The notes beneath the pieces are model-generated. The model did not search any database. It worked only from the letters and a program-made list of their open reading frames with translations, and had not been told where the DNA came from. Shown piece after piece: positions 1-64,000 of a DNA stretch of 64,000 bases. Position numbers and translations under genes: made by a program. Source of the DNA: Rhabdophis nuchalis (lineage: Eukaryota > Chordata > Lepidosauria > Squamata > Natricidae); assembly GCA_039707465.1 (NCBI GenBank), contig CM077648.1, forward strand, positions 70,017,619 through 70,081,618, in the 5' to 3' direction. How positions within the stretch are numbered: position 1 is the first letter of the stretch; each line of letters opens with the position of its first letter.

Positions 1-107
1 GTAGGTTTTAGGCAGATCCAAACGAACGGAGACCGAACTGATTATCTTAGTAATAGTGAATGGGCCAACAAACTTAGGGCCCAATTTCTTGCATTTTTGC
101 GGGCTAA
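1..107 (-). mobile_element. Element B, 3' end of pol (integrase tail), cut off by insertion of A
   Basis: On the minus strand this reads as the region between the integrase core and the chromodomain of a Ty3/gypsy polyprotein, with the residues [18 protein letters not shown] and SVRLDLPKT in related copies. It continues the frame that stops at 4889, so it is the distal part of element B, displaced by A. The rest of B's chromodomain and its 3' LTR lie before the window. Alternatively, it could belong to another close relative joined by recombination. Confidence 0.8.
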
Positions 108-472
108 TGTCAGGCCTGTTTCTTCGTTGACTCAGGAAAGATCACACTTAGACATTATTTTGAAATGTTAAGACTACTTTTACTAAGTTACGAGAGCGTA
201 CAGACCAAGTAAAGCTGAGAATGAATAGTTTAGGCGCGAACAGAAAGTATTAAGCTTAAGCCCATCCCAATCCCCAAACCCCCCCTGTGCATTGTCCAAT
301 ATGCAGCCATCTCCAACATCAGGTGGGCAGGTCTTCACCATCCTGGAATGCAGGTCCGTTAGCAGGAGATAACACGAAACATCAACATTGTCCACCAGCA
401 GAACACATTCACCCCAAACCCCCCACCCTCCCCGTTTCCATGGCAGCGAAGCCAGAAATAGCGAGACTGACA
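108..472 (-). repeat. 3' LTR of element A
   Basis: 365 bp, TGTCAG...CTGACA. It holds the same 11 nt as the complement of the primer-binding site (AAGCTGAGAAT, 212-222), followed after 6 nt by TTTAGGCGC (229-237). The only difference from the 5' LTR is G at 358 (A at 4774). Confidence 0.95.
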
Positions 473-490
473 TCCGGACCTCCTCCAGGA
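473..490 (-). promoter_or_regulatory. Polypurine tract of element A
   Basis: On the minus strand a purine-rich stretch, TGGAGGAGGTCCGGA, abuts the 3' LTR. Its position and composition fit a plus-strand primer. Element C has a similar GGAGG-GGCCGGA tract beside its 3' LTR. Confidence 0.7.
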
Positions 491-587
491 ACAGCGGGAA
501 ATCTAGGGCAGCAATAGGCAGACGAGGGGCTACACCTGAAAGAGAAGAAGGGAGAGACAAAACAACGGAGAGGAGAAAGAAAAAGAG

Positions 588-3500
588 TCAAGGTTTGTGT
601 GGATACTTGGCATAAAACTGGCGTACCAGTTTAGGAGCTTTGAGATGCTCCCTATCCACCCATTCGTTGTGAGAAGGGGGGAAATCTTTCCACATGACTA
701 GGAACTGAGTTTTATTTCTGCGAATCCTGGAGTCCAAAATGTCCCGCACCTCGTAATGATGATGACCATCCACCAAGGTAGGCGTAGGAGCATCAGGCAA
801 TCTTTTGCGGAGATGAGAGGTACGAGCAGGTTTCAGTAAGTGAACATGGAATACAGGGTACAGCCGCCGATAGGTCTTGGGGAGATCCAAACGGACCGAC
901 ACAGAGCTGATAATTTTGGTGATCGTGAAAGGCCCAATAAATTTGGGACCCAGCTTCTTGCATTTTTGGGGGCTATCCAAATTTTTGGTAGATACATAAA
1001 CCTGATCACCAACTTTGTAGGAGGGAGGTACTGCCCGTTTCTTATCAGCGTACAATTTGTGCGAGTCATGGGCATCGTTTAAAGTTTTCCGGAGAAGCGG
1101 CCAAACAGAAGATAATCGAGAGGACCATTCAGACAGAGAGGGAACTGTCACCGAGACGTGAGGCAGTTCGGGTATGGGTACAAAGTCCTGTCCGTAGATG
1201 ATTTTAAAGGGGGTCATATTCGTACTGGAGTGAACAGAGTTATTATACGCAACTTCGGCGTGTATGAGAAGATCAGCCCAATCATCTTGCTGGAAATTAA
1301 TAAAACAGCGTAAGTACTGTTCGAGGACGGAATTAACCCTCTCACAAGATCCATTCGTCTGAGGGTGGTAGGCGGAGCTTAAGCTTTGGGCGGAGCCAAT
1401 TAGTCTCAGAAACTCCTTCCAAAAATGGGAAGTAAATTGGGTTCCTCTATCGGAGATGATGCGTTGCGGGACCCCATGAAAACGATAGATATGGGAAACG
1501 AAAAGTCTAGCCAGAGATTTGGAAGAAGGAATCCTAGTACAGGGGACAAAATGAACTTGTTTAGAAAACAGATCGGTAACTACCCAGATAACGGTATAAC
1601 CCTGACTGGGTGGAAGATCAACTATAAAGTCCATTGAAATTTCCTTCCAAGGCCTTTCCGGGGTAGCCACAGACTGGAGAAGACCCTGTGGCTTACCCGG
1701 CGCACGTTTTGAGGCCGCACATACAGGGCAACTGGCAATATACGATTCAACATCCTTCTTCATTGATGGCCACCAGAACTGTCTCTTGACAAGATGAATA
1801 GTTTTAACGAAGCCGAAATGACCAGCTAAACGTGAGTCGTGTGCTCGTTGCAAGACAAAAGGACGTAATGTAGCAGGAACATATATTTTAGAACCAATCC
1901 AGGGAAGATCGTCTCTGGTAGTACAATCACCAGAATGAGCCGAATACCAATCATCAGTAAGTAATTCATCCTTAATACGAGCAATTAGGTCAGCAGGTGG
2001 AGTAGTCTGGACAGTAGATTGGGCTACATTAGATACTGGAGTAGCAGGTAAAGTGAGTGGCATTATCGGTTGTACAATGGTGAGCTTAGATACATCATAT
2101 TGAGGCAATCTGGAAAGTGCATCAGCCATAAAATTTTTCCCCCCAGGAATGTATTTGAGGTGGAAATTGAAACGATGGAAATAATGAGACCAACGAAGTT
2201 GCCTTGGGGACAATTTCCGAGAAGAGGTAAGAGCTTCCAAATTTTTATGGTCCGTCCAGACCTCGAAAGGATGTGGGGCACCCTCAAGAAAATGTCGCCA
2301 AGTCATGAGAGCCCACCGAACAGCAAAAGCCTCCTTTTCCCAAATCGCCCAACCGCGTTCGGACGCAGTGAGTTTCCGAGATGTGTAAGCACAGGGTTGT
2401 AATTGGCCATGTTGATTGAGTTGCAACAGGACTGCGCCTACCGCGACATCACTAGCATCCGCCTGAATCACAAATGGGGAATTCACATCTGGGTGTTTAA
2501 GAACAGGTTCAGCCGCAAACAATCGTTTAAGCTTTTCGAAAGCGGCCTGACATTCCATCGTCCATTTGAGAGGGGTTCCAGGACGAGATTTGCCTTCGCC
2601 TTTTGTTTTAAGAAGGTTTGTAATGGGCAAGGCAATATCAGCGAATGACGGAATAAATTGGCGGTAAAAATTCGCAAATCCTAAAAAACTTTGCAATTGT
2701 TTACGGGTACGGGGAGGGGCCCACTCCGTCACTGCCTTGACTTTAGCAGGATCCATTTCAACTCCCTCAGAGGAGATACGGTAACCCAAATAGTCAATTC
2801 TTTCCTGGTGAAATTCACACTTAGAGAGTTTGGCATAAAGTTCAGCGGAACGCAACTTATTTAATACGGAGCGCACCAGTTTAACGTGCTCGTCATGGGT
2901 TTGCGAGTAGACGACGATGTCATCAATGTAAACAATTACTCCCTTGTAAAGGTGCTCGTGGAGAACCTCATTGATCAGTTGCATAAACACTGAAGGGGCA
3001 CCTTGAAGACCGAAAGGGAGGACTTTGAACTGGAAACATCCGAGTGGACAGTTAAAAGCTGTTTTCCATTCGTCCCCCTCTTTGATCCTGACCCTGTAAT
3101 ATGCTTCACGTAAGTCCAGCTTCGTAAAAATCCTACCGGTAGCCAGGTGAGCAAGCATGTCCTTCATGAGCGGAAGGGGGTAAATATTGTGTTCACAAAT
3201 GGTGTTGAGATATGAATAGTCCTGTATTAATCTTAGAGTGCCATCTTTCTTTTCTCTAAACATAACTGGTGCAGCTACACGGGGCCTAGCTGGTTCAATG
3301 AAACCCCTTTGAAGGTTTTTATCGATGAATTTACGTAATTCCTCCATCTCCCGTGGGGTCATTGAATACATACGAGGTTTGGGTAATTGAACCCCAGGAA
3401 GAAAATCAATTGAACAGTCAGTAGCCCTATGAGGAGGAAGGGAATCACAAGATCTTTCACTGAAAGCATCCTTTAGGTCCCAATATTCTTTGGGAATTTT

Positions 3501-3941
3501 CTCTTCACCTGGTATGACCTCGGGTGTTGGGAAATCCAATAAATGCGCAGCAGATTCAATATGGGGGGGTGGTTGATGGCGCGGGGGTTGATCAGTTTCT
3601 GATGGAAGAGAGGTATCTTCCGGGAGGGATAAAGGAATGCGCACCCAACCTTCCTTCCAGTTTATCAGAGGATTCCATTTTCGAAGCCAATTGACCCCCA
3701 AAATTACAGCATTATCGGCAATGGCAGTTACAATAAAGTTGATGGTCTCAGTATGGCCTGTGCCTATAGAAACATGAATTGGTTCGGTGATAAAAGATGC
3801 TGGGGTTCCCCCAGCTACAGAACCATCCATTTGGCAAAAGGCTATGGGAGTTTTCAGGGTCTTAAGGTGAAACCCCATCGAAGACACGATGTCTTGGCTT
3901 ATGAGGCATTTTGAACACCCAGAATCAATGAGAGCCTGCAC
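588..3941 (-). CDS. Element A pol: protease-RT-RNase H-integrase-chromodomain polyprotein
   Basis: An open frame of 1117 codons with no internal stop. Domains in order: retropepsin with IDSG at about residues 5-8; RT with LDLREAYY, FGLQGAPS and the catalytic box YIDD near residue 335; RNase H with QADASDVAVGAVL and WTDHKN; integrase zinc finger with HDSRLAGH and CPVC at about 700-740; integrase catalytic core with MDFIVD, SDRGTQF and HPQTNGSCER at about 770-870; and a C-terminal chromodomain (YEVRDILDSR, FLVMWKDFPPSHNEWV) at about 1050-1100, ending in FYAKYPHKP. The first Met sits just before the protease, but relatives read gag-pol as one frame, so the true start may be upstream. Here the gag frame and this frame are out of register, so normal polyprotein translation looks broken. 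The chromodomain marks a chromovirus. Confidence 0.93.
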   Translation of the reverse strand: MQALIDSGCSKCLISQDIVSSMGFHLKTLKTPIAFCQMDGSVAGGTPASFITEPIHVSIGTGHTETINFIVTAIADNAVILGVNWLRKWNPLINWKEGWVRIPLSLPEDTSLPSETDQPPRHQPPPHIESAAHLLDFPTPEVIPGEEKIPKEYWDLKDAFSERSCDSLPPHRATDCSIDFLPGVQLPKPRMYSMTPREMEELRKFIDKNLQRGFIEPARPRVAAPVMFREKKDGTLRLIQDYSYLNTICEHNIYPLPLMKDMLAHLATGRIFTKLDLREAYYRVRIKEGDEWKTAFNCPLGCFQFKVLPFGLQGAPSVFMQLINEVLHEHLYKGVIVYIDDIVVYSQTHDEHVKLVRSVLNKLRSAELYAKLSKCEFHQERIDYLGYRISSEGVEMDPAKVKAVTEWAPPRTRKQLQSFLGFANFYRQFIPSFADIALPITNLLKTKGEGKSRPGTPLKWTMECQAAFEKLKRLFAAEPVLKHPDVNSPFVIQADASDVAVGAVLLQLNQHGQLQPCAYTSRKLTASERGWAIWEKEAFAVRWALMTWRHFLEGAPHPFEVWTDHKNLEALTSSRKLSPRQLRWSHYFHRFNFHLKYIPGGKNFMADALSRLPQYDVSKLTIVQPIMPLTLPATPVSNVAQSTVQTTPPADLIARIKDELLTDDWYSAHSGDCTTRDDLPWIGSKIYVPATLRPFVLQRAHDSRLAGHFGFVKTIHLVKRQFWWPSMKKDVESYIASCPVCAASKRAPGKPQGLLQSVATPERPWKEISMDFIVDLPPSQGYTVIWVVTDLFSKQVHFVPCTRIPSSKSLARLFVSHIYRFHGVPQRIISDRGTQFTSHFWKEFLRLIGSAQSLSSAYHPQTNGSCERVNSVLEQYLRCFINFQQDDWADLLIHAEVAYNNSVHSSTNMTPFKIIYGQDFVPIPELPHVSVTVPSLSEWSSRLSSVWPLLRKTLNDAHDSHKLYADKKRAVPPSYKVGDQVYVSTKNLDSPQKCKKLGPKFIGPFTITKIISSVSVRLDLPKTYRRLYPVFHVHLLKPARTSHLRKRLPDAPTPTLVDGHHHYEVRDILDSRIRRNKTQFLVMWKDFPPSHNEWVDREHLKAPKLVRQFYAKYPHKP

Positions 3942-4486
3942 ATCGCATGTACGACCAGTATGGGGTTGGCTTCCCTTCCAGCCTGAGGGGTGGGGGAGGG
4001 AGTTGCTCTCCTGCTTTGCCTGGCAGAAGCTGCCTCTCTTCGCAATTCCCTGCCGGCCTGAGGAGGGGGGGATGGTGTTGAAACCCTGCTTCGTCTGCCC
4101 GGAGCTGCCTGTGAACCTCTTGGCTGTGGGCGATCCGCCTCCCTCCCCCGGATTTTTTCCAGGGCTAAATTTTTCTCATCTGCCTGGCGGAGTAGGTCCT
4201 GAGCCATCTCCCTTAGTTCCCGTTCCTCTCTTAGGAGCTCCGGAATGACTCTCTTTGGGGAAATTCGACGCCTGGAGACGTTTACCCCACTCATTCCAAC
4301 CCCTTCAGACCAACGTTTAGGTTTGACTGATTCTTCAGCAGGCAGATTTAGATCTAGGCCAGCCAAACCTTCCATCACTGACCTGATCCCTTCAGATTGA
4401 GCAGGAGGATGCGATGCCTCAGCTCCCAAAATGGTTTCAGGCAGGACCTCCACCAACGGAGGCTCCTCTTGTGAAGGGTCCGTCAT
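3899..4486 (-). pseudogene. Element A gag, truncated: N-terminal part only
   Basis: The frame starts MTDPSQEEPP and carries the motif KRWSEGVGM at about residues 57-65, shared with the gag starts of B and C. A charged helical stretch (LLREERELREMAQDLLRQ) and a proline/arginine-rich linker follow. It then runs within about 20 codons into the protease region in another frame. The capsid-like core (LPPLGIKF..., FMTALRRRFEDP in B and C) and the CCHC zinc knuckle (CFRCGKEGHWANNC in B) are absent. The junction lies near 3955-3960, where the GR-C-VQALIDSG region of B resumes. The element therefore cannot make its own capsid. Confidence 0.85.
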
Positions 4487-4510
4487 CAGGGCAGGTTTTT
4501 GGCTTTGTTG

Positions 4511-4521
4511 ATTCTCAGCTT
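4511..4521 (-). promoter_or_regulatory. Self-complementary primer-binding site of element A
   Basis: The 11 nt reads AAGCTGAGAAT on the minus strand, two bases inside the 5' LTR. The same 11-mer occurs on the plus strand within both A LTRs (212-222, 4628-4638), so the transcript's own sequence can pair with the site. The match ends after exactly 11 nt. It does not begin with the TGG typical of tRNA-primed sites. Confidence 0.85.
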
Positions 4522-4523
4522 AA

Positions 4524-4888
4524 TGTCAGGCCTGTTTCTTCGTTGACTCAGGAAAGATCACACTTAGACATTATTTTGAAATGTTAAGACTACTTTTACT
4601 AAGTTACGAGAGCGTACAGACCAAGTAAAGCTGAGAATGAATAGTTTAGGCGCGAACAGAAAGTATTAAGCTTAAGCCCATCCCAATCCCCAAACCCCCC
4701 CTGTGCATTGTCCAATATGCAGCCATCTCCAACATCAGGTGGGCAGGTCTTCACCATCCTGGAATGCAGGTCCATTAGCAGGAGATAACACGAAACATCA
4801 ACATTGTCCACCAGCAGAACACATTCACCCCAAACCCCCCACCCTCCCCGTTTCCATGGCAGCGAAGCCAGAAATAGCGAGACTGACA
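4524..4888 (-). repeat. 5' LTR of element A
   Basis: 365 bp, same TGTCAG...CTGACA ends as the copy at 108-472. In element orientation the U3 carries a TTAATAC-like AT-rich box about 35 nt before the predicted transcript start, then GCGCCTAAA, 6 nt, and the 11-nt priming segment (4628-4638 on the plus strand). Confidence 0.94.
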
Positions 4889-5302
4889 GCTGTCCAAATG
4901 TTTAGTAGAGACGAATACTCTATCACCAACTTTGTAAGCCGGAGGAGCCGCTCGCTTTTTATCAGCATATAACTTATGTGATTGATGTGCATCATCCAAA
5001 GTTTTCTTTATGACAGGCCACACCGAAGACAATTTAGTGGACCAATCAGCTAGGGAGGGAATAGCAGGCGACTCGTGAGGCAACTCGGGTATGGGCACAA
5101 AGTCCTGACCATAGATGATTTTAAAAGGGGTCATATTTGTACTTGAATGAACAGAGTTATTATAAGCCACTTCGGCATGTATCAGAAGGTCAGCCCAGTC
5201 GTCCTGCTGAAAATTTATGAAACAACGTAGGTATTGTTCTAAAACAGAATTGGCCCTCTCACAAGCACCGTTCGTCTGCGGATGGTAGGAGGAGCTTAAG
5301 CC
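4889..5302 (-). pseudogene. Element B integrase C-terminal region, downstream of a nonsense codon
   Basis: Continues the B integrase after the stop near 5303: YNNSVHSSTNMTPFKIIYGQ, then KLYADKKRAAPPAYKVGDRVFVSTK, up to the A insertion point. A's equivalent codons read AQSLSSAYHPQTNG without the stop. Past the junction the same frame runs a short way into the A LTR (to 4775), making a meaningless chimeric tail. Confidence 0.85.
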
Positions 5303-8300
5303 CTAGGAGGAGCCTATCAACTTTAAAAATTCCTTCCAAAATTTCGAAGTAAATTGAGTACCTCTATCTGAAATGATACGCTTAGGAACCCCGTGGAAAC
5401 GATAAATATGATTCAGGAACAACTTAGCCAATGATTTGGAAGACGGAATTTTGGAACAAGGTACAAAGTGGACTTGCTTGGAGAAAAGATCTGTAACCAC
5501 CCAAATGACAGTATAATCCTGGCTGCTTGGAAGATCAACAATAAAGTCCATCGAAATTTCCTTCCAAGGAGCCTCCGGCTTCGCCACAGATTGGAGGAGG
5601 CCCTGCGGTTTTCCTGGTGAACGTTTCGAAGCCGCACAAATAGGACAACTAGCGATATAGGACTCAACGTCTCTCTTGAGGGAAGGCCACCAAAACTGGC
5701 GTTTAACCAGATGTATAGTCTTAACGAATCCGAAGTGTCCGGCCAATCGTGAGTCGTGTGCCCGTTGCAACACAAAAGGCCGTATGGTGGCAGGGACATA
5801 AATTTTCGAACCAATCCAAGGTAGATCATCCCTGACAGTGCAGTCACTGGAATGTGCAGAATACCATTCATCAGTAAGTAGTTCTGACTTAATCTTAGCA
5901 ATCAGTTCAACGGGTGGGTCAGCTTGGACAGCGGACTGACCCTTGGTCGAAACAGGAGAGGCCATCAGTGTAAGAGGCATCACTGGTTGCACAACTGTAA
6001 GTTTCAAAACGTCATATTGAGATAGTCTTGAGAGTGCATCAGCCATGAAATTTTTTCCTCCAGGAATATATTTGAGACTGAAGTTGAAACGATTGAAGTA
6101 ATGTGCCCAACGTAGTTGTTTAGGGGACAATTTACGGGATGAAGTGAGAGCTTCCAGGTTCTTATGGTCCGTCCAAACCTCAAATGGATGAGGGGCTCCT
6201 TCAATGAAATGACGCCAAGTCATGAGTGCCCAACGGACAGCAAATGCTTCCTTCTCCCAAATAGCCCATCTGCGTTCGGTGTTGGACAATTTACGAGAGG
6301 TGTAAGCACATGGTTGCAGCTGGCCCTGTTGGTTGAACTGCAGTAGGACAGCACCCACGGCGACATCGCTGGCATCAGCCTGAAGAACGAACGGGGAGCC
6401 GATGTCAGGATGCTTTAGGACAGGCTCAGCCGCAAACAAACGTTTAAGCTTCTCAAAAGCGGCTTGGCATTCCATGGTCCAGTTCAGAGGAGCTCCCGGT
6501 CGAGGTTTGCCCTCACCCTTCGTTTTGAGCAGATTTGTGATGGGTAACGCAATGCTAGCGAACGATGGAATAAATTGGCGGTAAAAGTTGGCAAAACCCA
6601 AAAAACTTTGCAGTTGTTTACGAGTGCGGGGGGGCGCCCACTCCATGACAGCCTTTACCTTTGCAGGATTCATTTCGATCCCCTCCGACGAAATGCGATA
6701 GCCTAAGTAATCAATCTTCTCTTGGTGAAATTCACATTTTGACAACTTAGCATAAAGTTCAGCAGCACGTAGTTTTTGTAACACGGAACGGACAAGTTTA
6801 ATATGTTCTTCACGTGTTTGCGTGTACACGACTATGTCATCAAGATAAACGATCACCCCTTTATACAGGTGGTCGTGGAGAACTTCATTGATCAGTTGCA
6901 TAAAAACAGAAGGAGCCCCCTGAAGACCAAAAGGTAGAACTTTAAACTGGAAACACCCTAGTGGGCAGTTGAAAGCTGTTTTCCATTCGTCACCCTCTTT
7001 AATTCTTACTCTATAGTAAGCTTCCCTTAAATCAAGCTTAGTAAAAAATTTGCCCGTAGCTAGATGAGCTAGCATGTCTTTCATAAGTGGGAGAGGGTAG
7101 ACATTGTGCTCGCAAATGGCATTCAGATAAGAGTAGTTTTGAACCAAACGGAGGGTGCCATCCTTCTTTTCTCTAAACATCACCGGTGCAGCCACACGTG
7201 GCCTGGCAGGCTCAATGAAGCCTCGGTTTAGATTCTTATCAATGAATTTACGCAACTCATCCATTTCACGTGGTGTCATAGAGTAAAGGCGAGGTTTAGG
7301 TAGTATTACACCTGGGAGAAAATCGATCGAGCAATCAGTGGCCCGATGAGGAGGGAGAGAATCACAAGACCTTTCGCTAAAAGTGTCTTTAAGATCCCAG
7401 TATTCTTTAGGAATCTTGTCTTCCCCAGGAATGGTTTCACTTGTAGGGAGGGCTAAAGTGGAACCTGCAGGCTCCTTAATTGGAGTTAGATCAAGGGGCG
7501 TCCCATCATCGTGATTTGTGATTGCAGAGATATGTTCAGGTTGTAACAAAGGGATTCGCACCCATCCTTCCTTCCAGTTAATTAGGGGATTCCATTTACG
7601 TAGCCAGTTAACCCCTAAGATAACAGCATTATCCGCAATAGGTGCCACAATAAAATTAATGGTTTCATTATGAGTATCACCAATAGAAAGCTGAAGGGGT
7701 TCAGTAATATAAGATGCGGGAGTTCCCCCTGCTACAGAGCCATCCATTTGGCAGAATGCGATTGGTACCTTTAAATTTTTTAAGTGGAAACGCATGGTCT
7801 GAACAAGTTCCTGACTGATTAGACAACGGGAACAGCCTGAGTCAATTAGAGCTTGTACACTGCAATTACGGCCGTTAGATGGAGCCAAAAGCCTTAAAGG
7901 AACATAAAGGGGCCCAGAGCGGGGACTTACCCAATTTTCGTCAGAGGAGGTGGAGTCCCCCTCCAAATCGTCGGGCTGTGGATTACGTTGATCACCAGAG
8001 AGGTCCAGCGGCTCCATTCCACTCATTGCTGGCTTACTGCGCACGCTCGGAGTTTTAGTAGGTTTTCTAGCTTCAGTAGAAGAATGTGGGCGTGGTGACC
8101 GTTTTGATCTGCAATTGTTAGCCCAGTGCCCCTCCTTCCCACAGCGAAAACAACTGCCAGGACGTGCTGAAGTTGATCTACGTCCTCCCATTTGCTTGTG
8201 GGAATCTCTATCTGTGGCTTGGGGCCTGGGGCTCTCAAAAGGCTTCATTTTTTCAAAATGAGCTGGAGTATGGGAGTGGGCCTGATCCAGCTCCACATCC

Positions 8301-8497
8301 CCGGCCAGCAGAAACCAATCATTTAAGGTATCAGGACGATATCTATTCACGCATGTTTGATAAATATCTTTGTTCAGCCCTTCTGTATAAACATCCATTA
8401 ACGCTCTGTCACTCCACCCTACCATATAAACAGAAAGTTCTTGAAAAATCTGTGTGTATTCCTGCACAGACATATCCCCCTGGCGCAGGTCTCTCAT
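5303..8497 (-). CDS. Element B gag C-terminus-protease-RT-RNase H-integrase frame
   Basis: A 1064-codon frame. It opens within gag (QGDMSVQEYTQIFQELSVYM) and passes through a CCHC zinc knuckle, CFRCGKEGHWANNC, near residues 117-130. Next come the protease with ALIDSGCSRC near 213-222, RT with LDLREAYY and the catalytic box YLDD, RNase H with QADASDVAVGAVL, and the integrase zinc finger and catalytic core, ending at a nonsense codon just after SDRGTQFTSKFWKEF. Gag and pol are continuous in one frame, as in Tf1/sushi elements that make a single polyprotein. The first ATG is probably not the true start: the gag continues upstream at 8494-9256 in shifted frames. Confidence 0.9.
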   Translation of the reverse strand: MRDLRQGDMSVQEYTQIFQELSVYMVGWSDRALMDVYTEGLNKDIYQTCVNRYRPDTLNDWFLLAGDVELDQAHSHTPAHFEKMKPFESPRPQATDRDSHKQMGGRRSTSARPGSCFRCGKEGHWANNCRSKRSPRPHSSTEARKPTKTPSVRSKPAMSGMEPLDLSGDQRNPQPDDLEGDSTSSDENWVSPRSGPLYVPLRLLAPSNGRNCSVQALIDSGCSRCLISQELVQTMRFHLKNLKVPIAFCQMDGSVAGGTPASYITEPLQLSIGDTHNETINFIVAPIADNAVILGVNWLRKWNPLINWKEGWVRIPLLQPEHISAITNHDDGTPLDLTPIKEPAGSTLALPTSETIPGEDKIPKEYWDLKDTFSERSCDSLPPHRATDCSIDFLPGVILPKPRLYSMTPREMDELRKFIDKNLNRGFIEPARPRVAAPVMFREKKDGTLRLVQNYSYLNAICEHNVYPLPLMKDMLAHLATGKFFTKLDLREAYYRVRIKEGDEWKTAFNCPLGCFQFKVLPFGLQGAPSVFMQLINEVLHDHLYKGVIVYLDDIVVYTQTREEHIKLVRSVLQKLRAAELYAKLSKCEFHQEKIDYLGYRISSEGIEMNPAKVKAVMEWAPPRTRKQLQSFLGFANFYRQFIPSFASIALPITNLLKTKGEGKPRPGAPLNWTMECQAAFEKLKRLFAAEPVLKHPDIGSPFVLQADASDVAVGAVLLQFNQQGQLQPCAYTSRKLSNTERRWAIWEKEAFAVRWALMTWRHFIEGAPHPFEVWTDHKNLEALTSSRKLSPKQLRWAHYFNRFNFSLKYIPGGKNFMADALSRLSQYDVLKLTVVQPVMPLTLMASPVSTKGQSAVQADPPVELIAKIKSELLTDEWYSAHSSDCTVRDDLPWIGSKIYVPATIRPFVLQRAHDSRLAGHFGFVKTIHLVKRQFWWPSLKRDVESYIASCPICAASKRSPGKPQGLLQSVAKPEAPWKEISMDFIVDLPSSQDYTVIWVVTDLFSKQVHFVPCSKIPSSKSLAKLFLNHIYRFHGVPKRIISDRGTQFTSKFWKEFLKLIGSS

Positions 8498-9256
8498 CCT
8501 GATTCTAGCTTTTCTCTCATTCGGGGGTCTTCAAAACGTCTCCTAAGAGCAGTCATAAAATTTTCAAAGTCCCGCAACAAGGGTGAGTGACTATTATGCA
8601 GAGAAACCAGCCATCTGGCAGCCTTGTTTTCCAGAGCCAAGGAGACAATCCTAATCTTAACATCGTCTTCAAAATCATCTGCATACTGTTTAACAAAATT
8701 ACTAACATGAAGCAGAAAAAGTCCTAAGTCATCAGGATTACCATCAAACTTAATGCCCAAGGGAGGGAGTTTAGCAGGTCGGCGAGGGGTTGGGGGGCGA
8801 ATTCCTCCCTGTGAATCTCTTTGGGTTTGTGCAGGAGGGGGAGGGGTTGTTTCTCTGGTTTCTTGGGCAGCAGCTGTTGCTGTTTCTTTTAACTGTTCGC
8901 TTTCCAGAAAGTGCCCTCCTCCCCAGATTTTATCCAGGGTTTCCCTCTTGTCGGATGCCTGACGAAGTAAGTCATCGGCCATCTGCCTCAATTCCTTTTC
9001 TTCCCTTAGGAGTTCTGATATGGATGGGGGTGGGGGGGCGGCGGCGTCTGGTGGTGGTAACCCCCGAGCCTATGTCTCCTGTCATCCCCACCCCTTCTGA
9101 CCAGCGATGCGGTTTAGATGATTCTTCGGCCTTCGGGTCTAAATTTAGGCTTGCTAAAAAGTCCAGTACTGACCTCGAATCATCCTTTGCTGCGATATTG
9201 GATGCGGCCTCTCCCATGCTCGGGCCCGGCAACTCCTCTTTGGCAGATTCCGACAT
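8494..9256 (-). pseudogene. Element B gag N-terminal and capsid part, frameshifted
   Basis: Two overlapping frames, 8972-9256 and 8494-8991, together make a gag start. The first begins MSESAKEELPG and carries KPHRWSEGVGM. The second has a charged helix (MRQMADDLLRQASDKRE), LPPLGIKFDGNPDDLGLFLL and FMTALRRRFEDP, typical of a gypsy capsid-like domain. A shift near 8975-9000 and another near 8500 break it from the zinc knuckle and pol. Conserved order and residues show these were one gag. Confidence 0.82.
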
Positions 9257-9275
9257 CAGGTTGTGATTTGTAGTG

Positions 9276-9286
9276 ACTTCCTGCTT
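9276..9286 (-). promoter_or_regulatory. Self-complementary primer-binding site of element B
   Basis: On the minus strand the 11 nt AAGCAGGAAGT lies two bases inside the 5' LTR. The identical 11-mer is on the plus strand within the B LTR at 9395-9405, then 6 nt, then TTTAGGCGC at 9412-9420. The sequence differs from A's site but still matches its own LTR. Confidence 0.83.
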
Positions 9287-9288
9287 AA

Positions 9289-9694
9289 TGTCAGGGCCCC
9301 TTTCTTCGAATACTCAAGAAAGACCACACTTACGCATTGTTTGGAATGTATAAGGCTACTTTTACTGAATACAGAAGATCAAGGGACCATGGTGAAGCAG
9401 GAAGTAACTAGTTTAGGCGCGAAGAATGATTATTAAAGCTTAAGCCCACCCCAATAGCCCTAACCCCCCCCCCCAGCAGTGTCCAATGCACTTTCGTCTC
9501 CGACATCAGGTGGGCAGTTCGTCCAACACCATCATCAGCATGGAATGTGAGACCGTTAAGCCACAGATAACACCGGCCGGTAACATCTTCCACCAATCTT
9601 CCACCAGCTCACAGAATTAACCCCTATAGCCCCACCCTCCCCGTTTCCATGGCAGCCAAGCAGCATAGGGAGAAACGAAGAGCGAAGGCTGACA
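9289..9694 (-). repeat. 5' LTR of element B
   Basis: 406 bp from TGTCAG to CTGACA. Blocks shared with the A and C LTRs include the TTTCTTCG/CTCAAGAAAG region, TTTAGGCGC, and the CCCCGTTTCCATGGCAGC stretch; the rest has diverged. The bases beyond it, CTACA, would be the target duplication, but the partner is outside the window. Confidence 0.88.
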
Positions 9695-9699
9695 CTACA

Positions 9700-11250
9700 C
9701 TTGGAGATCACCAGGAGATTCACGAAATAATATAGTAAGGAACCAAACTGACTATTTTACAATAAACAAAAGATTTAGAAACTCAGTAAAATCAGCGAAG
9801 ACATACCCAGGCACAGATGTACCATCCGATCATAATCTACTACTTGCCGAAGTCCAGCTGAAACTAAAAAAGACGAAAAACCTGAATCCTCCTAAACCAA
9901 GAATTGACAGTGACTTCATCATTAAACATGGAGATAAGATCAAAGAAGAACTAGAAATGCATTTAAGAGAAACCAACAACCTAAATAATGAAGATGTAGA
10001 AGTTAATTGGAATAAATTTAAAAATGCAATAGTAGAGGTAACAAACTTAAAACAAAGATAGAGGTACTACAAGAAACAGTGTATGATGGATGAAATTCTT
10101 CATCTCATGGATAAAAGACACTCTTATAAAAATAAAAACAAAGAAAAGTACAATGAATTGCAGAAAACAATTAGAAGAAAAATTTGACTGGCAAAAGAAG
10201 TTTGCAAAGAGATGCAAAGAAATAGAAGAGACATAATATATTCATGATCATTTCAACTTACACAAAAAAGTGAAAGAAGCAGCAGGTATCTACAAAAAAG
10301 AAAACTAACAACTTAGTTGACAAGGAGGGGGAAATCATTTTGGATGGGGATGTTAAACTAAAAAGATGGAATAAATATATTGAAGACTTTTTGAGGACCC
10401 TAGGGATGATATTGATATAGGAAGTATAACAACTAGACATCACTATGGAGGAGGTTGAACACACAATAAAAATAGCAAAAACAGGAAAAGCCACAGGATC
10501 TGATGATATCCCAGTAGAAATTTTAAAATTGCTGGAAGACAATGGGAAGAAATTTTACTGCAGCTCTTCAATCAAATATATGAAACAGGAAAGATACCAA
10601 ATAATTGCTAAAGTCAACCTTTGTGACAATCCCCCCCAAAAGTAAATGCAAAGAAGTGTAATGAATACAGAACAATAAGCTTAATGAGTCATGCTTAACA
10701 CCTCAAAAACCAAGAGCATGGTCATCAGCAAATAACACATTAATTTCCCACTGATAAATTCAGAAGGAATACCACTAGAAAAAGTTGAAAGTTGAAACTG
10801 TACCTTGGTTTTAATTTGCATGAAAGCTGGGATATGATCAGAGAAGTAAAGACAAGGATAGAGAAAGCTTGAACAGCATTTTTCAAAATGAAAAAGGTAT
10901 TCTGCAGTCACGACATAAGCCTAAGTCTGAAAATCAGGCTTGTCAGATGTTACATCTTTTCTATACTGTTTTATGGAGTAGAGAGTTGGTCTCTGAAAGA
11001 AAACCACTTGAAGAAACTAGAAGCATTTGAAATGTGGATTTACAGACGGCTGTTACATATGCTTAATAAATGGGTTAACAAAATCACAAAAGAGGAGGTG
11101 ATAAGCTGCCTGGGAAAGGAAAGGGAAATCATCAAAGCCCTTAAAAAGCGAAAGTTAGAATACTTTGGACATGTGATGTGATACCCAAAAAAATACGGCA
11201 TCCTTCACTTAATCCTCCAGGGAAAGACTGAAGGCAAATGAGGTCCAGGA
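9700..11250 (+). pseudogene. Decayed non-LTR retrotransposon fragment (endonuclease end, RT pieces, C-terminus)
   Basis: Plus-strand frames broken by shifts and stops read as LINE protein: PSDHNLLLAEVQLKLKK (endonuclease end), a lysine-rich linker, VEHTIKIAKTGKATGSDDIPVEILK (start of RT), and after a large gap LKIRLVRCYIFSILFYGVESWSLK...LEAFEMWIYRRLL...LKKRKLEYFGHVM (C-terminal region). These patterns fit an RTE- or Vingi-like LINE; the exact clade is uncertain. The central RT, including the catalytic box, is missing, and 10680-10860 may be foreign or scrambled. Confidence 0.6.
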
Positions 11251-11354
11251 AGAAGAAGAATATCATGGCTTCAAAACCTAAAGGACTCATGCAGCTGTTG
11301 ACAAAAATAGGATTGCCAATATGATTGCCAATGTCTGATGACGGATTTGAAAGA

Positions 11355-11515
11355 AAATATTGGTCACCACATTACAAAAAACATGTTGAGACTTTGGAAA
11401 AAAAGCAAAGAAGAGTAACTACCGTAAGATGATTAAAGGCGTGGAGACCAAACATATGAAGAATGGTTGCAGTTTTGGGGTTTGGCTAGCCTAGAGCAAA
11501 GAAAGAACCTAGGCA
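11355..11515 (+). pseudogene. CR1 LINE fragment
   Basis: Plus-strand pieces read like the CR1 C-terminal region: LEKKQRRV-T...MIKGVETKTYEEWLQ...GLASLEQRK in broken frames, similar to the minus-strand CR1 at 24380-25200. Too short and decayed for more. Confidence 0.5.
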
Positions 11516-11615
11516 CATGATAGCAGTAGCACTTAGCACTTAGACTTATATACCACTTCACAGTGCTTTACAGCCCTCTTTAAGTGGTTTACAAAGCCAG
11601 CATATTGCTCCCAAC

Positions 11616-12681
11616 CAGTGGTGAGATTCAGATAATTTAACGGTTCGCCCAGGATCAGGTTGGCCATTGTGGAAGGTGTGGCCCATCCCTATCCTCCAAG
11701 CCTCCTGTGACAGCCAACCTGAAAATTAACACCCCCACCCCCCACTATCAAAGTGGATCCTGGGTGCTTGGTTGCCCGTTTCTCCATTGCATTACAGTGC
11801 TACACCATGTAGCTTGACCCATCTACCACCACCCAGATGCCTTTGCTTCCTCTAAGAAAGGTGGTCAAAGAAAGAGGATTCCATCATGTGCTGAATGCCA
11901 TAATTAAACCATGGCTTCCTAAGATGATACTCTGTTACTGGATAAAGCAAGGAGGGTAACTCAAGGCAGCAAGCACCTGCAGCCCCAACGAAGTGAAAGA
12001 AGAAATGTCCACCCACATCTCTTTTCCACCCCGAACAGTGTGATTCTCCTAAAGGTCTCTGGTTTGATGCGCCCACCCGCTCTGCCTCTTTTGGTGGTGC
12101 CCCTTCCATGCCTGCATTCAGGGAGGGAGAAAGCGATGGAAGAGGCAGCCATCTTGGCCTCCTTCATCAGGGTTGTGTGTGTGCATGTGGGGAGGGAGGT
12201 AGGAAAGCCAAGACTGGGGTAAGGAAGTGACTCACTCCTTTGCGGAGGTGGTGCCTTCACTCCCCCAGAGTGGAAGAGGGGGGGGCATGGGGTTGTCAGC
12301 ATCTTTCCTCCGTGGCATCTCAAACCCCTGGAGGATGACAGGGTGACTCCCAGCCTGCATAGTGGAATGTGGCACAGGGTGAGCCCAGAGAGAGGGGGGG
12401 AATGAATGGATGACTGGCCACATGGCCACTGTTGGCTTCCAGCGCCAGAGAGGGAAGTAGCCGGGTTACCGCTGCCTTTCATTGGGGCATTTGGAGCAAG
12501 ATGAGACTCCACTTGCTGTCTCTCCCCCCCCCCCCCCCTGGCATGGCAGGGCTTCCTGCTTCTCACTTAGCTACATGCAATTTGGGGGTGGCAGGTGGGG
12601 AGGATTAAGCTGGTTCACCAAACTCAACAAAAAATTACCAGTACCACTGAACCGGCGTGAACTGGCTGAATCCCACCACTG
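11616..12681. mobile_element. Non-autonomous hAT-type DNA transposon
   Basis: The ends are 16-bp terminal inverted repeats differing at one base: CAGTGGTGAGATTCAG at 11616-11631 and the complement of CAGTGGTGGGATTCAG at 12666-12681. They are flanked by an 8-bp target duplication with one mismatch, CTCCCAAC (11608-11615) and CACCCAAC (12682-12689). An 8-bp duplication and CAGTG ends fit the hAT superfamily. The 1066-bp interior is GC-rich with no recognisable transposase. The split host repeat reads TTACAAAGCCAGCATATTG before it and AACAATCTGGGTCCTCAT after. Confidence 0.75.
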
Positions 12682-12699
12682 CACCCAACAATCTGGGTC

Positions 12700-13005
12700 C
12701 TCATGATAGCAATATTGCAGTATTTGAGAGGTTGCTGCAAAGAGGAGGGGGTCAACTTATTTTCCAGAGCACCAGAAGGTAAGAGAAAAATTAATGGATG
12801 GAAACTAATCAATGAGAGATGCAACCTGGAATTAAGAAGAAACAGTGAGGACAATGAACCAGTGGAACAGTTTGTCGTCAGAAGTTGTAGGTGCTTTACA
12901 CTGAAGGTTTTTTTTTAAAAAGACTGGACAATCACTTGTCTGAAATGGCATAGGCTTGAACAGGGGATTGAACTCCAAGATCCCTTCCAGCTCTATTCTG
13001 ATTGA
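12700..13005 (+). pseudogene. CR1 LINE 3' end
   Basis: Plus-strand codons read ILQYLRGCCKEEGVNLFSRAPEGK, then VEQFVVRSC, then LDNHLSEM, followed by the CR1 terminal motif CCAAGATCCCTTCCAGCTCTATTCTG up to about 13000. This is the last stretch of CR1 ORF2 with its short 3' UTR. Confidence 0.7.
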
Positions 13006-14285
13006 TTACTACCTGTAAATAATCCAATACATTAATTCATTTTTATATTGTTCAGTATAAATTGTACCATATATTCTATTACATTGGTTTTTCAGATTGT
13101 AATCCTTTTCTTAACATGGATCAATATCTAATCTATGTACCAGGGCATCATTTTTGGTCTCAGTACATATTTGTGTTCCCTCCAACATCATAGCACCATT
13201 TCAGAATGGTCTTTCATTAGTGTAAATAGATATAAAACAAAGATGTAAAGTAATTTTATGTATTTCTTTGTTTGGTGTTATACTTTTCATGCCCCTGTGT
13301 ACAAGTGCTATTAGGTAATAAATATCATTTGTACCCAATTATAACTACATTAAAGTCTGAATATCATCTTAGAAAAGGGAGGAGGGAAAATAGAAAAACA
13401 ATTTTCTGGTCTTGATTGAGCAAGAACATCTAAGAAAGCTCCGGATTCACACACACAACCCTGGGCCTTAGAACATTAAATAAATGGCTTTAAGCTTTAA
13501 CATCCAATATAATTCAATATAATAACTCAACTTTGTATAGTTTGACTCATGTTTTAAACATGAGTACTTAATACTCTAGTTCTTTCTGTGAAGTTTTCTA
13601 AGTTATTTTATATTCAGCTGTACCCCTAGCACCAACACTGGTTTGACTTATTAATTTTAGTTATTGGTAGGAATGTGTATTTTTAACCTTGTTAGGAATG
13701 TAATCCTAGTGTTGTGTTGGCAATATCTATAAGCCATGATTGGAATTTGTGAGATGTGATTGACTGCTGTTTCTTCAATCAGCCATAAGAGGGAGCCAGA
13801 ATTACTGTTAGACGCTGATCTCTTGGATGAAGGCTCTGCATGTCGGTTAGATCAGCAAAGCAAAGAGGATCATGAGTTGAGCAACTGTAAGCCAATTGTT
13901 TGAGTTATACACTGTATTTGATTCAGGACTACTTATCACTTGTTTGTGAAAAAGTGTCTCTTACTTTATTTTTCCACCGCAAGTAAAAGTCTACTTGTTT
14001 TACCTTCAGTGTCTGTTACTGTTAGTGTGGATACCTAGAAACATATCTCTTGCTACATTCCATTGCACATTTTCGGTCTCCTAATGGAGATATCCTTAAC
14101 AAACCTGAAGAAACTCTCTCTCTCTTTGTGTGTGTATGTAAGAAACAAAACATTAGGCTAGTAAAAGCTAGATATAATAAATTTATATCAGTAAGTTTAA
14201 TAGCTCTCTTCTCCATGAGTGTCAGACTCTTGGCAGCTGTTTCAACTAAAAGTAATTCTGCCAGGGAAGATCCTCACTGACTTCC
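13006..14285. other. Interval without recognisable gene; possible solo LTR at 13690-14041
   Basis: AT-rich sequence with no supported coding region. From 13690 (TGTTAGGAATG) to about 14041 (CCTAGAAACA) it has TG...CA ends and an LTR-like length and base composition, but I found no clear flanking duplication, so the solo LTR is a guess. Confidence 0.25.
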
Positions 14286-14295
14286 TTAACAAGAT

Positions 14296-14890
14296 ATTAT
14301 GGAAATGGAAAAGGTGCAGAAGAGGGCAACCAGAATGATTAGGGGGCTGGAACACCTTCCTTACCATCTGAGGCTGCAACGGCTGGGCCTCTTCACTCTA
14401 GAACGACGGCACCTGAAAGGTGACCTGATTGAAGTCTATAAAATCATGCACGGTGTGGACAAAGTCAAAAAGGAAAAACTGTTTTCGCAAAACACTAAAA
14501 CTAGGGGGCACTCCATGAAACTTTTGATAGCTAAACCTCAAACAAATAAGAGGAAGTACTTTTTCACCCAGAGGATCACTGGTCTATGGAACTCCCTGCC
14601 AGAAGAAGTGGTGACAGCTGTAAGCCTCGACACCTTTAAGAAAGGATTAGATGAGTTCATGGAGAACAAGGGTATCAATGGCTATCATTATGGATGTCTA
14701 AGGACACTCTCCGGGATGGAGAGATAGGCAGGATATTCCTCAATGCCATTTGCAGGGAATCATAAGCAGGTGAAGACATCTGCTTGGGAATACCCTGAAG
14801 CAAATGGTGAGCCACTGTGTGAGACAGAATGCTGGACCGGATGGGCTGTGGCCTGTTCCAGCAAGGCTGTTCTTACGTTCTTAAGATTTA
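14296..14890 (+). pseudogene. CR1 LINE C-terminus and 3' UTR
   Basis: The 142-codon frame (14299-14727) reads EKVQKRATRMIRGLEHLPYHLRLQRLG and WNSLPEEVVTA, typical of the C-terminal region after RT in CR1 LINEs. The 3' UTR that follows (GCTGGACCGGATGGGCTGTGGCCTG...AGCAAGGCTGTTCTTACGTTCTTAAG) is the characteristic CR1 terminus. The 5' part is missing, as in most CR1 copies. Confidence 0.85.
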
Positions 14891-15835
14891 TTGAAAAAAA
14901 GAAATAATGCTACAAGAATTGTTTCTTTCCAGTTTATCTTTCAGTAATTGTGGTAGAGGCTTTCTCATTTTTATTGTAATACCTTTCTTGTAAATTGATC
15001 AGAAGAAAATTCTTTTTCACTAAAAATGGAGAAGTCTATAGGAGAATGCTTAGAAAATCATCTACGCATCTTAATTCCAGTGCTGCATACTCAAGAGAGT
15101 GTCTCATTTGGCATCCTCACACTAAACCAGGCATATGAAAGAGGCAGAACTCTCACATCCTGTGTGACTTTCTAGCAAAGCAAAACTCTGAGTGCGAAAA
15201 AAGAAATAAATCTGTAGTGCTACCTCTTTGTGCTGCAGGAGTATTGATAGGGAAATCACCCTGTTTTCCCTTCCTTTGGGGGAAATAGAACTCATGACTT
15301 CTCATGAGAGATCAGTACAATCAAAACATGTTTTAAAAAGAGGCTATAAAATGATTTTTTAGCTTTAGGTAGTCACCACCAAATATTCAGTGGCAAACAG
15401 AGGTCAAATCTAAGATAGCAACTAAAGGATTTCTCATTGTAGCTCTGGCAGCCTATAAAATGATGCTGATTTCCTCTTTTTAGAAGCTATAAAAAGATTC
15501 TCCACTACAGAAGTATCTCTGAGCTTGTAAGAACAACATCATATCAGATGTTAAACAAATATTTAAAATAAAAATTAGCATTATGCAACAAGTCCAGCTG
15601 AACATTATTCTACCTATCTTTCAAATATATTTGTTGTTCTGACTAATCATGATTAATCATGGGCTTGCCCTCCAGATATCTGGGGACTCAAGTCAGTTAA
15701 TTGGAGACTGCAAGAGAGATGAAAGAACCATAATTGGTCTTCTATGCCTACCTTTGTTATCAATGTTTTAAAATGGCTAACTATTTTCCCCCCGGTAGAA
15801 AGGAGAAGGTATGGGGATAATTTCCCTGCAAATGG
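14891..15835. other. Non-coding interval, nothing recognised
   Basis: AT-rich; no long frame with recognisable motifs and no clear repeat ends. Confidence 0.4.
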
Positions 15836-17950
15836 ATTTTTTTTTTAATTTAGTTTGTCAAACATGTACAAGATAACAGGTATAAGTATAAACATGGACA
15901 TGAACAAAGGAAATGAGTACAAATAAATGGGAACGGTAGGACAGGGATGGTAGGCACATTGCTGCGTTTATGCATGCCCCCTTTACAGACATCTTAGGAA
16001 TGGGGTCAGGGCCATGATCGACAGTCTAAGGTTGAAGCTGTGGGGGTTTGAGGATGTAACAATGGAGTCAGGTAAAGCATTCCAGGCATTGACCACTTTG
16101 TTGCTGAAGTTGTATTTTCTGCAATTGAGTTTGGAGCAGTTAGTCTTAAGTTTGTATCAATTGTTTGCCTGTGTATTATTGAGGTTGAAGCTGAAGTAGT
16201 CATTGATAGGTAGGACGTTGCAGCAGACAATTTTGTGTACTATGCTTAGGTCAGACATATGTGGACTAGTTCCAGGTTGTCCAAGCCCACAGTTTTGAGC
16301 CTGGTGGCATAAGGGATTTTATTGTGATCAGAGGAGTGGAGTACTCGTCTTATGAAAAACCTCTGTACCCGCTCAATTGTATTAATGTCCGATATATAGT
16401 GTGGATTCCAGGCAGACAAGCTTTATTCAAGAATTGGTCTCGCAAAGTTTCATATGTCTTAGTTTGCAGTACAATGTTACCCGAGAAGAAGCTTTGCAAA
16501 ATTAGGTTAACAGCTCTTAATGCCTTTTTGGCAATGCTGTTACAGTGAGCTCTGGGGATTAGATCATTTGAGATGAGTACTCCTAGGTCCTTGACAGAGT
16601 GAGGGTTGTCTATGAGTCATATCTACCCAGCTTGTATTTGGTGTCCTGATTTTTGTTACCAATGTGTAAGACAGAGTGGTGTTAAATAGTTTTAAGTCAT
16701 CAGCAAAGAGGATGCAACTGCTTATAATATGATCGCAATTGTCATTTATGTAAAGCAGAAAGAGTGTGGGTCCTAAAATGCTGCCTTGAGGGACACCACT
16801 GTTATCTGGGGCCAGGTTTGATAGGGCACTGCCTATTTTGACTGCTTGTTGCTGTTTGACAGGAACACGGTTATCTACTTGTGCAGGGATCTGGAAATGC
16901 CGTAAGAGCTTAGTTTTAGTAGAAGTTTGTTGTGTACCACTGAATCAAAGGCTTTGCAGAAGTCTATGTAAATTGCTTTACCCTGGTCAAGTTGTGTGGT
17001 CCAAATGTTTCTGCAGTGAAGGAGTTGCAGATTACAGGACAAATTTTTCCTGAAACCAAACTGCTTGTTAGAAAGCAGGTTGTTTGTCTCTAAATGGAGC
17101 ATGATGGATTGGTTTATAATTGATTCCATGACTTTACACAGTAAAATTGATCTGTAATTTTCTACTAGGCTGGGGTCTCCCTTTTTAAAAATAGGTATGA
17201 CCATGGCTAATGACCATAGGTCGGGCAAGGAGATGATTCTGAAAGATATGTCATTGATTGTGGTTAGAGGTTCGGCTATGGCAGTGGAAAGCTTTTTCAA
17301 AAAGTAGGCACATAAGCCATCAGGGTCAATTGATAGAGATGGCTTTAGGTTGCGTAGTGCCATTTCAACATTATCTACTGTAAAATCAATATGTCACAGA
17401 TCGTTGCAATTAGTTGTGGTATGACTAGGAAATGTGGGGTAGCAGCCATAGCTGCTGACAAAGACTTAACTGAAGAACATGTTGAAGAGGTTGGCCTTAA
17501 CAGCTTCATCATTACAATCTTCCCCATTAGGCCTTTTTGGGGGTGGAATAATTTTTGAGTCTTTTAAGTTTGGCATTTACAAAATTATAGAAGGCTCGGG
17601 TGGATGTCGAGTGTAACAGCTCTTCCTTTTGTTTGCAATGGTAATTGTTGCATTCTGTCTTTATCTGGCAGCATAGCAGTTTTTAAAGTTAGCTACGTAG
17701 TCAGTTTTATTTTTTCGCCAGATTTTTTTTTTATTGAAGCATTCTTACCATAAGGTAATTTGTTAGGGTTTTTTTGGCTTTGGGAGTTATTAATGGTATG
17801 TTTTGTCAAATTCTTTGCAAATTATTTGTGACTCAATATGGGTTGTGAATGAACTTAATTCATAGCCATTGAAATAAAAAGAGGGTTTTTGGGACTAAGT
17901 GTGTGCTTTTTACGTCTCAGGAAGCTTAGGTCATAACAGAACCATAGTAT
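15836..17950 (-). pseudogene. CR1/Jockey-superfamily LINE, RT to C-terminus, decayed
   Basis: On the minus strand 16875-17363 is open and reads SLSIDPDGLCAYFLKK, VIPIFKKGDPSLVENYRS, LLSNKQFGFRKNLSC and IYIDFCKAFDSVVHNKLLLKL: RT fingers and the first palm motif (F-AFDSV). Further down, broken frames give the GVPQGSILGP-like and FADDLK-like boxes (about 16690-16800) and a C-terminal region at 16006-16230. The 3' end is an A-rich tail at about 15836-15850 (a T-run on the plus strand). No endonuclease is seen, so it is 5'-truncated or decayed. Confidence 0.75.
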
Positions 17951-19465
17951 TAGTTCAACTACTAATTCCAAATTCAGGGAATTTCTTATGTTTAATATCC
18001 TTTATTTTGGACAGACTGTACAGTTTGGTATTTTGTTTTAAAGGATAAGGTACAATTGTAATTTTTTAAAGGAAACAATTCAGTTGCAAGAAATTATCAA
18101 TATTTTTAATGGGAAGTGTGATTTTCCTACCAGAATAAAATGATCCTAATGTTCTCCCTTTTCCAAAAAGCCCTGGCAGATTTCCCCCAGTCAGGGTAAG
18201 GCTTGTCCTGAAGCATCATATCGGTCACCTGAAGTGAAGAGACAAGAGAGATAAATTATGCAGTTCAGTTTAAGGAGAAAAAAATTTGCATTATGCTTGG
18301 GGGTATAGAAAAAAATCCTTATGTACATATGCCACAGGATTATTCTTGGTCTAGAATACATTTGTTTGAAACAATTCAAAGAAGAAAAGAGAAAAGAAAA
18401 AAAAGGAGAAATCTCTTCAGGAACAAACTTGACATTTAAAAATAAACAATATGCAAGGAAAGGAGTTGGTCAGCATTATGATTGGACAGTTATATTGGAT
18501 TATAAAGTGCCAAAAGAAGTTGACAAAGGACCTGGGAAAGGGGAAAAAAAGAGATGGAGACCACGAATTATAGAAGAGACAAATTTAATCCACTGCTGGA
18601 AAGACACCGGCTGAAAAGGGAAATTACTATCCCTTGATGAGTAATAACTAGCCAGGCTGTGTTTAAAACACATTATTAGCTAATTGACTGTCAATAACAA
18701 TTATAGACATCTACAATAAGACTAATTATAATAAATGTTTTAGTTAATGATATACATTTACTTATCTACAGATGAAAAGTTACACTACTTAGATGGTTAT
18801 AGAATGTTATTGGAAAATTATTAATTAATTAATAACTACTTATAAAATTCTAGATTGTTCTATATTATATTATTATGGAATTTATATTGGTATGATGGGA
18901 CTAAATAAGGGATGTTAATAGTTAGCCAGGCTTTAAAGATACTCTTAAAGAAGAAATAGATTGATGTCAAAATATTTGATAAGAACTGTGGATATTAATA
19001 TTAAGCTACATGATAAATTGTTAGACTTAAAATTTATAAAATGAGATTACCTATGAATAATAACTATTTCAGAGAGGCACAGAATTTATGAACACTCGGT
19101 TAGAATGTCCTTTAAAGGACATTATTTAGAGTGGACTCTTCCTTTTTAAATCTATTTAAATCTATCTATTTGTTGTTGGTTTTTCTCTCTTTCGGTTGGT
19201 TTTATAAATACCTTATATAAAAGGATGTTAAAACAACTAGTAAGATTAGGGTTGAGATATAAGAATTGTAATAATCGATATGAAAAACAAGTGATAAATT
19301 TTGAAGAACATTATAGAAACCTATGATAATTTGATACATTCTTAAAAATTGATAGCCTGTAAGGAAAAATGGCTTATCGGTGTTGTTGTTTTTTCCTGTG
19401 AAGTTTGTATTATTTGTGTTTGTTAAAAAAATTAAAAAAATATTATTTAAAAAAAAGAAGAAGTT
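17951..19465 (+). other. AT-rich interval, probably a LINE 3' region ending in an A-rich tail
   Basis: No recognisable protein. The right end is A-rich (TTAAAAAAATTAAAAAAATATTATTTAAAAAAAAG, about 19424-19460) and abuts the gypsy RT fragment abruptly. That suggests a plus-strand LINE 3' UTR inserted there, but family and left boundary are unknown. Confidence 0.35.
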
Positions 19466-21105
19466 TGCAAACTCCAGGAAACTCTACAGTTGCTTGTGCA
19501 TGCAGGGAGGAGCCCAGTCAATCATCTCTGGGTTCATCTTCACACCCTTGTGGGGTATCCGGTATCCCAGGTAGTCTACCTTATCCTTGTGGAATTCACA
19601 TTTAGACAACTTTGCATAAAGCTTATTGGCATGGAAATTATTTAGGACTTCCCAGACAAGTTTTACAAGCTCAGTTTTTGTTTTTGTATATATTAAAATG
19701 TCATCTAAATACACCAAAAACGTTTTGGGTAGGTGCTCATATAGCACCTCATTTATAAGTTGCATAAACACAGCAGGAGCACCTTGTAGTCCAAATGGAA
19801 GCACGTTGAATTGATTTTTTAACACCCAAGGGGGTGTTAAAAGCTGTTTTCCATTCCAAGATTTCTCCCTTGGATAGGTGGGCTAACATGTCCTTCATGA
19901 GGAGAAGTGGGTACATGTTCTCTATGCTTACTGTGTTTAAATTTCTTTTTTTTTAAAAACAATTTTATTGGTTTTACAGGTTATAGAAAAGGAAAGGGGT
20001 ATATAGGGTTCATAAAAAATATTTTGGAGCTTCAATGTCAGGGTTGGTGGTTGCACCCGGGTCTTCATACAAAATATAATTGATTAAATGGTGGTTAGAG
20101 ATACATATATATCACATTTTAAAATTCATACATTCAATCTTTGTTTCATATTAACATCCGTTACAGGAATTACAGCAATTTAAAATAAACTTATTTCTGG
20201 GATCTGAGTCTCTTTGCTATTATATCTTCTTCCTCCTTCCCTCCCGTGGGTGGGGCCAAGGCCCCTCCCGTCCCCTCTTGTTCATCTCCCAGAATAGAGG
20301 CGTGTTTTTTGAGAAAGGCCTCTGCCTCTCCTACTGTTTTAATTCTGGTTCTACCTCCATCCCAGAATACCAATATTCCTTCAGGCATTAACCATTTGAA
20401 CCAAATTCCGTTTTTGTATAATTTTTTGGACAAGAAGGAGTACTTCCTTCTTGTTTCTCTAATTTTTTTTGGAATTTGCTTCAATATGTTAATGTCTTTT
20501 TGTTGATACTTCAAAGGCCCCTCTCATTGCGCCCTTAGTATCTCATCCCACGTGGACCGTCTTAAAAATTTAATATGAATCTCTCTGGGTACTTCATTTA
20601 TTCTGGCATATGCTGAGTTAATTCTATAAATCAGGTCTATTTCCCCCCGAATGTATTCTTTATTTTTTTTAATGTAATCTGCTAAGATTGTACTCATCAG
20701 GTCTCTGAGGTCCTCCCTCTCAGGAATATTTTACTCTGGTTTCTCTTCAGATCATATAAATCTTTCGCCTTTTACTGTGTTTAAATTTCTATAGTCCCCA
20801 AGACCTATATTTCTCTTCTCAGAACAACACTGGGACAGCGATTTTTGGTCATGTTGGTTCAAGGAAGTCCCTAACCAGGTTGTTATCTATGAAGATCCTC
20901 AATTCCTCGAGTTCTCTGGAGGACATGCTATATATCTTGGATTTTGCTAGTTTTTTCAATCGACCATTGCTCTCCTGGGATGCCTCATTTCTTTTGAGGG
21001 CATTGCTATGGAACTGAGCAAGTTTGAATCCCTGCACAGTTGGCAACCTCCGTAGTGAGTTAAGGATATCCAGTGACTCCTCGGGTTCACCAACTACTAT
21101 TGGAC
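19466..21105 (-). pseudogene. Gypsy RT fragment (minus strand), split by an ORF1-only LINE
   Basis: The 19484-19825 frame reads FNVLPFGLQGAPAVFMQLINEVLYEHL, the catalytic box in VYLDDILIY, and CEFHKDKVDYLGYRI. Across the LINE insertion the same strand continues near 20849-21100 with KSKIYSMSSRELEELRIFIDNNL, the region just before RT. The strand is opposite to the RNase H/integrase half that starts near 21110. The two halves belong to one chromovirus-like element related to A, B and C. Confidence 0.8.
19947..20771 (-). mobile_element. ORF1-only LINE copy (5'-truncated) in gypsy RT
   Basis: Minus-strand copy flanked by a perfect 19-bp duplication, TTACTGTGTTTAAATTTCT (19928-19946 and 20772-20790). 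The 3' end is an A-rich tail (T-run on the plus strand from 19947). ORF1 C-terminal codons occupy 20191-20514 (ILKQIPKKIRETRRKYSFLSKKLYK, GIWFKWLMPEGILVFW, stop after KRLRSQK). The next 244 bp to the tail are 3' UTR with no ORF2. Confidence 0.85.
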
Positions 21106-22570
21106 ATTTATCCCCAGCTTTGCTTCCCTGACAGCATCCCTCACTTGGCTCCTTCAGAAAAAGATCCCATTTCAATGGAATACCCCCAAGCAGCAAGTGT
21201 TCCAGGTCTTGAAGCAAGCTTTAATCCAAGAGCCCATCTTGAAACACCCCAACCCCCACTGTCCATTCGTTGTCCAAGCAGATGCATCCAATGTTGCTGC
21301 AAGAGCAGTGCTACTCAAGGCTCACATGCCCAGTGCCCTCTTTCCCTGCGGTTACTACTCGCAAAAACTGAACTCTGACAAGCACAACTACACCATCTGG
21401 AAGGAGCTACTGGCCATTATGGAAGCGTTTGAGGCATGGAGACATCATTTGGAGGGGGGCCGGCATCAACTCGATGTCCAGACAGACCACCAAAACCTTA
21501 CGTTCCTGCAGACTGCCCAGAAATTGAACCAATGCCAGATTCGGTGGTCCCTCTTCTTTGCCAGGTTCAATTTCCATGTCACCTATATTCCTAGCAGTCA
21601 TAACCAAAGGGCGGGCATGCTCTCACAGAAACCGGAATACTCCCGCACCAAAGACCAGCTCCCACCCAGGTAGGTTCTGCCTATAAAGTCCTTCTCTGTG
21701 GTTTGGGAGCCGGTGGATTTACAGGCTCAGATACAGGGGGCACAGTGGCACGATGATTGGGTGGAGCGGGAAGAGGTGGGGCCAGCCTCTCCATGGATGT
21801 TCACTGAAGAACTCTTGAGGTATTGAGACAGGCTATATGTGCCAGTGGGCCACTCCGGGGACTTATCTTCTTGCAATGCCACAACAATCCGGCAACGAGG
21901 CACTTTGGCCTTTTCAATACCTTGAACCTGGTTTTCCATACCTTCCGGTGGTCTATGTCTATATCGCATCATGTGTATGGTGCTGACAGGCCAAGTCGGC
22001 AAAGGGAGCCCCTCTAGGGTTGCTCCAGCCATTGCCAGCACCTGAGAGACCCTGGGGTGCCATCTCCATGGACCTCTTGGTGGATTTGCTTCTGTCTTCT
22101 GGATTTATGATGGTGTTTGTGGTGGTAGACATGCTGCGAAGATGGCACATTTCATTCCTTGTCGTGGTTTACCAACACCAATACCCACATGTTCATCCAA
22201 CATGTCTTCTGTTTGTACAACCTACCTGATAGGATCATTTTGGACAGAGGGGCTCAATTTACAGCCCAATTTTAGAAAGGGCTGATGACGTCCCTGGACA
22301 TGAAAATCTGCCTGTCATCGGTGCATCATCCGGAAACTGATAGTGGGACAGAGAAAGTGATCAGGATCCTGGAGAAATACCTGCATTGCTTCATGATCCA
22401 GAAGCAGGACTATTGGATGGGTTATCTGGCAGTTGTGGAATTTGCATTCAACAACTCACAGCACACCTCCATACAGATGACACCTTTCTCACCCTCTCCT
22501 ACCTACTTGGGAGAGCCGCATGATGCTGTGGAAGGCAAGGCCCTCCTGGATGGCCACCTCACTCACATTT
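21106..22570 (+). pseudogene. Gypsy RNase H and integrase fragment (plus strand)
   Basis: The 21197-21673 frame reads FQVLKQALIQEPILKHPNPHCPFVVQADASN, then YTIWKELLAIMEAFEAWRHHLEG, TDHQNLTFLQ and IRWSLFFARFNFHVTYIPS: an RNase H domain. Broken frames follow with IILDRGAQFTAQF (about 22230-22275) and SSVHHPETDSGTEKVIRILEKYLHCF (22310-22400) from the integrase core. Stops and shifts make it non-functional. It adjoins the oppositely oriented RT half. Confidence 0.8.
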
Positions 22571-22880
22571 GAAGTCTAAAATATAGTATTGTACTGATTA
22601 ACATTGGGCATTTGGCAGTTTTCAAAGAAATTATGACAATGTTTTGGGTTATCTATGGAATAACTTGTTTTTTAGCGCCTTACATTGATTGGGGCTATTT
22701 CATTACCACTTTCTGAAAATATCACCTTCATAATGTAAAATATCTTTGTGCCATGTGTTAAAATGCATTTGTTCCTTCTGTTTGCCTATAGAATTGCACT
22801 GTACAAATAATTATTAGACTCTAATCACAATAAAGCAATAATTTGAATCTGATATGTTTGGGGTACATTACAAATTTCTG
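22571..22880. other. Non-coding interval, nothing recognised
   Basis: AT-rich; no motifs or repeat ends seen. Confidence 0.4.
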
Positions 22881-23211
22881 TGTTATAACAGTACATACAA
22901 CATTAAGGTTCTTGGCTTCCTGGTGCAGGTGGCAGGGAGGCCAGGTGAGCGAACAGCAGTTTGGGAGGCCAGGCGAGTGGGTGAGAGTCTGGGAAGGCTA
23001 GGTGAATGGATGGGTGGTGAGGAAAGTGGCTGGGCAAGGTGAGGAGTGGCTGGGAGGGGAAGGGTAAGAAGAGGCTGGGCAAGGAGAGGCACCCGACATG
23101 AGTGACATTGATTTGGCCACACTCACCCAGTCACATGACCACCCAGCCATGCCTACCCAGCTGGTCATTAGGCAGAGAACTGGTTGTTAAATTATTTGAA
23201 TGCCACCACTG
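22881..23211. mobile_element. hAT-type element, right end only
   Basis: Ends near 23211 with the complement of CAGTGGTGGCATTCAAATAA, close to the terminal repeat of the element at 11616-12681. The interior is G-rich simple sequence (repeated GGCTGGG/GGGAGGC-like words). No matching left end was found, so this copy is truncated. Confidence 0.5.
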
Positions 23212-23540
23212 CCAGTAAGTCTAATGCATTATTTCTTGTGCAGCATCTGTAATAGGTGCTGAAGGAATTGTCTGAAGGACATATGTTTAATAGCAAAGTC
23301 TAAACTTGATTCAGAAATCTATTAATAGTGATCTCAAATTAGTTAACGCAGCTATTATGTTCTCACACTGAAACATACCCAGCAGACCTTGAGCAACCTA
23401 ATTTTGGATTTGTTATAATTTATACATCTGTTTCAAGTTCTGCCCCAATTAAAGGGCACAGCAATAAGTCGTCAGCATTTGAATCAGATTAGCCACATCA
23501 GGCCTCTTTAGAAAAGAATGTGAATGCAGCACGGTTCGCA

Positions 23541-23800
23541 ACTTTTTTTTAATTATTTTTTTAAATCATATTTTTATACCGCCCCATCTCCACAGTGGGA
23601 CTCGGGGCGGTGCACAGAAGATAAAAAGTAAAAACAACAACATACACACCATATAAATACAATCCACAATTTAAAACCGAATTAAATTAAATATAACTGT
23701 GCTAAAAAGATTAAAACTATAAAACCCTCTATTAAAAATAAATTTACATTATTAAACTCTAAGCCAGGCCGTCCAGATGGAAAAAGTGTGATTTGAGACT
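23541..23800 (-). mobile_element. L2-like LINE 3' end
   Basis: On the plus strand it begins with a T-rich/ATTATT tail and TACCGCCCCATCTCC...GGGACTCGGGGCGGTGCACAG, then ends at coding residue GCCAGGCCGTCCAGATGG. Elements E and G have the same 3' terminal block (CGCC...GGTGCACAG). Confidence 0.65.
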
Positions 23801-24379
23801 GATCTCTCTCTGCCCATATCAGCCAAAAGGAATCTATATCTAATGGTCATTTGATAACCAAATTTGCCCAAGAAAATTTTCACTTCAACATAGAACAGTG
23901 GCTGATTTATCTAATATCACTGTTAAAAGAATTGGGTTTACAATAACAGAGAAGAAACAAATTGCTAAGCTAAGTCTTGTGCATTCTTTGAGTTGGTGAC
24001 TACATCAGATTGAGGTAGCAGAATGTGTTATGCTTTCTACAAACAGACCAATCAATCTGAGTCTTTTCTACTACAATGATTAGTAGAATGAATCTTAGGC
24101 ATAAGAGAAACTTAGAAACCAATGCTCTTTTTGCATAAAATAATCTTCAGAGCACCTGGAGGGATTGTACTTACTTTTAAAAGGTGTACTATTTCAGTTT
24201 GCTTGGTCTGTTTATAGAAAGCATAACATGTGTCATACAGTTAGTTATTGCAGGAAATATTTAAAAACTGGTTTCGGACACACTATTGTCTAATTGGACA
24301 AAGTGTGAGACCTGCAAACTACTCTGACAAAGTGGACAATAGAATGAACCAATTTTATGAGATTTTATAATTAAAATTT
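23801..24379. other. Non-coding interval, nothing recognised
   Basis: AT-rich filler without supported features. Confidence 0.4.
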
Positions 24380-25200
24380 AGTTGTGGGAAATTAGAACAA
24401 AGCTGGAAGGGACCTTGGAGGTCTTCTAGTCAAGCCCACTGCTCAAGCAGGAGAACCTATACCATTTCCGATAAGTGGCAGTCTAGTTTCTTCTTAAAAA
24501 TCTCCAGTAATGGAGTGCCCACATTTCTGAAGGCAAGCTATTCCACTGGTTAATTGTCCTCACTGTTAGGAAGTTTCTCCTTAATTCCACATAGCTTCTC
24601 TCTTTGGTTAGTTTCCAACCATTGTTTCTTGTCCGGCCCCCTCGTGTTTTGTAGAATAATTTGACCCCCCCTTTTTGTGGCAGCCCTTCAAATACTGAAA
24701 TTCTGCTATTATATCACCCATAATTCTTCTTTTCTTTAGACTAACCAAACCCAAATCCTGCAGCCATTCTTCATATGTTTTAGTCTCCAGGCTTTTGATC
24801 ATTTTAGTTGCTCTTCTCTGAACTTTTTCAAAGGTCTCAATATCTTTTTTGTAGGATGATGACCAAAATTGGTTACAGTATTCCATGTGTAGTCTTACTG
24901 GGGTTTTATAAAGTAGTACTAATACTTCACGATCTTGATTCCATGCCTCTGTTTATACAACCCAGGATTGTATTAGCTTTTTTGGTGGCGGCTGCACATA
25001 GCTGGCTCATATTCAAGTGATCATCCACTAGGACTCCAAGGTCCCTCTAACAGTCACTGTTTTTGAGCCAGGTCTCACCTAATATATATATATTATTGAT
25101 TTTTCCTGCTTAAATGTAAATTTTTGCTTTTCTCCACATTAAAATTCATTTTATTGGATAGGGCCCATTGTTCAAGTTTGTCAAAATCTTTTTGGATCCC
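24380..25200 (-). pseudogene. CR1/L3-type LINE C-terminus and 3' UTR
   Basis: On the minus strand 24608-24886 is open: MEYCNQFWSSSYKKDIETFEKVQRRATKMI and LGLVSLKKRRIMGDIIAEFQYLKG, the C-terminal region after RT. The terminal motif (plus-strand AGCTGGAAGGGACCTTGGAGGTCTTCTAG, about 24402-24430) is a CR1-type end. Upstream coding continues in broken frames to about 25190, where an inverted-repeat element interrupts it. Confidence 0.78.
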
Positions 25201-25204
25201 GAGC

Positions 25205-25690
25205 TTATTTTCTGAAGTGTTGGGTGTTCCAGGCTGCAGGGATCTCCGCTCCCATCACCACTGTTGCCTATCACCACCTCTGTGCACCCCATTTTAGGCC
25301 TCTGCATTTCCCATATTTGGCTTCTGCATGCCCTGTTTTCAGCCTCTGCACATCCCATATTTGGCCCATTCCAGGCAAAATTCCCACTGCCTGGAACAGG
25401 CCAAAAATGGGATGTGCAGAGGCCAAAAATGGGGCATGCAGAGGCCAAAAATTGGGTGCACGGAGACTGAAAATGATGGAGGTGGCAAGCGTGGAACAGC
25501 TGATCATCAGTATTCTGGGAGGCTGACTCAACTGCCAATCAGCTGCTCATTCTAAATCAGCCTGTGCTGAAGCTGACCAGGTTGTTTGCTGCAAGGAGGC
25601 AAATTGCTGGGAGGCAGAGGCAGATTTTTTTTCTTCCCCAAAAGCTAGGTGCATCTTATAGTCCAGAGCATTTTATATTCTGAAAAAAAC
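25205..25690. repeat. Imperfect inverted-repeat element within CR1
   Basis: Two arms, about 25265-25375 and 25390-25490, are imperfect reverse complements made of short variants of a GCCTCTGCA...CCCATATTTGGCC unit. They meet at a short loop around GCAAAATTCCCACTGCC. The right end carries GGTGCATCTTATAGTCC. CR1 codons lie on both sides, so it probably inserted there. Family unknown; a foldback or MITE-like DNA element is possible. Confidence 0.45.
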
Positions 25691-25860
25691 AGTAGTTGTG
25701 GTCTACTTTGTTGAATGCCTTACTCAAACCTAAGTATACTATGTTCGCAGCATTTAGGTGATTTACTAATTTAGTCACTTTATCCAAGAATGAAATAAGA
25801 TTGGAGAAGCTGAATAACATATCCACAAGCATTAACACCAATAATAGGCAAAATGTAACT
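25691..25860 (-). pseudogene. CR1 RT fragment
   Basis: The minus-strand frame reads LNAANIVYLGLSKAFNKVDHNYCF, matching the CR1 RT palm motif (VYLDFSKAFDKVDH). It probably belongs to the same CR1 as 24380-25200, separated by the inverted-repeat insertion. Confidence 0.6.
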
Positions 25861-27229
25861 GGACTGAAATATTGAATTTCATGCTGCAGAATCTCAACAG
25901 TGATTTATTTTCTAAAATAGTCTTTTATATTAGTCTTAGCTAACATGAAGTAGGCAACTGCAAAAACAGTTAATGTAATCTGATGAGCAGAAAGTGCATT
26001 TGCCATTGATGGTAATCATATTTATAAATATTATCAAGAGGAAAAAGGGAGGAGCAATTGTTTTGCCACTACACTACACTAACCGTATTTGCATCAAAGA
26101 GCTGAATGTAAAAGGCATCTTCTATTAGATTAGAAGAAACAGTGCTTTATAATCCCAATGCACACATTAATTTATTTCCATTGTTCATGAAAGTCACAAA
26201 AGACAGTTTGATTTGCACTCATTTGAAAACTGAAATTAGCATACCTCCTTGAATGACTAAAATATTCATTTTATCTGTAAATATAATTTAAATAGTGTTC
26301 TTCCTCATTAAAAGCTTAAAGATCAGTCAGTTGTCAAACTTTTGGGAGACTTGAAATCTATTTTCTAGGAAATATTTTTTTTACAATATGTTTTATTTAT
26401 TGTTGAAGCATCTGTCACTGTATGCATTAAGGAAATTCCAGATTTAATCCAATGGATACATTATGAAGATAGATTCATAAAATATTACCAGATTCTAGTG
26501 GAAAAGATTAACCCCTGAACTTGATATGGAAGATTTAGGAAAATGGGCATTGTGTTGTAATACATCAAAATGGGAATCAAATAGTAAACATTTTCTAATC
26601 CCAAATATGGCTAAATATAACCATCCAAGTGTTATTCTATATAGAACTCACACATTATTATTTTACTAATATTTCACAGAGTGAGAACCAATCTCTCTAA
26701 ATTCATTGAACTGGCTATGTGAGAGCATTGGATTCAAGCAACTTTTCTTTTGAGAATAATGGTACTATCACTGCTACAAAAGTATTGCTTATAATGTTAG
26801 TTTTTGTTGCTCAATTCTAAGAATTCATTTTGTAGCTGTTCATTAAAATGTACGTACTCATATTCATAGTTCAGCTAATACATGAACACATGTTACATTA
26901 AACCTCTGTGTGTGTATTTTTAAAAAACTCCTAAATTTGCAGTCAAACAAAAAGAAAATTTCACAAAAGGTGTCATATGATCAGATTTTTGTTAAATTTG
27001 ATGCAGTATATTTTAGATATGTAAATAAATAGACATTCCACTATTTCTTTTTGGTGTACAAAATGCAAGAATTGAGGCAAGAATTAAGTAAGAAATAATT
27101 AAGCTAAGGAAATTAAGACATGAGGTAAGAAAAGGAATAGCTCACTAGTCCCTGTAACAACTCTGGGTGATGTTCAACAATAGTAAAATTTAGGACACGG
27201 AGCTGACATCATAGTGATACAATGATTCA
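25861..27229. other. Non-coding interval, nothing recognised
   Basis: AT-rich, about 1.4 kb, no supported coding, no clear repeat ends. It may be unique host DNA or very old repeats. Confidence 0.4.
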
Positions 27230-28159
27230 TAGTGCCTTATGAAAGTGATACTGAATTCCCCCTGTCAGAGGGTCCCAATGGACCTAAGCTATGCTGGAGG
27301 GGTGGTGAAGAAAACAGGAGACCCCCATAGATCACAAGGAGATCACTAACACTTTGTTTGGTTCGGGGGAAGCTCTCAATCCTGCAGGAAGGAAAACACA
27401 ACCATTGTGCGCTGTCCAAGACTCTGGCAGCCTAAACAGTGAAGAATGAGGGAAGACTGAAGAAGAACAGTGTGATGGCTGGGTGAGAATTTTCTAACTT
27501 ACGTCAAATATGCACCTTTCAAAATTGGCCGAGTGACAGTGGAAGGGGATGGATTTGCTTATCTCCCACCCCCTGAGAACAGCAGCGAACAAGCACAAAG
27601 CCGAAATAGATCTGAATAAGAAATTTGAATTGTTTGAAAAATTTGAAGATATAAATGCTAAAAGAGGAAAATCAGACTAGTTAACCTAAAGATTATAAAA
27701 CTAAAGTTTTTGTTTGAAACTGTTTGAAACTATAAAACATGGGCTCTGGAACGTTTAAAAGGAAAAAATGGCATTGGTTAAGGAAGTTAAAGGAGAGGAA
27801 TAGAAGAGAAATAGAGCAACAGTGATTCCTACTGGTGACCAAAAATCCACAGCAAAGTGATGAACGTGAAGAAAAAAAAGTGTGATTTAAATTTGACCTA
27901 AGCAGCTTATTGGAAAAAAACATTGTTATAAGACTTAGATAAACTGCCTGCACCTGGGAATATTTACAGAGAGAACTACAGAGAAAGAGTGGAATTAGTG
28001 TAAGCTTTAAATTCTGTAGCTCCCTGATTAAATCATAACAACTGAGCAACTGAAACTGGGAAATAACAGACGTTGCTTAAAAAATAAATTGAGATTTTTA
28101 TATTTCAGCTTTTAGTGGTCTTCCTTGGCGATTTATAAATTGTTGGATATAATTCTGGG
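27230..28159 (+). mobile_element. Probable L1 5' UTR, continued after element D at about 38555
   Basis: Purine-rich, non-coding sequence (GAAGAATGAGGGAAGACTG, AAGCCGAAATAGATCTG) lying upstream of element D. The L1 5' UTR and ORF1 resume after D. Similar words flank D: TTGTTGGATATAATT on the left (about 28139-28153) and TTTGTGGATTATAAT on the right (38536-38550, repeated at 38559-38573), consistent with an imperfect duplication. The left boundary is a guess. Confidence 0.45.
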
Positions 28160-30655
28160 GTTTTGGTGAGTGAAAATTTCGGTTCTGGTTGCAAAGATGG
28201 AGGAGCCGAGCTGAGTTACGCGGAGAGGGGAGTGCCTACCTTGAGATGCCCTGAGGGATGCCGCCGTCGACAAATGGTCACTGGTTCTGGCGGTGGTGTG
28301 TTTGTTTAGCTAGGGAGCGGCTTGACATCCCGGCTGCATGGCCGTCGTCCCCGTTGCCGCCACTTCCGCCCTAGCCTTTCTTCTTCTTCGTCCATTTCGT
28401 TGATCCGCTTCATTCGTCATTCTCCGTTGTCGCCCATGTCTTCCGTCCTGCTGTTTGACGCACTATCTTCTGCCGCTTCCCTCGCCTGTGTTCGTCAGCT
28501 GTCTGTCACCTGCTCTGCTCCTGGTCTCCTTGCCTCATTGCCCACGCCCTCCGTTTCGTGCTCGGCATTTCCCATGCCTGCTTCGTCCATCGTTGTCGTC
28601 GCCTTTCGTTTCACTTGATTTGTGCTTCATCGCCTGGTGTCTACCTGCTCTTTCCTCACTCGTCGTTCGATATTTGCTTGATTTCGCCCTATCCTGCTGC
28701 CTAATGCTGTTTGTCGTCTTCTCGTCTTGCCGCTCAGCACGTCGCCTGTTTGTTTTTTGTTTTTCAAGCTGCCGGCCCTCCATTTTTGTCTCAACGTTTT
28801 TCAGCGTCTTTCAACGTTTCTCCTGCTCGTCCCTTATTTGGTCTTCTCGCAGGTATGTTACTGATTTCTTGCCCCGTCGCCTCTCCTCTTATGGTTTTCA
28901 TCGTGCCAGTCGCCCCTCAGTCGGCTGCCTGCCATCCATCCTGCTGTGGCCTGCTATGTCGCACCCTATACGTCGTTGGTTTGCCTGCTGCTGTCGTAGC
29001 TGTCTCCGCTATCAGCAAATGTCACCCTTTGCATCAACGCCACTGCCATCTTTGCCATCAGCGGTGGCTGTCGCCCTGGCGGAGGTGGGCTCTATACAAC
29101 CCTCCGCTTGGGGCCTACATTGGGTGATGCAGACCTGCACTATTATAGACCTTAGTGCCTCGGCTTTGTGAAGATCTAGGGGCCTGGCATGGCAGATACA
29201 AGACCTTAGTAATTTGGCTCCAGGGCCTGCCAGTTTGGTGTTTATAGGCCTGGTTCGAGCCAACCGTGACGTATTGACATTTCATCCATGGGCTGTGTTA
29301 CTCTTTACCAGGACGGCACTCTCTCCATGACCATCTACCTCTACAGACTATGTACTCTGCAGCGGACCTCCTCGCCCTCTCTCGCAGATTTGGCCCTCTA
29401 CGCTAACGAGGGCCCACCTCGATGATGGAATTTTAAATCCTGAGAGGTGGCGCAAATGGTAAATCAGGAATTTTGGGGGGAAATTTTTAACGTGTTTTTA
29501 AAGGGGCCCCAGGGTGGGTGTAGGGTTACCTAGGATTAGGAATTTGGTTGAGGGGAGGGACCCACGGGACTTTAATTCTAGGCTGGCCCATGGTCCCAAC
29601 TGGGAAGAAGTTAGGTCCAATATTGGGGGGAGAGTAAAGGTCAGTTCTACAGAGGGTCATACCATCAGGACAGTGTGTGGGAGAGGTAGGTATGGCATGA
29701 GCCAGGGACCATACCAGGTTACGGGAGGGCGCACCCGCTGTTTGCTAGTTGTTGCGCCCTCCAGTCCCCAGGGCTCCTCTCGCATTCCAGGGGGTTCGGG
29801 GCCACAGGGCCCGGGTCCCAGGCTGATGCTATGTAACGCCAGGTCCGTGACCAACAAAGCCCCCCTCATCCATGATTTGGTATTGGAGGGGGAGCCGGAA
29901 CTGGTAGGAATTACGGAGACCTGGTTGGGCCATGAGAGGGGAGTACCCCTCGTGGAAATGTGCCCACCAGGTTACCGGGCATTCCATCACCACGGGCCCG
30001 GGGTCGGGGTGGGGGTGGTGGCGGTTATTATAAGGGATTTTCTTGATCCAAGGGAGACCGCAGTGCCGCAAACAGCTGGCTGTGAGTCCCTGTGTGTGAA
30101 ATGGGGCCCTGGGAGGCAGTTGGGCATACTGATTCTGTACCTGGCTCCCCGCTGCGTATCAGCTGCCCTGCCTGAGCTCCTTGATGTGATAGCTGAGGTG
30201 GCGGTTGTTTCCCCCAGGCTACTAGTCATGGGGGATTTCAACCTGCCATCGATAGGCGAGACATCTGAGGTGGCCTGGGAGTTCATGGCTTCCATGATAG
30301 CCATGGACCTGACCCAATTAGTTCACGACCCCACTCACACCGGTGGACACACGCTAGACGTAGTTTTTGTCTCCGGCCAGTGGACAAATGATCTTGGATT
30401 AGGGGAATTAGTCATCACACCCCTGTCATGGACAGATCATTCTCTCCTTCAGCTCGACTTCCCAACTGCTACACCCCACCGCGGGGAGGCAGAACCAGAC
30501 ATAACGAGATGGTTCCGCCCCAGGTGCCTGATGGACCCTGAGAGGTTCCAGACAGAGCTTGGGCCAATACCTGAGACCCTGACCCGTGACTCGACTGAGG
30601 ACCTAGTGGCCGCCTGAAATAATGCGGCCACGGGGGCCCTGGATCAGGTCGTACC
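28160..30655 (+). mobile_element. Element D: L2-like LINE, 5' UTR and endonuclease half
   Basis: Plus-strand LINE with a pyrimidine-rich 5' region (28160-29513) followed by the endonuclease frame. It is split after 30655 by gypsy element C, whose insertion duplicated GTACC (30651-30655 and 36358-36362). Removing C joins the sequence to 36358 in the same order as intact copy F. Long frames in the 5' region are low-complexity and unconvincing. Confidence 0.82.
29514..30617 (+). CDS. Element D APE-type endonuclease domain of an L2-like LINE
   Basis: A 367-codon frame whose endonuclease starts near residue 103. Motifs in order: LMLCNARSVTNKAPLI (N), VGITETWLG (E), a poorly kept central region, VMGDFNLPS (D/N), THTGGHTLDVVFV, and LSWTDHSLLQ (terminal D-H pair). 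It continues TPHRGEAEP...RFRPRCLMDPERFQ, then a stop after LVAA; in copy G the frame reads on as LVAAWYSAATGALD. This nicks target DNA in apurinic-endonuclease LINEs. The first 100 residues are not conserved-looking, so the true start may be further in. The protein cannot be complete because RT is displaced by element C. Confidence 0.82.
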   Translation: MGVGLPRIRNLVEGRDPRDFNSRLAHGPNWEEVRSNIGGRVKVSSTEGHTIRTVCGRGRYGMSQGPYQVTGGRTRCLLVVAPSSPQGSSRIPGGSGPQGPGPRLMLCNARSVTNKAPLIHDLVLEGEPELVGITETWLGHERGVPLVEMCPPGYRAFHHHGPGVGVGVVAVIIRDFLDPRETAVPQTAGCESLCVKWGPGRQLGILILYLAPRCVSAALPELLDVIAEVAVVSPRLLVMGDFNLPSIGETSEVAWEFMASMIAMDLTQLVHDPTHTGGHTLDVVFVSGQWTNDLGLGELVITPLSWTDHSLLQLDFPTATPHRGEAEPDITRWFRPRCLMDPERFQTELGPIPETLTRDSTEDLVAA

Positions 30656-31036
30656 TGTCAGGCCTGCTTCTTCCATTACTCAAGAAAGACCACACTTCAA
30701 ACACATTGTAAATGTTTAGGGTTACTTTTACTGAATAAGAAAGGACAGCAGCGAAAGTTAAGCAAGGAATGAGTAATTTAGGTGCAAAGAATACATATCA
30801 AAGTATAAGCCAACCCCAATAACCCATGACCCCCACAGTAGTGTCCAATGCAATATCGTCCACGATGTCAGATGGGTAGCACGTCCACAGCGGTCATCAG
30901 AATGGAATGCGATACCGTTGGGCCTGGCGATATCATCCCCTAGCTCCATCTTCCTCCAGCACACATAGCACACACACAGCCCCCACCCTCCCTGTTTCAA
31001 TGGCAGCCAAAGCAGGCAATAAAGCGAAGGCTGACA
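30656..31036 (-). repeat. 3' LTR of element C
   Basis: 381 bp, TGTCAG...CTGACA. The priming 11-mer AAGCAAGGAAT is at 30760-30770, followed after 6 nt by TTTAGGTGC (TTTAGGCGC in the 5' LTR, a CpG-type change). A purine-rich tract lies just inside at about 31037-31052. Confidence 0.92.
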
Positions 31037-31133
31037 TCCGGCCCTCCTCCAAAAGAAAAGAATTCAGTCCTGCAAAACAGACGGAAAAGATAGGAATATA
31101 CAACAACATACACATAAAGTGAAACGGTAGAGA

Positions 31134-31504
31134 TTAAGGCTTGTTAGGGTATTTAGCATAAAACTGCCTCAGTAATTTCGGGCCCCTAACGTGACGTTTG
31201 TCCACCCATTCAGTATGGGATGGAGGAAAGTCCTTCCAAGCAATAAGATACTGTACTCTGTTTCTATGCATGTACTCTCTACTCTGGTGGGAGAACCAGA
31301 GTGTGGTTGGCGAAGGTGTGATAAGCGTTCCGGTTTTAGCAAGTGGACATGGAAAATTGGGTAAAGATGTTGGTAGGTTTTTGGTAGGTCCAATTTAACT
31401 GAAACAGAGCTGATAATCTTAATGATCGTAAAAGGGCCAACAAATTTAGGACCTAGCTTCTTGCATTTCTGAGGGCTCTCCAAAAATCTAGTGAAAACGT
31501 ACAC
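31134..31504 (-). pseudogene. Element C integrase tail and chromodomain, frameshifted
   Basis: The minus strand reads [31 protein letters not shown] and YPIFHVHLLKPERLSHLR, then shifts frame. The chromodomain resumes in another frame: RNRVQYLIAWKDFPPSHTEWV and FYAKYPNKP, with the stop at 31134-31136. The chromodomain binds modified histone tails in chromoviruses and may steer integration; here it is disconnected. Confidence 0.82.
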
Positions 31505-31591
31505 CCGATCACCAACTTTGTACTGGGGGAGTACTGCTCATTTCTTATCAGCATAAAACTTATGCGACTGGTGAGCATCATCCAATGTCTT

Positions 31592-32632
31592 TCATATAAT
31601 GGGCCAAACAGTTGATAGTTTACTACTCCAATCCGAGAGCGAAAGAATGGTGGGAGTGTCGTGAGGGAGCTCGGGTATTGGTACAAAGTCCTGGCCAAAA
31701 ATTACCTTAAACGGGGTCATGCCAGTACTACTATGAACTGAGTTGTTGTACGCTACCTCAGCATGAATTAAGAGGTCAGCCCAGTCATCCTGCTGGTAAT
31801 TTATAAAACAACGCAAATACTGTTCCAGAACCGAATTGGCCCTCTCACAAGATCCGTTAGTCTGCGGGTGGTGGGAGGAGCTTAAGTCTTGGGCGGAGCC
31901 AATCAATTTCAAAAATTCCTTCCAAAATTGCGAAGTAAATTGAACCCCTCTATCCGAGATGATACGTTTCGGGACGCCATGTGAGCGATAAATATGAGTC
32001 AGAAACAGCTTTGCCAAAGCCTTAGCCAATGGGATCTTCGAGCATGGTACAAAATGAACTTGTTTGGAGAACAAATCAGTAACCACCAATATAACGGCAA
32101 AACCTTGGCTACTTGGAAGGTCAACAATAAAGTCCATAGATATTTCCTTCCAGGGAGCCTCCGGCCGCACTACCGATTGGAGGAGACGGTGAGGTTTTCC
32201 AGGAGAACGCTTCGAAGCAGCACAAACTGGACAACTTGCAATATAGGATTCAATGTCTTTCTTTAGTGAAGGCCACCAAAACTGACGTTTAACCAAGTGC
32301 ATAGTCTTTACGAACCCAAAATGTCCAGCTAGTCTGGAATCATGAGCTCTTTGCAAAACGAATGGTCGAAGTGTCGCGGGGACATAAATTTTAGAGCCAA
32401 CCCAAGGTATGTCATCTCTCAAAGTGCAATCTCCAGAGTGTGCAGCAAACCATTCATCAGTGAGAAGTTCCGTTTTAATTCTAGATATCAATTCCGGTGG
32501 GGGCTCCGCTTGTAGAATCGAGTGGCTTCTAGTTACGACTGGAGCCGCCATGCTATATAGTGGAACCACAGGTTGAATGACCGTGAGCTTAGAGCTGTTA
32601 TATTGAGGAAGCCGGGATAAGGCATCAGCCAT
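31592..32632 (-). pseudogene. Element C integrase frame
   Basis: 346 codons open: the end of RNase H (MADALSRLPQY), the zinc finger with HDSRLAGHFGFVKT and CPVCAASKR, and the catalytic core with ISMDFIVDLPSSQG, SDRGVQFTSQFWKEF and HPQTNGSCERANSVLEQYLR, so the D, D, E triad is in place. It ends where a shift separates it from the chromodomain part, and a break at 32632-32675 separates it from RNase H/RT. Confidence 0.85.
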
Positions 32633-32674
32633 AAAGTTCTTTCCTCCTGGAATGTATTTAAGAGTAAAGTTAAA

Positions 32675-33838
32675 TCAACTGAAGTATTGAGACCAGCGAA
32701 CTTGCTTTGGGGAAAGCTTGCGAGGCATTCTTAAAGATTCAAAATTCTTGTGATCAGTCCATACTTCAAACGGGTGAGTGGCACCCTCCAGAAAATCACG
32801 CCAAGTCATCAGCGCCCAACGAACAGCAAATGCCTCCTTTTCCCAAATAGCCCATCTCCTTTCGGTGTCGGATAACTTACAAGAGGTGTAAGCGCATGGC
32901 TGTAAATGTCCATCTAGGTTGTATTGTAATAGGACAGCGCCTACAGCTACATCACTGGCATCTGCTTGGACCACGAATGGCGCATTAACATCTGGGTGTT
33001 TTAGAACCAGTTCTGCTGCAAATAGACATTTAAGTTTCTTGAATGCGTCTTGGCATTCCATAGTCCAGTTCAAGGGTTGTCGTGGTTGGTCCTCTCCTTT
33101 CATTTTCAGAAGGTTTGTGATAGGCAAAGCAATACTAGCAAAAGAAGGGATAAATTGGCGGTAAAAGTTGGCAAATCCCAAAAAACTTTGTAATTGTTTA
33201 TGGGTACGAAGGGGGGCCCATTCCGTTACAGCTTTCACTTTACCAGGATCCATCTCAATTCCCTCTGCCGAGATGCGATAGCCAAGATAGTTAATTTTAT
33301 CCTGGTGAAATTCACACTTAGAAAGCTTAGCGTAGAGTTCAGCGGCTCTCAGTTTGCGCAAGACAGAGCGGACTAGCTTCACGTGTTCTTCACGTGTTTC
33401 CATGTAAATAAGGATATCATCTTGATATACGATAATGCCCTTGTACAGGTGTTGATGTAGTACTTTGTTTATCAATTGCATAAAAACTGATGGCGCCCCC
33501 TGGAGGCCAAATGGTAACACTTTAAATTGAAAACACCCTAAAGGACAGTTGAATGCAGTCTTCCACTCATCCCCTTCTTTAATTCTTATCCTATAATAAG
33601 CTTCTCTAAGATCTAGCTTAGTGAAAAATTTTCCTGTAGCCAAATGCGCCAACATATCTTTCATGAGTGGGAGGGGGTAGACGTTTTCCGCGCAAATGGC
33701 ATTCAAGAACCTGTAGTCCACGACCAGACAAAGATTGCCATCTTTCTTTTCCCTAAACATTACAGGGGCCGCAACTCGTGGTCTAGCAGGTTCAATGAAA
33801 CCCCTCTCTAAGTTTTTGTCAATAAATTTATAGTTCAA
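32675..33838 (-). pseudogene. Element C RT-RNase H frame
   Basis: 387 codons open: FIDKNLERGFIEPARPRVAAPVMF, VVDYRFLNAICAENVYPLP, KLDLREAYYRIRIKEGDEWKT, FGLQGAPSVFMQL, and the catalytic box YQDD in IIVYQDDILIY, where A has YIDD and B has YLDD; both aspartates are kept. RNase H follows with VVQADASDVAVGAVLLQ and WTDHKN. Flanking shifts disconnect it from protease and integrase. Confidence 0.85.
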
Positions 33839-33900
33839 CCATTTCTCCTGGTGTCATGGAATAAATGCGAGGTTTGGGAAGTTGCACCCCTGGGAGGAAG

Positions 33901-34770
33901 TCAATGGAACAGTCCGTAGTACGGTTGGGGGGGCAGTGTGTCAGAGGATTTTTCGCTAAAAACATCTTTAAGGTCCCAATATTCCTTGGGAATTTTTTCC
34001 TCCCTCAGTATTATTTCCAACATGGGTACACTCTGACCAGTGTTTATGGCTTCTTGGAGTGGTTCTGGTTCCGTCTGGTTCTCCATGATTGGGGGTGGTG
34101 GCGGGGTTTGGGCCTCTGTACTGGGAGGCATAGGCAAAGGAATGCGAACCCAACCTTCTTTCCAGTTAATCATAGGGTTCCATTTGTGTAGCCATGTTAA
34201 GCCCAAAATAATCGGGTTTTCTGCAATAGGGGCTACAATAAAGTTAAGGAATTCCCGGTGGTGGTCGCCGATAAATACCTCAATAGGCTCTGTTACAAAA
34301 AGCGCTGGAGCACCACCTGCTATGGTACTATCCATTTGACAGAAAGCTATTGGAACTTTCAAAGTCTTAAGGTGAAGGCCCAGTTGCTGCACTAAGTCTT
34401 GGCTGATAAGACAGCATGAACAGCCAGAGTCTAAAAGGGCTAGCACTTCACAGTTGCAGCCACTAGAGGGGGCCGAAATATTTAAAGGGATGGTCATGGG
34501 GCCCGAACGAGAACTCACCCAAGGTCCGTAGTTGTCATCGACCGAGTCCGTGTCCTTCTCCCAGTCATCTGGCTCCTCCCTCTGCTGCTGACGGCAGGTA
34601 GTAAGATCCAGAGGTTCCACTCCGCTCATCGCCTGCTTTACGCGCATGCTCGGGTTTTTGGCGGTCTTTCTCATTTCGGATGATGACTGAGGTCGGGGCT
34701 TTGCTTTCATTTTGCAGTTATTTGCCCAATGCCCCTCCCTCCCGCATCAGAAGCAAGCGTTAGTGCGAGG
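33901..34770 (-). pseudogene. Element C zinc knuckle and protease
   Basis: The minus strand gives a CCHC knuckle reading CF-CGREGHWANNC, with a TGA stop in place of the third residue (about 34737-34760). Then comes MKAKPRPQSSSEM and a protease with LALLDSGCSCCLISQ, KVPIAFCQMDS, IAENPIILGLTWLHKWNPMINWKEGW. The protease active-site motif DSG is kept. A shift near 33905-33920 separates it from RT. Confidence 0.82.
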
Positions 34771-35895
34771 CTTGCCAGGCGTTCCTCCTTTTCTTTCATT
34801 TGGTCATCACGGCCAAAGGTGGGAGGGGGGGAATTTTTTTCTCTTTCTCTTTCAATCTCAAGGAGGCTTCTATTTCTAGCTAGGTCAATTTCTACATCAG
34901 CTGCAAGTTCAAACCAGTTCTCGAGAGTTTCAGGACTGCATCTGTTGACACAGCTTTGATATATAGTGAGATGCAAACCTTCAGTATAATTATCGATAAG
35001 GGCCTCCATGTTCCAACCTCTCATATATACAGCCAGCTCATGAAAATGCTGAGTATAGTCCTGCACTGGCCTGTTACCTTGGCATAAAGTTTTCATTTCA
35101 AGCCGTGCTTTTCTATGAAGGAGGGGGTCTTCGAACCGCCTTCTCAAGGCGGTCATAAATCTGTCGAAATCTCCCAATAAAGGAGAATTATCATTATGTA
35201 GTGAGACCATCCAATCGGCAGCTTTGCCCTCCAACGCCAGAGAAACAATTCTTATTTTAGACTCATCATCTGGCAAATCGAAAGCAGCCTGCTTTACAAA
35301 ATTGCTGACTTGCAGTAAAAAAAATCCCAGCTCTTTTGAGTTCCCTCCAAACTTAATTCCCAGGGGGGGAAGTTTTGACATTCTGCGTGCTGCGGGGCTC
35401 GGTTCTCTCCTTTGATCTGCTCCAGGAGCAATTTCCCTTGCCGTTTCAACATGCGGCGGGGGTCTCTCTCTTCGGGTAGTTTCCTTTTCCAGGGGGGGGT
35501 TTCCTCCTTTCTTTTCTGCTCCCCCAGTCCGAGGGGCTAGGATCCCTCCCGCACTTCCGTTCTCTGGCACACTTTTTCTCGTCCGCCTCTCGGATTAGTG
35601 CTCTTGCCTGTTCTCTTAAGTAATTGTCTTCCTCTACCTCTTCCCAAGGGGAGGGGGAGTGGGCTCGTCTGTGTCTGGTGGTTGTAACCCCTGGGGGAAT
35701 TTCTTCAGAGGCCCCCTTCATCCCCACTCCCTCGGACCAGTGATGACGAATTGGTTTTTCCTCGGGTTTCGGCCCCAGGCTAATATCGGCCAATAATTCC
35801 ATTACTGACCTTGTTTCTTCTTTGGTTTCTTTTTTCAGAGAGGTAGGGTCGGGCGCTGTAGCCCCCAGAGTTTCTTCTTTTCCGGGATCCGACAT
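34707..35895 (-). pseudogene. Element C gag, two overlapping frames
   Basis: 35446-35895 starts MSDPGKEETLG and carries HHWSEGVGMKG plus a charged helix (LREQARALIREADEKK). 34707-35570 continues in another frame with LPPLGIKFGGNSKELGFFLLQVSNFV, KIRIVSLALEGKAADWMVSL, FMTALRRRFEDPL and YTEGLHLTIYQSCVNR, a gypsy/sushi capsid-like core. One frameshift in the overlap breaks it. This whole core is absent in A. Confidence 0.85.
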
Positions 35896-35962
35896 TTGGC
35901 TTCGGATTTATTGTTTTATTACACTCACTACTGAAGTTGTTAGCTCAGAGCTGAGTGTGAAG

Positions 35963-35975
35963 TCATTCCTTGCTT
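35963..35975 (-). promoter_or_regulatory. Self-complementary primer-binding site of element C
   Basis: The minus strand reads AAGCAAGGAATGA, two bases inside the 5' LTR. The same 13-mer is on the plus strand in the 5' LTR at 36082-36094. The first 11 nt end 6 nt before TTTAGGCGC (36099-36107), the same spacing as in A and B. Confidence 0.84.
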
Positions 35976-35977
35976 TT

Positions 35978-36357
35978 TGTCAGGCCTGCTTCTTCCATTA
36001 CTCAAGAAAGACCACACTTCAAACACATTGTAAATGTTTAAGGTTACTTTTACTGAATAAGAAAGGACAGCAGCGAAAGTTAAGCAAGGAATGAGTAATT
36101 TAGGCGCAAAGAATACATATCAAAGCATAAGCCAACCCAATAACCCATGACCCCCACAGTAGTGTCCAATGCAATATCGTCCACAATGTCAGATGGGTAG
36201 CACGTCCACAGCGGTCATCAGAATGGAATGCGATACCATTGGGCCTGGCGATATCACCCCCTAGCTCCATCTTCCTCCAGCACACATAGCACACACACAG
36301 CCCCCACCCTCCCTGTTTCAATGGCAGCCGAAGCAGGCAATAAAGCGAAGGCTGACA
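35978..36357 (-). repeat. 5' LTR of element C
   Basis: 380 bp, TGTCAG...CTGACA, followed by GTACC, the right copy of the target duplication. In element orientation an AT-rich TTATACTTTGATATG box lies upstream of GCGCCTAAA and the predicted transcript start. Confidence 0.92.
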
Positions 36358-38534
36358 GTACCCTTGCGGCCTCTCGCTCGGCGCCAATCTACCTTGGCTC
36401 CTTGGTTCTTTGAGGAGCTGAGGGTGATGAAGCGCCGAAAGAGATGCCTAGAGAGCATTTGGAGGTCCACTCGATCCGAATCTGACCGAAAACGGGTAAG
36501 GTCCCACTTACGGACCTACCTTGTGGCGATAAGAGCGGTGCAATGTACTTATCTCTCTGCTCTTATTGCATCCGCAGATAACTGCCCTGCCGCCCTGTTC
36601 AGAGTGACCTGCTCCCTCCTTCAACAGAGGTCGTGGGAAGCTCCATTGCAGGGCCGTGCAGAGGAGTTTGGATGTTATCTGCAGGATAAAATCGCTCAGG
36701 TCCGGGACGAACTGGCCTCTAATGAGGTTAGTCCAGAAGGGTGGGAGGCAGGCCTTGATACCGTTTTATGGGAAGAGTTCGACCTTGTGACACCAGATGA
36801 CATGGACAGGTTGCTGGGGTGACTGAATGCCACCACATGTTTATTGGACCCGTGTCCCTCCTGGCTTGTACTGGCCTCCCGGGAGGTGACACGAGGCTGG
36901 CTCCAGGAAATGGTGAACGCTTCTTTGAGTGAGTGGTCTCTACCGGCCGCCTTGAAAGAGGTGGTGGTGAGGCCCCTCCTCAAGAAGCCTTCCCTGGACC
37001 CAGCAGTGTTAGTAAATTATCGTCTGGCCTCCAACCTTCCCTTCTTGGTGAAGGTTGTTGAGAGTGTGGTGGCACGACAATTCCCTCAGCACCTGGAGGA
37101 AACTGTCTATCTAGACCCGCGCCAGTCCGGTTTCCAACCAGGGTACAGCACAGAGACGGCATTGGTTGCGTTGGTGGATGATCTCTGGAGGGCTCGGGAT
37201 AGAGGTCATTCCTCTATCCTGGTCCTATTAGACCTCTCAGCGGCTTTCGATACCATCGACCATGGTATCCTATTGTACTGGCTGGGGGGTTGGGGGTTGG
37301 GAGGCACCGTTCTGTGGTGGTTCTCCTCCTATCTCTCCGGCTGATCGCAATTCATGTTGGCAGGGGGGCAGAGGTCGACGTCGAGGCCCCTGATGTGCGG
37401 GGTCGGTCCTCTCGCCCCTCCTGTTTAACACCTATATGAAGCCGCTGGGTGAGATCATCCGTGGTTTTGGGGTAGAGTTCCATCAGTATGCTGATGACAC
37501 TCAGCTGTACATCTCTACCCCTGACCACCCCAACAATGCTGTTGAAGTGATGTCCTGGTGTCTGGAGGCAATGCAGGCCTGGATGGGGAGGAACAAGCTT
37601 TGACTCAACCCGTCCAAGACCGAGTGGCTGTGGTTTCTGGCGTCACGATATAGCCAGTTGGTTCCATCTCTGGCGAATATTTAGGGCAAATCTTTAGCCC
37701 CCGCAGAACGGGTTCGCAACCTAGGCATCCTCCTGGACTCTCAGCTGTCCTTGGATGACCATGTGACAGCCGTGGCCAGGGGGGCTTTCTATCAGGTTTA
37801 CCTGATACGCCAGTTGCGTCCCTTTCTAGATTGTGACGCCCTACGCACAGTCACTCAAGCCCTCGTCATTTCCCGCTTGGACTACTGTAATGCTCTCTAC
37901 ATGAGAGGTGCACCCGGAGGCTCTAGCTAGTGCAGAATGCGGCCGCGCGGGGGATTATGGGAGTTTTTTGATACTCCCATGTAACACCACTCCTGCGCGA
38001 GCTGCACTGGCTGCCTGTGGCCTTCCGGGTGCGCTTCAAGGTGCTAGCAACCATCTTCAAAGCGCTCCATGGCTCGGGACCTGGCTATTTGCAGGACCGC
38101 CTCCTACCACATACCTCCCTCCAACCTGTTCGCTCCCACAGAGAGGGCCTCCTCAGGGTGCCGTCTGCTGGACAATGCCAGCTGGCGACCCCCAGGGGGA
38201 GAGCCTTCTCTGTGGTGGGCCCTGCCCTCTGGAACGACCTGCCCCCCGACCTTCGTACCATCACGGACCTACTCCTCTTCCGTCTGACCTTAAAAACATA
38301 TCTATTTCATGTGGCTGTCCTAGCATAGTTCTAACGACACAGTCCCAATTTTATACTAATTTAATAATATTTTTATTTGCTTTTAACCATAAGTTTTTAG
38401 CACAGATCTAGTATTTAATCTATTTTTAACTTTTATATTGTCGTTGTGTTTTATTACTTTTTATTCTTCTGTGCACCGCCCGGAGTCCTTCGGGAGATAG
38501 GGCGGTATATAAGTGTAAATAAACATAAACATAA
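36358..38534 (+). mobile_element. Element D, RT half and 3' end
   Basis: Continuation of element D after C. It carries the linker, RT and C-terminal region, then a 3' UTR with the terminal block CACCGCCCGGAGTCC...GGGCGGTATATAAG and an (ATAAAC)n tail at about 38517-38534. An L1 5' UTR follows. Confidence 0.83.
36364..38328 (+). pseudogene. Element D RT and C-terminal domain, decayed
   Basis: Frames 36364-36822, 36844-37344 and 38017-38328 are parts of one ORF2. The RT reads NYRLASNLPFLVKVVESVV, YLDPRQSGFQPGYSTETALVALVDDLW and [20 protein letters not shown] stop follows the SYLSG motif, and the [17 protein letters not shown] segment has lost bases. [12 protein letters not shown] can be read near 37487-37530 in another frame. 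The end gives ELHWLPVAFRVRFKVLATIFKALHG and GPALWNDLPPDLRTI. Compared with copy F it has several stops and indels, so it is inactive. Confidence 0.83.
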
Positions 38535-38554
38535 ACTTTGTGGATTATAATTTA

Positions 38555-39495
38555 CAACTTTGTGGATTATAATGTACAAGACATCAAAAAGAAAAAAAGA
38601 AAAAACTTTTGTTGAAGAAAACTTGAACTATGGACATTTTGGTTTTGTGAAATATAACACCCAAAAAAGGGAAGTGACTTGAGGCTTGAAAATAAGAATT
38701 GGGAGCAAGAAAGGAAATTGTTGGGCTACATCAGGATATTGTAGAGTACTGCTGTGTTTGATCTATTATTGATTGTTGGATTACTGATTTTTGTTTTTGT
38801 TAAATAATCATTACTTAAAACAGCGAATTAACGCTCTATAGATACTATGTTGCAAAATGAGAAATTAAACAACTTTCAGTTGTTTGATGAAAAATATACT
38901 CCAATCATTACAAGAATCAATACAAGAAGCCATGGCTAAGAATCATGAAGATCTGGCTGATAGGATGGAAATGATGGAACAAAAGTTGGAAGATAAAATA
39001 GACATTATCCAACAAATAATCACCAAAAATGAACAATGGATTCCAAAAAATGGAAGAAAAGACAAAGCAAACAGATAAGAAAGTAGAAAAGATGGAGAAA
39101 TAGATAACAATCTTGGAAGATCTATAATTATGTTGGAGATGGATAAGGCAGAATATTTCTTAAGATTCCAGAACATTGAGGAGGAAAAGGGGAGGATCTT
39201 GTAGGAAAAAGTGGCAGAATTATTGACAGATGCATTGGAAAAGAACAAACAGGAAGTCATCTCTGGGATGGGAGAAATATTTAGAGTATGTACAAATTAT
39301 ACGAGAAGAAATACAGTAAGCTTCCCAGAGAGGTACAAAAGATATTTTCAAAGAAGCCAATGAGAGTGGAAATACTCCAAAGAGCAAGAGATGCACCACT
39401 GAAATATAAAGAAAGAGAAATAGTAGTTCTGAAACAAATACCCAAGAAGGGTAAGAGATACAAGAAAACAGTACCAATTTCTGACAAGGCAATTG

Positions 39496-39497
<2 letters not shown>
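38555..39497 (+). pseudogene. L1-type LINE: 5' UTR end and ORF1 N-terminal and middle part
   Basis: A purine-rich 5' region is followed by ORF1: 38884-39078 reads ILQSLQESIQEAMAKNHEDLADRMEMMEQKL (coiled coil). Broken frames then give AEYFLRFQNIEEEKG (RRM start) and PREVQKIFSKKPMRVEILQRARDAPLKYKEREIVVLKQIPKKGKRYKK (end of RRM and C-terminal domain). L1 ORF1 is an RNA-binding trimer. The frame is cut at 39497 by element E and resumes at about 41526. Confidence 0.78.
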
Positions 39498-39526
<29 letters not shown>

Positions 39527-41525
39527 ATTTAATTTGTTGACCGCTCCCTCTCCCCGAAGGGACTCGGAGCGGTGCACAGGGCAAATAAAACAATAAATAT
39601 ACACACATAATAAAAACGAATTAAATAATATCCCTGCGCTAAAAAGTCCCAGTTAAAAATCTAAAATTATTAACAACCCCATAGAAGGGAGACTACCCTA
39701 GGCCGGCCAAGCAGAACAAACATGTTTTTAGTTTTAGACGGAAGGAGCGGAGGTCTGTGGTTGTTCTAATGTCGGGGGGAAGGTCGTTCCAGAGGGCTGG
39801 GCCCGCCACAGAGAGAGCCCTTCCCCTGGGCGTCGCCCGCTGACAGAGTCTAGTGGACGGCACCCAGAGAAGTCCCTCTCTGTGCGAGCAGAGTGGACAG
39901 CACCCGGAGACGTCCCTCTCTGTGCGAGCGAATAGGCCCTGTGGATGTATGAGGCAGGATCCGATCCCGCAAATAGCTAGGTCCCGAGCCATGGAGCGCT
40001 TTAAAGATGATAACTAGAACCTTGAAGCGCACCCGGAAGACGACAGGCAGCCAGTGCAGCTCGCGCAAGAGCGATGTTACATGGGTAAACCTTGAGGTTC
40101 CCATAATTGCTCGCGCGGCTGCATTCTGGACTAGCTGAAGTCTCCAGGTGCACCTCAAGGGGAGCCCCATGTAGAGAGAATTACAATAATCCAGTCGGGA
40201 TGTCACGAGAGCATGAGTGACTGTGCGAAGGGCGTCCCGATCCAATAGGGGGCGCAACTGGCGAACCAGGCGAACCTGGTAGAACGCCCTCCTGGCCACG
40301 GCTGTCACTTGATCTTCCATGGACAGCCGGGCATCCAGGAGGACACCCAAGTTGCGTACCCCATCCACTGGGGCAAGATGTTCGCCCCCAATGGCCAGCG
40401 ATGGAGTCAGCTGGTTGAATCGGGCTGCCGGAAACCACAGCCACTCAGTCTTGGTCGGGTTGAGCTTGAGTCCGTTTCTTCCCATCCAGATCCGTACGGC
40501 TTCCAGGCACTGGCACATCACCGCTACGGCATCGTTGGGGTGGTTTGGGGTAGATATATACAGCTGAGTATCATCAGCGTAGAGATGGTACTCTACCCCC
40601 AAACCACGGATGATCTCACCCAGCGGCTTCATATATGTGTTAAACAGGAGAGGTGAGAGGACCGACCCCTGAGGCACCCCACATGTGAGAGGTCTCGAGG
40701 TCGACCTCTGCTCTCCTGTCAACACAAATTGTGATCGGCCAGAGAGGTAGGAGGAGAACCACCGTAAAACGGTGCCTCCCACCCCTAACCCCCCCAGCCG
40801 ATGCAATAGGATACCATGGTCGATGGTATCAAAAGCCGCCGAGAGGTCTAATAGGACCAGGATGGAGGAACAACCCCCATCTCTGGCCCTCCAGAGATCA
40901 TCGACCAACGCGACCAATGCTGTCTCGGTGCTATGCCCGGGCCGAAAGCCGGACTGGCGCGGGTCTAGATAATCAACTTCCTCCAGGTGATGGGGAAACT
41001 GTTGTGCCACCACACTCTCAACAACCTTTGCCAAGAAGGGAAGGTTGGAGACCGGACGATAGTTGGTTAACAAAGCTGGATCCAAAGAGGGCTTCTTAAG
41101 GAGGGGCCTCACCATAGCCTCTTTTAGGGAAGCAGGCAAGGAACCCTTACTCAAGGATGCGTTGACAACCTCTTGGAGCCAGCCTCATGTCACCTCCCAG
41201 GATGCCAGTACAAGCCAGGAGGGACACGGGTCCAATAAACATGTGGTGGCTCGCAGTCGCCCACGTAACCTGTCCATATCTTCGGAAGCAACGGAGTCAA
41301 ACTCCTCCCAAACAAGATCTGTACAACAAATTTCTAACTAAAAAACCCCTAAGGCCGCGCTTCGCCCACCTCTCCGGATTAATAAATCCTTCATCAAGGC
41401 GGGCCCTCGTTAACGAGGAGGGCCAGACCTGCGAGAGCGGGGACTCTCGCAGTAGCATAAGATCTGCCTTAGAATAACGGAGCTCAGAGGCAGACCGCCA
41501 TCTTCACGCATGCGCAGTCTAATCT
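39498..41525 (-). mobile_element. Element E: L2-like LINE with internal deletion, in L1 ORF1
   Basis: Minus-strand copy. The 3' end is an (AAT)n tract (39498-39524) and the terminal block CCGCTCCCTCTCC...GGACTCGGAGCGGTGCACAGG. The 5' end, near 41520, holds 5' UTR sequence similar to element D (plus-strand GGGCCCTCGTTAACGAGGAGGGCCAGACC, about 41401-41430, versus D near 29385-29415). It then jumps straight into the RT linker near 41330, so the endonuclease region is missing. L1 ORF1 flanks it: ...VPISDKAID on the left, VNFRWLTPEGILVTWM on the right. The words AATTGATAA/TAATGATAA suggest a short duplication. Confidence 0.8.
39850..41154 (-). CDS. Element E L2-like RT and C-terminal domain
   Basis: 434 codons open. 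RT motifs: [105 protein letters not shown], and the catalytic box [12 protein letters not shown]. The C-terminal region after RT has LGVLLDARLSMEDQVTAVARRAFYQ, TSRLDYCNSLYMGLPLR and ELHWLPVVFRVRFKVL. Past about residue 420 the frame shifts; the last block (GPALWNDLPPDIRTT) lies in 39693-39992. The first Met is internal: RT linker codons continue upstream to about 41330 across a stop. Confidence 0.84.
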   Translation of the reverse strand: MSKGSLPASLKEAMVRPLLKKPSLDPALLTNYRPVSNLPFLAKVVESVVAQQFPHHLEEVDYLDPRQSGFRPGHSTETALVALVDDLWRARDGGCSSILVLLDLSAAFDTIDHGILLHRLGGLGVGGTVLRWFSSYLSGRSQFVLTGEQRSTSRPLTCGVPQGSVLSPLLFNTYMKPLGEIIRGLGVEYHLYADDTQLYISTPNHPNDAVAVMCQCLEAVRIWMGRNGLKLNPTKTEWLWFPAARFNQLTPSLAIGGEHLAPVDGVRNLGVLLDARLSMEDQVTAVARRAFYQVRLVRQLRPLLDRDALRTVTHALVTSRLDYCNSLYMGLPLRCTWRLQLVQNAAARAIMGTSRFTHVTSLLRELHWLPVVFRVRFKVLVIIFKALHGSGPSYLRDRILPHTSTGPIRSHREGRLRVLSTLLAQRGTSLGAVH

Positions 41526-42172
41526 CTAATGATAAAATATGAGGTAAACTTCAGATGGCTAACACCTGAGGGAATATTGGTAACTTGGATGGAAAAGGCA
41601 TAAATTAGACCTGTTAGAGAGAGCAGAACAATTTTACTATCACTACTTTAAAGTACATGAGGAAAAAGAGAAAAGGGAGCAAGCAGAAATTCTGGAAGCA
41701 ACAGTAGAAGGAAACACACAACAAGAAGAAATTGAAATAGAAAAAAAAGAGAGAAGGTAAAGAGAAGGAGCAAGACAGAAAGAACAGAGAGAAATAAGAT
41801 CTTAAAGACAGACAGGAAGCAATATTTTATCAAAGTTGGGAAAATGGTATGACTGAATGGAGGTAAAGAGAATACAGGATGAGAGATAGGGAAGAACATA
41901 CAATGTAGATATGTAGATAGTAAATAAAATGAATGTATGGAGCAGTGACAGTTATGGGGAATTGATAAATGTAAGATATAGACAAATAGAAATAGCTGGA
42001 ATATCTGGAAATGTAGTAAGATGGTATATGATGTTACTTGGTAACTGTGTACATATAGGGGGTGGGTTACTCCTAGTTGTGTCTGTGTAGTTTTGTCTTG
42101 TCAATGTCTTATTTATGTTCTTTTTTCTGTTACTAATTTGCAATAACATTATATTTAAAAAATTTATTAAAA
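41526..42172 (+). pseudogene. L1 ORF1 C-terminus fused to the last codons of ORF2 and the 3' UTR
   Basis: ORF1 resumes after element E: VNFRWLTPEGILVTWM, an ERAEQFYYHYF-like stretch, then an acidic tail EILEATVEGNTQQEEIEIEKK, stop at 41758-41760. From about 41800 the sequence matches the end of a normal L1 ORF2 (compare 49318 onward: ETIFCQSWEK there, EAIFYQSWENG here) and shares its 3' UTR (CATATAGGGGGTG) to a poly-A near 42172. So almost all of ORF2 is absent between ORF1 and the 3' UTR. Confidence 0.75.
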
Positions 42173-42359
42173 AAAGCAGAAGTAACAGCCTGGCTGAATG
42201 GGCTCCTTTTATAGGAGGCTGTCAGCTGGTTAACCAATACGATTAAAGTATTTTCCTGCTTCAACAGTGAACCTGAGTGAGAACTTCAGCAACTAGTTCC
42301 ATCTACTCATTTTAATACATAACAATGACCTCCAACTAGGTTGGCACACTTTCTTATGG
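42173..42359. other. Short non-coding interval
   Basis: Follows an L1 poly-A and precedes L1 ORF2 codons; nothing recognised. Confidence 0.35.
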
Positions 42360-43050
42360 TTTGGGAAGAATAAGATACACAGTTATTTTCAAAGACATTA
42401 TGTCAGGAATGCACTGTTATTAGTTTGGCTTAAAATAAAAGAACAACATTATTTGAAAATACCAGTCTGGTTTTCCATTATGGAAGCATTGGTATATCCT
42501 AATATTATTAACAAGGAAAAAATTGTAAGATACAAAGATATTTTGAATGAAAAAGGGAAATTAAAAACTAAGCAGGAACTTAGTAGTCAAGGGATGGAAA
42601 TTGCATGGTGGTCACACAGGCAGATACAATCTCGTTATGAGAAAGATGACAAAACGTATGGTTTTAACAAAGAGTTAACAGAATTAAACTAGATATTTAC
42701 TGGAACAGATGAAAAAGAAATTATAAATTATATTGTTATTTATTAAGTATTAAACTTGAAAAAGTGAACAGGTAAAGGAGACAATGATTGTATGGGCTAA
42801 AAACTTTGGATATGCAATAGAATTAGATAAATGGGAGAAACTATCGGATAGAAATATTAAATTGATATGACAGCTGCATATAAAGAAAATTTGTATAAGA
42901 TGTTTTATAGATGGCATTTTGCTCCGGCAAGACTGGCAAAAATGTATAAAGATAGATCCACAAAATGTTGGAAGTGTAATCAATCATCTGGTTCATATTA
43001 CTATATGTGGTGGACATGCCCAAAAGCTAAAAAAATGACTTTTCTGCTAA
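42360..43050 (+). pseudogene. L1 ORF2 C-terminal region
   Basis: Plus-strand frames read YTVIFKDIMSGMHCY, PVWFSIMEALVYPNIINKEKIVRYKDIL, IAWWSHRQIQSRYEKDDKTYGF and, after a stop, AAYKENLYKMFYRWHFAPARLAKMY and CWKCNQSSGSYYYMWWTCPKAKK, which carries the L1 C-terminal C..C...H/C knuckle. It is truncated at both ends and joined directly to a gypsy remnant at about 43050-43080. Confidence 0.8.
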
Positions 43051-43079
43051 AAAAAATGACTTTCTCTCAGTAAAAGTTC

Positions 43080-44340
43080 ACATTAGCATTAGAAGAGGCC
43101 AAAACCCAATGGATGGTGATCCTCCACAATACAAACTCCCCCAAATTTAAAAAAAACTTCATGACAGTATTTCGGTGGCAATTTGAAGACCTGCTAGCTG
43201 ATCGCAAGGCCAGAGATCACATAAAGACTGTGAGATAAGGGCACAGAGCAATGGCAGAATGCATGGAGGAATCCTGTGACTTGGCATGCTTTCTCAACTG
43301 GCCGGAGAACATCCCCATGAGCTACTTCAAAGATGGGCTGAGTGATGGCCTGTACACCAATTGCATTAAGAGGGGGGTTCTCTCCCCTCTTCATGATTGG
43401 TGCATGCTAGCCAAGGAGGTGGAGATTGACCAAACTTAAAACAAGTACTGCACGGCCAAAGCCTGGAAGAAGTGACTTCCAGAAAGAAAGAAAGAAGGAA
43501 AGAAAGAGAGAGAGAGAGAGATGGCCAAAACTCAAGCCCCACAAGGATGGTCCACTTCCTGCTTCAAATGTGGCAAAGAAGGCCACTAGACTATGCAGTG
43601 CAGAACCAACCATTCAGCCAAGAAAATGGATCAAACCCCTGGGAAGAAACCACCAGGTTGCAACCCTGCATGAGAGAAATGGCAGTGAAAGGAGTGGAGG
43701 TCATGGAGTTCACTCCCTTAGCTAAAAAGGAAGAGGAAACTATGATCCCACCAGATAAAGACCAAGGGCTAACCAATACCAATTCCCATGATGGCCCCTT
43801 GGGCTGCTTACACCTGAGACTGTCCCCATAGAACTCCATTTACCAGGGTTGGGGTTAAATGCCACATTAAGAGCCCTATTGCACTTGGTCTGCACTAGGT
43901 ACTTGGTGAACTCGGTGCTGGTGGAATGCTAGCCATCAGGCTAAGGAGGCTAAAAGTCCCAGTTGCCTTCTGCCAAATAGATGGCTTGGTCATGGGAGGC
44001 ATCACTGCAATGTTTGCTACTGACCACATAGAAATGCAGATGGGCCCCCACTCAGAAATCCTGAGCTTCATAGTGGCACCAGGGATGGAAAGATCCCTCT
44101 TCTTAGAGCTGGGCTGGCTAAAAAAGTGCAATCCTTATGTGAACTGAAGGAGGGGATATCTGAAATTCAAAACAGCTGCCGACTTCCAAATGAAAAGGAA
44201 ATTCCAACAAACTCATCTCTGCGCTGTGAATTTGGCATGATGATGCAGGGGAAAAAACTTTCCCACCATTCTCAAGGAATACAGAGATCTGAGGGATAAG
44301 TTTAGTGAAAAGGGGTCAGATCAACTCAGAAGCTGACCTG
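43080..44340 (+). pseudogene. Gypsy gag and protease remnant (plus strand)
   Basis: 43251-43439 reads ECMEESCDLACFLNWPENIPMSYFKDGLSDGLYTNCIKRG and LAKEVEIDQT, the second half of a sushi-type gag core. A zinc knuckle CFKCGKEGH follows near 43561-43587, broken by a stop. The protease part at 43926-44147 reads LKVPVAFCQIDGLVMGG and LFLELGWLKKCNPYVN, matching the region after the active site in A-C. LKEYRDLRDKFSEKGSD appears near 44265-44315. A (GAAA)n/(GA)n tract lies at 43480-43521 within the gag. Confidence 0.75.
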
Positions 44341-44412
44341 TCTGAAGCCATTTTTCTCCAGCCTCATAGTTGTCACGAACTTTGAAAGGGGGAAGGGAGG
44401 GGGAAGCAGATA

Positions 44413-44659
<247 letters not shown>

Positions 44660-44689
44660 ATAATAATAATAATAATAATTATTATTATT

Positions 44690-44748
44690 ATTATTATTTT
44701 ATTTATAACCCGCTCTCTCCCCCCCCGAAGGGACTCGACAGGCTCCAC
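44690..44748 (-). mobile_element. Stub of an L2-like LINE 3' end
   Basis: TTTATTTATAACCCGCTCTC...CCGAAGGGACTCG resembles the 3' terminal block of element E (39530-39575). Only about 50 bp remain. The neighbouring AAT/ATT microsatellite probably began as its tail. Confidence 0.5.
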
Positions 44749-46150
44749 AAAAACCCAGCCGGACAAACCGCTTCCAGGGGATCTTCAAATCGGAACCATT
44801 CTGGAGGAACGGGGAAAGAGGAGAGACATCTCAAATGACCAAGAGGAACCGGCAATGACCACTTCAAAGTCGGGGCAACCAGACCAAGCTGTTTGAGCAG
44901 GAGCAGTGTTGGAGCAAAGAGTTGGATTTGGGTGAAAGAGTGACCAACCCAAAGGTAAAGAAATTTTAAATTTGGATCTTAAAAGAGACCTGGAGTGGAA
45001 TCAGCAGCTGGTAGAAGAGAGCCCAAATGATGAGCAGGAAGAAATGGAAGAAAGAGAGATTGAAAAAGAAAAATATTTAGATGATTTCACAGTGGCACAC
45101 AAAAAATAGACCAGGAGGAATGGCCCCCCCAAAAGAAAAAATTAAACAAAGATGGGATAATAGAGGGGAAAGATTGGAAGAAAATCTGGGAAAAGTTACC
45201 CGAACAATAAAATTAAAGGGAGAAAAAAGAGTGGGGGGAAAATATATATAGGATGTCAGCTCCGGTGAGCCCACATGCCCGGAGCTGCCATTCGGGGGCG
45301 ACAACTGGGCCAGCTGCCAAGACTCATGCTTACCAGATGGAGAGCACCCTCCTCCACAATCAGTCCAGTTGAAAACTCTACATAAGTCTTCATGACTGAC
45401 TGCTGGGAGGTTTCCACTGAAAACATTCCAGAACTGATAACTGACTGAGAACAATCCATGATTGTTGGATTGCTGAGTGGTTTTCACTCTGGGTCACAAG
45501 GTAATAGATATCCATGCGCACAGGGGTGGGGTTTAGCCTAATTACTAAGTAACTATAAAAGTTGGTGGGGAGCACTGGATGTAAAGTCTAAGGACCACAC
45601 GGTGGCATGGAAGCCTACAGTAGAACCTCTAGAGGCCGGTGTGGAGCAGGCCCATTCAGGAATGACAGGGGATTAGTGTCTGGGCTCACCAGAAGTTTAG
45701 GATCACAGAGGCTTTCCACTCCATGCTCTCCTGCTCACTCCTTCTGGAACCCATTTCACCCAATGGTGTGAAAGGCACAGCTCAGTCGACGATTGGAGTT
45801 ACTCCACCGCAGTGGGTAGCCAATCCATACAGATGCTGCAGGAAATGTTTGGGGCAGTGAGCTTCCAAGATAATGAATATGGCAGTGGTTGGAGAGATAT
45901 TGAGGCAGGGTCCAGAATGGTATGGTGCCCAAGGGGCTGCAAGAGTAGGAGATCAGCAGTCCAGTGTTTCGGTACTCCAAGCTGCCAGGGACACCTGTGG
46001 GAGATGAGCGGTGTGAGAGAGCTATGTACCCCACCCTCTCCTTACCCAGAGGGGGTCTCCAGCTGGTTATGGGCCTGGAGTGATTAGATGCTGGGATCCA
46101 CTGGCAATACAAACTACTTTTGACAGTAGCCTGGGTAGAGTGGCCCTCTT
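44749..46150. other. Interval without recognisable gene
   Basis: Purine-rich to about 45240, then GC-mixed. The word TGTCAG at 45254 and a TATAAAAG box at about 45555 look LTR-like, but I found no matching end. No protein motif was recognised. Confidence 0.3.
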
Positions 46151-46159
46151 CTTAGGCCA

Positions 46160-47130
46160 GGTGTTAAATCACATGGATCACAAGGCCATATGTATAAGTC
46201 GCAGTGGGACATGGTGATGGCCATGACAGCAGTGATGGATGGAGAGGCTGCTGACTGGGTGGCTGATTTGTATGGGGAGCCCCTGCCTCAGAGGCTTCCA
46301 TCGCATCAGCAACCATGCCAGCATCTAACTGGGAACAAAGTTGTGTGATTTTGTCTTCTAGAAAATCCACAAATTCCTCACTGCGCCCCTTCAAGTGGAC
46401 CTCAATCTCCTCCTTCCCCAGGGGGAGGAGGCTCACCTTAAAGAGGGTATACCACGGACGCCAGAGAGGTCTACGGATGAGGAGAGGTCGCATGGATGCA
46501 ATCCTATCCAGAGCCTCAGTTACCTTCCTATTCCAAACAGTGACTAAGAGCTCGGCTGGACTGCGCAGTAGATCTGCAGTTATAACCCCAGCTCCTTCTG
46601 GAACCCATCCAGGACCATTAGTCAACAGGGGTGGGCCAATCTAATAGGTCCTTCCTCCCTGCGGGTGGGGGCTACAGCTCTTGAGAAACTTATTGCAACT
46701 AGATTGTGATCCAACCATGACAAGGAGGCCAAGGACAGGTCCACCAATTCCAGGTCACATAGGCACTGCTCCGACAAGAACACCAATTCAGGTGTGGGAC
46801 CACTATTTCTAGTTTGTCCCTGGATGACCTGGAACAGGCCCATGGAAGTCATGGTTTTCATGAAATCTCAAGCTACCTCTGCCCCCACTCCTGGGGATGG
46901 CAGGTTGAAATCCCCCAGAACTATAAGCCTGGGAAATTCCACAACCAGGCTTGCAGTGAGGTCCAGAAGCCTGGATAGGGAGGCTGCCATGCAGCAGGGA
47001 AATTGGTACAGCAGCAGCAATCCCACCTGACCCTTTGAGCCCAACATAAGAAAAGGGTCTCACAGCCGGGCACTTGGAGGCTACAAGAGATTCTCTGAAA
47101 ACAACAGCCACACACCCTCGCTGCTTCACC
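46160..47130 (-). pseudogene. L2-like LINE endonuclease and linker remnant, decayed
   Basis: Minus-strand broken frames read GCVAVVFRESLVASKCPA, VLGDFNLPSPGV-like codons near 46905, FMKTMTSMGLFQVIQG, and ELVDLSLASLSWLDHNLVAISF (terminal D-H motif of an APE endonuclease). Then 46164-46625 reads TALDRIASMRPLLIRR-like and KGRSEEFVDFLEDKITQL, matching the linker before RT in D, F and G. It is more diverged than those copies, so an older subfamily. Confidence 0.68.
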
Positions 47131-47985
47131 TAAAGTTCTGCCTTATTGCAAAGCCTATTTTCTTTCAATTTTTATTCCTCTCACAGCCACTTAAACACCT
47201 CAAACTTTAAAAAAAACACAAATAAAATATTTTTTTTCTAGAGGCTTAGGAATCTTGATGGACAACTGAGTTAGAACCAAGTATTTCCAGGAAAGAACAC
47301 AATCGTCAAACTATTCTTTCATGCACTTTTCTTAGAACCTAAACCAATGTCAGCACATCCTGATCATAAAGGCAAAGACATACTGCATATGCATGCAACT
47401 GAATGTTGACAGGGTCTGCATATACTATTCATCCAGCTGACGCAGAACTGACTGCACGTAAGTTAAACAACACCAATCACTACCAATGTATGTTCAGCAT
47501 ATTCATATGCATAAATGTTCTATACCAACTTTTCACAACCCAATGACCTTAGATTTCAGATTTCACGCTCTAAGTAATTTCCATTCCAAAAAAAGCTTTT
47601 TAGAAGATATACTGAAATTCTTTAAAATCCTCAAAGTGAATCTATACTGTCAAAATAAATAATTTCCAAAAGTATATCCTATAACACTTTCTCATTTTCT
47701 TAAAAAAATAGATTCATGCTAATAGCCAAGCTGACTGAAGATCAGTTCTGAAGGGTTCGTTAGAAGGACAGCAAGTGAGAATGGCTACAGAATGGACCAC
47801 TCTGTTCTTTGGAATGTAAAGTGATTCCATTCTATCAGAAATTATGCAGAGGTTAAAAAGATATCCATATGCAATATAGCCAGACATATATGGCTACTTT
47901 AGATTTAATTACAGTGCAAAGTGTAAAGACAAAATGTATTGTATATGTCATGCAGTTGATGTCTGTGAATCAGAAAAAACAATTT
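47131..47985. other. Non-coding interval, nothing recognised
   Basis: AT-rich, no supported features. Confidence 0.4.
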
Positions 47986-48450
47986 CTCCTGGGGGAGAAA
48001 TTTTGGGTATTCATTGGATGAATATGGAATAGGACAGTAAAATTAACAATGGCAGTGTCTTTTAAAGAAAACATATTTAAGATTCTCTATAGATGGCATA
48101 TACCACCACCAAGAATCACAAAGATGTTTCCTGGAACACCTGAAGAATGTTGGAAATGCACATTCTACCATCAATGGTGGACATGTCCACAAGCCCAAAG
48201 ATATTGGTGTAAGATAAAAGATTGGCTTATGGAGATCATGGGAGTTACTTTTCAACTAAAACCAGAGGTTTATTTATTGGGAATAAACCCCGGTAACATA
48301 AGGAGAAAAGACTGATATCTCTTTATACATATTACCACTGCAGCTACAATAGTATATGCGCAAATTTGGAAAGGGAAGGAACTACCATCAGACCAACTAA
48401 TTATCAATAAAATCTTTTGGTGTGCTGAATGTGATAGACTAACATATATT
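47986..48450 (+). pseudogene. L1 ORF2 C-terminus, split by an ORF1-only LINE
   Basis: 48049-48315 reads VSFKENIFKILYRWHIPPPRITKMFPGTPEECWKC and WWTCPQAQRYWCKIKDWL, the L1 ORF2 terminal knuckle region. It then continues past a stop with IWKGKELPSDQLIINKIFWCAECDRLTYI to the insertion point. It resumes at 49316 with the last ORF2 codons and the 3' UTR. Confidence 0.82.
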
Positions 48451-49300
48451 CTTTTTTTTTTTTATTGAAAAGGTGTTATTGAGTTTTACAAATTTTTATA
48501 CAAATAGGGTAAGGGTAAATAAGGTATTATAAAGACATTGTGAGAACCTCCATGTTAGAGTCAGTGGCCCCAGCCGGGGCTTCATAAAAGAATATATAAT
48601 TAATACAGTAAATTTTCATTTGTACTACAAAGTGGAAAGAGATACAAATATATCATTGTAAAATCTATGCTAACAATCATGTATAAACATCCAAATAAAA
48701 GTTGTACAATACAAAAATAAAGTCACTTTTGAGATCTAAGTCTTTTGGCAATTGTGTCTTCCTCTCCCTGACCTCCGGTGGGCGAGGCCGCAGCACCCTC
48801 CGTTCTCCCATTTTCATCCTCCAGGATTGAGGAATGTTTTTTAAGAAAGGCTTCTGCCTCTGCAATTGTTTTAATTCTCACCCTTCCTCCCTCCCAGAAC
48901 ACCAACATCCCCTCTGGCATCACCCACTTGAACCAGATCCCCTTTTTAAATAAACTTTTGGACAAGAAGGAATACTTCCTTCTTATCTCTCTAATCTTTT
49001 TCGGGACCTGCTTCAAGATGGCAATCTCATTCTGCTGGTAAATTAAAGGACTGTCTCTCTGCGCTCTCAGGATCCTTTCCCTTGTTGACCTTCTGACAAA
49101 TTTAATATGTATCTCTCTGGGTACTTCATTTATCCTGGCATATGCTGAATTTATTCTATATATCAGATCAATGTCCCCCCTAATATCTTCTTTGCTCTTT
49201 TGTATATAATCTGCTAAAATTGTACACATTAAATCAGTCAAATCTTCGTCGTTAGACTCAGGAACGTTCTGAAATCTTAAAAAATAAGATATCCTTTCAA
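48451..49300 (-). mobile_element. ORF1-only LINE copy (5'-truncated) in L1 ORF2
   Basis: Minus-strand copy flanked by a perfect 15-bp duplication, AGACTAACATATATT (48436-48450 and 49301-49315). The tail is a T-run on the plus strand at 48452-48463. It holds the RRM and C-terminal part of ORF1 and then 272 bp of 3' UTR with no ORF2. Confidence 0.88.
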
Positions 49301-49310
49301 AGACTAACAT
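48723..49310 (-). CDS. L1-type ORF1p, RRM and C-terminal domains (truncated copy)
   Basis: 195 codons open: ISYFLRFQNVPESNDEDLTDLM (RRM start), DIDLIYRINSAYARINEVPREIHIKFVRRSTRE, then ILKQVPKKIREIRRKYSFLSK, IWFKWVMPEGMLVFWEGG, AEAFLKKHSSIL and the end EEDTIAKRLRSQK. The coiled coil is missing through 5' truncation, and the first Met comes from the target duplication, so this is not a natural start. The best preserved ORF1 C-terminus of the family in this window. Confidence 0.82.
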   Translation of the reverse strand: MLVFERISYFLRFQNVPESNDEDLTDLMCTILADYIQKSKEDIRGDIDLIYRINSAYARINEVPREIHIKFVRRSTRERILRAQRDSPLIYQQNEIAILKQVPKKIREIRRKYSFLSKSLFKKGIWFKWVMPEGMLVFWEGGRVRIKTIAEAEAFLKKHSSILEDENGRTEGAAASPTGGQGEEDTIAKRLRSQK

Positions 49311-49315
49311 ATATT

Positions 49316-49672
49316 TTTAAGGATGGACAAGAAACAATATTTTGTCAAAGTTGGGAAAAATGATACAAATGGATAGAGGTAAAAAGATCACGAGATAAGC
49401 GATAGGGAAAAATGCACAGTGCAGATATATAAATAGTAAATAAAATAAATATATGGAGCAGTAACTACTATAATGAATTAAGGATTAATAAATGTAAGCT
49501 GTAGATAGGCAGAAATAACTGGAAATGTAGTAAGATGATATATGATGTTACTTTGTAACTGTATACATATAGGGGGTGAGTCACTCCCAGTTGTATCTAT
49601 GTATTGTCTTGTTAACGTCGTTTAAGATTTCCTCGTGTTTTTGTTCTCAATAAATCGTAAAAAAAAAGAAAA
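49316..49672 (+). mobile_element. L1 ORF2 last codons and 3' UTR
   Basis: FKDGQETIFCQSWEK ends ORF2, followed by a 3' UTR with CATATAGGGGGTGAGTCAC and a poly-A at about 49659. The same end closes the deleted L1 at 41800-42172. Confidence 0.78.
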
Positions 49673-50730
49673 AGAAATCTAGCATCTATTATTAATTTAT
49701 AAATCCTAAGCTTTGATTTAAAAATCCAATTAGGCTGTTTAAGTATCTAGTAAACCCAGTGATACCATCCATAATGTAACATTGTCACATTTTATTATGG
49801 GTCACTGACCCAAATTTCATTTTTAAAAAGTATATAATGCACAGTGCAGTAATAAAAGCTTACAGTCATGCATAATCTACTTTGCTATTAATATCACGAG
49901 TTCTATTGATTACAATTATAAATTTTCAACAGCAAGAGTTATTCTGGGATCAGAACCAGCATACAGTATAAAATTATTTTATATGACCTGAAAGTGGGCT
50001 ACAAAGATACGTTAATAACTCATTTGGGGATCTCTTGGTTAAAATTAAAGTACATCATGGCATATGGTCCTAGGACTCGGTGCCCCCATCTTTCAAGGGA
50101 CAAAGTCTTCTGACATAAAAGATTTTGTGATATTTGTCATCCAACATTGTTGATGGTAAAATAGTGAAAAGATTTTCCATAGTTTGCTATTTGTAAGTTG
50201 GGTAAGATGGAATCCTGGTTTAAAATTAAATCTGTTGTGCCCCAATTGAGCTCCAAGTGACATCTCCAAGTGACATTGTGTTTGTAATTCTGTAATAAGA
50301 ATTCTTTGCTTAAGGCCCACCATTGTCTGATCTTGTCCGGAGTTTATCAATTTCTCCCAATCCATCCTCTCTCCATGTATAATGTCCTTGTTCATTTGGA
50401 CATACCTTCCATATCTAGTTTCAACCAGAGGCTTGTTGTTCATTATATGGGAGGCAACATAACATTTTGGTATTCACATAATCAAATATAAGAAGGTTTT
50501 TAATACTGTTAATGTCAAAATACCTGTTGTTGTTGCAGTGCTTTCAATTCAATTTGACTCTTGGCAGTTACCTCTGCAAATCCCTGCAGGATATAGAAGT
50601 TTCCCACAGTCTCTCAATATATTCTGGATTTTAATGTATTGGTTCCAGTGAGGATTGATAGCAAACTAAACCTCCTCCTAGTGCTTAGAAGTGAAAGGTT
50701 TTCAATCACACCTATAATGCAGGCTGTGGA
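49673..50730. other. Non-coding interval, nothing recognised
   Basis: AT-rich; the short frames have no recognisable motif. Confidence 0.4.
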
Positions 50731-52795
50731 CTTGCCCCGCGACTCGACTGAGGACCTAGTGGCCGCATGGTTAAGTGCGGCCACGGGGGCCTTGGACCGA
50801 GTCGCGCCCTTGCGGCCTCTCTTGCGGCGACGAACCACCTGGGCTCCTTGGTTTACCGAGGGGCTTAGGGAGATGAAGCGCCACAAGAGACGCCTAGAGA
50901 GCAGATGGAGATCCTCTCGCTCCGAAGCCGACCGAACACTAGTGAGAGACCATATTAGGACTTACTTAGTGGCGATAAGAGTGGCCAAACGTGAGTATTG
51001 TGCCACTCTTATTGCATCCGCAGATAACCGCCCTGCCGCCCTGTTTGGGGTGACCCGCTCCCTCCTTCAACAGAGGCCGCGGGAAGCCCCGTTACAGGGT
51101 CGAGCAGAGGAATTTGGGACTTATCTGCAGGAGAAAATCACTCGGATTCGGAGCGAGCTACCCTCCATCGACAGTGGTCCAGTCGAGAGGGCCGAGGCTG
51201 CTCTTGTGATACCATCTTGGGAGGAGTTTGATTTTGTTACCACCGAGGATATGGACAAGTTGTCAAAGAGACTTAGGGCTACCACATGTTTATTGGACCC
51301 GTGTCCCTCCTGGCTTGTACTGGCATCCTGGGAGACGACACGAGGCTGGCTCCAGGGCATTGTCAACGCATCTTTGAGTGAGGGGTCCTTGCCTGCCGTC
51401 TTGAAAGAGGCGGTAGTAAGGCCCCTCCTCAAGAAGCCGTCCCTGGATCCAGCATTATTAGAGAACTATCGTCCTGTCTCCAACCTCCACTTTCTAGTGA
51501 AGGTTGTTGAGAGTGTGGTGGCTCAACAGTTTCCGCGACACTTGGAGGAAGTTGATTATCTAGACCCGCGCCAGTCCGGCTTCCGACCCGGGCACAGCAC
51601 CGAGACGGCATTGGTCGCGTTGGTTGATGATCTCTGGAGGGCGCGGGATAGAGGATATTCCTCTATCCTAGTCCTATTAGACCTCTCAGCGGCTTTTGAT
51701 ACCATCGACCATGGTATCCTATTGCGCCGACTGGTGGGGTTGGGGCTGGGAGGCACCGTTTTGCGGTGGTTCTCATCCTACCTCTCTGGTCGGTCGCAAT
51801 ATGTGTTGGCAGGGGGGCAGAGGTCGGCCTCGAGACCCCTCATATGTGGGGTTCCTCAGGGGTCGGTCCTCTCGCCCCTACTGTTCAACACATATATGAA
51901 GCCGCTGGGTGAGATCATCCGTGGTTTTGGGGTGGGATATCATCTGTACGCTGATGATACTCAGTTGTACATATCCACCCCAGACCACCCCAACGATGCC
52001 GTCGAGGTTATGTCCCGGTGCTTGGAAGCCGTACGGATCTGGATGGGTGGTAACAAACTCAAGCTCAACCCGTCCAAGACTGAGTGGCTGTGGCTTCCGG
52101 CACCCCGGTTCAGCCAGATTACTCCAACTCTGGCCATTGGGGGCGAAACACCGGCCCCCGTGGAGAGGGCGCGCAATTTGGGTGTCCTCCTGGATTCCCG
52201 GCTGTCTATGGAAGATCATGTGGCAGCCGTGGCCAGGGGGGCGTTTCATCAGGTACGCCTGATGCGCCAATTGCGCCCCTTACTGGACCGGGGTGCCTTA
52301 CGCACAGTCACTCAAGCACTCGTCACCTCTCGACTCGACTACTGTAATGCTCTCTACATGGGGCTCCCCTTGAGGTGCACCCGAAAGCTGCAGCTAGTCC
52401 AGAACGCAGCCGCGCGGGTGATTACGGGAGCCCCCAGATGCTCCCACATAACACCGATCCTGCGCGAGCTGCACTGGCTTCCTGTGGTCTTTCGGGTGCG
52501 CTTCAAGGTCTTGACGACCATCTTTAAAGCGCTCCATGGCTCGGGGCCTAGTTATATGCGAGACCGCCTCCTGCCCCATACATCCCTCAGACCGATACGC
52601 TCCCACAGAGAGTGCCTCCTCAGGGTGCCGTCGGCTGGACAATGCCGACTGGCGACACCCAGGGGAAGAGCCTTCTCTGTGGCGGGCCCTGCCCTTTGGA
52701 ACGACCTACCCCCTGAACTCCGCACCATCTCCGACCTCCGCCTCTTCCGCAAGTGTCTGAAGACACACCTATTCCATCTAGCCGGCCTAGCGTAA
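50639..52795 (+). CDS. Element F L2-like RT and C-terminal domain, uninterrupted
   Basis: 718 codons without a stop; the first 30 or so are flanking DNA fused in frame. Then comes the linker (STEDLVAAWLSAATGALDRVAPLRP, GRAEEFGTYLQEKITRIR). RT motifs: [96 protein letters not shown], and the catalytic box [10 protein letters not shown] near residue 440. C-terminal region: [82 protein letters not shown], ending HLFHLAGLA. RT copies RNA at the nicked target. It lacks the endonuclease, so it cannot act alone. Preservation suggests recent activity. Confidence 0.9.
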   Translation: MVPVRIDSKLNLLLVLRSERFSITPIMQAVDLPRDSTEDLVAAWLSAATGALDRVAPLRPLLRRRTTWAPWFTEGLREMKRHKRRLESRWRSSRSEADRTLVRDHIRTYLVAIRVAKREYCATLIASADNRPAALFGVTRSLLQQRPREAPLQGRAEEFGTYLQEKITRIRSELPSIDSGPVERAEAALVIPSWEEFDFVTTEDMDKLSKRLRATTCLLDPCPSWLVLASWETTRGWLQGIVNASLSEGSLPAVLKEAVVRPLLKKPSLDPALLENYRPVSNLHFLVKVVESVVAQQFPRHLEEVDYLDPRQSGFRPGHSTETALVALVDDLWRARDRGYSSILVLLDLSAAFDTIDHGILLRRLVGLGLGGTVLRWFSSYLSGRSQYVLAGGQRSASRPLICGVPQGSVLSPLLFNTYMKPLGEIIRGFGVGYHLYADDTQLYISTPDHPNDAVEVMSRCLEAVRIWMGGNKLKLNPSKTEWLWLPAPRFSQITPTLAIGGETPAPVERARNLGVLLDSRLSMEDHVAAVARGAFHQVRLMRQLRPLLDRGALRTVTQALVTSRLDYCNALYMGLPLRCTRKLQLVQNAAARVITGAPRCSHITPILRELHWLPVVFRVRFKVLTTIFKALHGSGPSYMRDRLLPHTSLRPIRSHRECLLRVPSAGQCRLATPRGRAFSVAGPALWNDLPPELRTISDLRLFRKCLKTHLFHLAGLA

Positions 52796-52995
52796 CCTCC
52801 ATACTGATTATTAGATAGTTTTAAATTTGGGATTTTAATTCGGTTTTTAGCGCAGGGTTTATTTATTAGAATAAGTATTTTAAATTTTGATATATTTTAT
52901 ATATTTTGTATCTATTTTAACATCCCTGTGCGCCGCCCTGGGTCCATTTGGAGAAGGGCGGGGTATAAATTTAATAAATAAATAAATAAATAAAA
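50731..52995 (+). mobile_element. Element F: L2-like LINE, 5'-truncated
   Basis: Plus-strand copy starting within the linker after the endonuclease (compare PRGSTEDLVAAW in G). It contains RT, the C-terminal domain and a 3' UTR with GCGCCGCCCTGGGTCC...GAAGGGCGGGGTATAAAT and an (AATA)n tail to about 52995. No clear target duplication was found. Confidence 0.88.
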
Positions 52996-54203
52996 TATAT
53001 GGACATAAGATTCTTAGTTCTTAACCATTTTTGGATATAACTAATTGAAACTAAAGAGAGCTTTTGTGAGTGACAGAAAATTTCATTAGGTGAATTATTA
53101 TTTATTTATTATAAAGGAAAAAAGAAACACAAGATTTTAAAGATTTTTTTTAAAATGGTAAGAAGCTTAACAAGGAGTCAATGTAAGAAAGTTTAAATTG
53201 GATAAAGGAAAAGTTTTTTTGAAAGTTTTTTTTTAATGAAGATGATTTTGAACAAAAGTAGAATTAAGTTAAATGAATCAGAGATTCATGGGAATGATTT
53301 TTGCTTACTATAAAAGTGCAGGTGCTTTTTTACAAAATAAAAAGTAAAAGTAATATGAATCAGATTGTGATGATAACTAACTATTGAGAGGTTTGAGACT
53401 ATAACTATGGAGTGCTACTTAAGAGGAAAGTATTAAGGACCCAGAAAAAAAAGTAATCTTGGGTTTTCCCATTGTTTGAGTCACTTTCATTTTTTTATTA
53501 CTATATTATAAAGGCACCACCAGAAAAGCAGCAAGAAGTGGGGAGGTGTGTGTGTGGAGAGCTAATCTTGCTTTCTGACTGACTTTTTGCTTTTTTTCAA
53601 TTCTTGTTCTTTTTGCCTGTATACTTTTTACTTTTAAAAAAATCACTAAGCTTATATAAAAAAATTAAATTGTAGTCTCCACCCCAAATGAATGGCTTAT
53701 TTATTCCATACAAATATGTAATCTTAATTAGAGCACTGGAATTTTTTAAAATGGGGAAAACTGTGCTTTCTAAAGTTTCATAAGAAATGTAGCTTTGAAT
53801 TTTCAAAGTAAAACACTTCTTATCTACTTTATTATTCAACTTTAAAACTAATACAAAATAAGCTTCAATATGGTTAGCCAGGACTGATACCAAGAGGTCC
53901 ATTCAGCACCTTATCTGTTCTGTTTGCAGGGTGCAACCACATCCAGTTGTTTTTGATCATGCTACTGTTATCCTGGAGCCTATTTGATTTGAGTTATGCT
54001 TTTGAGACTTTTCTATTATTTTGGATTTTGATTACCAACTGCATTTTTCTTCAACGTTTTGGCTTGATTTTTACAAAAACTCTTACCATCCAAGCTGTGA
54101 CAAAGTCTCCCATCCAGGTCCCCACTGCTGCTACTTTCATAAAGAGTTCATTCTTGATGCCCATGAAGTCTGTCACAATGTATGGTCTGTAAATACAAGC
54201 ATA
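52996..54203. other. Non-coding interval, nothing recognised
   Basis: AT-rich with T-runs; no supported coding. Confidence 0.4.
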
Positions 54204-54216
54204 TATATTGTTAGTC

Positions 54217-54512
54217 CTGGGACACAGTGGCTCAGTGGCTAAGACACTGAGCTTGTCAATCAGAAGATCGGCAGTTTAGCAGTTCCACTCCCTAGCATCA
54301 CGTAATGGGGTGACCTTGTCCCAGCTTCTACCAACCTAGCAGTTCGAAAGCATGTAAAAATGCAAGTGGAAAAATAGGGACTGCCTTTGGTGGGATGGTA
54401 ACAGCGTTCTGGACAACACTGGCTCTTCAGCTTTGAAACGGAGATGAGCACTGCCTACTAGAGTCAGGAATGACTAGCATATATGTGCAAGGGAACCTTT
54501 ACCTTTACCTTT
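54217..54512 (+). mobile_element. tRNA-derived SINE (probably Sauria-SINE type)
   Basis: Flanked by a perfect 13-bp duplication, TATATTGTTAGTC (54204-54216 and 54513-54525). The 5' end has a polymerase III A-box-like stretch, GTGGCTCAGTGGCTAAG, and a worn B box near GCAGTTCCACTCC. The body reads AGCAGTTCGAAAGCATG and GCTTTGAAACGGAGATGAGC, and the tail is ACCTTTACCTTTACC. Squamate SINEs with this layout use Bov-B LINE machinery; a Bov-B lies at 61517. The exact family name is from memory. Confidence 0.8.
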
Positions 54513-54993
54513 TATATTGTTAGTCATTGTTAGTCCAACTATCAGCAGTAACTATATTTTGCTCTGCAGCTTAGATATTTGTTTTCTTTCTTCACTGCAT
54601 TTATAGTCTGTCTTTTATGAATGAGTTCAAGGAAATGCACAGGGGATTCTGTAACAGAGTTGTGCAGCGTTCAGATTCAAACTCCAAAACATGCTTTGGG
54701 TATGCAGAAGCATGATTTTAGCAAGATATATGCCCAACATCTTTTTTTTTTAAATAATTTTTATTGGTTTTTACAAATTTTATAACAGGGAAAAAGGTAT
54801 GTAGGATATAGGAAAGATATTTTAGGGCTTCCATGTCGGAGGTGGTGGTCACCTCCGGGGTTCCATACAAAGAGTAAAGTTTTTTCTTTGGCATAAGGTG
54901 GAAGGGAATACATATATATCATATCATAAATTACATGCATTCAATCATTTGTTTCTATTGACATCCGTAAGGATTACACTATGTAAAAGAAAA

Positions 54994-55928
54994 TCATTTT
55001 TGTGATCTGAGTCTTTTAGCTATTGTGTCTTCTTCTTCCTTCCCACCAGTGGGCAGAGCCATGGCCCCTCCCATTCCCCCATTTTCATCCTCCAGGGTTG
55101 AGGAGTGTTTTTTTAATAAAGGCTTCCGCCTCTTCAATTGTTTTAATTCTTACTCTCCCCCCCCTCCCAGAACACCAACATTCCTTTAGGCATTAACCAT
55201 TTGAACCACACACCCTTTTTATATAATTTTTTGGATAAGGAGGAATACTTCCTCCGAATCTCTCGAATCTTTTTTGGGATCTGTTTCAAAATAGCAATCT
55301 CATTTTGCATGTATATCAGAGCGCCATCTCTCTGTGCTCTCAGAATCTCATCCCTTGTTGACCTTCTTACAAATTTGATATGTATCTCTCTGGGTACATC
55401 ATTTATTCTGGCATATGCTGAATTAATTCTGTAAATCAGGTCAATGTCCCCCCAAATATATTCCTTACTCTTTTTAGTATAATCTGCTAAAATTGTAGAC
55501 ATTAAATCTTTTAAATTTTCTGAAGGTAATTCAGGAACATTTTGAAACCTTAAAAAATAAGACATTCTTTCAAAATCCATTCTAGACATATGACCAGCAA
55601 GTTCTACTATTTCTTTTTTAGAATCCCTTATCTCCCCCCTCATCTCAACTGCCCCACCCTCCAGACCATCAATTTTTTCTTTATTTTCCATTAATGTTTT
55701 TTGTGTCTCCAAGAGTTCCAATCTTGAACTCATCATATCTTTCTGAATTTCTTTTATTTCATTCATTATATCTTGTAGAGTTTTCTCTATTGCTGATAGT
55801 TGAGAAGCCTCTCCCGGTGTTTCTTTTTGCAACATTGCACTAATCTTAGGCTGCTGTGTGTCGGGACTGGCTCTTAATGAGGCTGGAGCGGAAAGAGTTT
55901 TTCCATATGGAGGCTTTTTTGATGCCAT
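54994..55928 (-). pseudogene. L1-type ORF1p of the ORF1-only LINE, two homopolymer frameshifts
   Basis: From MASKKPPYGKTL, 261 codons are open. The N-terminus is basic and disordered. A coiled coil at about residues 45-115 follows (LSAIEKTLQDIMNEIKEIQKD, LELLETQKTLMENKEKI). Next comes the RRM from about 120 (MSYFLRFQNVPELPSENL, DIDLIYRINSAYARIND, EIHIKFVRRSTRDEIL), then the C-terminal domain (ILKQIPKKIREIRRKYSSLSKKLYK, VWFKWLMPKGMLVFWEGG). A run of 8 C on the plus strand (7 in the copy at 57630) shifts the frame near 55155. A second A-run difference nearby leads to the family's ending KRLRSQK with stop at 54994-54996. L1 ORF1p coats LINE RNA as a trimer. Confidence 0.88.
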
Positions 55929-56803
55929 GGTAAAAGTTTTATGTTCTTGTAATTAAGATGGCGTCTGAAGAGCTGGCAGTCCGTGAGATCGAAGAAAAGG
56001 GAAAAGTCTTGTCTAAGTTCAAAATATAAATTCCATAAAGTCCAGAGAGAAAAAATTTACAATCAAGTCCAGTGAAAAAAGAAGGCACACAATAGGAGAA
56101 ATCCCGAGAGTCATTGAGATAGCATGTGTTTAAGTTTTGCAGTGCTGTAAAAATGAAGGAACGTTTAAAAAGTAAGCAAAAAAGTTTCTTACTGGGAACA
56201 AAGAAGCGCCATTTTTCCGCCTCTTTGGCGTTTGAGAAGAATTAGTGAAAGTCCATTTCTGCTGTAGCAAGATTCAGATACAAAGTATCAACCGCGAATC
56301 CACATTTAGCAAAAACTTTCATTTTCACTTGTTAGATAACCGGATGTTACTTTCTCCCTCTCCCCGCGCCCGGGGAGCATTTTAAATCGCCGCTTGTTCC
56401 GAGAGGTTTTTTTTAACAAACTCCCCCCTCTATTCTTCTTTTTAAAAAGTTGAAAACATTCAAAAATTCAGAAACCAACTCACAAGTCACTCTGTTGCAA
56501 CGGAGCCTCGGCACTTCCACCAACTCTGGCTTTTCAGCCCGCTGCTTCAATTTCTGCGGTTCCAGCGATCCTTCGGCGAGGGGAACGCTTCCCCCCACAT
56601 TCTGTTCTCCGGCTCCTGGAGCGAAGCAGGAACGACACCCCCCCCCGACCGCCGTTGGGGTGGGGGGTTTCACCACAAGCCGCTCGTATGGTTGGGGCTC
56701 TCTACAAGAGCTCCGTACCCCCGAAAGGGCCACTAGAGAAAACTAGCGGCAGACGTGTCGGAAAACACGACCGTCGCCTTCGGAAGGCGGAAGCGGTCTC
56801 TCT
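55929..56803 (-). promoter_or_regulatory. 5' UTR of the ORF1-only LINE
   Basis: GC-rich in its distal third (GCGACGGTCGTG, GCCGCTAG near the start), as expected of a LINE internal promoter. Just before ORF1 it has CAGACGCCATCTTAATTAC, matched by CTGACGCCATC before the ATG at 63931. Confidence 0.6.
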
Positions 56804-56821
56804 ATATATGCCCAACATCTT

Positions 56822-57200
56822 AAAGTAGCTGCATCTTTTCCCATTACCCCAGGAAAGGACATGGCTGTTTAAGGCTCTGGAGACATTCCTATATTCAGGT
56901 TCCGGCACATTTCAAAGCACTTTTTTGGAATATTACTCTAACACATTGCATAGCAGTATTCCATATTCCATTCCTCTGCTATCTCTGACCAGATAGATTC
57001 CTATTTAATATTAGCAAGCTGTTCTTAAATCTCAATTTTAGATTTAAAATGCACAGAATGTGGCAGGGAAAGATTCTCCAGATGGTCAGGAGTTCACCTT
57101 TCCAAATCCTATTTGTGATGATAAGCTGGTGAGAGCTGAAGAATTGCTGACTGTTTTGTTTGTTTGTTTGCTGTAGTTTTATTATGAATTATTCAAAGCC
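56822..57200. other. Non-coding interval, ending in an L2-like LINE 3' end
   Basis: Nothing recognised until a TTTG-rich stretch and AAAGCCGCCCTGGGTCCTTTTG at about 57196-57216. That is the 3' terminal block of an L2-like element, interrupted by the next ORF1-only LINE and resumed at 60816 (TAGGAGATAGGTGCGGGATACAAAT, then an A-rich tail). Confidence 0.5.
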
Positions 57201-57216
57201 GCCCTGGGTCCTTTTG

Positions 57217-57820
57217 ATCAAAAAAAGTTTTATTGGTTTTTACAAATTTTTTCAATAGGAAAAGGGTATAAGGTGTTAATAAGACATTTTGAGGACATCT
57301 GTGTCGGAGGTGTCGGCCCCCTCCGAGGCTTCATACAAAAAAAAAACAATACAATAATTTTTCAATTTCTCTACAAAGTGGAGTGAGATACATACATATA
57401 TTCCCAACTTCATGCAATCAATCATTTATTTCTATAAATATCCAGATAAGAGTTACTATATAATAGAAAGTCATTTGTGAGATCTGAGTCTTTTAGCTAT
57501 TGTATCCTCTTCTCCCCGGCTGCCAGTGGGCGGAGTCATGGCCCCTCCTGCTCCCGCATTTTCATCCTCCAGGATTGAGGAATGTTTTTTAAGAAAGGCT
57601 TCCGCCTCTGCAATTGTTTTAATTCTTACTCTCCCCCCCTCCCAGAACATTAACATTCCTTCGGGCATCGACCACCTGAACCACACCCCTTTTTTATATA
57701 ATCTTTTGGATAAGAAGGAGTACTTACTTCTTATCTCTCGAATCTTTTTCGGGATCTGTTTCAGAATGGCAACTTCACTCTGTTGATATATCAAGGGACC
57801 GTCTCTCTGTGCTCTCAGGA
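57217..57820 (-). mobile_element. ORF1-only LINE copy, left part, split by element G
   Basis: Minus-strand copy inside an L2-like 3' end, with a perfect 16-bp duplication, GCCCTGGGTCCTTTTG (57201-57216 and 60800-60815). The rest of ORF1 is at 60733-60799, beyond element G. The 57471-57794 frame reads VAILKQIPKKIREIRSKYSFLSKRLYK, GVWFRWSMPEGMLMFWEGG and ends KRLRSHK. Then 254 bp of 3' UTR with no ORF2. Confidence 0.88.
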
Positions 57821-60732
57821 TTTATTTTATTTATTTATTTTACTTTATTAAATTTATACCCCACCCTTCTCTTGTTAGGACCCAGGGCGGTGCACAGGCA
57901 TTATTTAAAACCACAAAATACAATATATATCAATTAAAATAAATTAAATTAATTAAACCCGTGCTAAAACCCATGTTAAAACCTTGCCAAATTATAATTT
58001 ATTTTTAAAAAGTCAGAAACGGGGGGGCTATCCTAGGCCGGCTTGTTGGAATAAATACGTCTTAAGACGTTGGCGGAAGAGGTGGAGGTCTGAGATAGTG
58101 CGAAGGTCGGGGGGTAGGTCGTTCCAGAGGGTCGGGCCCGCCACAGAGAAGGCCCTTCCCCTGGGTGTCGCCAACCGGCATTGCCCCGCTGACGGCACCC
58201 GGATAAGACCCTCTCTGTGGGAGCGGATCGGACGAAGGGATGTATGGGGCAGGAGGCGGTCTCGTATATAGCTAGGCCCCAAGCCATGGAGTGATTTAAA
58301 GATGGTCGTCAACACCTTGAAGCGCACTCGAAAGGCCACAGGCAGCCAGTGCAGCTCGTGCAGGAGAGGTGTTACGTGAGTTTGCCTTGAGGCACCCATA
58401 ATCACCCGCATTCTGTACTAACTATAGCTTTCGAGTGCACCTCAAGGGGAGCCCCATGTAGAGAGCGTTACAGTAATCCAGCCGGGATGTCACAAGCGCT
58501 TGAGTGACTGGCGTACCTGATAGAATGCCCCCCTGGCCACAGCCGCCACATGGTCCTCCATGGACAGCCGGGAATCCAGGAGGACGCCCAAGTTGCACGC
58601 CCTCTCCACGGGGGCCAGTTGTTCGCCCCCAATGGCCAGTGTTGGACTTATCTGGCTGAACCGGGGTGCCGGAAACCACAGCCACTCAGTCTTGGACGGG
58701 TTGAGTTTGAGTTTGTTACTACCCATCCAGATCCGTACGGCCTCCAGACACCGGGATAGCACCTCGACGGCATCGTTGGGGTGGTTTGGGGTGGATATGT
58801 ACAACTGGGTGTCATCAGCGTACAGATGGTATTCCACCCCAAAACCACGGATGATCTCACCCAGCGGCTTCATGTAGGTGTTAAATAGGTGTGGCGAGAG
58901 GACCGACCCCTGAGGGACCCCACATGTGAGGGGCCTCGGGGATGACCTCTGCCCTCCTGCCAACACCCATTGCGACCGACCAGAGAGGTAGGACGAGAAC
59001 CACCGTAGAACGGTGCCTCTCAGCCCCAACCCCCCGAATCGGTGCAATAAGATACCATGGTCGATGGTATCAAAAGCCGCTGAGAGGTCTAATAGGACAA
59101 GGATAGAAGAACAACCTCTATCCCGTGCCTTCCAGAGATCATCAACCAATGTGACCAATGCCGTCTCGGTGCTGTGACCGGGCCGGAAGCCGGACTAGCG
59201 AGGGTCTAGATAATCAACTTCCTCCAGATGTCGGGGAAACTGTTGAGCCACCACACTCTCAACAACCTTCACTAAAAAGTGAAGGTTGGAGACGGGACGA
59301 TAGTTCTCTAATAAAGCTGGGTCCAGGGATGGTTTCTTGAGGAGGGGCCTCACCACCGCCTCTTTCAAAACGGTGGGCAAGTACCCCTCACTCAGAGATG
59401 AATTCACAATGCCCTGGAGCCAGCCTCGTGTCACCTCCCAGGATGCCAGTACAAGCCAGGAGGGGCACGGGTCCAATAAACATGTGGTGGCTCTAAGGTT
59501 CCTCCGCAACCTGTCCATATCCTCGGTAGTAACAAAGTCAAACTCCTCCCATGGTGTTATCTCAAGACCAGCACCGGACGCCTCGACTGGGCCACTAGTG
59601 GAGGGCAACTCGTTCCGAATCTGAGTGATTTTGTCCTGCAGAAATAGTCCAAATTCCTCTGCTCGACCCTGCAGAGGGGCTTCCCGCGGCCTCAAATGAA
59701 GGAGGGAGCGGGTCACCCCAAACAGGGCGGCAGGGCGGTTTTCTGCGGATGCAATAAGGGTGGCACAATACTCATGTTTGGCCACTCTTAGCGCCACTAA
59801 GTAAGTCCTAATATGGTCTCTCACTAGTGTTCGGTCAGCTTCGGATCGAGAAGATCTCCACCTACTCTCTAGGCGTCTCTTGCGGCGTTTCATCTCCCGA
59901 AGCTCCTCGGTAAACCAAGGAGCCTGGGTGACTCGACGCCGCATGAGAGGCTGCAAGGGCGCGACTCGGTCCAAGGCTCCCGTGGCCGCACTATACCACG
60001 CGGCCACTAGATCCTCAGTCGAGCCACGGGGCAGGGACACAGGTACTGGCTCAAGCTCCCTCTGGAACCTTTCCGGGTCCATCAGGCACCTGGGGCGGAA
60101 CCAACTCGGAGTCTCCGGTTCCGCCTCCCCGCGGTGGGGTGTGACGGTTGGAAAGTCTATCTGAAGGAGAGAGTGATCTGTCCATGACAAGGGTAAGATG
60201 ACTAAATCCCCTGTTCCGAGATCACTAATCCAGTGTCCAGAGACAAAAATCAGATCCAGCGTGTGTCCTCCCTCGTGAGTGGGGCCCTGAACTACTTGGG
60301 TCAGGTCCATGGCCATCATGGAAGCCATGAACTCCTGAGCTGCCTCGGATGTTTCGCTCGCCGATGGCAGGTTAAAGTCCCCCATGACTATAAGTCTGGG
60401 GGTATCCACCGCCATCGCGGCGATCACCTCGAGTAGCTCGGGCAGGGCTGCTGTTACATAGCGGGGAGCCAGGTATACAACCAGCAAGCCCAGCTGCCTC
60501 CCTAGGCCCCATTTCACGAAGAGGGACTCACAGCCGGTCATCTGAGGCACAGTGGTCTCCTTCGGCTCCAGACTTTCCTTAGCAATAACCGCCACCCCCC
60601 CACCCCTGCCTAGGGCCCTAGGCTGATGAAATGCATGATAGCCTGGTGGGCACATTTCCACAAGGGGTAAACCCCCCTCGGGGCCCAACCAGGTCTCCGT
60701 AATTCCCACCAGGTCCGGGTCCCCCTCTGACA
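57821..60732 (-). mobile_element. Element G: L2-like LINE nested in an ORF1-only LINE
   Basis: Minus-strand copy with a 3' tail (ATTTATTTATTTTA on the plus strand, 57822 on), terminal block TATACCCCACCC...CCAGGGCGGTGCACAGG, then C-terminus, RT and most of the endonuclease, starting at LVSEGDPDLVGITETWLG. The 5' UTR and first endonuclease motif are missing. One nonsense codon (about 59197) and a deletion near 58500-58515 inactivate it. Confidence 0.88.
58028..59194 (-). pseudogene. Element G RT second half and C-terminal domain
   Basis: 58490-59158 reads [72 protein letters not shown] (RT catalytic box), [25 protein letters not shown]. It then breaks: the block RLMRQLRPLLDRGALRTV of copy F is missing. 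[21 protein letters not shown] follows in another frame. 58028-58411 gives ELHWLPVAFRVRFKVLTTIF and WNDLPPDLRTIS. Confidence 0.86.
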
Positions 60733-60838
60733 CAAGGTCATCCCTTGTCGACCTTCTTACAAATTTAACATGTATCTCTCTGGGTACTTCATTTATCCTG
60801 CCCTGGGTCCTTTTGTAGGAGATAGGTGCGGGATACAA
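59195..60838 (-). CDS. Chimeric frame: L1 ORF1 piece fused to element G endonuclease, linker and RT start
   Basis: 547 codons open. The first about 34 read INEVPREIHVKFVRRSTRDD, from the RRM of the host ORF1-only LINE. The frame passes without a stop into LVSEGDPDLVGITETWLG of element G. Endonuclease motifs: ITETWL, GRGGGVAVIAKESLEP, LLVVYLAPRYV, IVMGDFNLPSAS, THEGGHTLDLIFVSG, LSWTDHSLLQIDF. Then the linker (LRPREAPLQGRAEEFGLFLQDKITQIR) and RT start (NYRPVSNLHFLVKVVESVVAQQF), stopping at YLDPR where F reads YLDPRQSGF. The fusion comes from same-strand nesting; no evidence that it is made. Confidence 0.84.
   Translation of the reverse strand: MYPAPISYKRTQGRINEVPREIHVKFVRRSTRDDLVSEGDPDLVGITETWLGPEGGLPLVEMCPPGYHAFHQPRALGRGGGVAVIAKESLEPKETTVPQMTGCESLFVKWGLGRQLGLLVVYLAPRYVTAALPELLEVIAAMAVDTPRLIVMGDFNLPSASETSEAAQEFMASMMAMDLTQVVQGPTHEGGHTLDLIFVSGHWISDLGTGDLVILPLSWTDHSLLQIDFPTVTPHRGEAEPETPSWFRPRCLMDPERFQRELEPVPVSLPRGSTEDLVAAWYSAATGALDRVAPLQPLMRRRVTQAPWFTEELREMKRRKRRLESRWRSSRSEADRTLVRDHIRTYLVALRVAKHEYCATLIASAENRPAALFGVTRSLLHLRPREAPLQGRAEEFGLFLQDKITQIRNELPSTSGPVEASGAGLEITPWEEFDFVTTEDMDRLRRNLRATTCLLDPCPSWLVLASWEVTRGWLQGIVNSSLSEGYLPTVLKEAVVRPLLKKPSLDPALLENYRPVSNLHFLVKVVESVVAQQFPRHLEEVDYLDPR
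60733..60799 (-). mobile_element. ORF1-only LINE copy, right (5') part
   Basis: TCATCCCTTGTCGACCTTC, then codons INEVPREIHVKFVRRSTR on the minus strand, up to the 5' truncation at 60799 followed by the right duplication copy. Continues 57217-57820 once G is removed. Confidence 0.85.
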
Positions 60839-61516
60839 ATATAATAAAATCTAAATCAGTACAGCAGCATACAAGTATTGTAAATAAATTTTAAATGACA
60901 TTTTGATTAACAATTTCTTTTTTTTTAAACCCTCAAAAACTGTCCTTAGAAGAAGTTGGAACTGTCATCAACTAATACTGGGTCAACTGGTAATTTTAGC
61001 AGCAAACAATCTGTTGTATTATAAAACCAGGGCCACTGAGTCTGATGACCTTTAGCAAGTAGTTTTACACAATTTATCTCACAATACCTAACTGGATGAA
61101 TTACATAATTTTTGGTGCTAATATTAATTAATTTAATACTAACTTGACTTGAGAAATGACTCAAAGTGGCACAGAATATAACACAGAAGCACAATCACTT
61201 GGAAATACATGTATTGTATTTATGAAACTAATTCTGATTTGAGCAGTGAATTTGGGATCTACTTTTGGTGAAAAGGATACAGTTGATTTAGTATGGGATC
61301 TTATTAATTTATATTTTGACACCACGGTCACAGAATCTAAATATCCACAACAATTGCTTGTACAGGTAGCTCTCGACTTATTACCACAACTGAGCCTAGA
61401 ATTTATGCTAGTAAGTGAGAAATTTGGTGAGTCTTGCCCCATTTTATGACTTTTCTTTCCACATTTGTTAAGTGAATCACCACTGTTGTTAAATTAGTAA
61501 CACGGTTGTTACAAAA
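60816..61516. other. Non-coding interval, nothing recognised beyond an L2-like tail
   Basis: The first about 50 bp are the end of an L2-like element (GATACAAATATAATAAAAT). The rest is AT-rich without features. Confidence 0.4.
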
Positions 61517-61575
61517 TGTGATCCACTGGAGAAGGAAATGGCAATCCACTCCAGTATCTTTGTCATGAAAACGCC

Positions 61576-62600
61576 ATGGATGTTCCCAAAAGGCAAACAG
61601 ATATGATGCTGGAAGATGAGCCCCTCAGGTCAGAAGATTCCAATATGCTACTGGGGAACAGCAGAGGAGTAGTACTAGTAGCACCAGAAAAAGTGGCTGG
61701 GCCAAAACCAAAAGGATCCTCAGCTGTGGATGTATCTGATGGTGAAAGGAAAGTCCGATGCTGTAAAGATCTATACTTCATAGGAACCTGGAATGTAAGA
61801 TCCATGAATCAAGGCAAGTTGGACATGGTCAAACAAGAGATGATAAGACTGAACATTGAACATTTCAACAAACTAAAATGGACAGGAATGGGTGAATTTA
61901 ATTCAGATGACCATCAGGTATACTACTGCAGGCAAGAATCCCTAAGAAGAAATGGAGTAGCCTTCATAGCCAATAAAAGTATAGGAAAAGCAATACTGGG
62001 AAAGAATCCCCAAAATGACAGAATGATCTCAGTTCGAATCCAAGGCAAACCATTCAACATCACAGTAGTCCAAGTCTATGCCCCAACCACTGGTGCCAAA
62101 GAGGATGAAATTGATGGTTCTATGAAGCCCCACAGCACCTTATAGAATTAACACCAAAAAATGATGGCCTTATCATCATGGGGAATTGGAATGCTAAAGT
62201 AGGAAGCCAAAAGATAACCGAAATAGTAGGCAAGTTTGGCCTTGGAGTACAAAATGAAGCAGGGCACAGGCTGATAGAGTGTTTGTCATAGCAAACACTC
62301 TTTTCCAACAGCCCAAGAGACAACACTACACATGGACATCACCAGATGGTCAACACAAGAATTAGATTGACTATGTGCTCTGCAACCAAAGATGGAGAAG
62401 CTCTAAACAGTCAGTAAAAACAGGACCAGGAGCTGACTGTGGCTCAGATCATGAGCTTCTCATTGCAAAATTTAGGTTTAAATTGAAGAAAGTAGGGGAA
62501 AGCACTAGGCCACTCAGGTATGAACTAAATTATATCCCTGATGAATATACAGTAGAGGTAACAAATTACCTCTATCAGATCTAAAGGAATTAGATCTGAT
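61576..62600 (+). pseudogene. Bov-B APE-type endonuclease
   Basis: 61576-62145 reads KDLYFIGTWNVRSMNQGKLDM (N), a segment where the usual E-containing motif has eroded, GMGEFNSDDHQVYYC, RRNGVAFIANKS, KNPQNDRMISVRIQGKPF and VVQVYAPTTG. A shift follows. GNWNAKVGSQKI appears near 62180-62215 (the D of the usual GDWNAK is changed to N), and TWTSPDGQHKN near 62333-62357. 62375-62584 gives LCNQRWRSSKQSVKTGPGADCGSDHELLIAKF with the terminal SDH motif. It is decayed by at least two shifts and changed key residues, so it is inactive. Confidence 0.86.
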
Positions 62601-62639
62601 AGAGTGCCTGAAGAAGTATGGAGGTTCACAACATATTAC

Positions 62640-62880
62640 TGTGATTTGTGAAAAGGGATGGTAAGAAAAAAACAAGATTGAATGTATGAATTATACAATG
62701 TAATACATATGTATTTTTGCCACTTGCTTTTCTTATACTGTATTTGTATGAAGTCTCAGAGGAGATCACCACCTCTGACATGGAAGCCACTAAAATGTCA
62801 TTATATACCCTATAACCCTTTTTCCTACATATCCTATATTGTAAAAACCACAATAAAAACTAATATCATAAAAAAGAGGG
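62640..62880 (+). mobile_element. 3' fragment of an ORF1-only-type LINE inside Bov-B
   Basis: Plus-strand sequence CACCACCTCTGACATGGAAG, then ATATCCTATATTGTAAAAACC and an A-rich end, matches the 3' UTR of the copy at 54744 in reverse. It splits the Bov-B codons DRVPEEVW and HNIVQEVATKTIPKKKKCKKAK. The word CACAACAT lies on both sides (near 62628 and 62908), a probable short duplication. Confidence 0.7.
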
Positions 62881-63078
62881 TGTGCAAATTGCACGCCCAA
62901 AGGGCCCACAACATTGTACAAGAGGTAGCAACTAAAACCATCCCAAAGAAAAAGAAATGCAAAAAAGCAAAATGACTGTCTGAGGAAGATTTTCAAATAG
63001 CTGAGGAAAGAAGGGAAGTGAAAGGCAAGGAAGAAAGAAAAAGGTACACCCAATTGAATGCAGAATTCCAGAGAATAG
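62881..63078 (+). pseudogene. Bov-B linker after the endonuclease
   Basis: Codons AHNIVQEVATKTIPKKKKCKKAK, stop, LSEEDFQIAEERREVKGKEERKRYTQLNAEFQRI match the Bov-B region before RT, ending abruptly at the next LINE's 5' end. Confidence 0.8.
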
Positions 63079-64000
63079 ACTTCCGTTTCCGGTCTTCAGA
63101 GGCAACGGATGGAGTTCGCGCTCCGCCCGCTGCTTGCTCTCCTGGTGCCCCCCCCCGGGGGCACAGGAAGCTCTGTAGGAGTTCCCTGCCGCAGGGGCGG
63201 CTGGCCGGTGACCCCCCCCAGTTCGGTGGTGACCGGTGGGGGAGGTCCCAGCTTCGCCCTAGGAGCCGGGAAGCCAATGCGGGGAGGCTTCGGTCTTTTC
63301 GTAGATGAATTCTCGGAACAAACCGCAACAATAAAAAGTTAGCTGGAATGTCGGGGGCGGCGGATGCCTTTCAATCTTCTATCTCCAAATGACAGACAAG
63401 CAGGAATGTGAGTCTTGGTGTTCATTTGATTTTAAACGGGAAATGGAGGGGGGTGTTTGCTTGATAGAACCCCCTCTCGGAAGAAAAGCGGCGTTTAAAA
63501 AAGAAGCTATCTCCAGAAACGGAGAGAGGCTTGGGAATGACTTACCATCTAAGCAATAATTGAAAAGTATATGAAACTATGTGTTTAATTGTAACAACTT
63601 GTGAGGCAACCTTCTAACAAGAGAGGATTGGAACTTTCACTTTTCTTCCCACCAGAAGGAGGGGCGGATGGGCTCTCCCTTGTCCTCCGCTGGAAAGTTT
63701 TAACTGTTAAAGAATTTTCCCTTCTGTGATTAAACTATGAGACTTTAAAATTCACATCGAGGCTTCTCCCCTGGGAATCTTCGGGATCTCTACTGAGTGG
63801 ACAATTGGATTGGCAATAAAGATTGCTCTTGGCTCCCTTAATCTGTTCTAAGACTAAACTTTCATCTGAATTGCCTTGGACTGTACCGGCTACCCGCCCT
63901 TCTGACGCCATCTTTTCTTTTGTTAAGAACAATGACTTCCAAAAAGCCACCACCTGGGAAAGCGCACTCTGCCCCCTCTTCTACCCGATCCAGCCCAGCC
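63079..64000 (+). mobile_element. ORF1-only-family LINE, full 5' end, running off the window
   Basis: Starts ACTTCCGTTTCCGGTCTTC right after the Bov-B codons, with a GC-rich 5' UTR of about 850 bp (875 bp in the copy at 54744). It reaches an ATG at 63931: MTSKKPPPGKAHSAPSSTRSSPA, homologous to MASKKPPYGKTLSAPASLRASPD. Whether this copy carries ORF2 cannot be seen. Confidence 0.82.
63931..64000 (+). CDS. L1-type ORF1p N-terminus (cut by window end)
   Basis: 23 codons of the basic, Ser/Pro-rich N-terminus are visible. The start is supported by the matching Met of the copy at 55928 and the shared upstream word GACGCCATCTT. Confidence 0.75.

Follow-up and report, generated by a model that had tools for sequence, protein, structure and literature searches.

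Three related Ty3/gypsy elements in one window

The analysed window, a stretch of 64,000 nt, contains three related Ty3/gypsy elements (A, B, and C), all on the minus strand, with element A nested within element B, which it interrupts. Element A is bounded by a 5' LTR of 365 nt (TGTCAG...CTGACA; 4524..4888) and a 3' LTR (108..472), which are 99.7% identical, marking the element as young. The 5' LTR of element B spans 406 nt (9289..9694), and its 3' LTR lies beyond the window edge. Element C has a 5' LTR of 380 nt (35978..36357) and a 3' LTR (30656..31036) with 98.2% identity. A blastn search of the window with the three LTRs revealed none beyond these five. Between different elements, LTR identity is just 64-72%. 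Element C is flanked on either side by a 5-bp duplication, GGTAC, and the target duplication around element A is imperfect. The TG...CA termini of the LTRs together with a short target duplication, as in element C, fit the Tf1/sushi group; a 5-bp target duplication is also reported for a Tcn1 element.

A domain scan of the pol open frame of element A (588..4175, minus strand), run on three pieces, identified PR, RT, RNase H, H2C2, rve, SH3_Tf2-1, and Chromo, that is, the order PR-RT-RNase H-IN with a chromodomain at the C-terminus of IN. No chromodomain match was found among the scanned pieces of B and C, where the region of C past the integrase frame lay outside the scan and B is split by A. 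In the RT-RNase H region, B and A are 83% and 81% identical to C, respectively. Two frames overlap in element A (3899-4519 and 588-4175) and in element C (34707-35594 and 33901-34746), in both cases in the -1 register by coordinate arithmetic, and a single frame spans the capsid end to RT in element B. A Gag/Pol arrangement in the -1 register is reported to predominate outside fission yeasts (PMC10085805). Judged by their sequences, the three elements most probably represent diverged subfamilies of one chromovirus of the Tf1/sushi type, with chromodomain and SH3_Tf2-1 seen in A. The named proteins of highest identity to the elements are from snakes, and the host genome is squamate-like, probably that of a snake.

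Each primer-binding site matches the LTR of its own element

The initial annotation had noted an 11-mer two bases inside each 5' LTR that recurs as its reverse complement in the LTR of the same element, and all of these strings were found where it had placed them. In element A, AAGCTGAGAAT occurs in the LTRs at 212 (212-222) and 4628, and its reverse complement at 4511; in element B, AAGCAGGAAGT occurs in the LTR at 9395, and its reverse complement at 9276; in element C, AAGCAAGGAAT occurs in the LTRs at 36082 and 30760, and its reverse complement at 35965. An unrelated second reverse-complement occurrence of AAGCAGGAAGT is present at 43554. The proposed self-primers (RNA nt 1-11) are thus 4628..4638 in A, 9395..9405 in B, and 36082..36092 in C, with +1 at 4638, 9405, and 36092, and the respective primer-binding sites are 4511..4521, 9276..9286, and 35965..35975, all on the minus strand. 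Each site begins 2 nt past the 5' LTR and is an exact complement of the 11-mer in the element's own LTR. The match is exactly 11 nt long in A and B and 13 nt in C, where the two extra bases lie upstream of +1. In A and B, no other match of at least 8 nt links the LTR to the 60 nt that follow it; one additional 8-mer match is present in C. Chance (4^-11 per place) falls far short of explaining an exact 11-nt match at a common LTR position in three diverged elements.

The 11-mers of the three elements differ at 5 of 11 positions, and each difference is present on both sides with no pair broken. Own pairing is 11/11, crosswise pairing reaches 7 or 8 of 11, and all 33 pair cells of the first stem are Watson-Crick. 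The elements are related, as the RT-RNase H identities above demonstrate, which would favor reading the match as a chance product or a leftover of an ancestral repeat without functional information. The paired changes already contradict this reading, as does the low LTR identity between elements, and we give it practically no weight. The exclusion of plain shared ancestry in the initial annotation is therefore upheld. The covariation that it described is likewise present; joint change of this kind need not imply two mutations and selection (see below).

Relatives with the same layout on other contigs

A second scan of genome contigs yielded 25 relatives on prokaryote-labelled contigs; a first scan had given none. 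Seven of the 25 share the layout TGACA, 2 nt, and 11-nt complement. They were selected for a perfect complement after GACA plus 2 nt, so neither their perfection nor the spacing is independent evidence. Of 128 perfect 11-nt pairs (each counted once per strand), 7 come after GACA plus 2 nt, compared to a background of 0.0037, corresponding to about 0.5 expected. Direct repeats were not found in these seven, and their LTRs are consequently deduced from the TGACA end and the layout. No such site was seen in the other 18 relatives, which may or may not include a 5' LTR, and since no convincing tRNA-type sites were seen, they do not provide a contrast group. An RT tree of 23 rows, with relatives all from contigs, was built after removal of L019, L022, and L025 (stops), L024 and L026 not being entered; because the snake branch is long, tree position was left unused.

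Three protein scans of IMG/VR gave no relatives. A DNA-pattern search of IMG/VR gave one match, L001, which by our estimate may be due to chance given its 16 fixed bases. Plasmid records contained three weak RT relatives (<34% identity). In U3, strong inverted copies of the primer are present in four relatives (L006, L007, L008, and L024), and L004 has one that is weaker. A, B, C, L009, and L019 have no inverted U3 copy, and possible sequestering of the 3' LTR primer copy by U3 is noted as a side observation.

Candidate determinants of the start site

The initial annotation had proposed that a fixed box sets the start site. The box GCGCCTAAA is located at 4645..4653 in the 5' LTR of A, at 9412..9420 in B, and at 36099..36107 in C (minus strand), and TTTAGGCGC was found at 229, 4645, 9412, and 36099. 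The copy at 229-237, given earlier as the box of A, does carry it but belongs to the 3' LTR. Wherever the box is intact, in four LTRs, the gap to the 11-mer is 6 nt as noted before; the box in the 3' LTR of C carries one change. However, GCGCCTAAA ranks just third by length among seven identical runs of at least 7 nt common to the three LTRs, so a start-setting role does not follow from its conservation. The box was not seen at the corresponding place in the seven relatives, whose +1 geometry is the same, and we abandoned it as start-site setter. TATA spacing may be an alternative: the best TATA match is at -32 in five relatives (8/8 bases) and at -34 in a sixth (7/8), although A, B, and C themselves have weak TATA-like stretches, which match at 5, 6, and 6 of 8 bases, respectively, the best in C being at -27. 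L019 has no TATA match near -32.

Predicted folds of the leader

We folded the segment from +1 to the primer-binding site by unconstrained minimum energy and compared it with 200 shuffles each. The predicted folds contain all 11 primer pairs in all three elements, with z values of -4.72, -7.25, and -3.90 for A, B, and C, respectively, and none of the 200 shuffles as low in any element. Each fold is a rod with the primer and its site as the basal stem (A, 4511..4638; B, 9276..9405; C, 35965..36092; minus strand). When element A was folded with 40 nt extra downstream, the best fold retained 10 of the 11 primer pairs. RNAalifold on the alignment of the three sequences gave -38.6 compared to a column-shuffle mean of -7.5, and -21.5 compared to -5.7 without the 11-mers, with 0/500 shuffles as low in both cases. 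Considered separately, the inner R-U5 part scores modestly in A (z -2.19) and weakly in C (z -1.64). In the seven relatives, no inner fold clearly beats shuffles (z -0.07 to -1.29), which leaves the long rod unsupported outside A, B, and C. A poly(A)-like AGTAAA falls within the rod.

Adjoining the primer stem is a second predicted stem that covaries too. It joins nt 17-23 with nt 104-110 in A (4622-4616 with 4535-4529), nt 18-25 with nt 104-111 in B (9388-9381 with 9302-9295), and nt 20-24 with nt 103-107 in C (36073-36069 with 35990-35986), all on the minus strand. Both stems were compared with permuted partners across ten elements, the three of the window plus the seven relatives. For the first stem, 0 of 5000 permutations were as good as own partners, compared to 1927 of 5000 for a control segment. 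For the second stem, the numbers were 0 of 5000 in the ten elements and 7 of 5040 in seven less redundant elements; the own partner ranked first in just five of the ten and second in three (C, L009, and L024), and no good second stem was found in L004 and L019. Position 12 and the base preceding the site do not pair with each other in 10 of 10 elements, which is compatible with a duplex end at 11/12.

For vertebrate sushi elements, self-priming and a 'pretzel' fold are credited to Butler et al. 2001 (PMC10085805, PMC6317226). The pretzel duplex between the 5' side of the site and the LTR 3' of the primer corresponds to the second stem of the three window elements. A third pretzel duplex, 3' of the site, was not supported, as own partners were not better than permuted ones (1310 of 5000 as good in the ten elements). 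In an outer-duplex swap, the 5' part of A with the 3' part of C scored -17.9, slightly better than C with itself (-17.7).

Proposed self-priming and the alternatives

Taken together, what the sequence shows (matches to the own LTR, paired primer changes, protein domains, and a layout common to seven relatives) and the predicted folds make it very probable that these Tf1/sushi-type subfamilies start transcription at the 11-mer, form a rod-like leader, and prime themselves, the primer being copied. From these data we infer the start site, cleavage, priming, and primer copying. The initial base of the 11-mer in the LTR would be the transcription start, and the R-U5 leader would fold as a rod, in which the first 11 nt pair with the site at LTR plus 2 nt as the basal stem and a second stem links bases near the LTR end with nt ~16-25. 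If Tf1 is taken as the model, RNase H cleavage at the junction of nt 11 and 12 would release the 11-mer, which would then prime minus-strand DNA, so that no tRNA would be required. Priming by the element's own first 11 nt is well supported as far as sequence and fold models go. The same start and tRNA-free priming had been put forward in the initial annotation, and own versus crosswise pairing, the folds, the second covarying stem, the lack of TGG described below, and the seven relatives, six of them with TATA, speak for it. The mechanism itself is known: priming of Tf1 by its first 11 nt (PMC7175516) and the earlier proposal of self-priming for sushi elements (PMC10085805), both invoked before, are borne out by the literature.

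Host tRNAs or tRNA fragments could instead prime, with the 11-nt complementarity being incidental or serving packaging, dimerisation or the like, and half-molecule tRNAs are indeed reported to be used by some LTR elements (PMC6317226). However, TGG, expected for a tRNA CCA end, is absent from the 13 nt past the LTR in all three window elements and all seven relatives, and three different sites would require three tRNA partners while each fits its own LTR exactly; we regard tRNA priming as highly improbable. The paired 11-mers might also constitute a DNA or RNA inverted repeat involved in promoter function, termination, or RNA stability. Such a role could draw on the position of the stem at the base of the predicted rod, and occlusion of AGTAAA in the 5' copy is thinkable. 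Yet in all three window elements, and in the seven relatives (where this spacing was preselected), the site occupies the priming place, LTR plus 2 nt, and length and place are the same as those reported for Tf1 priming (PMC7175516), making a non-priming inverted repeat very unlikely.

If the elements prime themselves, plus-strand synthesis should copy the primer, and the daughter's site would be the complement of the message 5' end. We tentatively suggest, at slightly less than an even chance, that the primer-binding site is a copy of the message 5' end that is rewritten in every round rather than an independently evolving sequence. The 11-mer of the 5' LTR would pass to the daughter's site and that of the 3' LTR to both daughter LTRs, so that promoter start and priming site would drift as one 11-nt unit, with just one mutation needed and one mismatch to be tolerated. 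Paired change may hence need no double selection, and every subfamily would gain a private lock and key, whereas the neighbouring stems would have to covary through selection. Rewriting, if true, predicts a first stem with Watson-Crick pairs only beside looser neighbours. This pattern is seen in A, B, and C: against the 33 of 33 Watson-Crick cells of the first stem, the rest of the rod has 81 of 108, the other 27 being G-U or unpaired. Selection for a perfect duplex would give the identical first-stem pattern. The copying argument offers a way to separate selection from the replication cycle as the cause of paired change, and three subfamilies with fully compensated primer changes in one vertebrate window are candidates for a direct test.

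Comparison with known systems

The comparison draws on PMC10085805, PMC6317226, PMC3601003, PMC4600332, PMC2864245, PMC7175516, and PMC5006619. Self-priming is described as a trait of the Tf1/sushi group (PMC10085805); it is reported as demonstrated for yeast Tf1, and as inferred or implicated for other elements, among them those of vertebrates (PMC10085805, PMC6317226, PMC7175516). In Tf1, the first 11 nt prime after a cut at 11/12 (PMC7175516). Tf1 and Tf2 of Schizosaccharomyces pombe resemble the window elements in their chromovirus pol, in the complementarity of the first 11 nt of the RNA to a site past the 5' LTR, and in the reported pairing of site-adjacent sequence with an LTR stretch that lies downstream of the primer (PMC7175516, PMC10085805). 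In contrast, host and primer sequence differ, A, B, and C have a longer predicted nested rod through R-U5, the third Tf1 duplex is unsupported in the window elements, and cleavage, reported for Tf1, is deduced here. Tj1, Tosmo1-3, Tcry1, and the Tcn1 clade, whose hosts are fission yeast, Cryptococcus, and moss, are by their descriptions alike in the same inferred self-priming layout; one spikemoss Tcn1 element is reported to be without it. By domains and layout, sushi-ichi of Takifugu and the vertebrate sushi elements fall into the same group as A, B, and C, which differ from them in their squamate-like host and in presenting three side-by-side subfamilies with paired changes at 5 of 11 primer positions.

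Each LTR carries the complement of its own primer site

The window contains three related minus-strand Ty3/gypsy elements of the Tf1/sushi type: A (LTRs at 4888-4524 and 472-108, 99.7% identical), B (5' LTR at 9694-9289, 3' end beyond the window), and C (LTRs at 36357-35978 and 31036-30656, 98.2% identical). In each, an LTR 11-mer, the proposed RNA nt 1-11 (+1 at 4638, 9405, and 36092, respectively), is complementary to a site after the 5' LTR (stem 1). The four strings on which the initial annotation had based self-priming were all found where it placed them. The longest LTR complement to the following 60 nt is the 11-mer in A and B and a 13-mer in C, the two additional bases of which lie upstream of +1. 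The complement starts exactly 2 nt past CTGACA in all three elements, and nt 12 is unpaired with the base preceding the site. Each site pairs with its own LTR at 11 of 11 positions, compared to 7 or 8 of 11 with the LTRs of the other elements, and all 33 cells across the three elements are Watson-Crick pairs. Five of the 11 pairs are altered on both sides and six are invariant, which bears out the claim that site and LTR changed together.

LTR identity between the elements is 64-72%, and RT-RNase H identity to C is 83% for B and 81% for A. A domain scan found protease, RT, RNase H, and integrase in B and C; in A, the pol of which was scanned as three pieces, it additionally found SH3_Tf2-1 and a chromodomain. 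Among the best 120 of 4475 protein relatives, the top-scoring one was a contig sequence (71% over 97%) and the top-scoring named one came from the snake Pantherophis (77% over 84%), followed by two frogs at 48 and 45%; the snake Thamnophis matched at 78% over 52%. A LINE in the window also had its best matches in snakes and lizards (Pituophis, 83% over 28%; Salvator, 67% over 77%; best 120 of 7315). Taken together, these matches suggest a snake or some other squamate as the probable host.

Element A is inserted in B. Its target duplication is imperfect, with ACAGC ahead of the 5' LTR (4889-4893) and TTAGC past the 3' LTR (103-107). The TT equals the two bases separating the LTR of A from its primer site, as if an unprocessed DNA end had replaced two duplicated bases. 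The gag region of A (3401-4523) is about 0.85 kb shorter than that of B (7401-9288) and lacks the part bearing the capsid and zinc-knuckle matches in B. Since this part is missing and the LTRs are nevertheless almost identical, A seems to have been mobile recently, with Gag supplied in trans. In B, capsid end, zinc knuckle, protease, and RT share one frame (5303-8530), whereas coordinate arithmetic places pol of A and C in the -1 register to gag. Element C has a perfect 5-bp duplication, GGTAC, at its two ends and lies within a LINE; the stretches on either side of C (29502-30665 and 36361-38328) match neighbouring parts of the LINE at 50724-51106. The window also holds a near-perfect palindrome (44413-44659; two 123-nt arms, 98% complementary, 1-nt spacer).

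Primer and site in contig relatives

Using a broader RT alignment (A2, 17 rows) as query, we found 25 loci (L002-L026) in prokaryote MAGs that encode chromovirus-like RTs (35-48% identity of the best segment) and are probably eukaryotic contaminants. Seven of them (L004, L006, L007, L008, L009, L019, and L024) have an 11-nt complement from 2 nt past TGACA, in all seven cases in pol orientation. GACA plus 2 nt precedes 7 of 128 perfect 11-nt pairs (40-400 nt spacing, both strands, hence each pair counted twice), with about 0.5 expected from background GACA. A one-mismatch scan of the relatives yielded no additional TGACA-linked pair in pol orientation. A, B, C, and the seven relatives comprise eight distinct primers, and all 11 pairs vary with every cell Watson-Crick, a perfection that in the relatives follows from their having been chosen for a perfect match.

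When own partners were compared with permuted ones over the ten elements, none of 5000 permutations was as good for stem 1 or for stem 2, the pairing of bases near the LTR end with nt ~16-25. The third duplex, a pairing of sequence 3' of the site, was equalled in 1310 of 5000 and a control segment in 1927 of 5000. In seven less redundant elements, the counts were 1 of 5040 (the identity) for stem 1, 7 for stem 2, 1515 for the third duplex, and 1236 for the control. The own partner of stem 2 ranked first in five of ten elements, second in three (C, L009, L024), sixth in L019, and ninth in L004.

Four relatives have a 9-nt inverted primer copy in U3 just upstream of +1 (L006, 65-94; L007, 19-48; L024, 2718-2747; L008, 682-712; a match of this length arose in 0-3 of 5000 letter shuffles), which in L008 tracks the altered primer. 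L004 has a weaker copy at about 108-137 (346 of 5000). Such copies could tie up the primer of the 3' LTR.

Predicted leader fold

In unconstrained folds from +1 to the site end, the primer was fully paired at its 11 positions in each of A, B, and C, and these folds were lower in energy than 200 of 200 dinucleotide shuffles each (z of -4.72, -7.25, and -3.90, respectively). With 40 nt more downstream, 10 of 11 pairs remained in A and all 11 in B and C. In unconstrained folds of the relatives, six formed 11 pairs and L019 formed 10. The predicted stem extends as a rod through R-U5. RNAalifold on the three-sequence alignment gave -38.6 (column-shuffle mean -7.5), and -21.5 without primer and site (mean -5.7), with 0 of 500 shuffles as low in either case. 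Coming from three related sequences, this alignment folding is suggestive rather than final as to a shared rod. Taken singly, the inner part had z of -2.19 (A), -4.43 (B), and -1.64 (C), and in the seven relatives it was not clearly better than shuffles (-0.07 to -1.29). In half-swap folding, own-partner halves surpassed other-element halves in every row and every column of the three-by-three comparison; when just the outer duplex was considered, they were best in 3/3 rows and 2/3 columns. Among eight aligned stem 2 pairs of A, B, and C, three are altered on both sides and four are broken in one element. The invariant AGTAAAAGTA (4595-4600 in A, with counterparts in B and C), a possible AGTAAA poly(A) signal, lies within the predicted rod, which might hide this signal in the 5' copy.

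Proposed transcription start and search for a tRNA site

Taking the first primer base as +1, five relatives (L004, L006, L007, L008, L024) match TATAWAWR in full at -32 and L009 matches it at 7/8 positions at -34, while L019 has no match near either place. The best TATA-like stretches are 5/8 at -33 in A, 6/8 at -32 in B, and 6/8 at -27 in C. Bases around +1 in A, B, and C agree with the initiator consensus YYANWYY. The proposal that the LTR box GCGCCTAAA sets the start was not supported: although conserved, the box ranks third in length among seven runs of at least 7 nt that are identical across the three LTRs, and the seven relatives do not show it at this position. As to tRNA priming, TGG was found within 13 nt past the LTR in none of the ten elements, and the window yielded neither tRNA genes (ARAGORN, bacterial settings) nor Rfam families at gathering score.

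Why primer and site may change together

When an element primes its own replication, the minus strand would begin with the freed 11-mer at its 5' end. Plus-strand synthesis should then copy this 11-mer, and the new site would be templated by the 11-mer of the 5' LTR; the 11 nt that the template lacks would be supplied to both new LTRs by the 3' LTR. This argument is based on the standard reverse-transcription scheme and on the title of Atwood-Moore 2006, according to which the self primer is reportedly not removed. If copying occurs, a single mutation with one tolerated mismatch would be enough to found a new subfamily with complete pairing. Consistent with this, G-U or broken cells number 0 of 33 in stem 1 compared to 27 of 108 in the other helices of A, B, and C (Fisher p 0.0003). 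Over the ten elements, G-U pairs number 0 of 110 in stem 1 and 14 of 109 in stem 2, a comparison biased by the choice of relatives for perfect matches. The pattern would look no different under strong selection for a perfect RNase H substrate, and primer copying is therefore put forward as a hypothesis rather than a finding.

Comparison with known self-priming elements

According to passages in the literature, Tf1 RNA pairs with the site through its first 11 bases and is cut by RNase H after base 11, before base 12 (PMC7175516). Self-priming is described as common in the Tf1/sushi group, together with a three-duplex "pretzel", in a paper that credits Butler et al. 2001 among others (PMC10085805). 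It is also predicted for most plant Tcn1-clade elements (PMC6317226), and it is inferred for Tj1 and implicated from fungi to vertebrates (PMC4600332). Neither a squamate case nor an explicit covariation test appeared in the portions of the literature searched; Butler et al. 2001 may contain such a test. As it has already been stated for these groups, the self-priming mechanism is not new. Overall, the observation is real and well supported, and it belongs to this known kind. What A, B, and C add is a vertebrate case in compact form, in which the primers are compensated, one copy is young, and a common leader fold is predicted, as well as a testable account of primer and site moving together.
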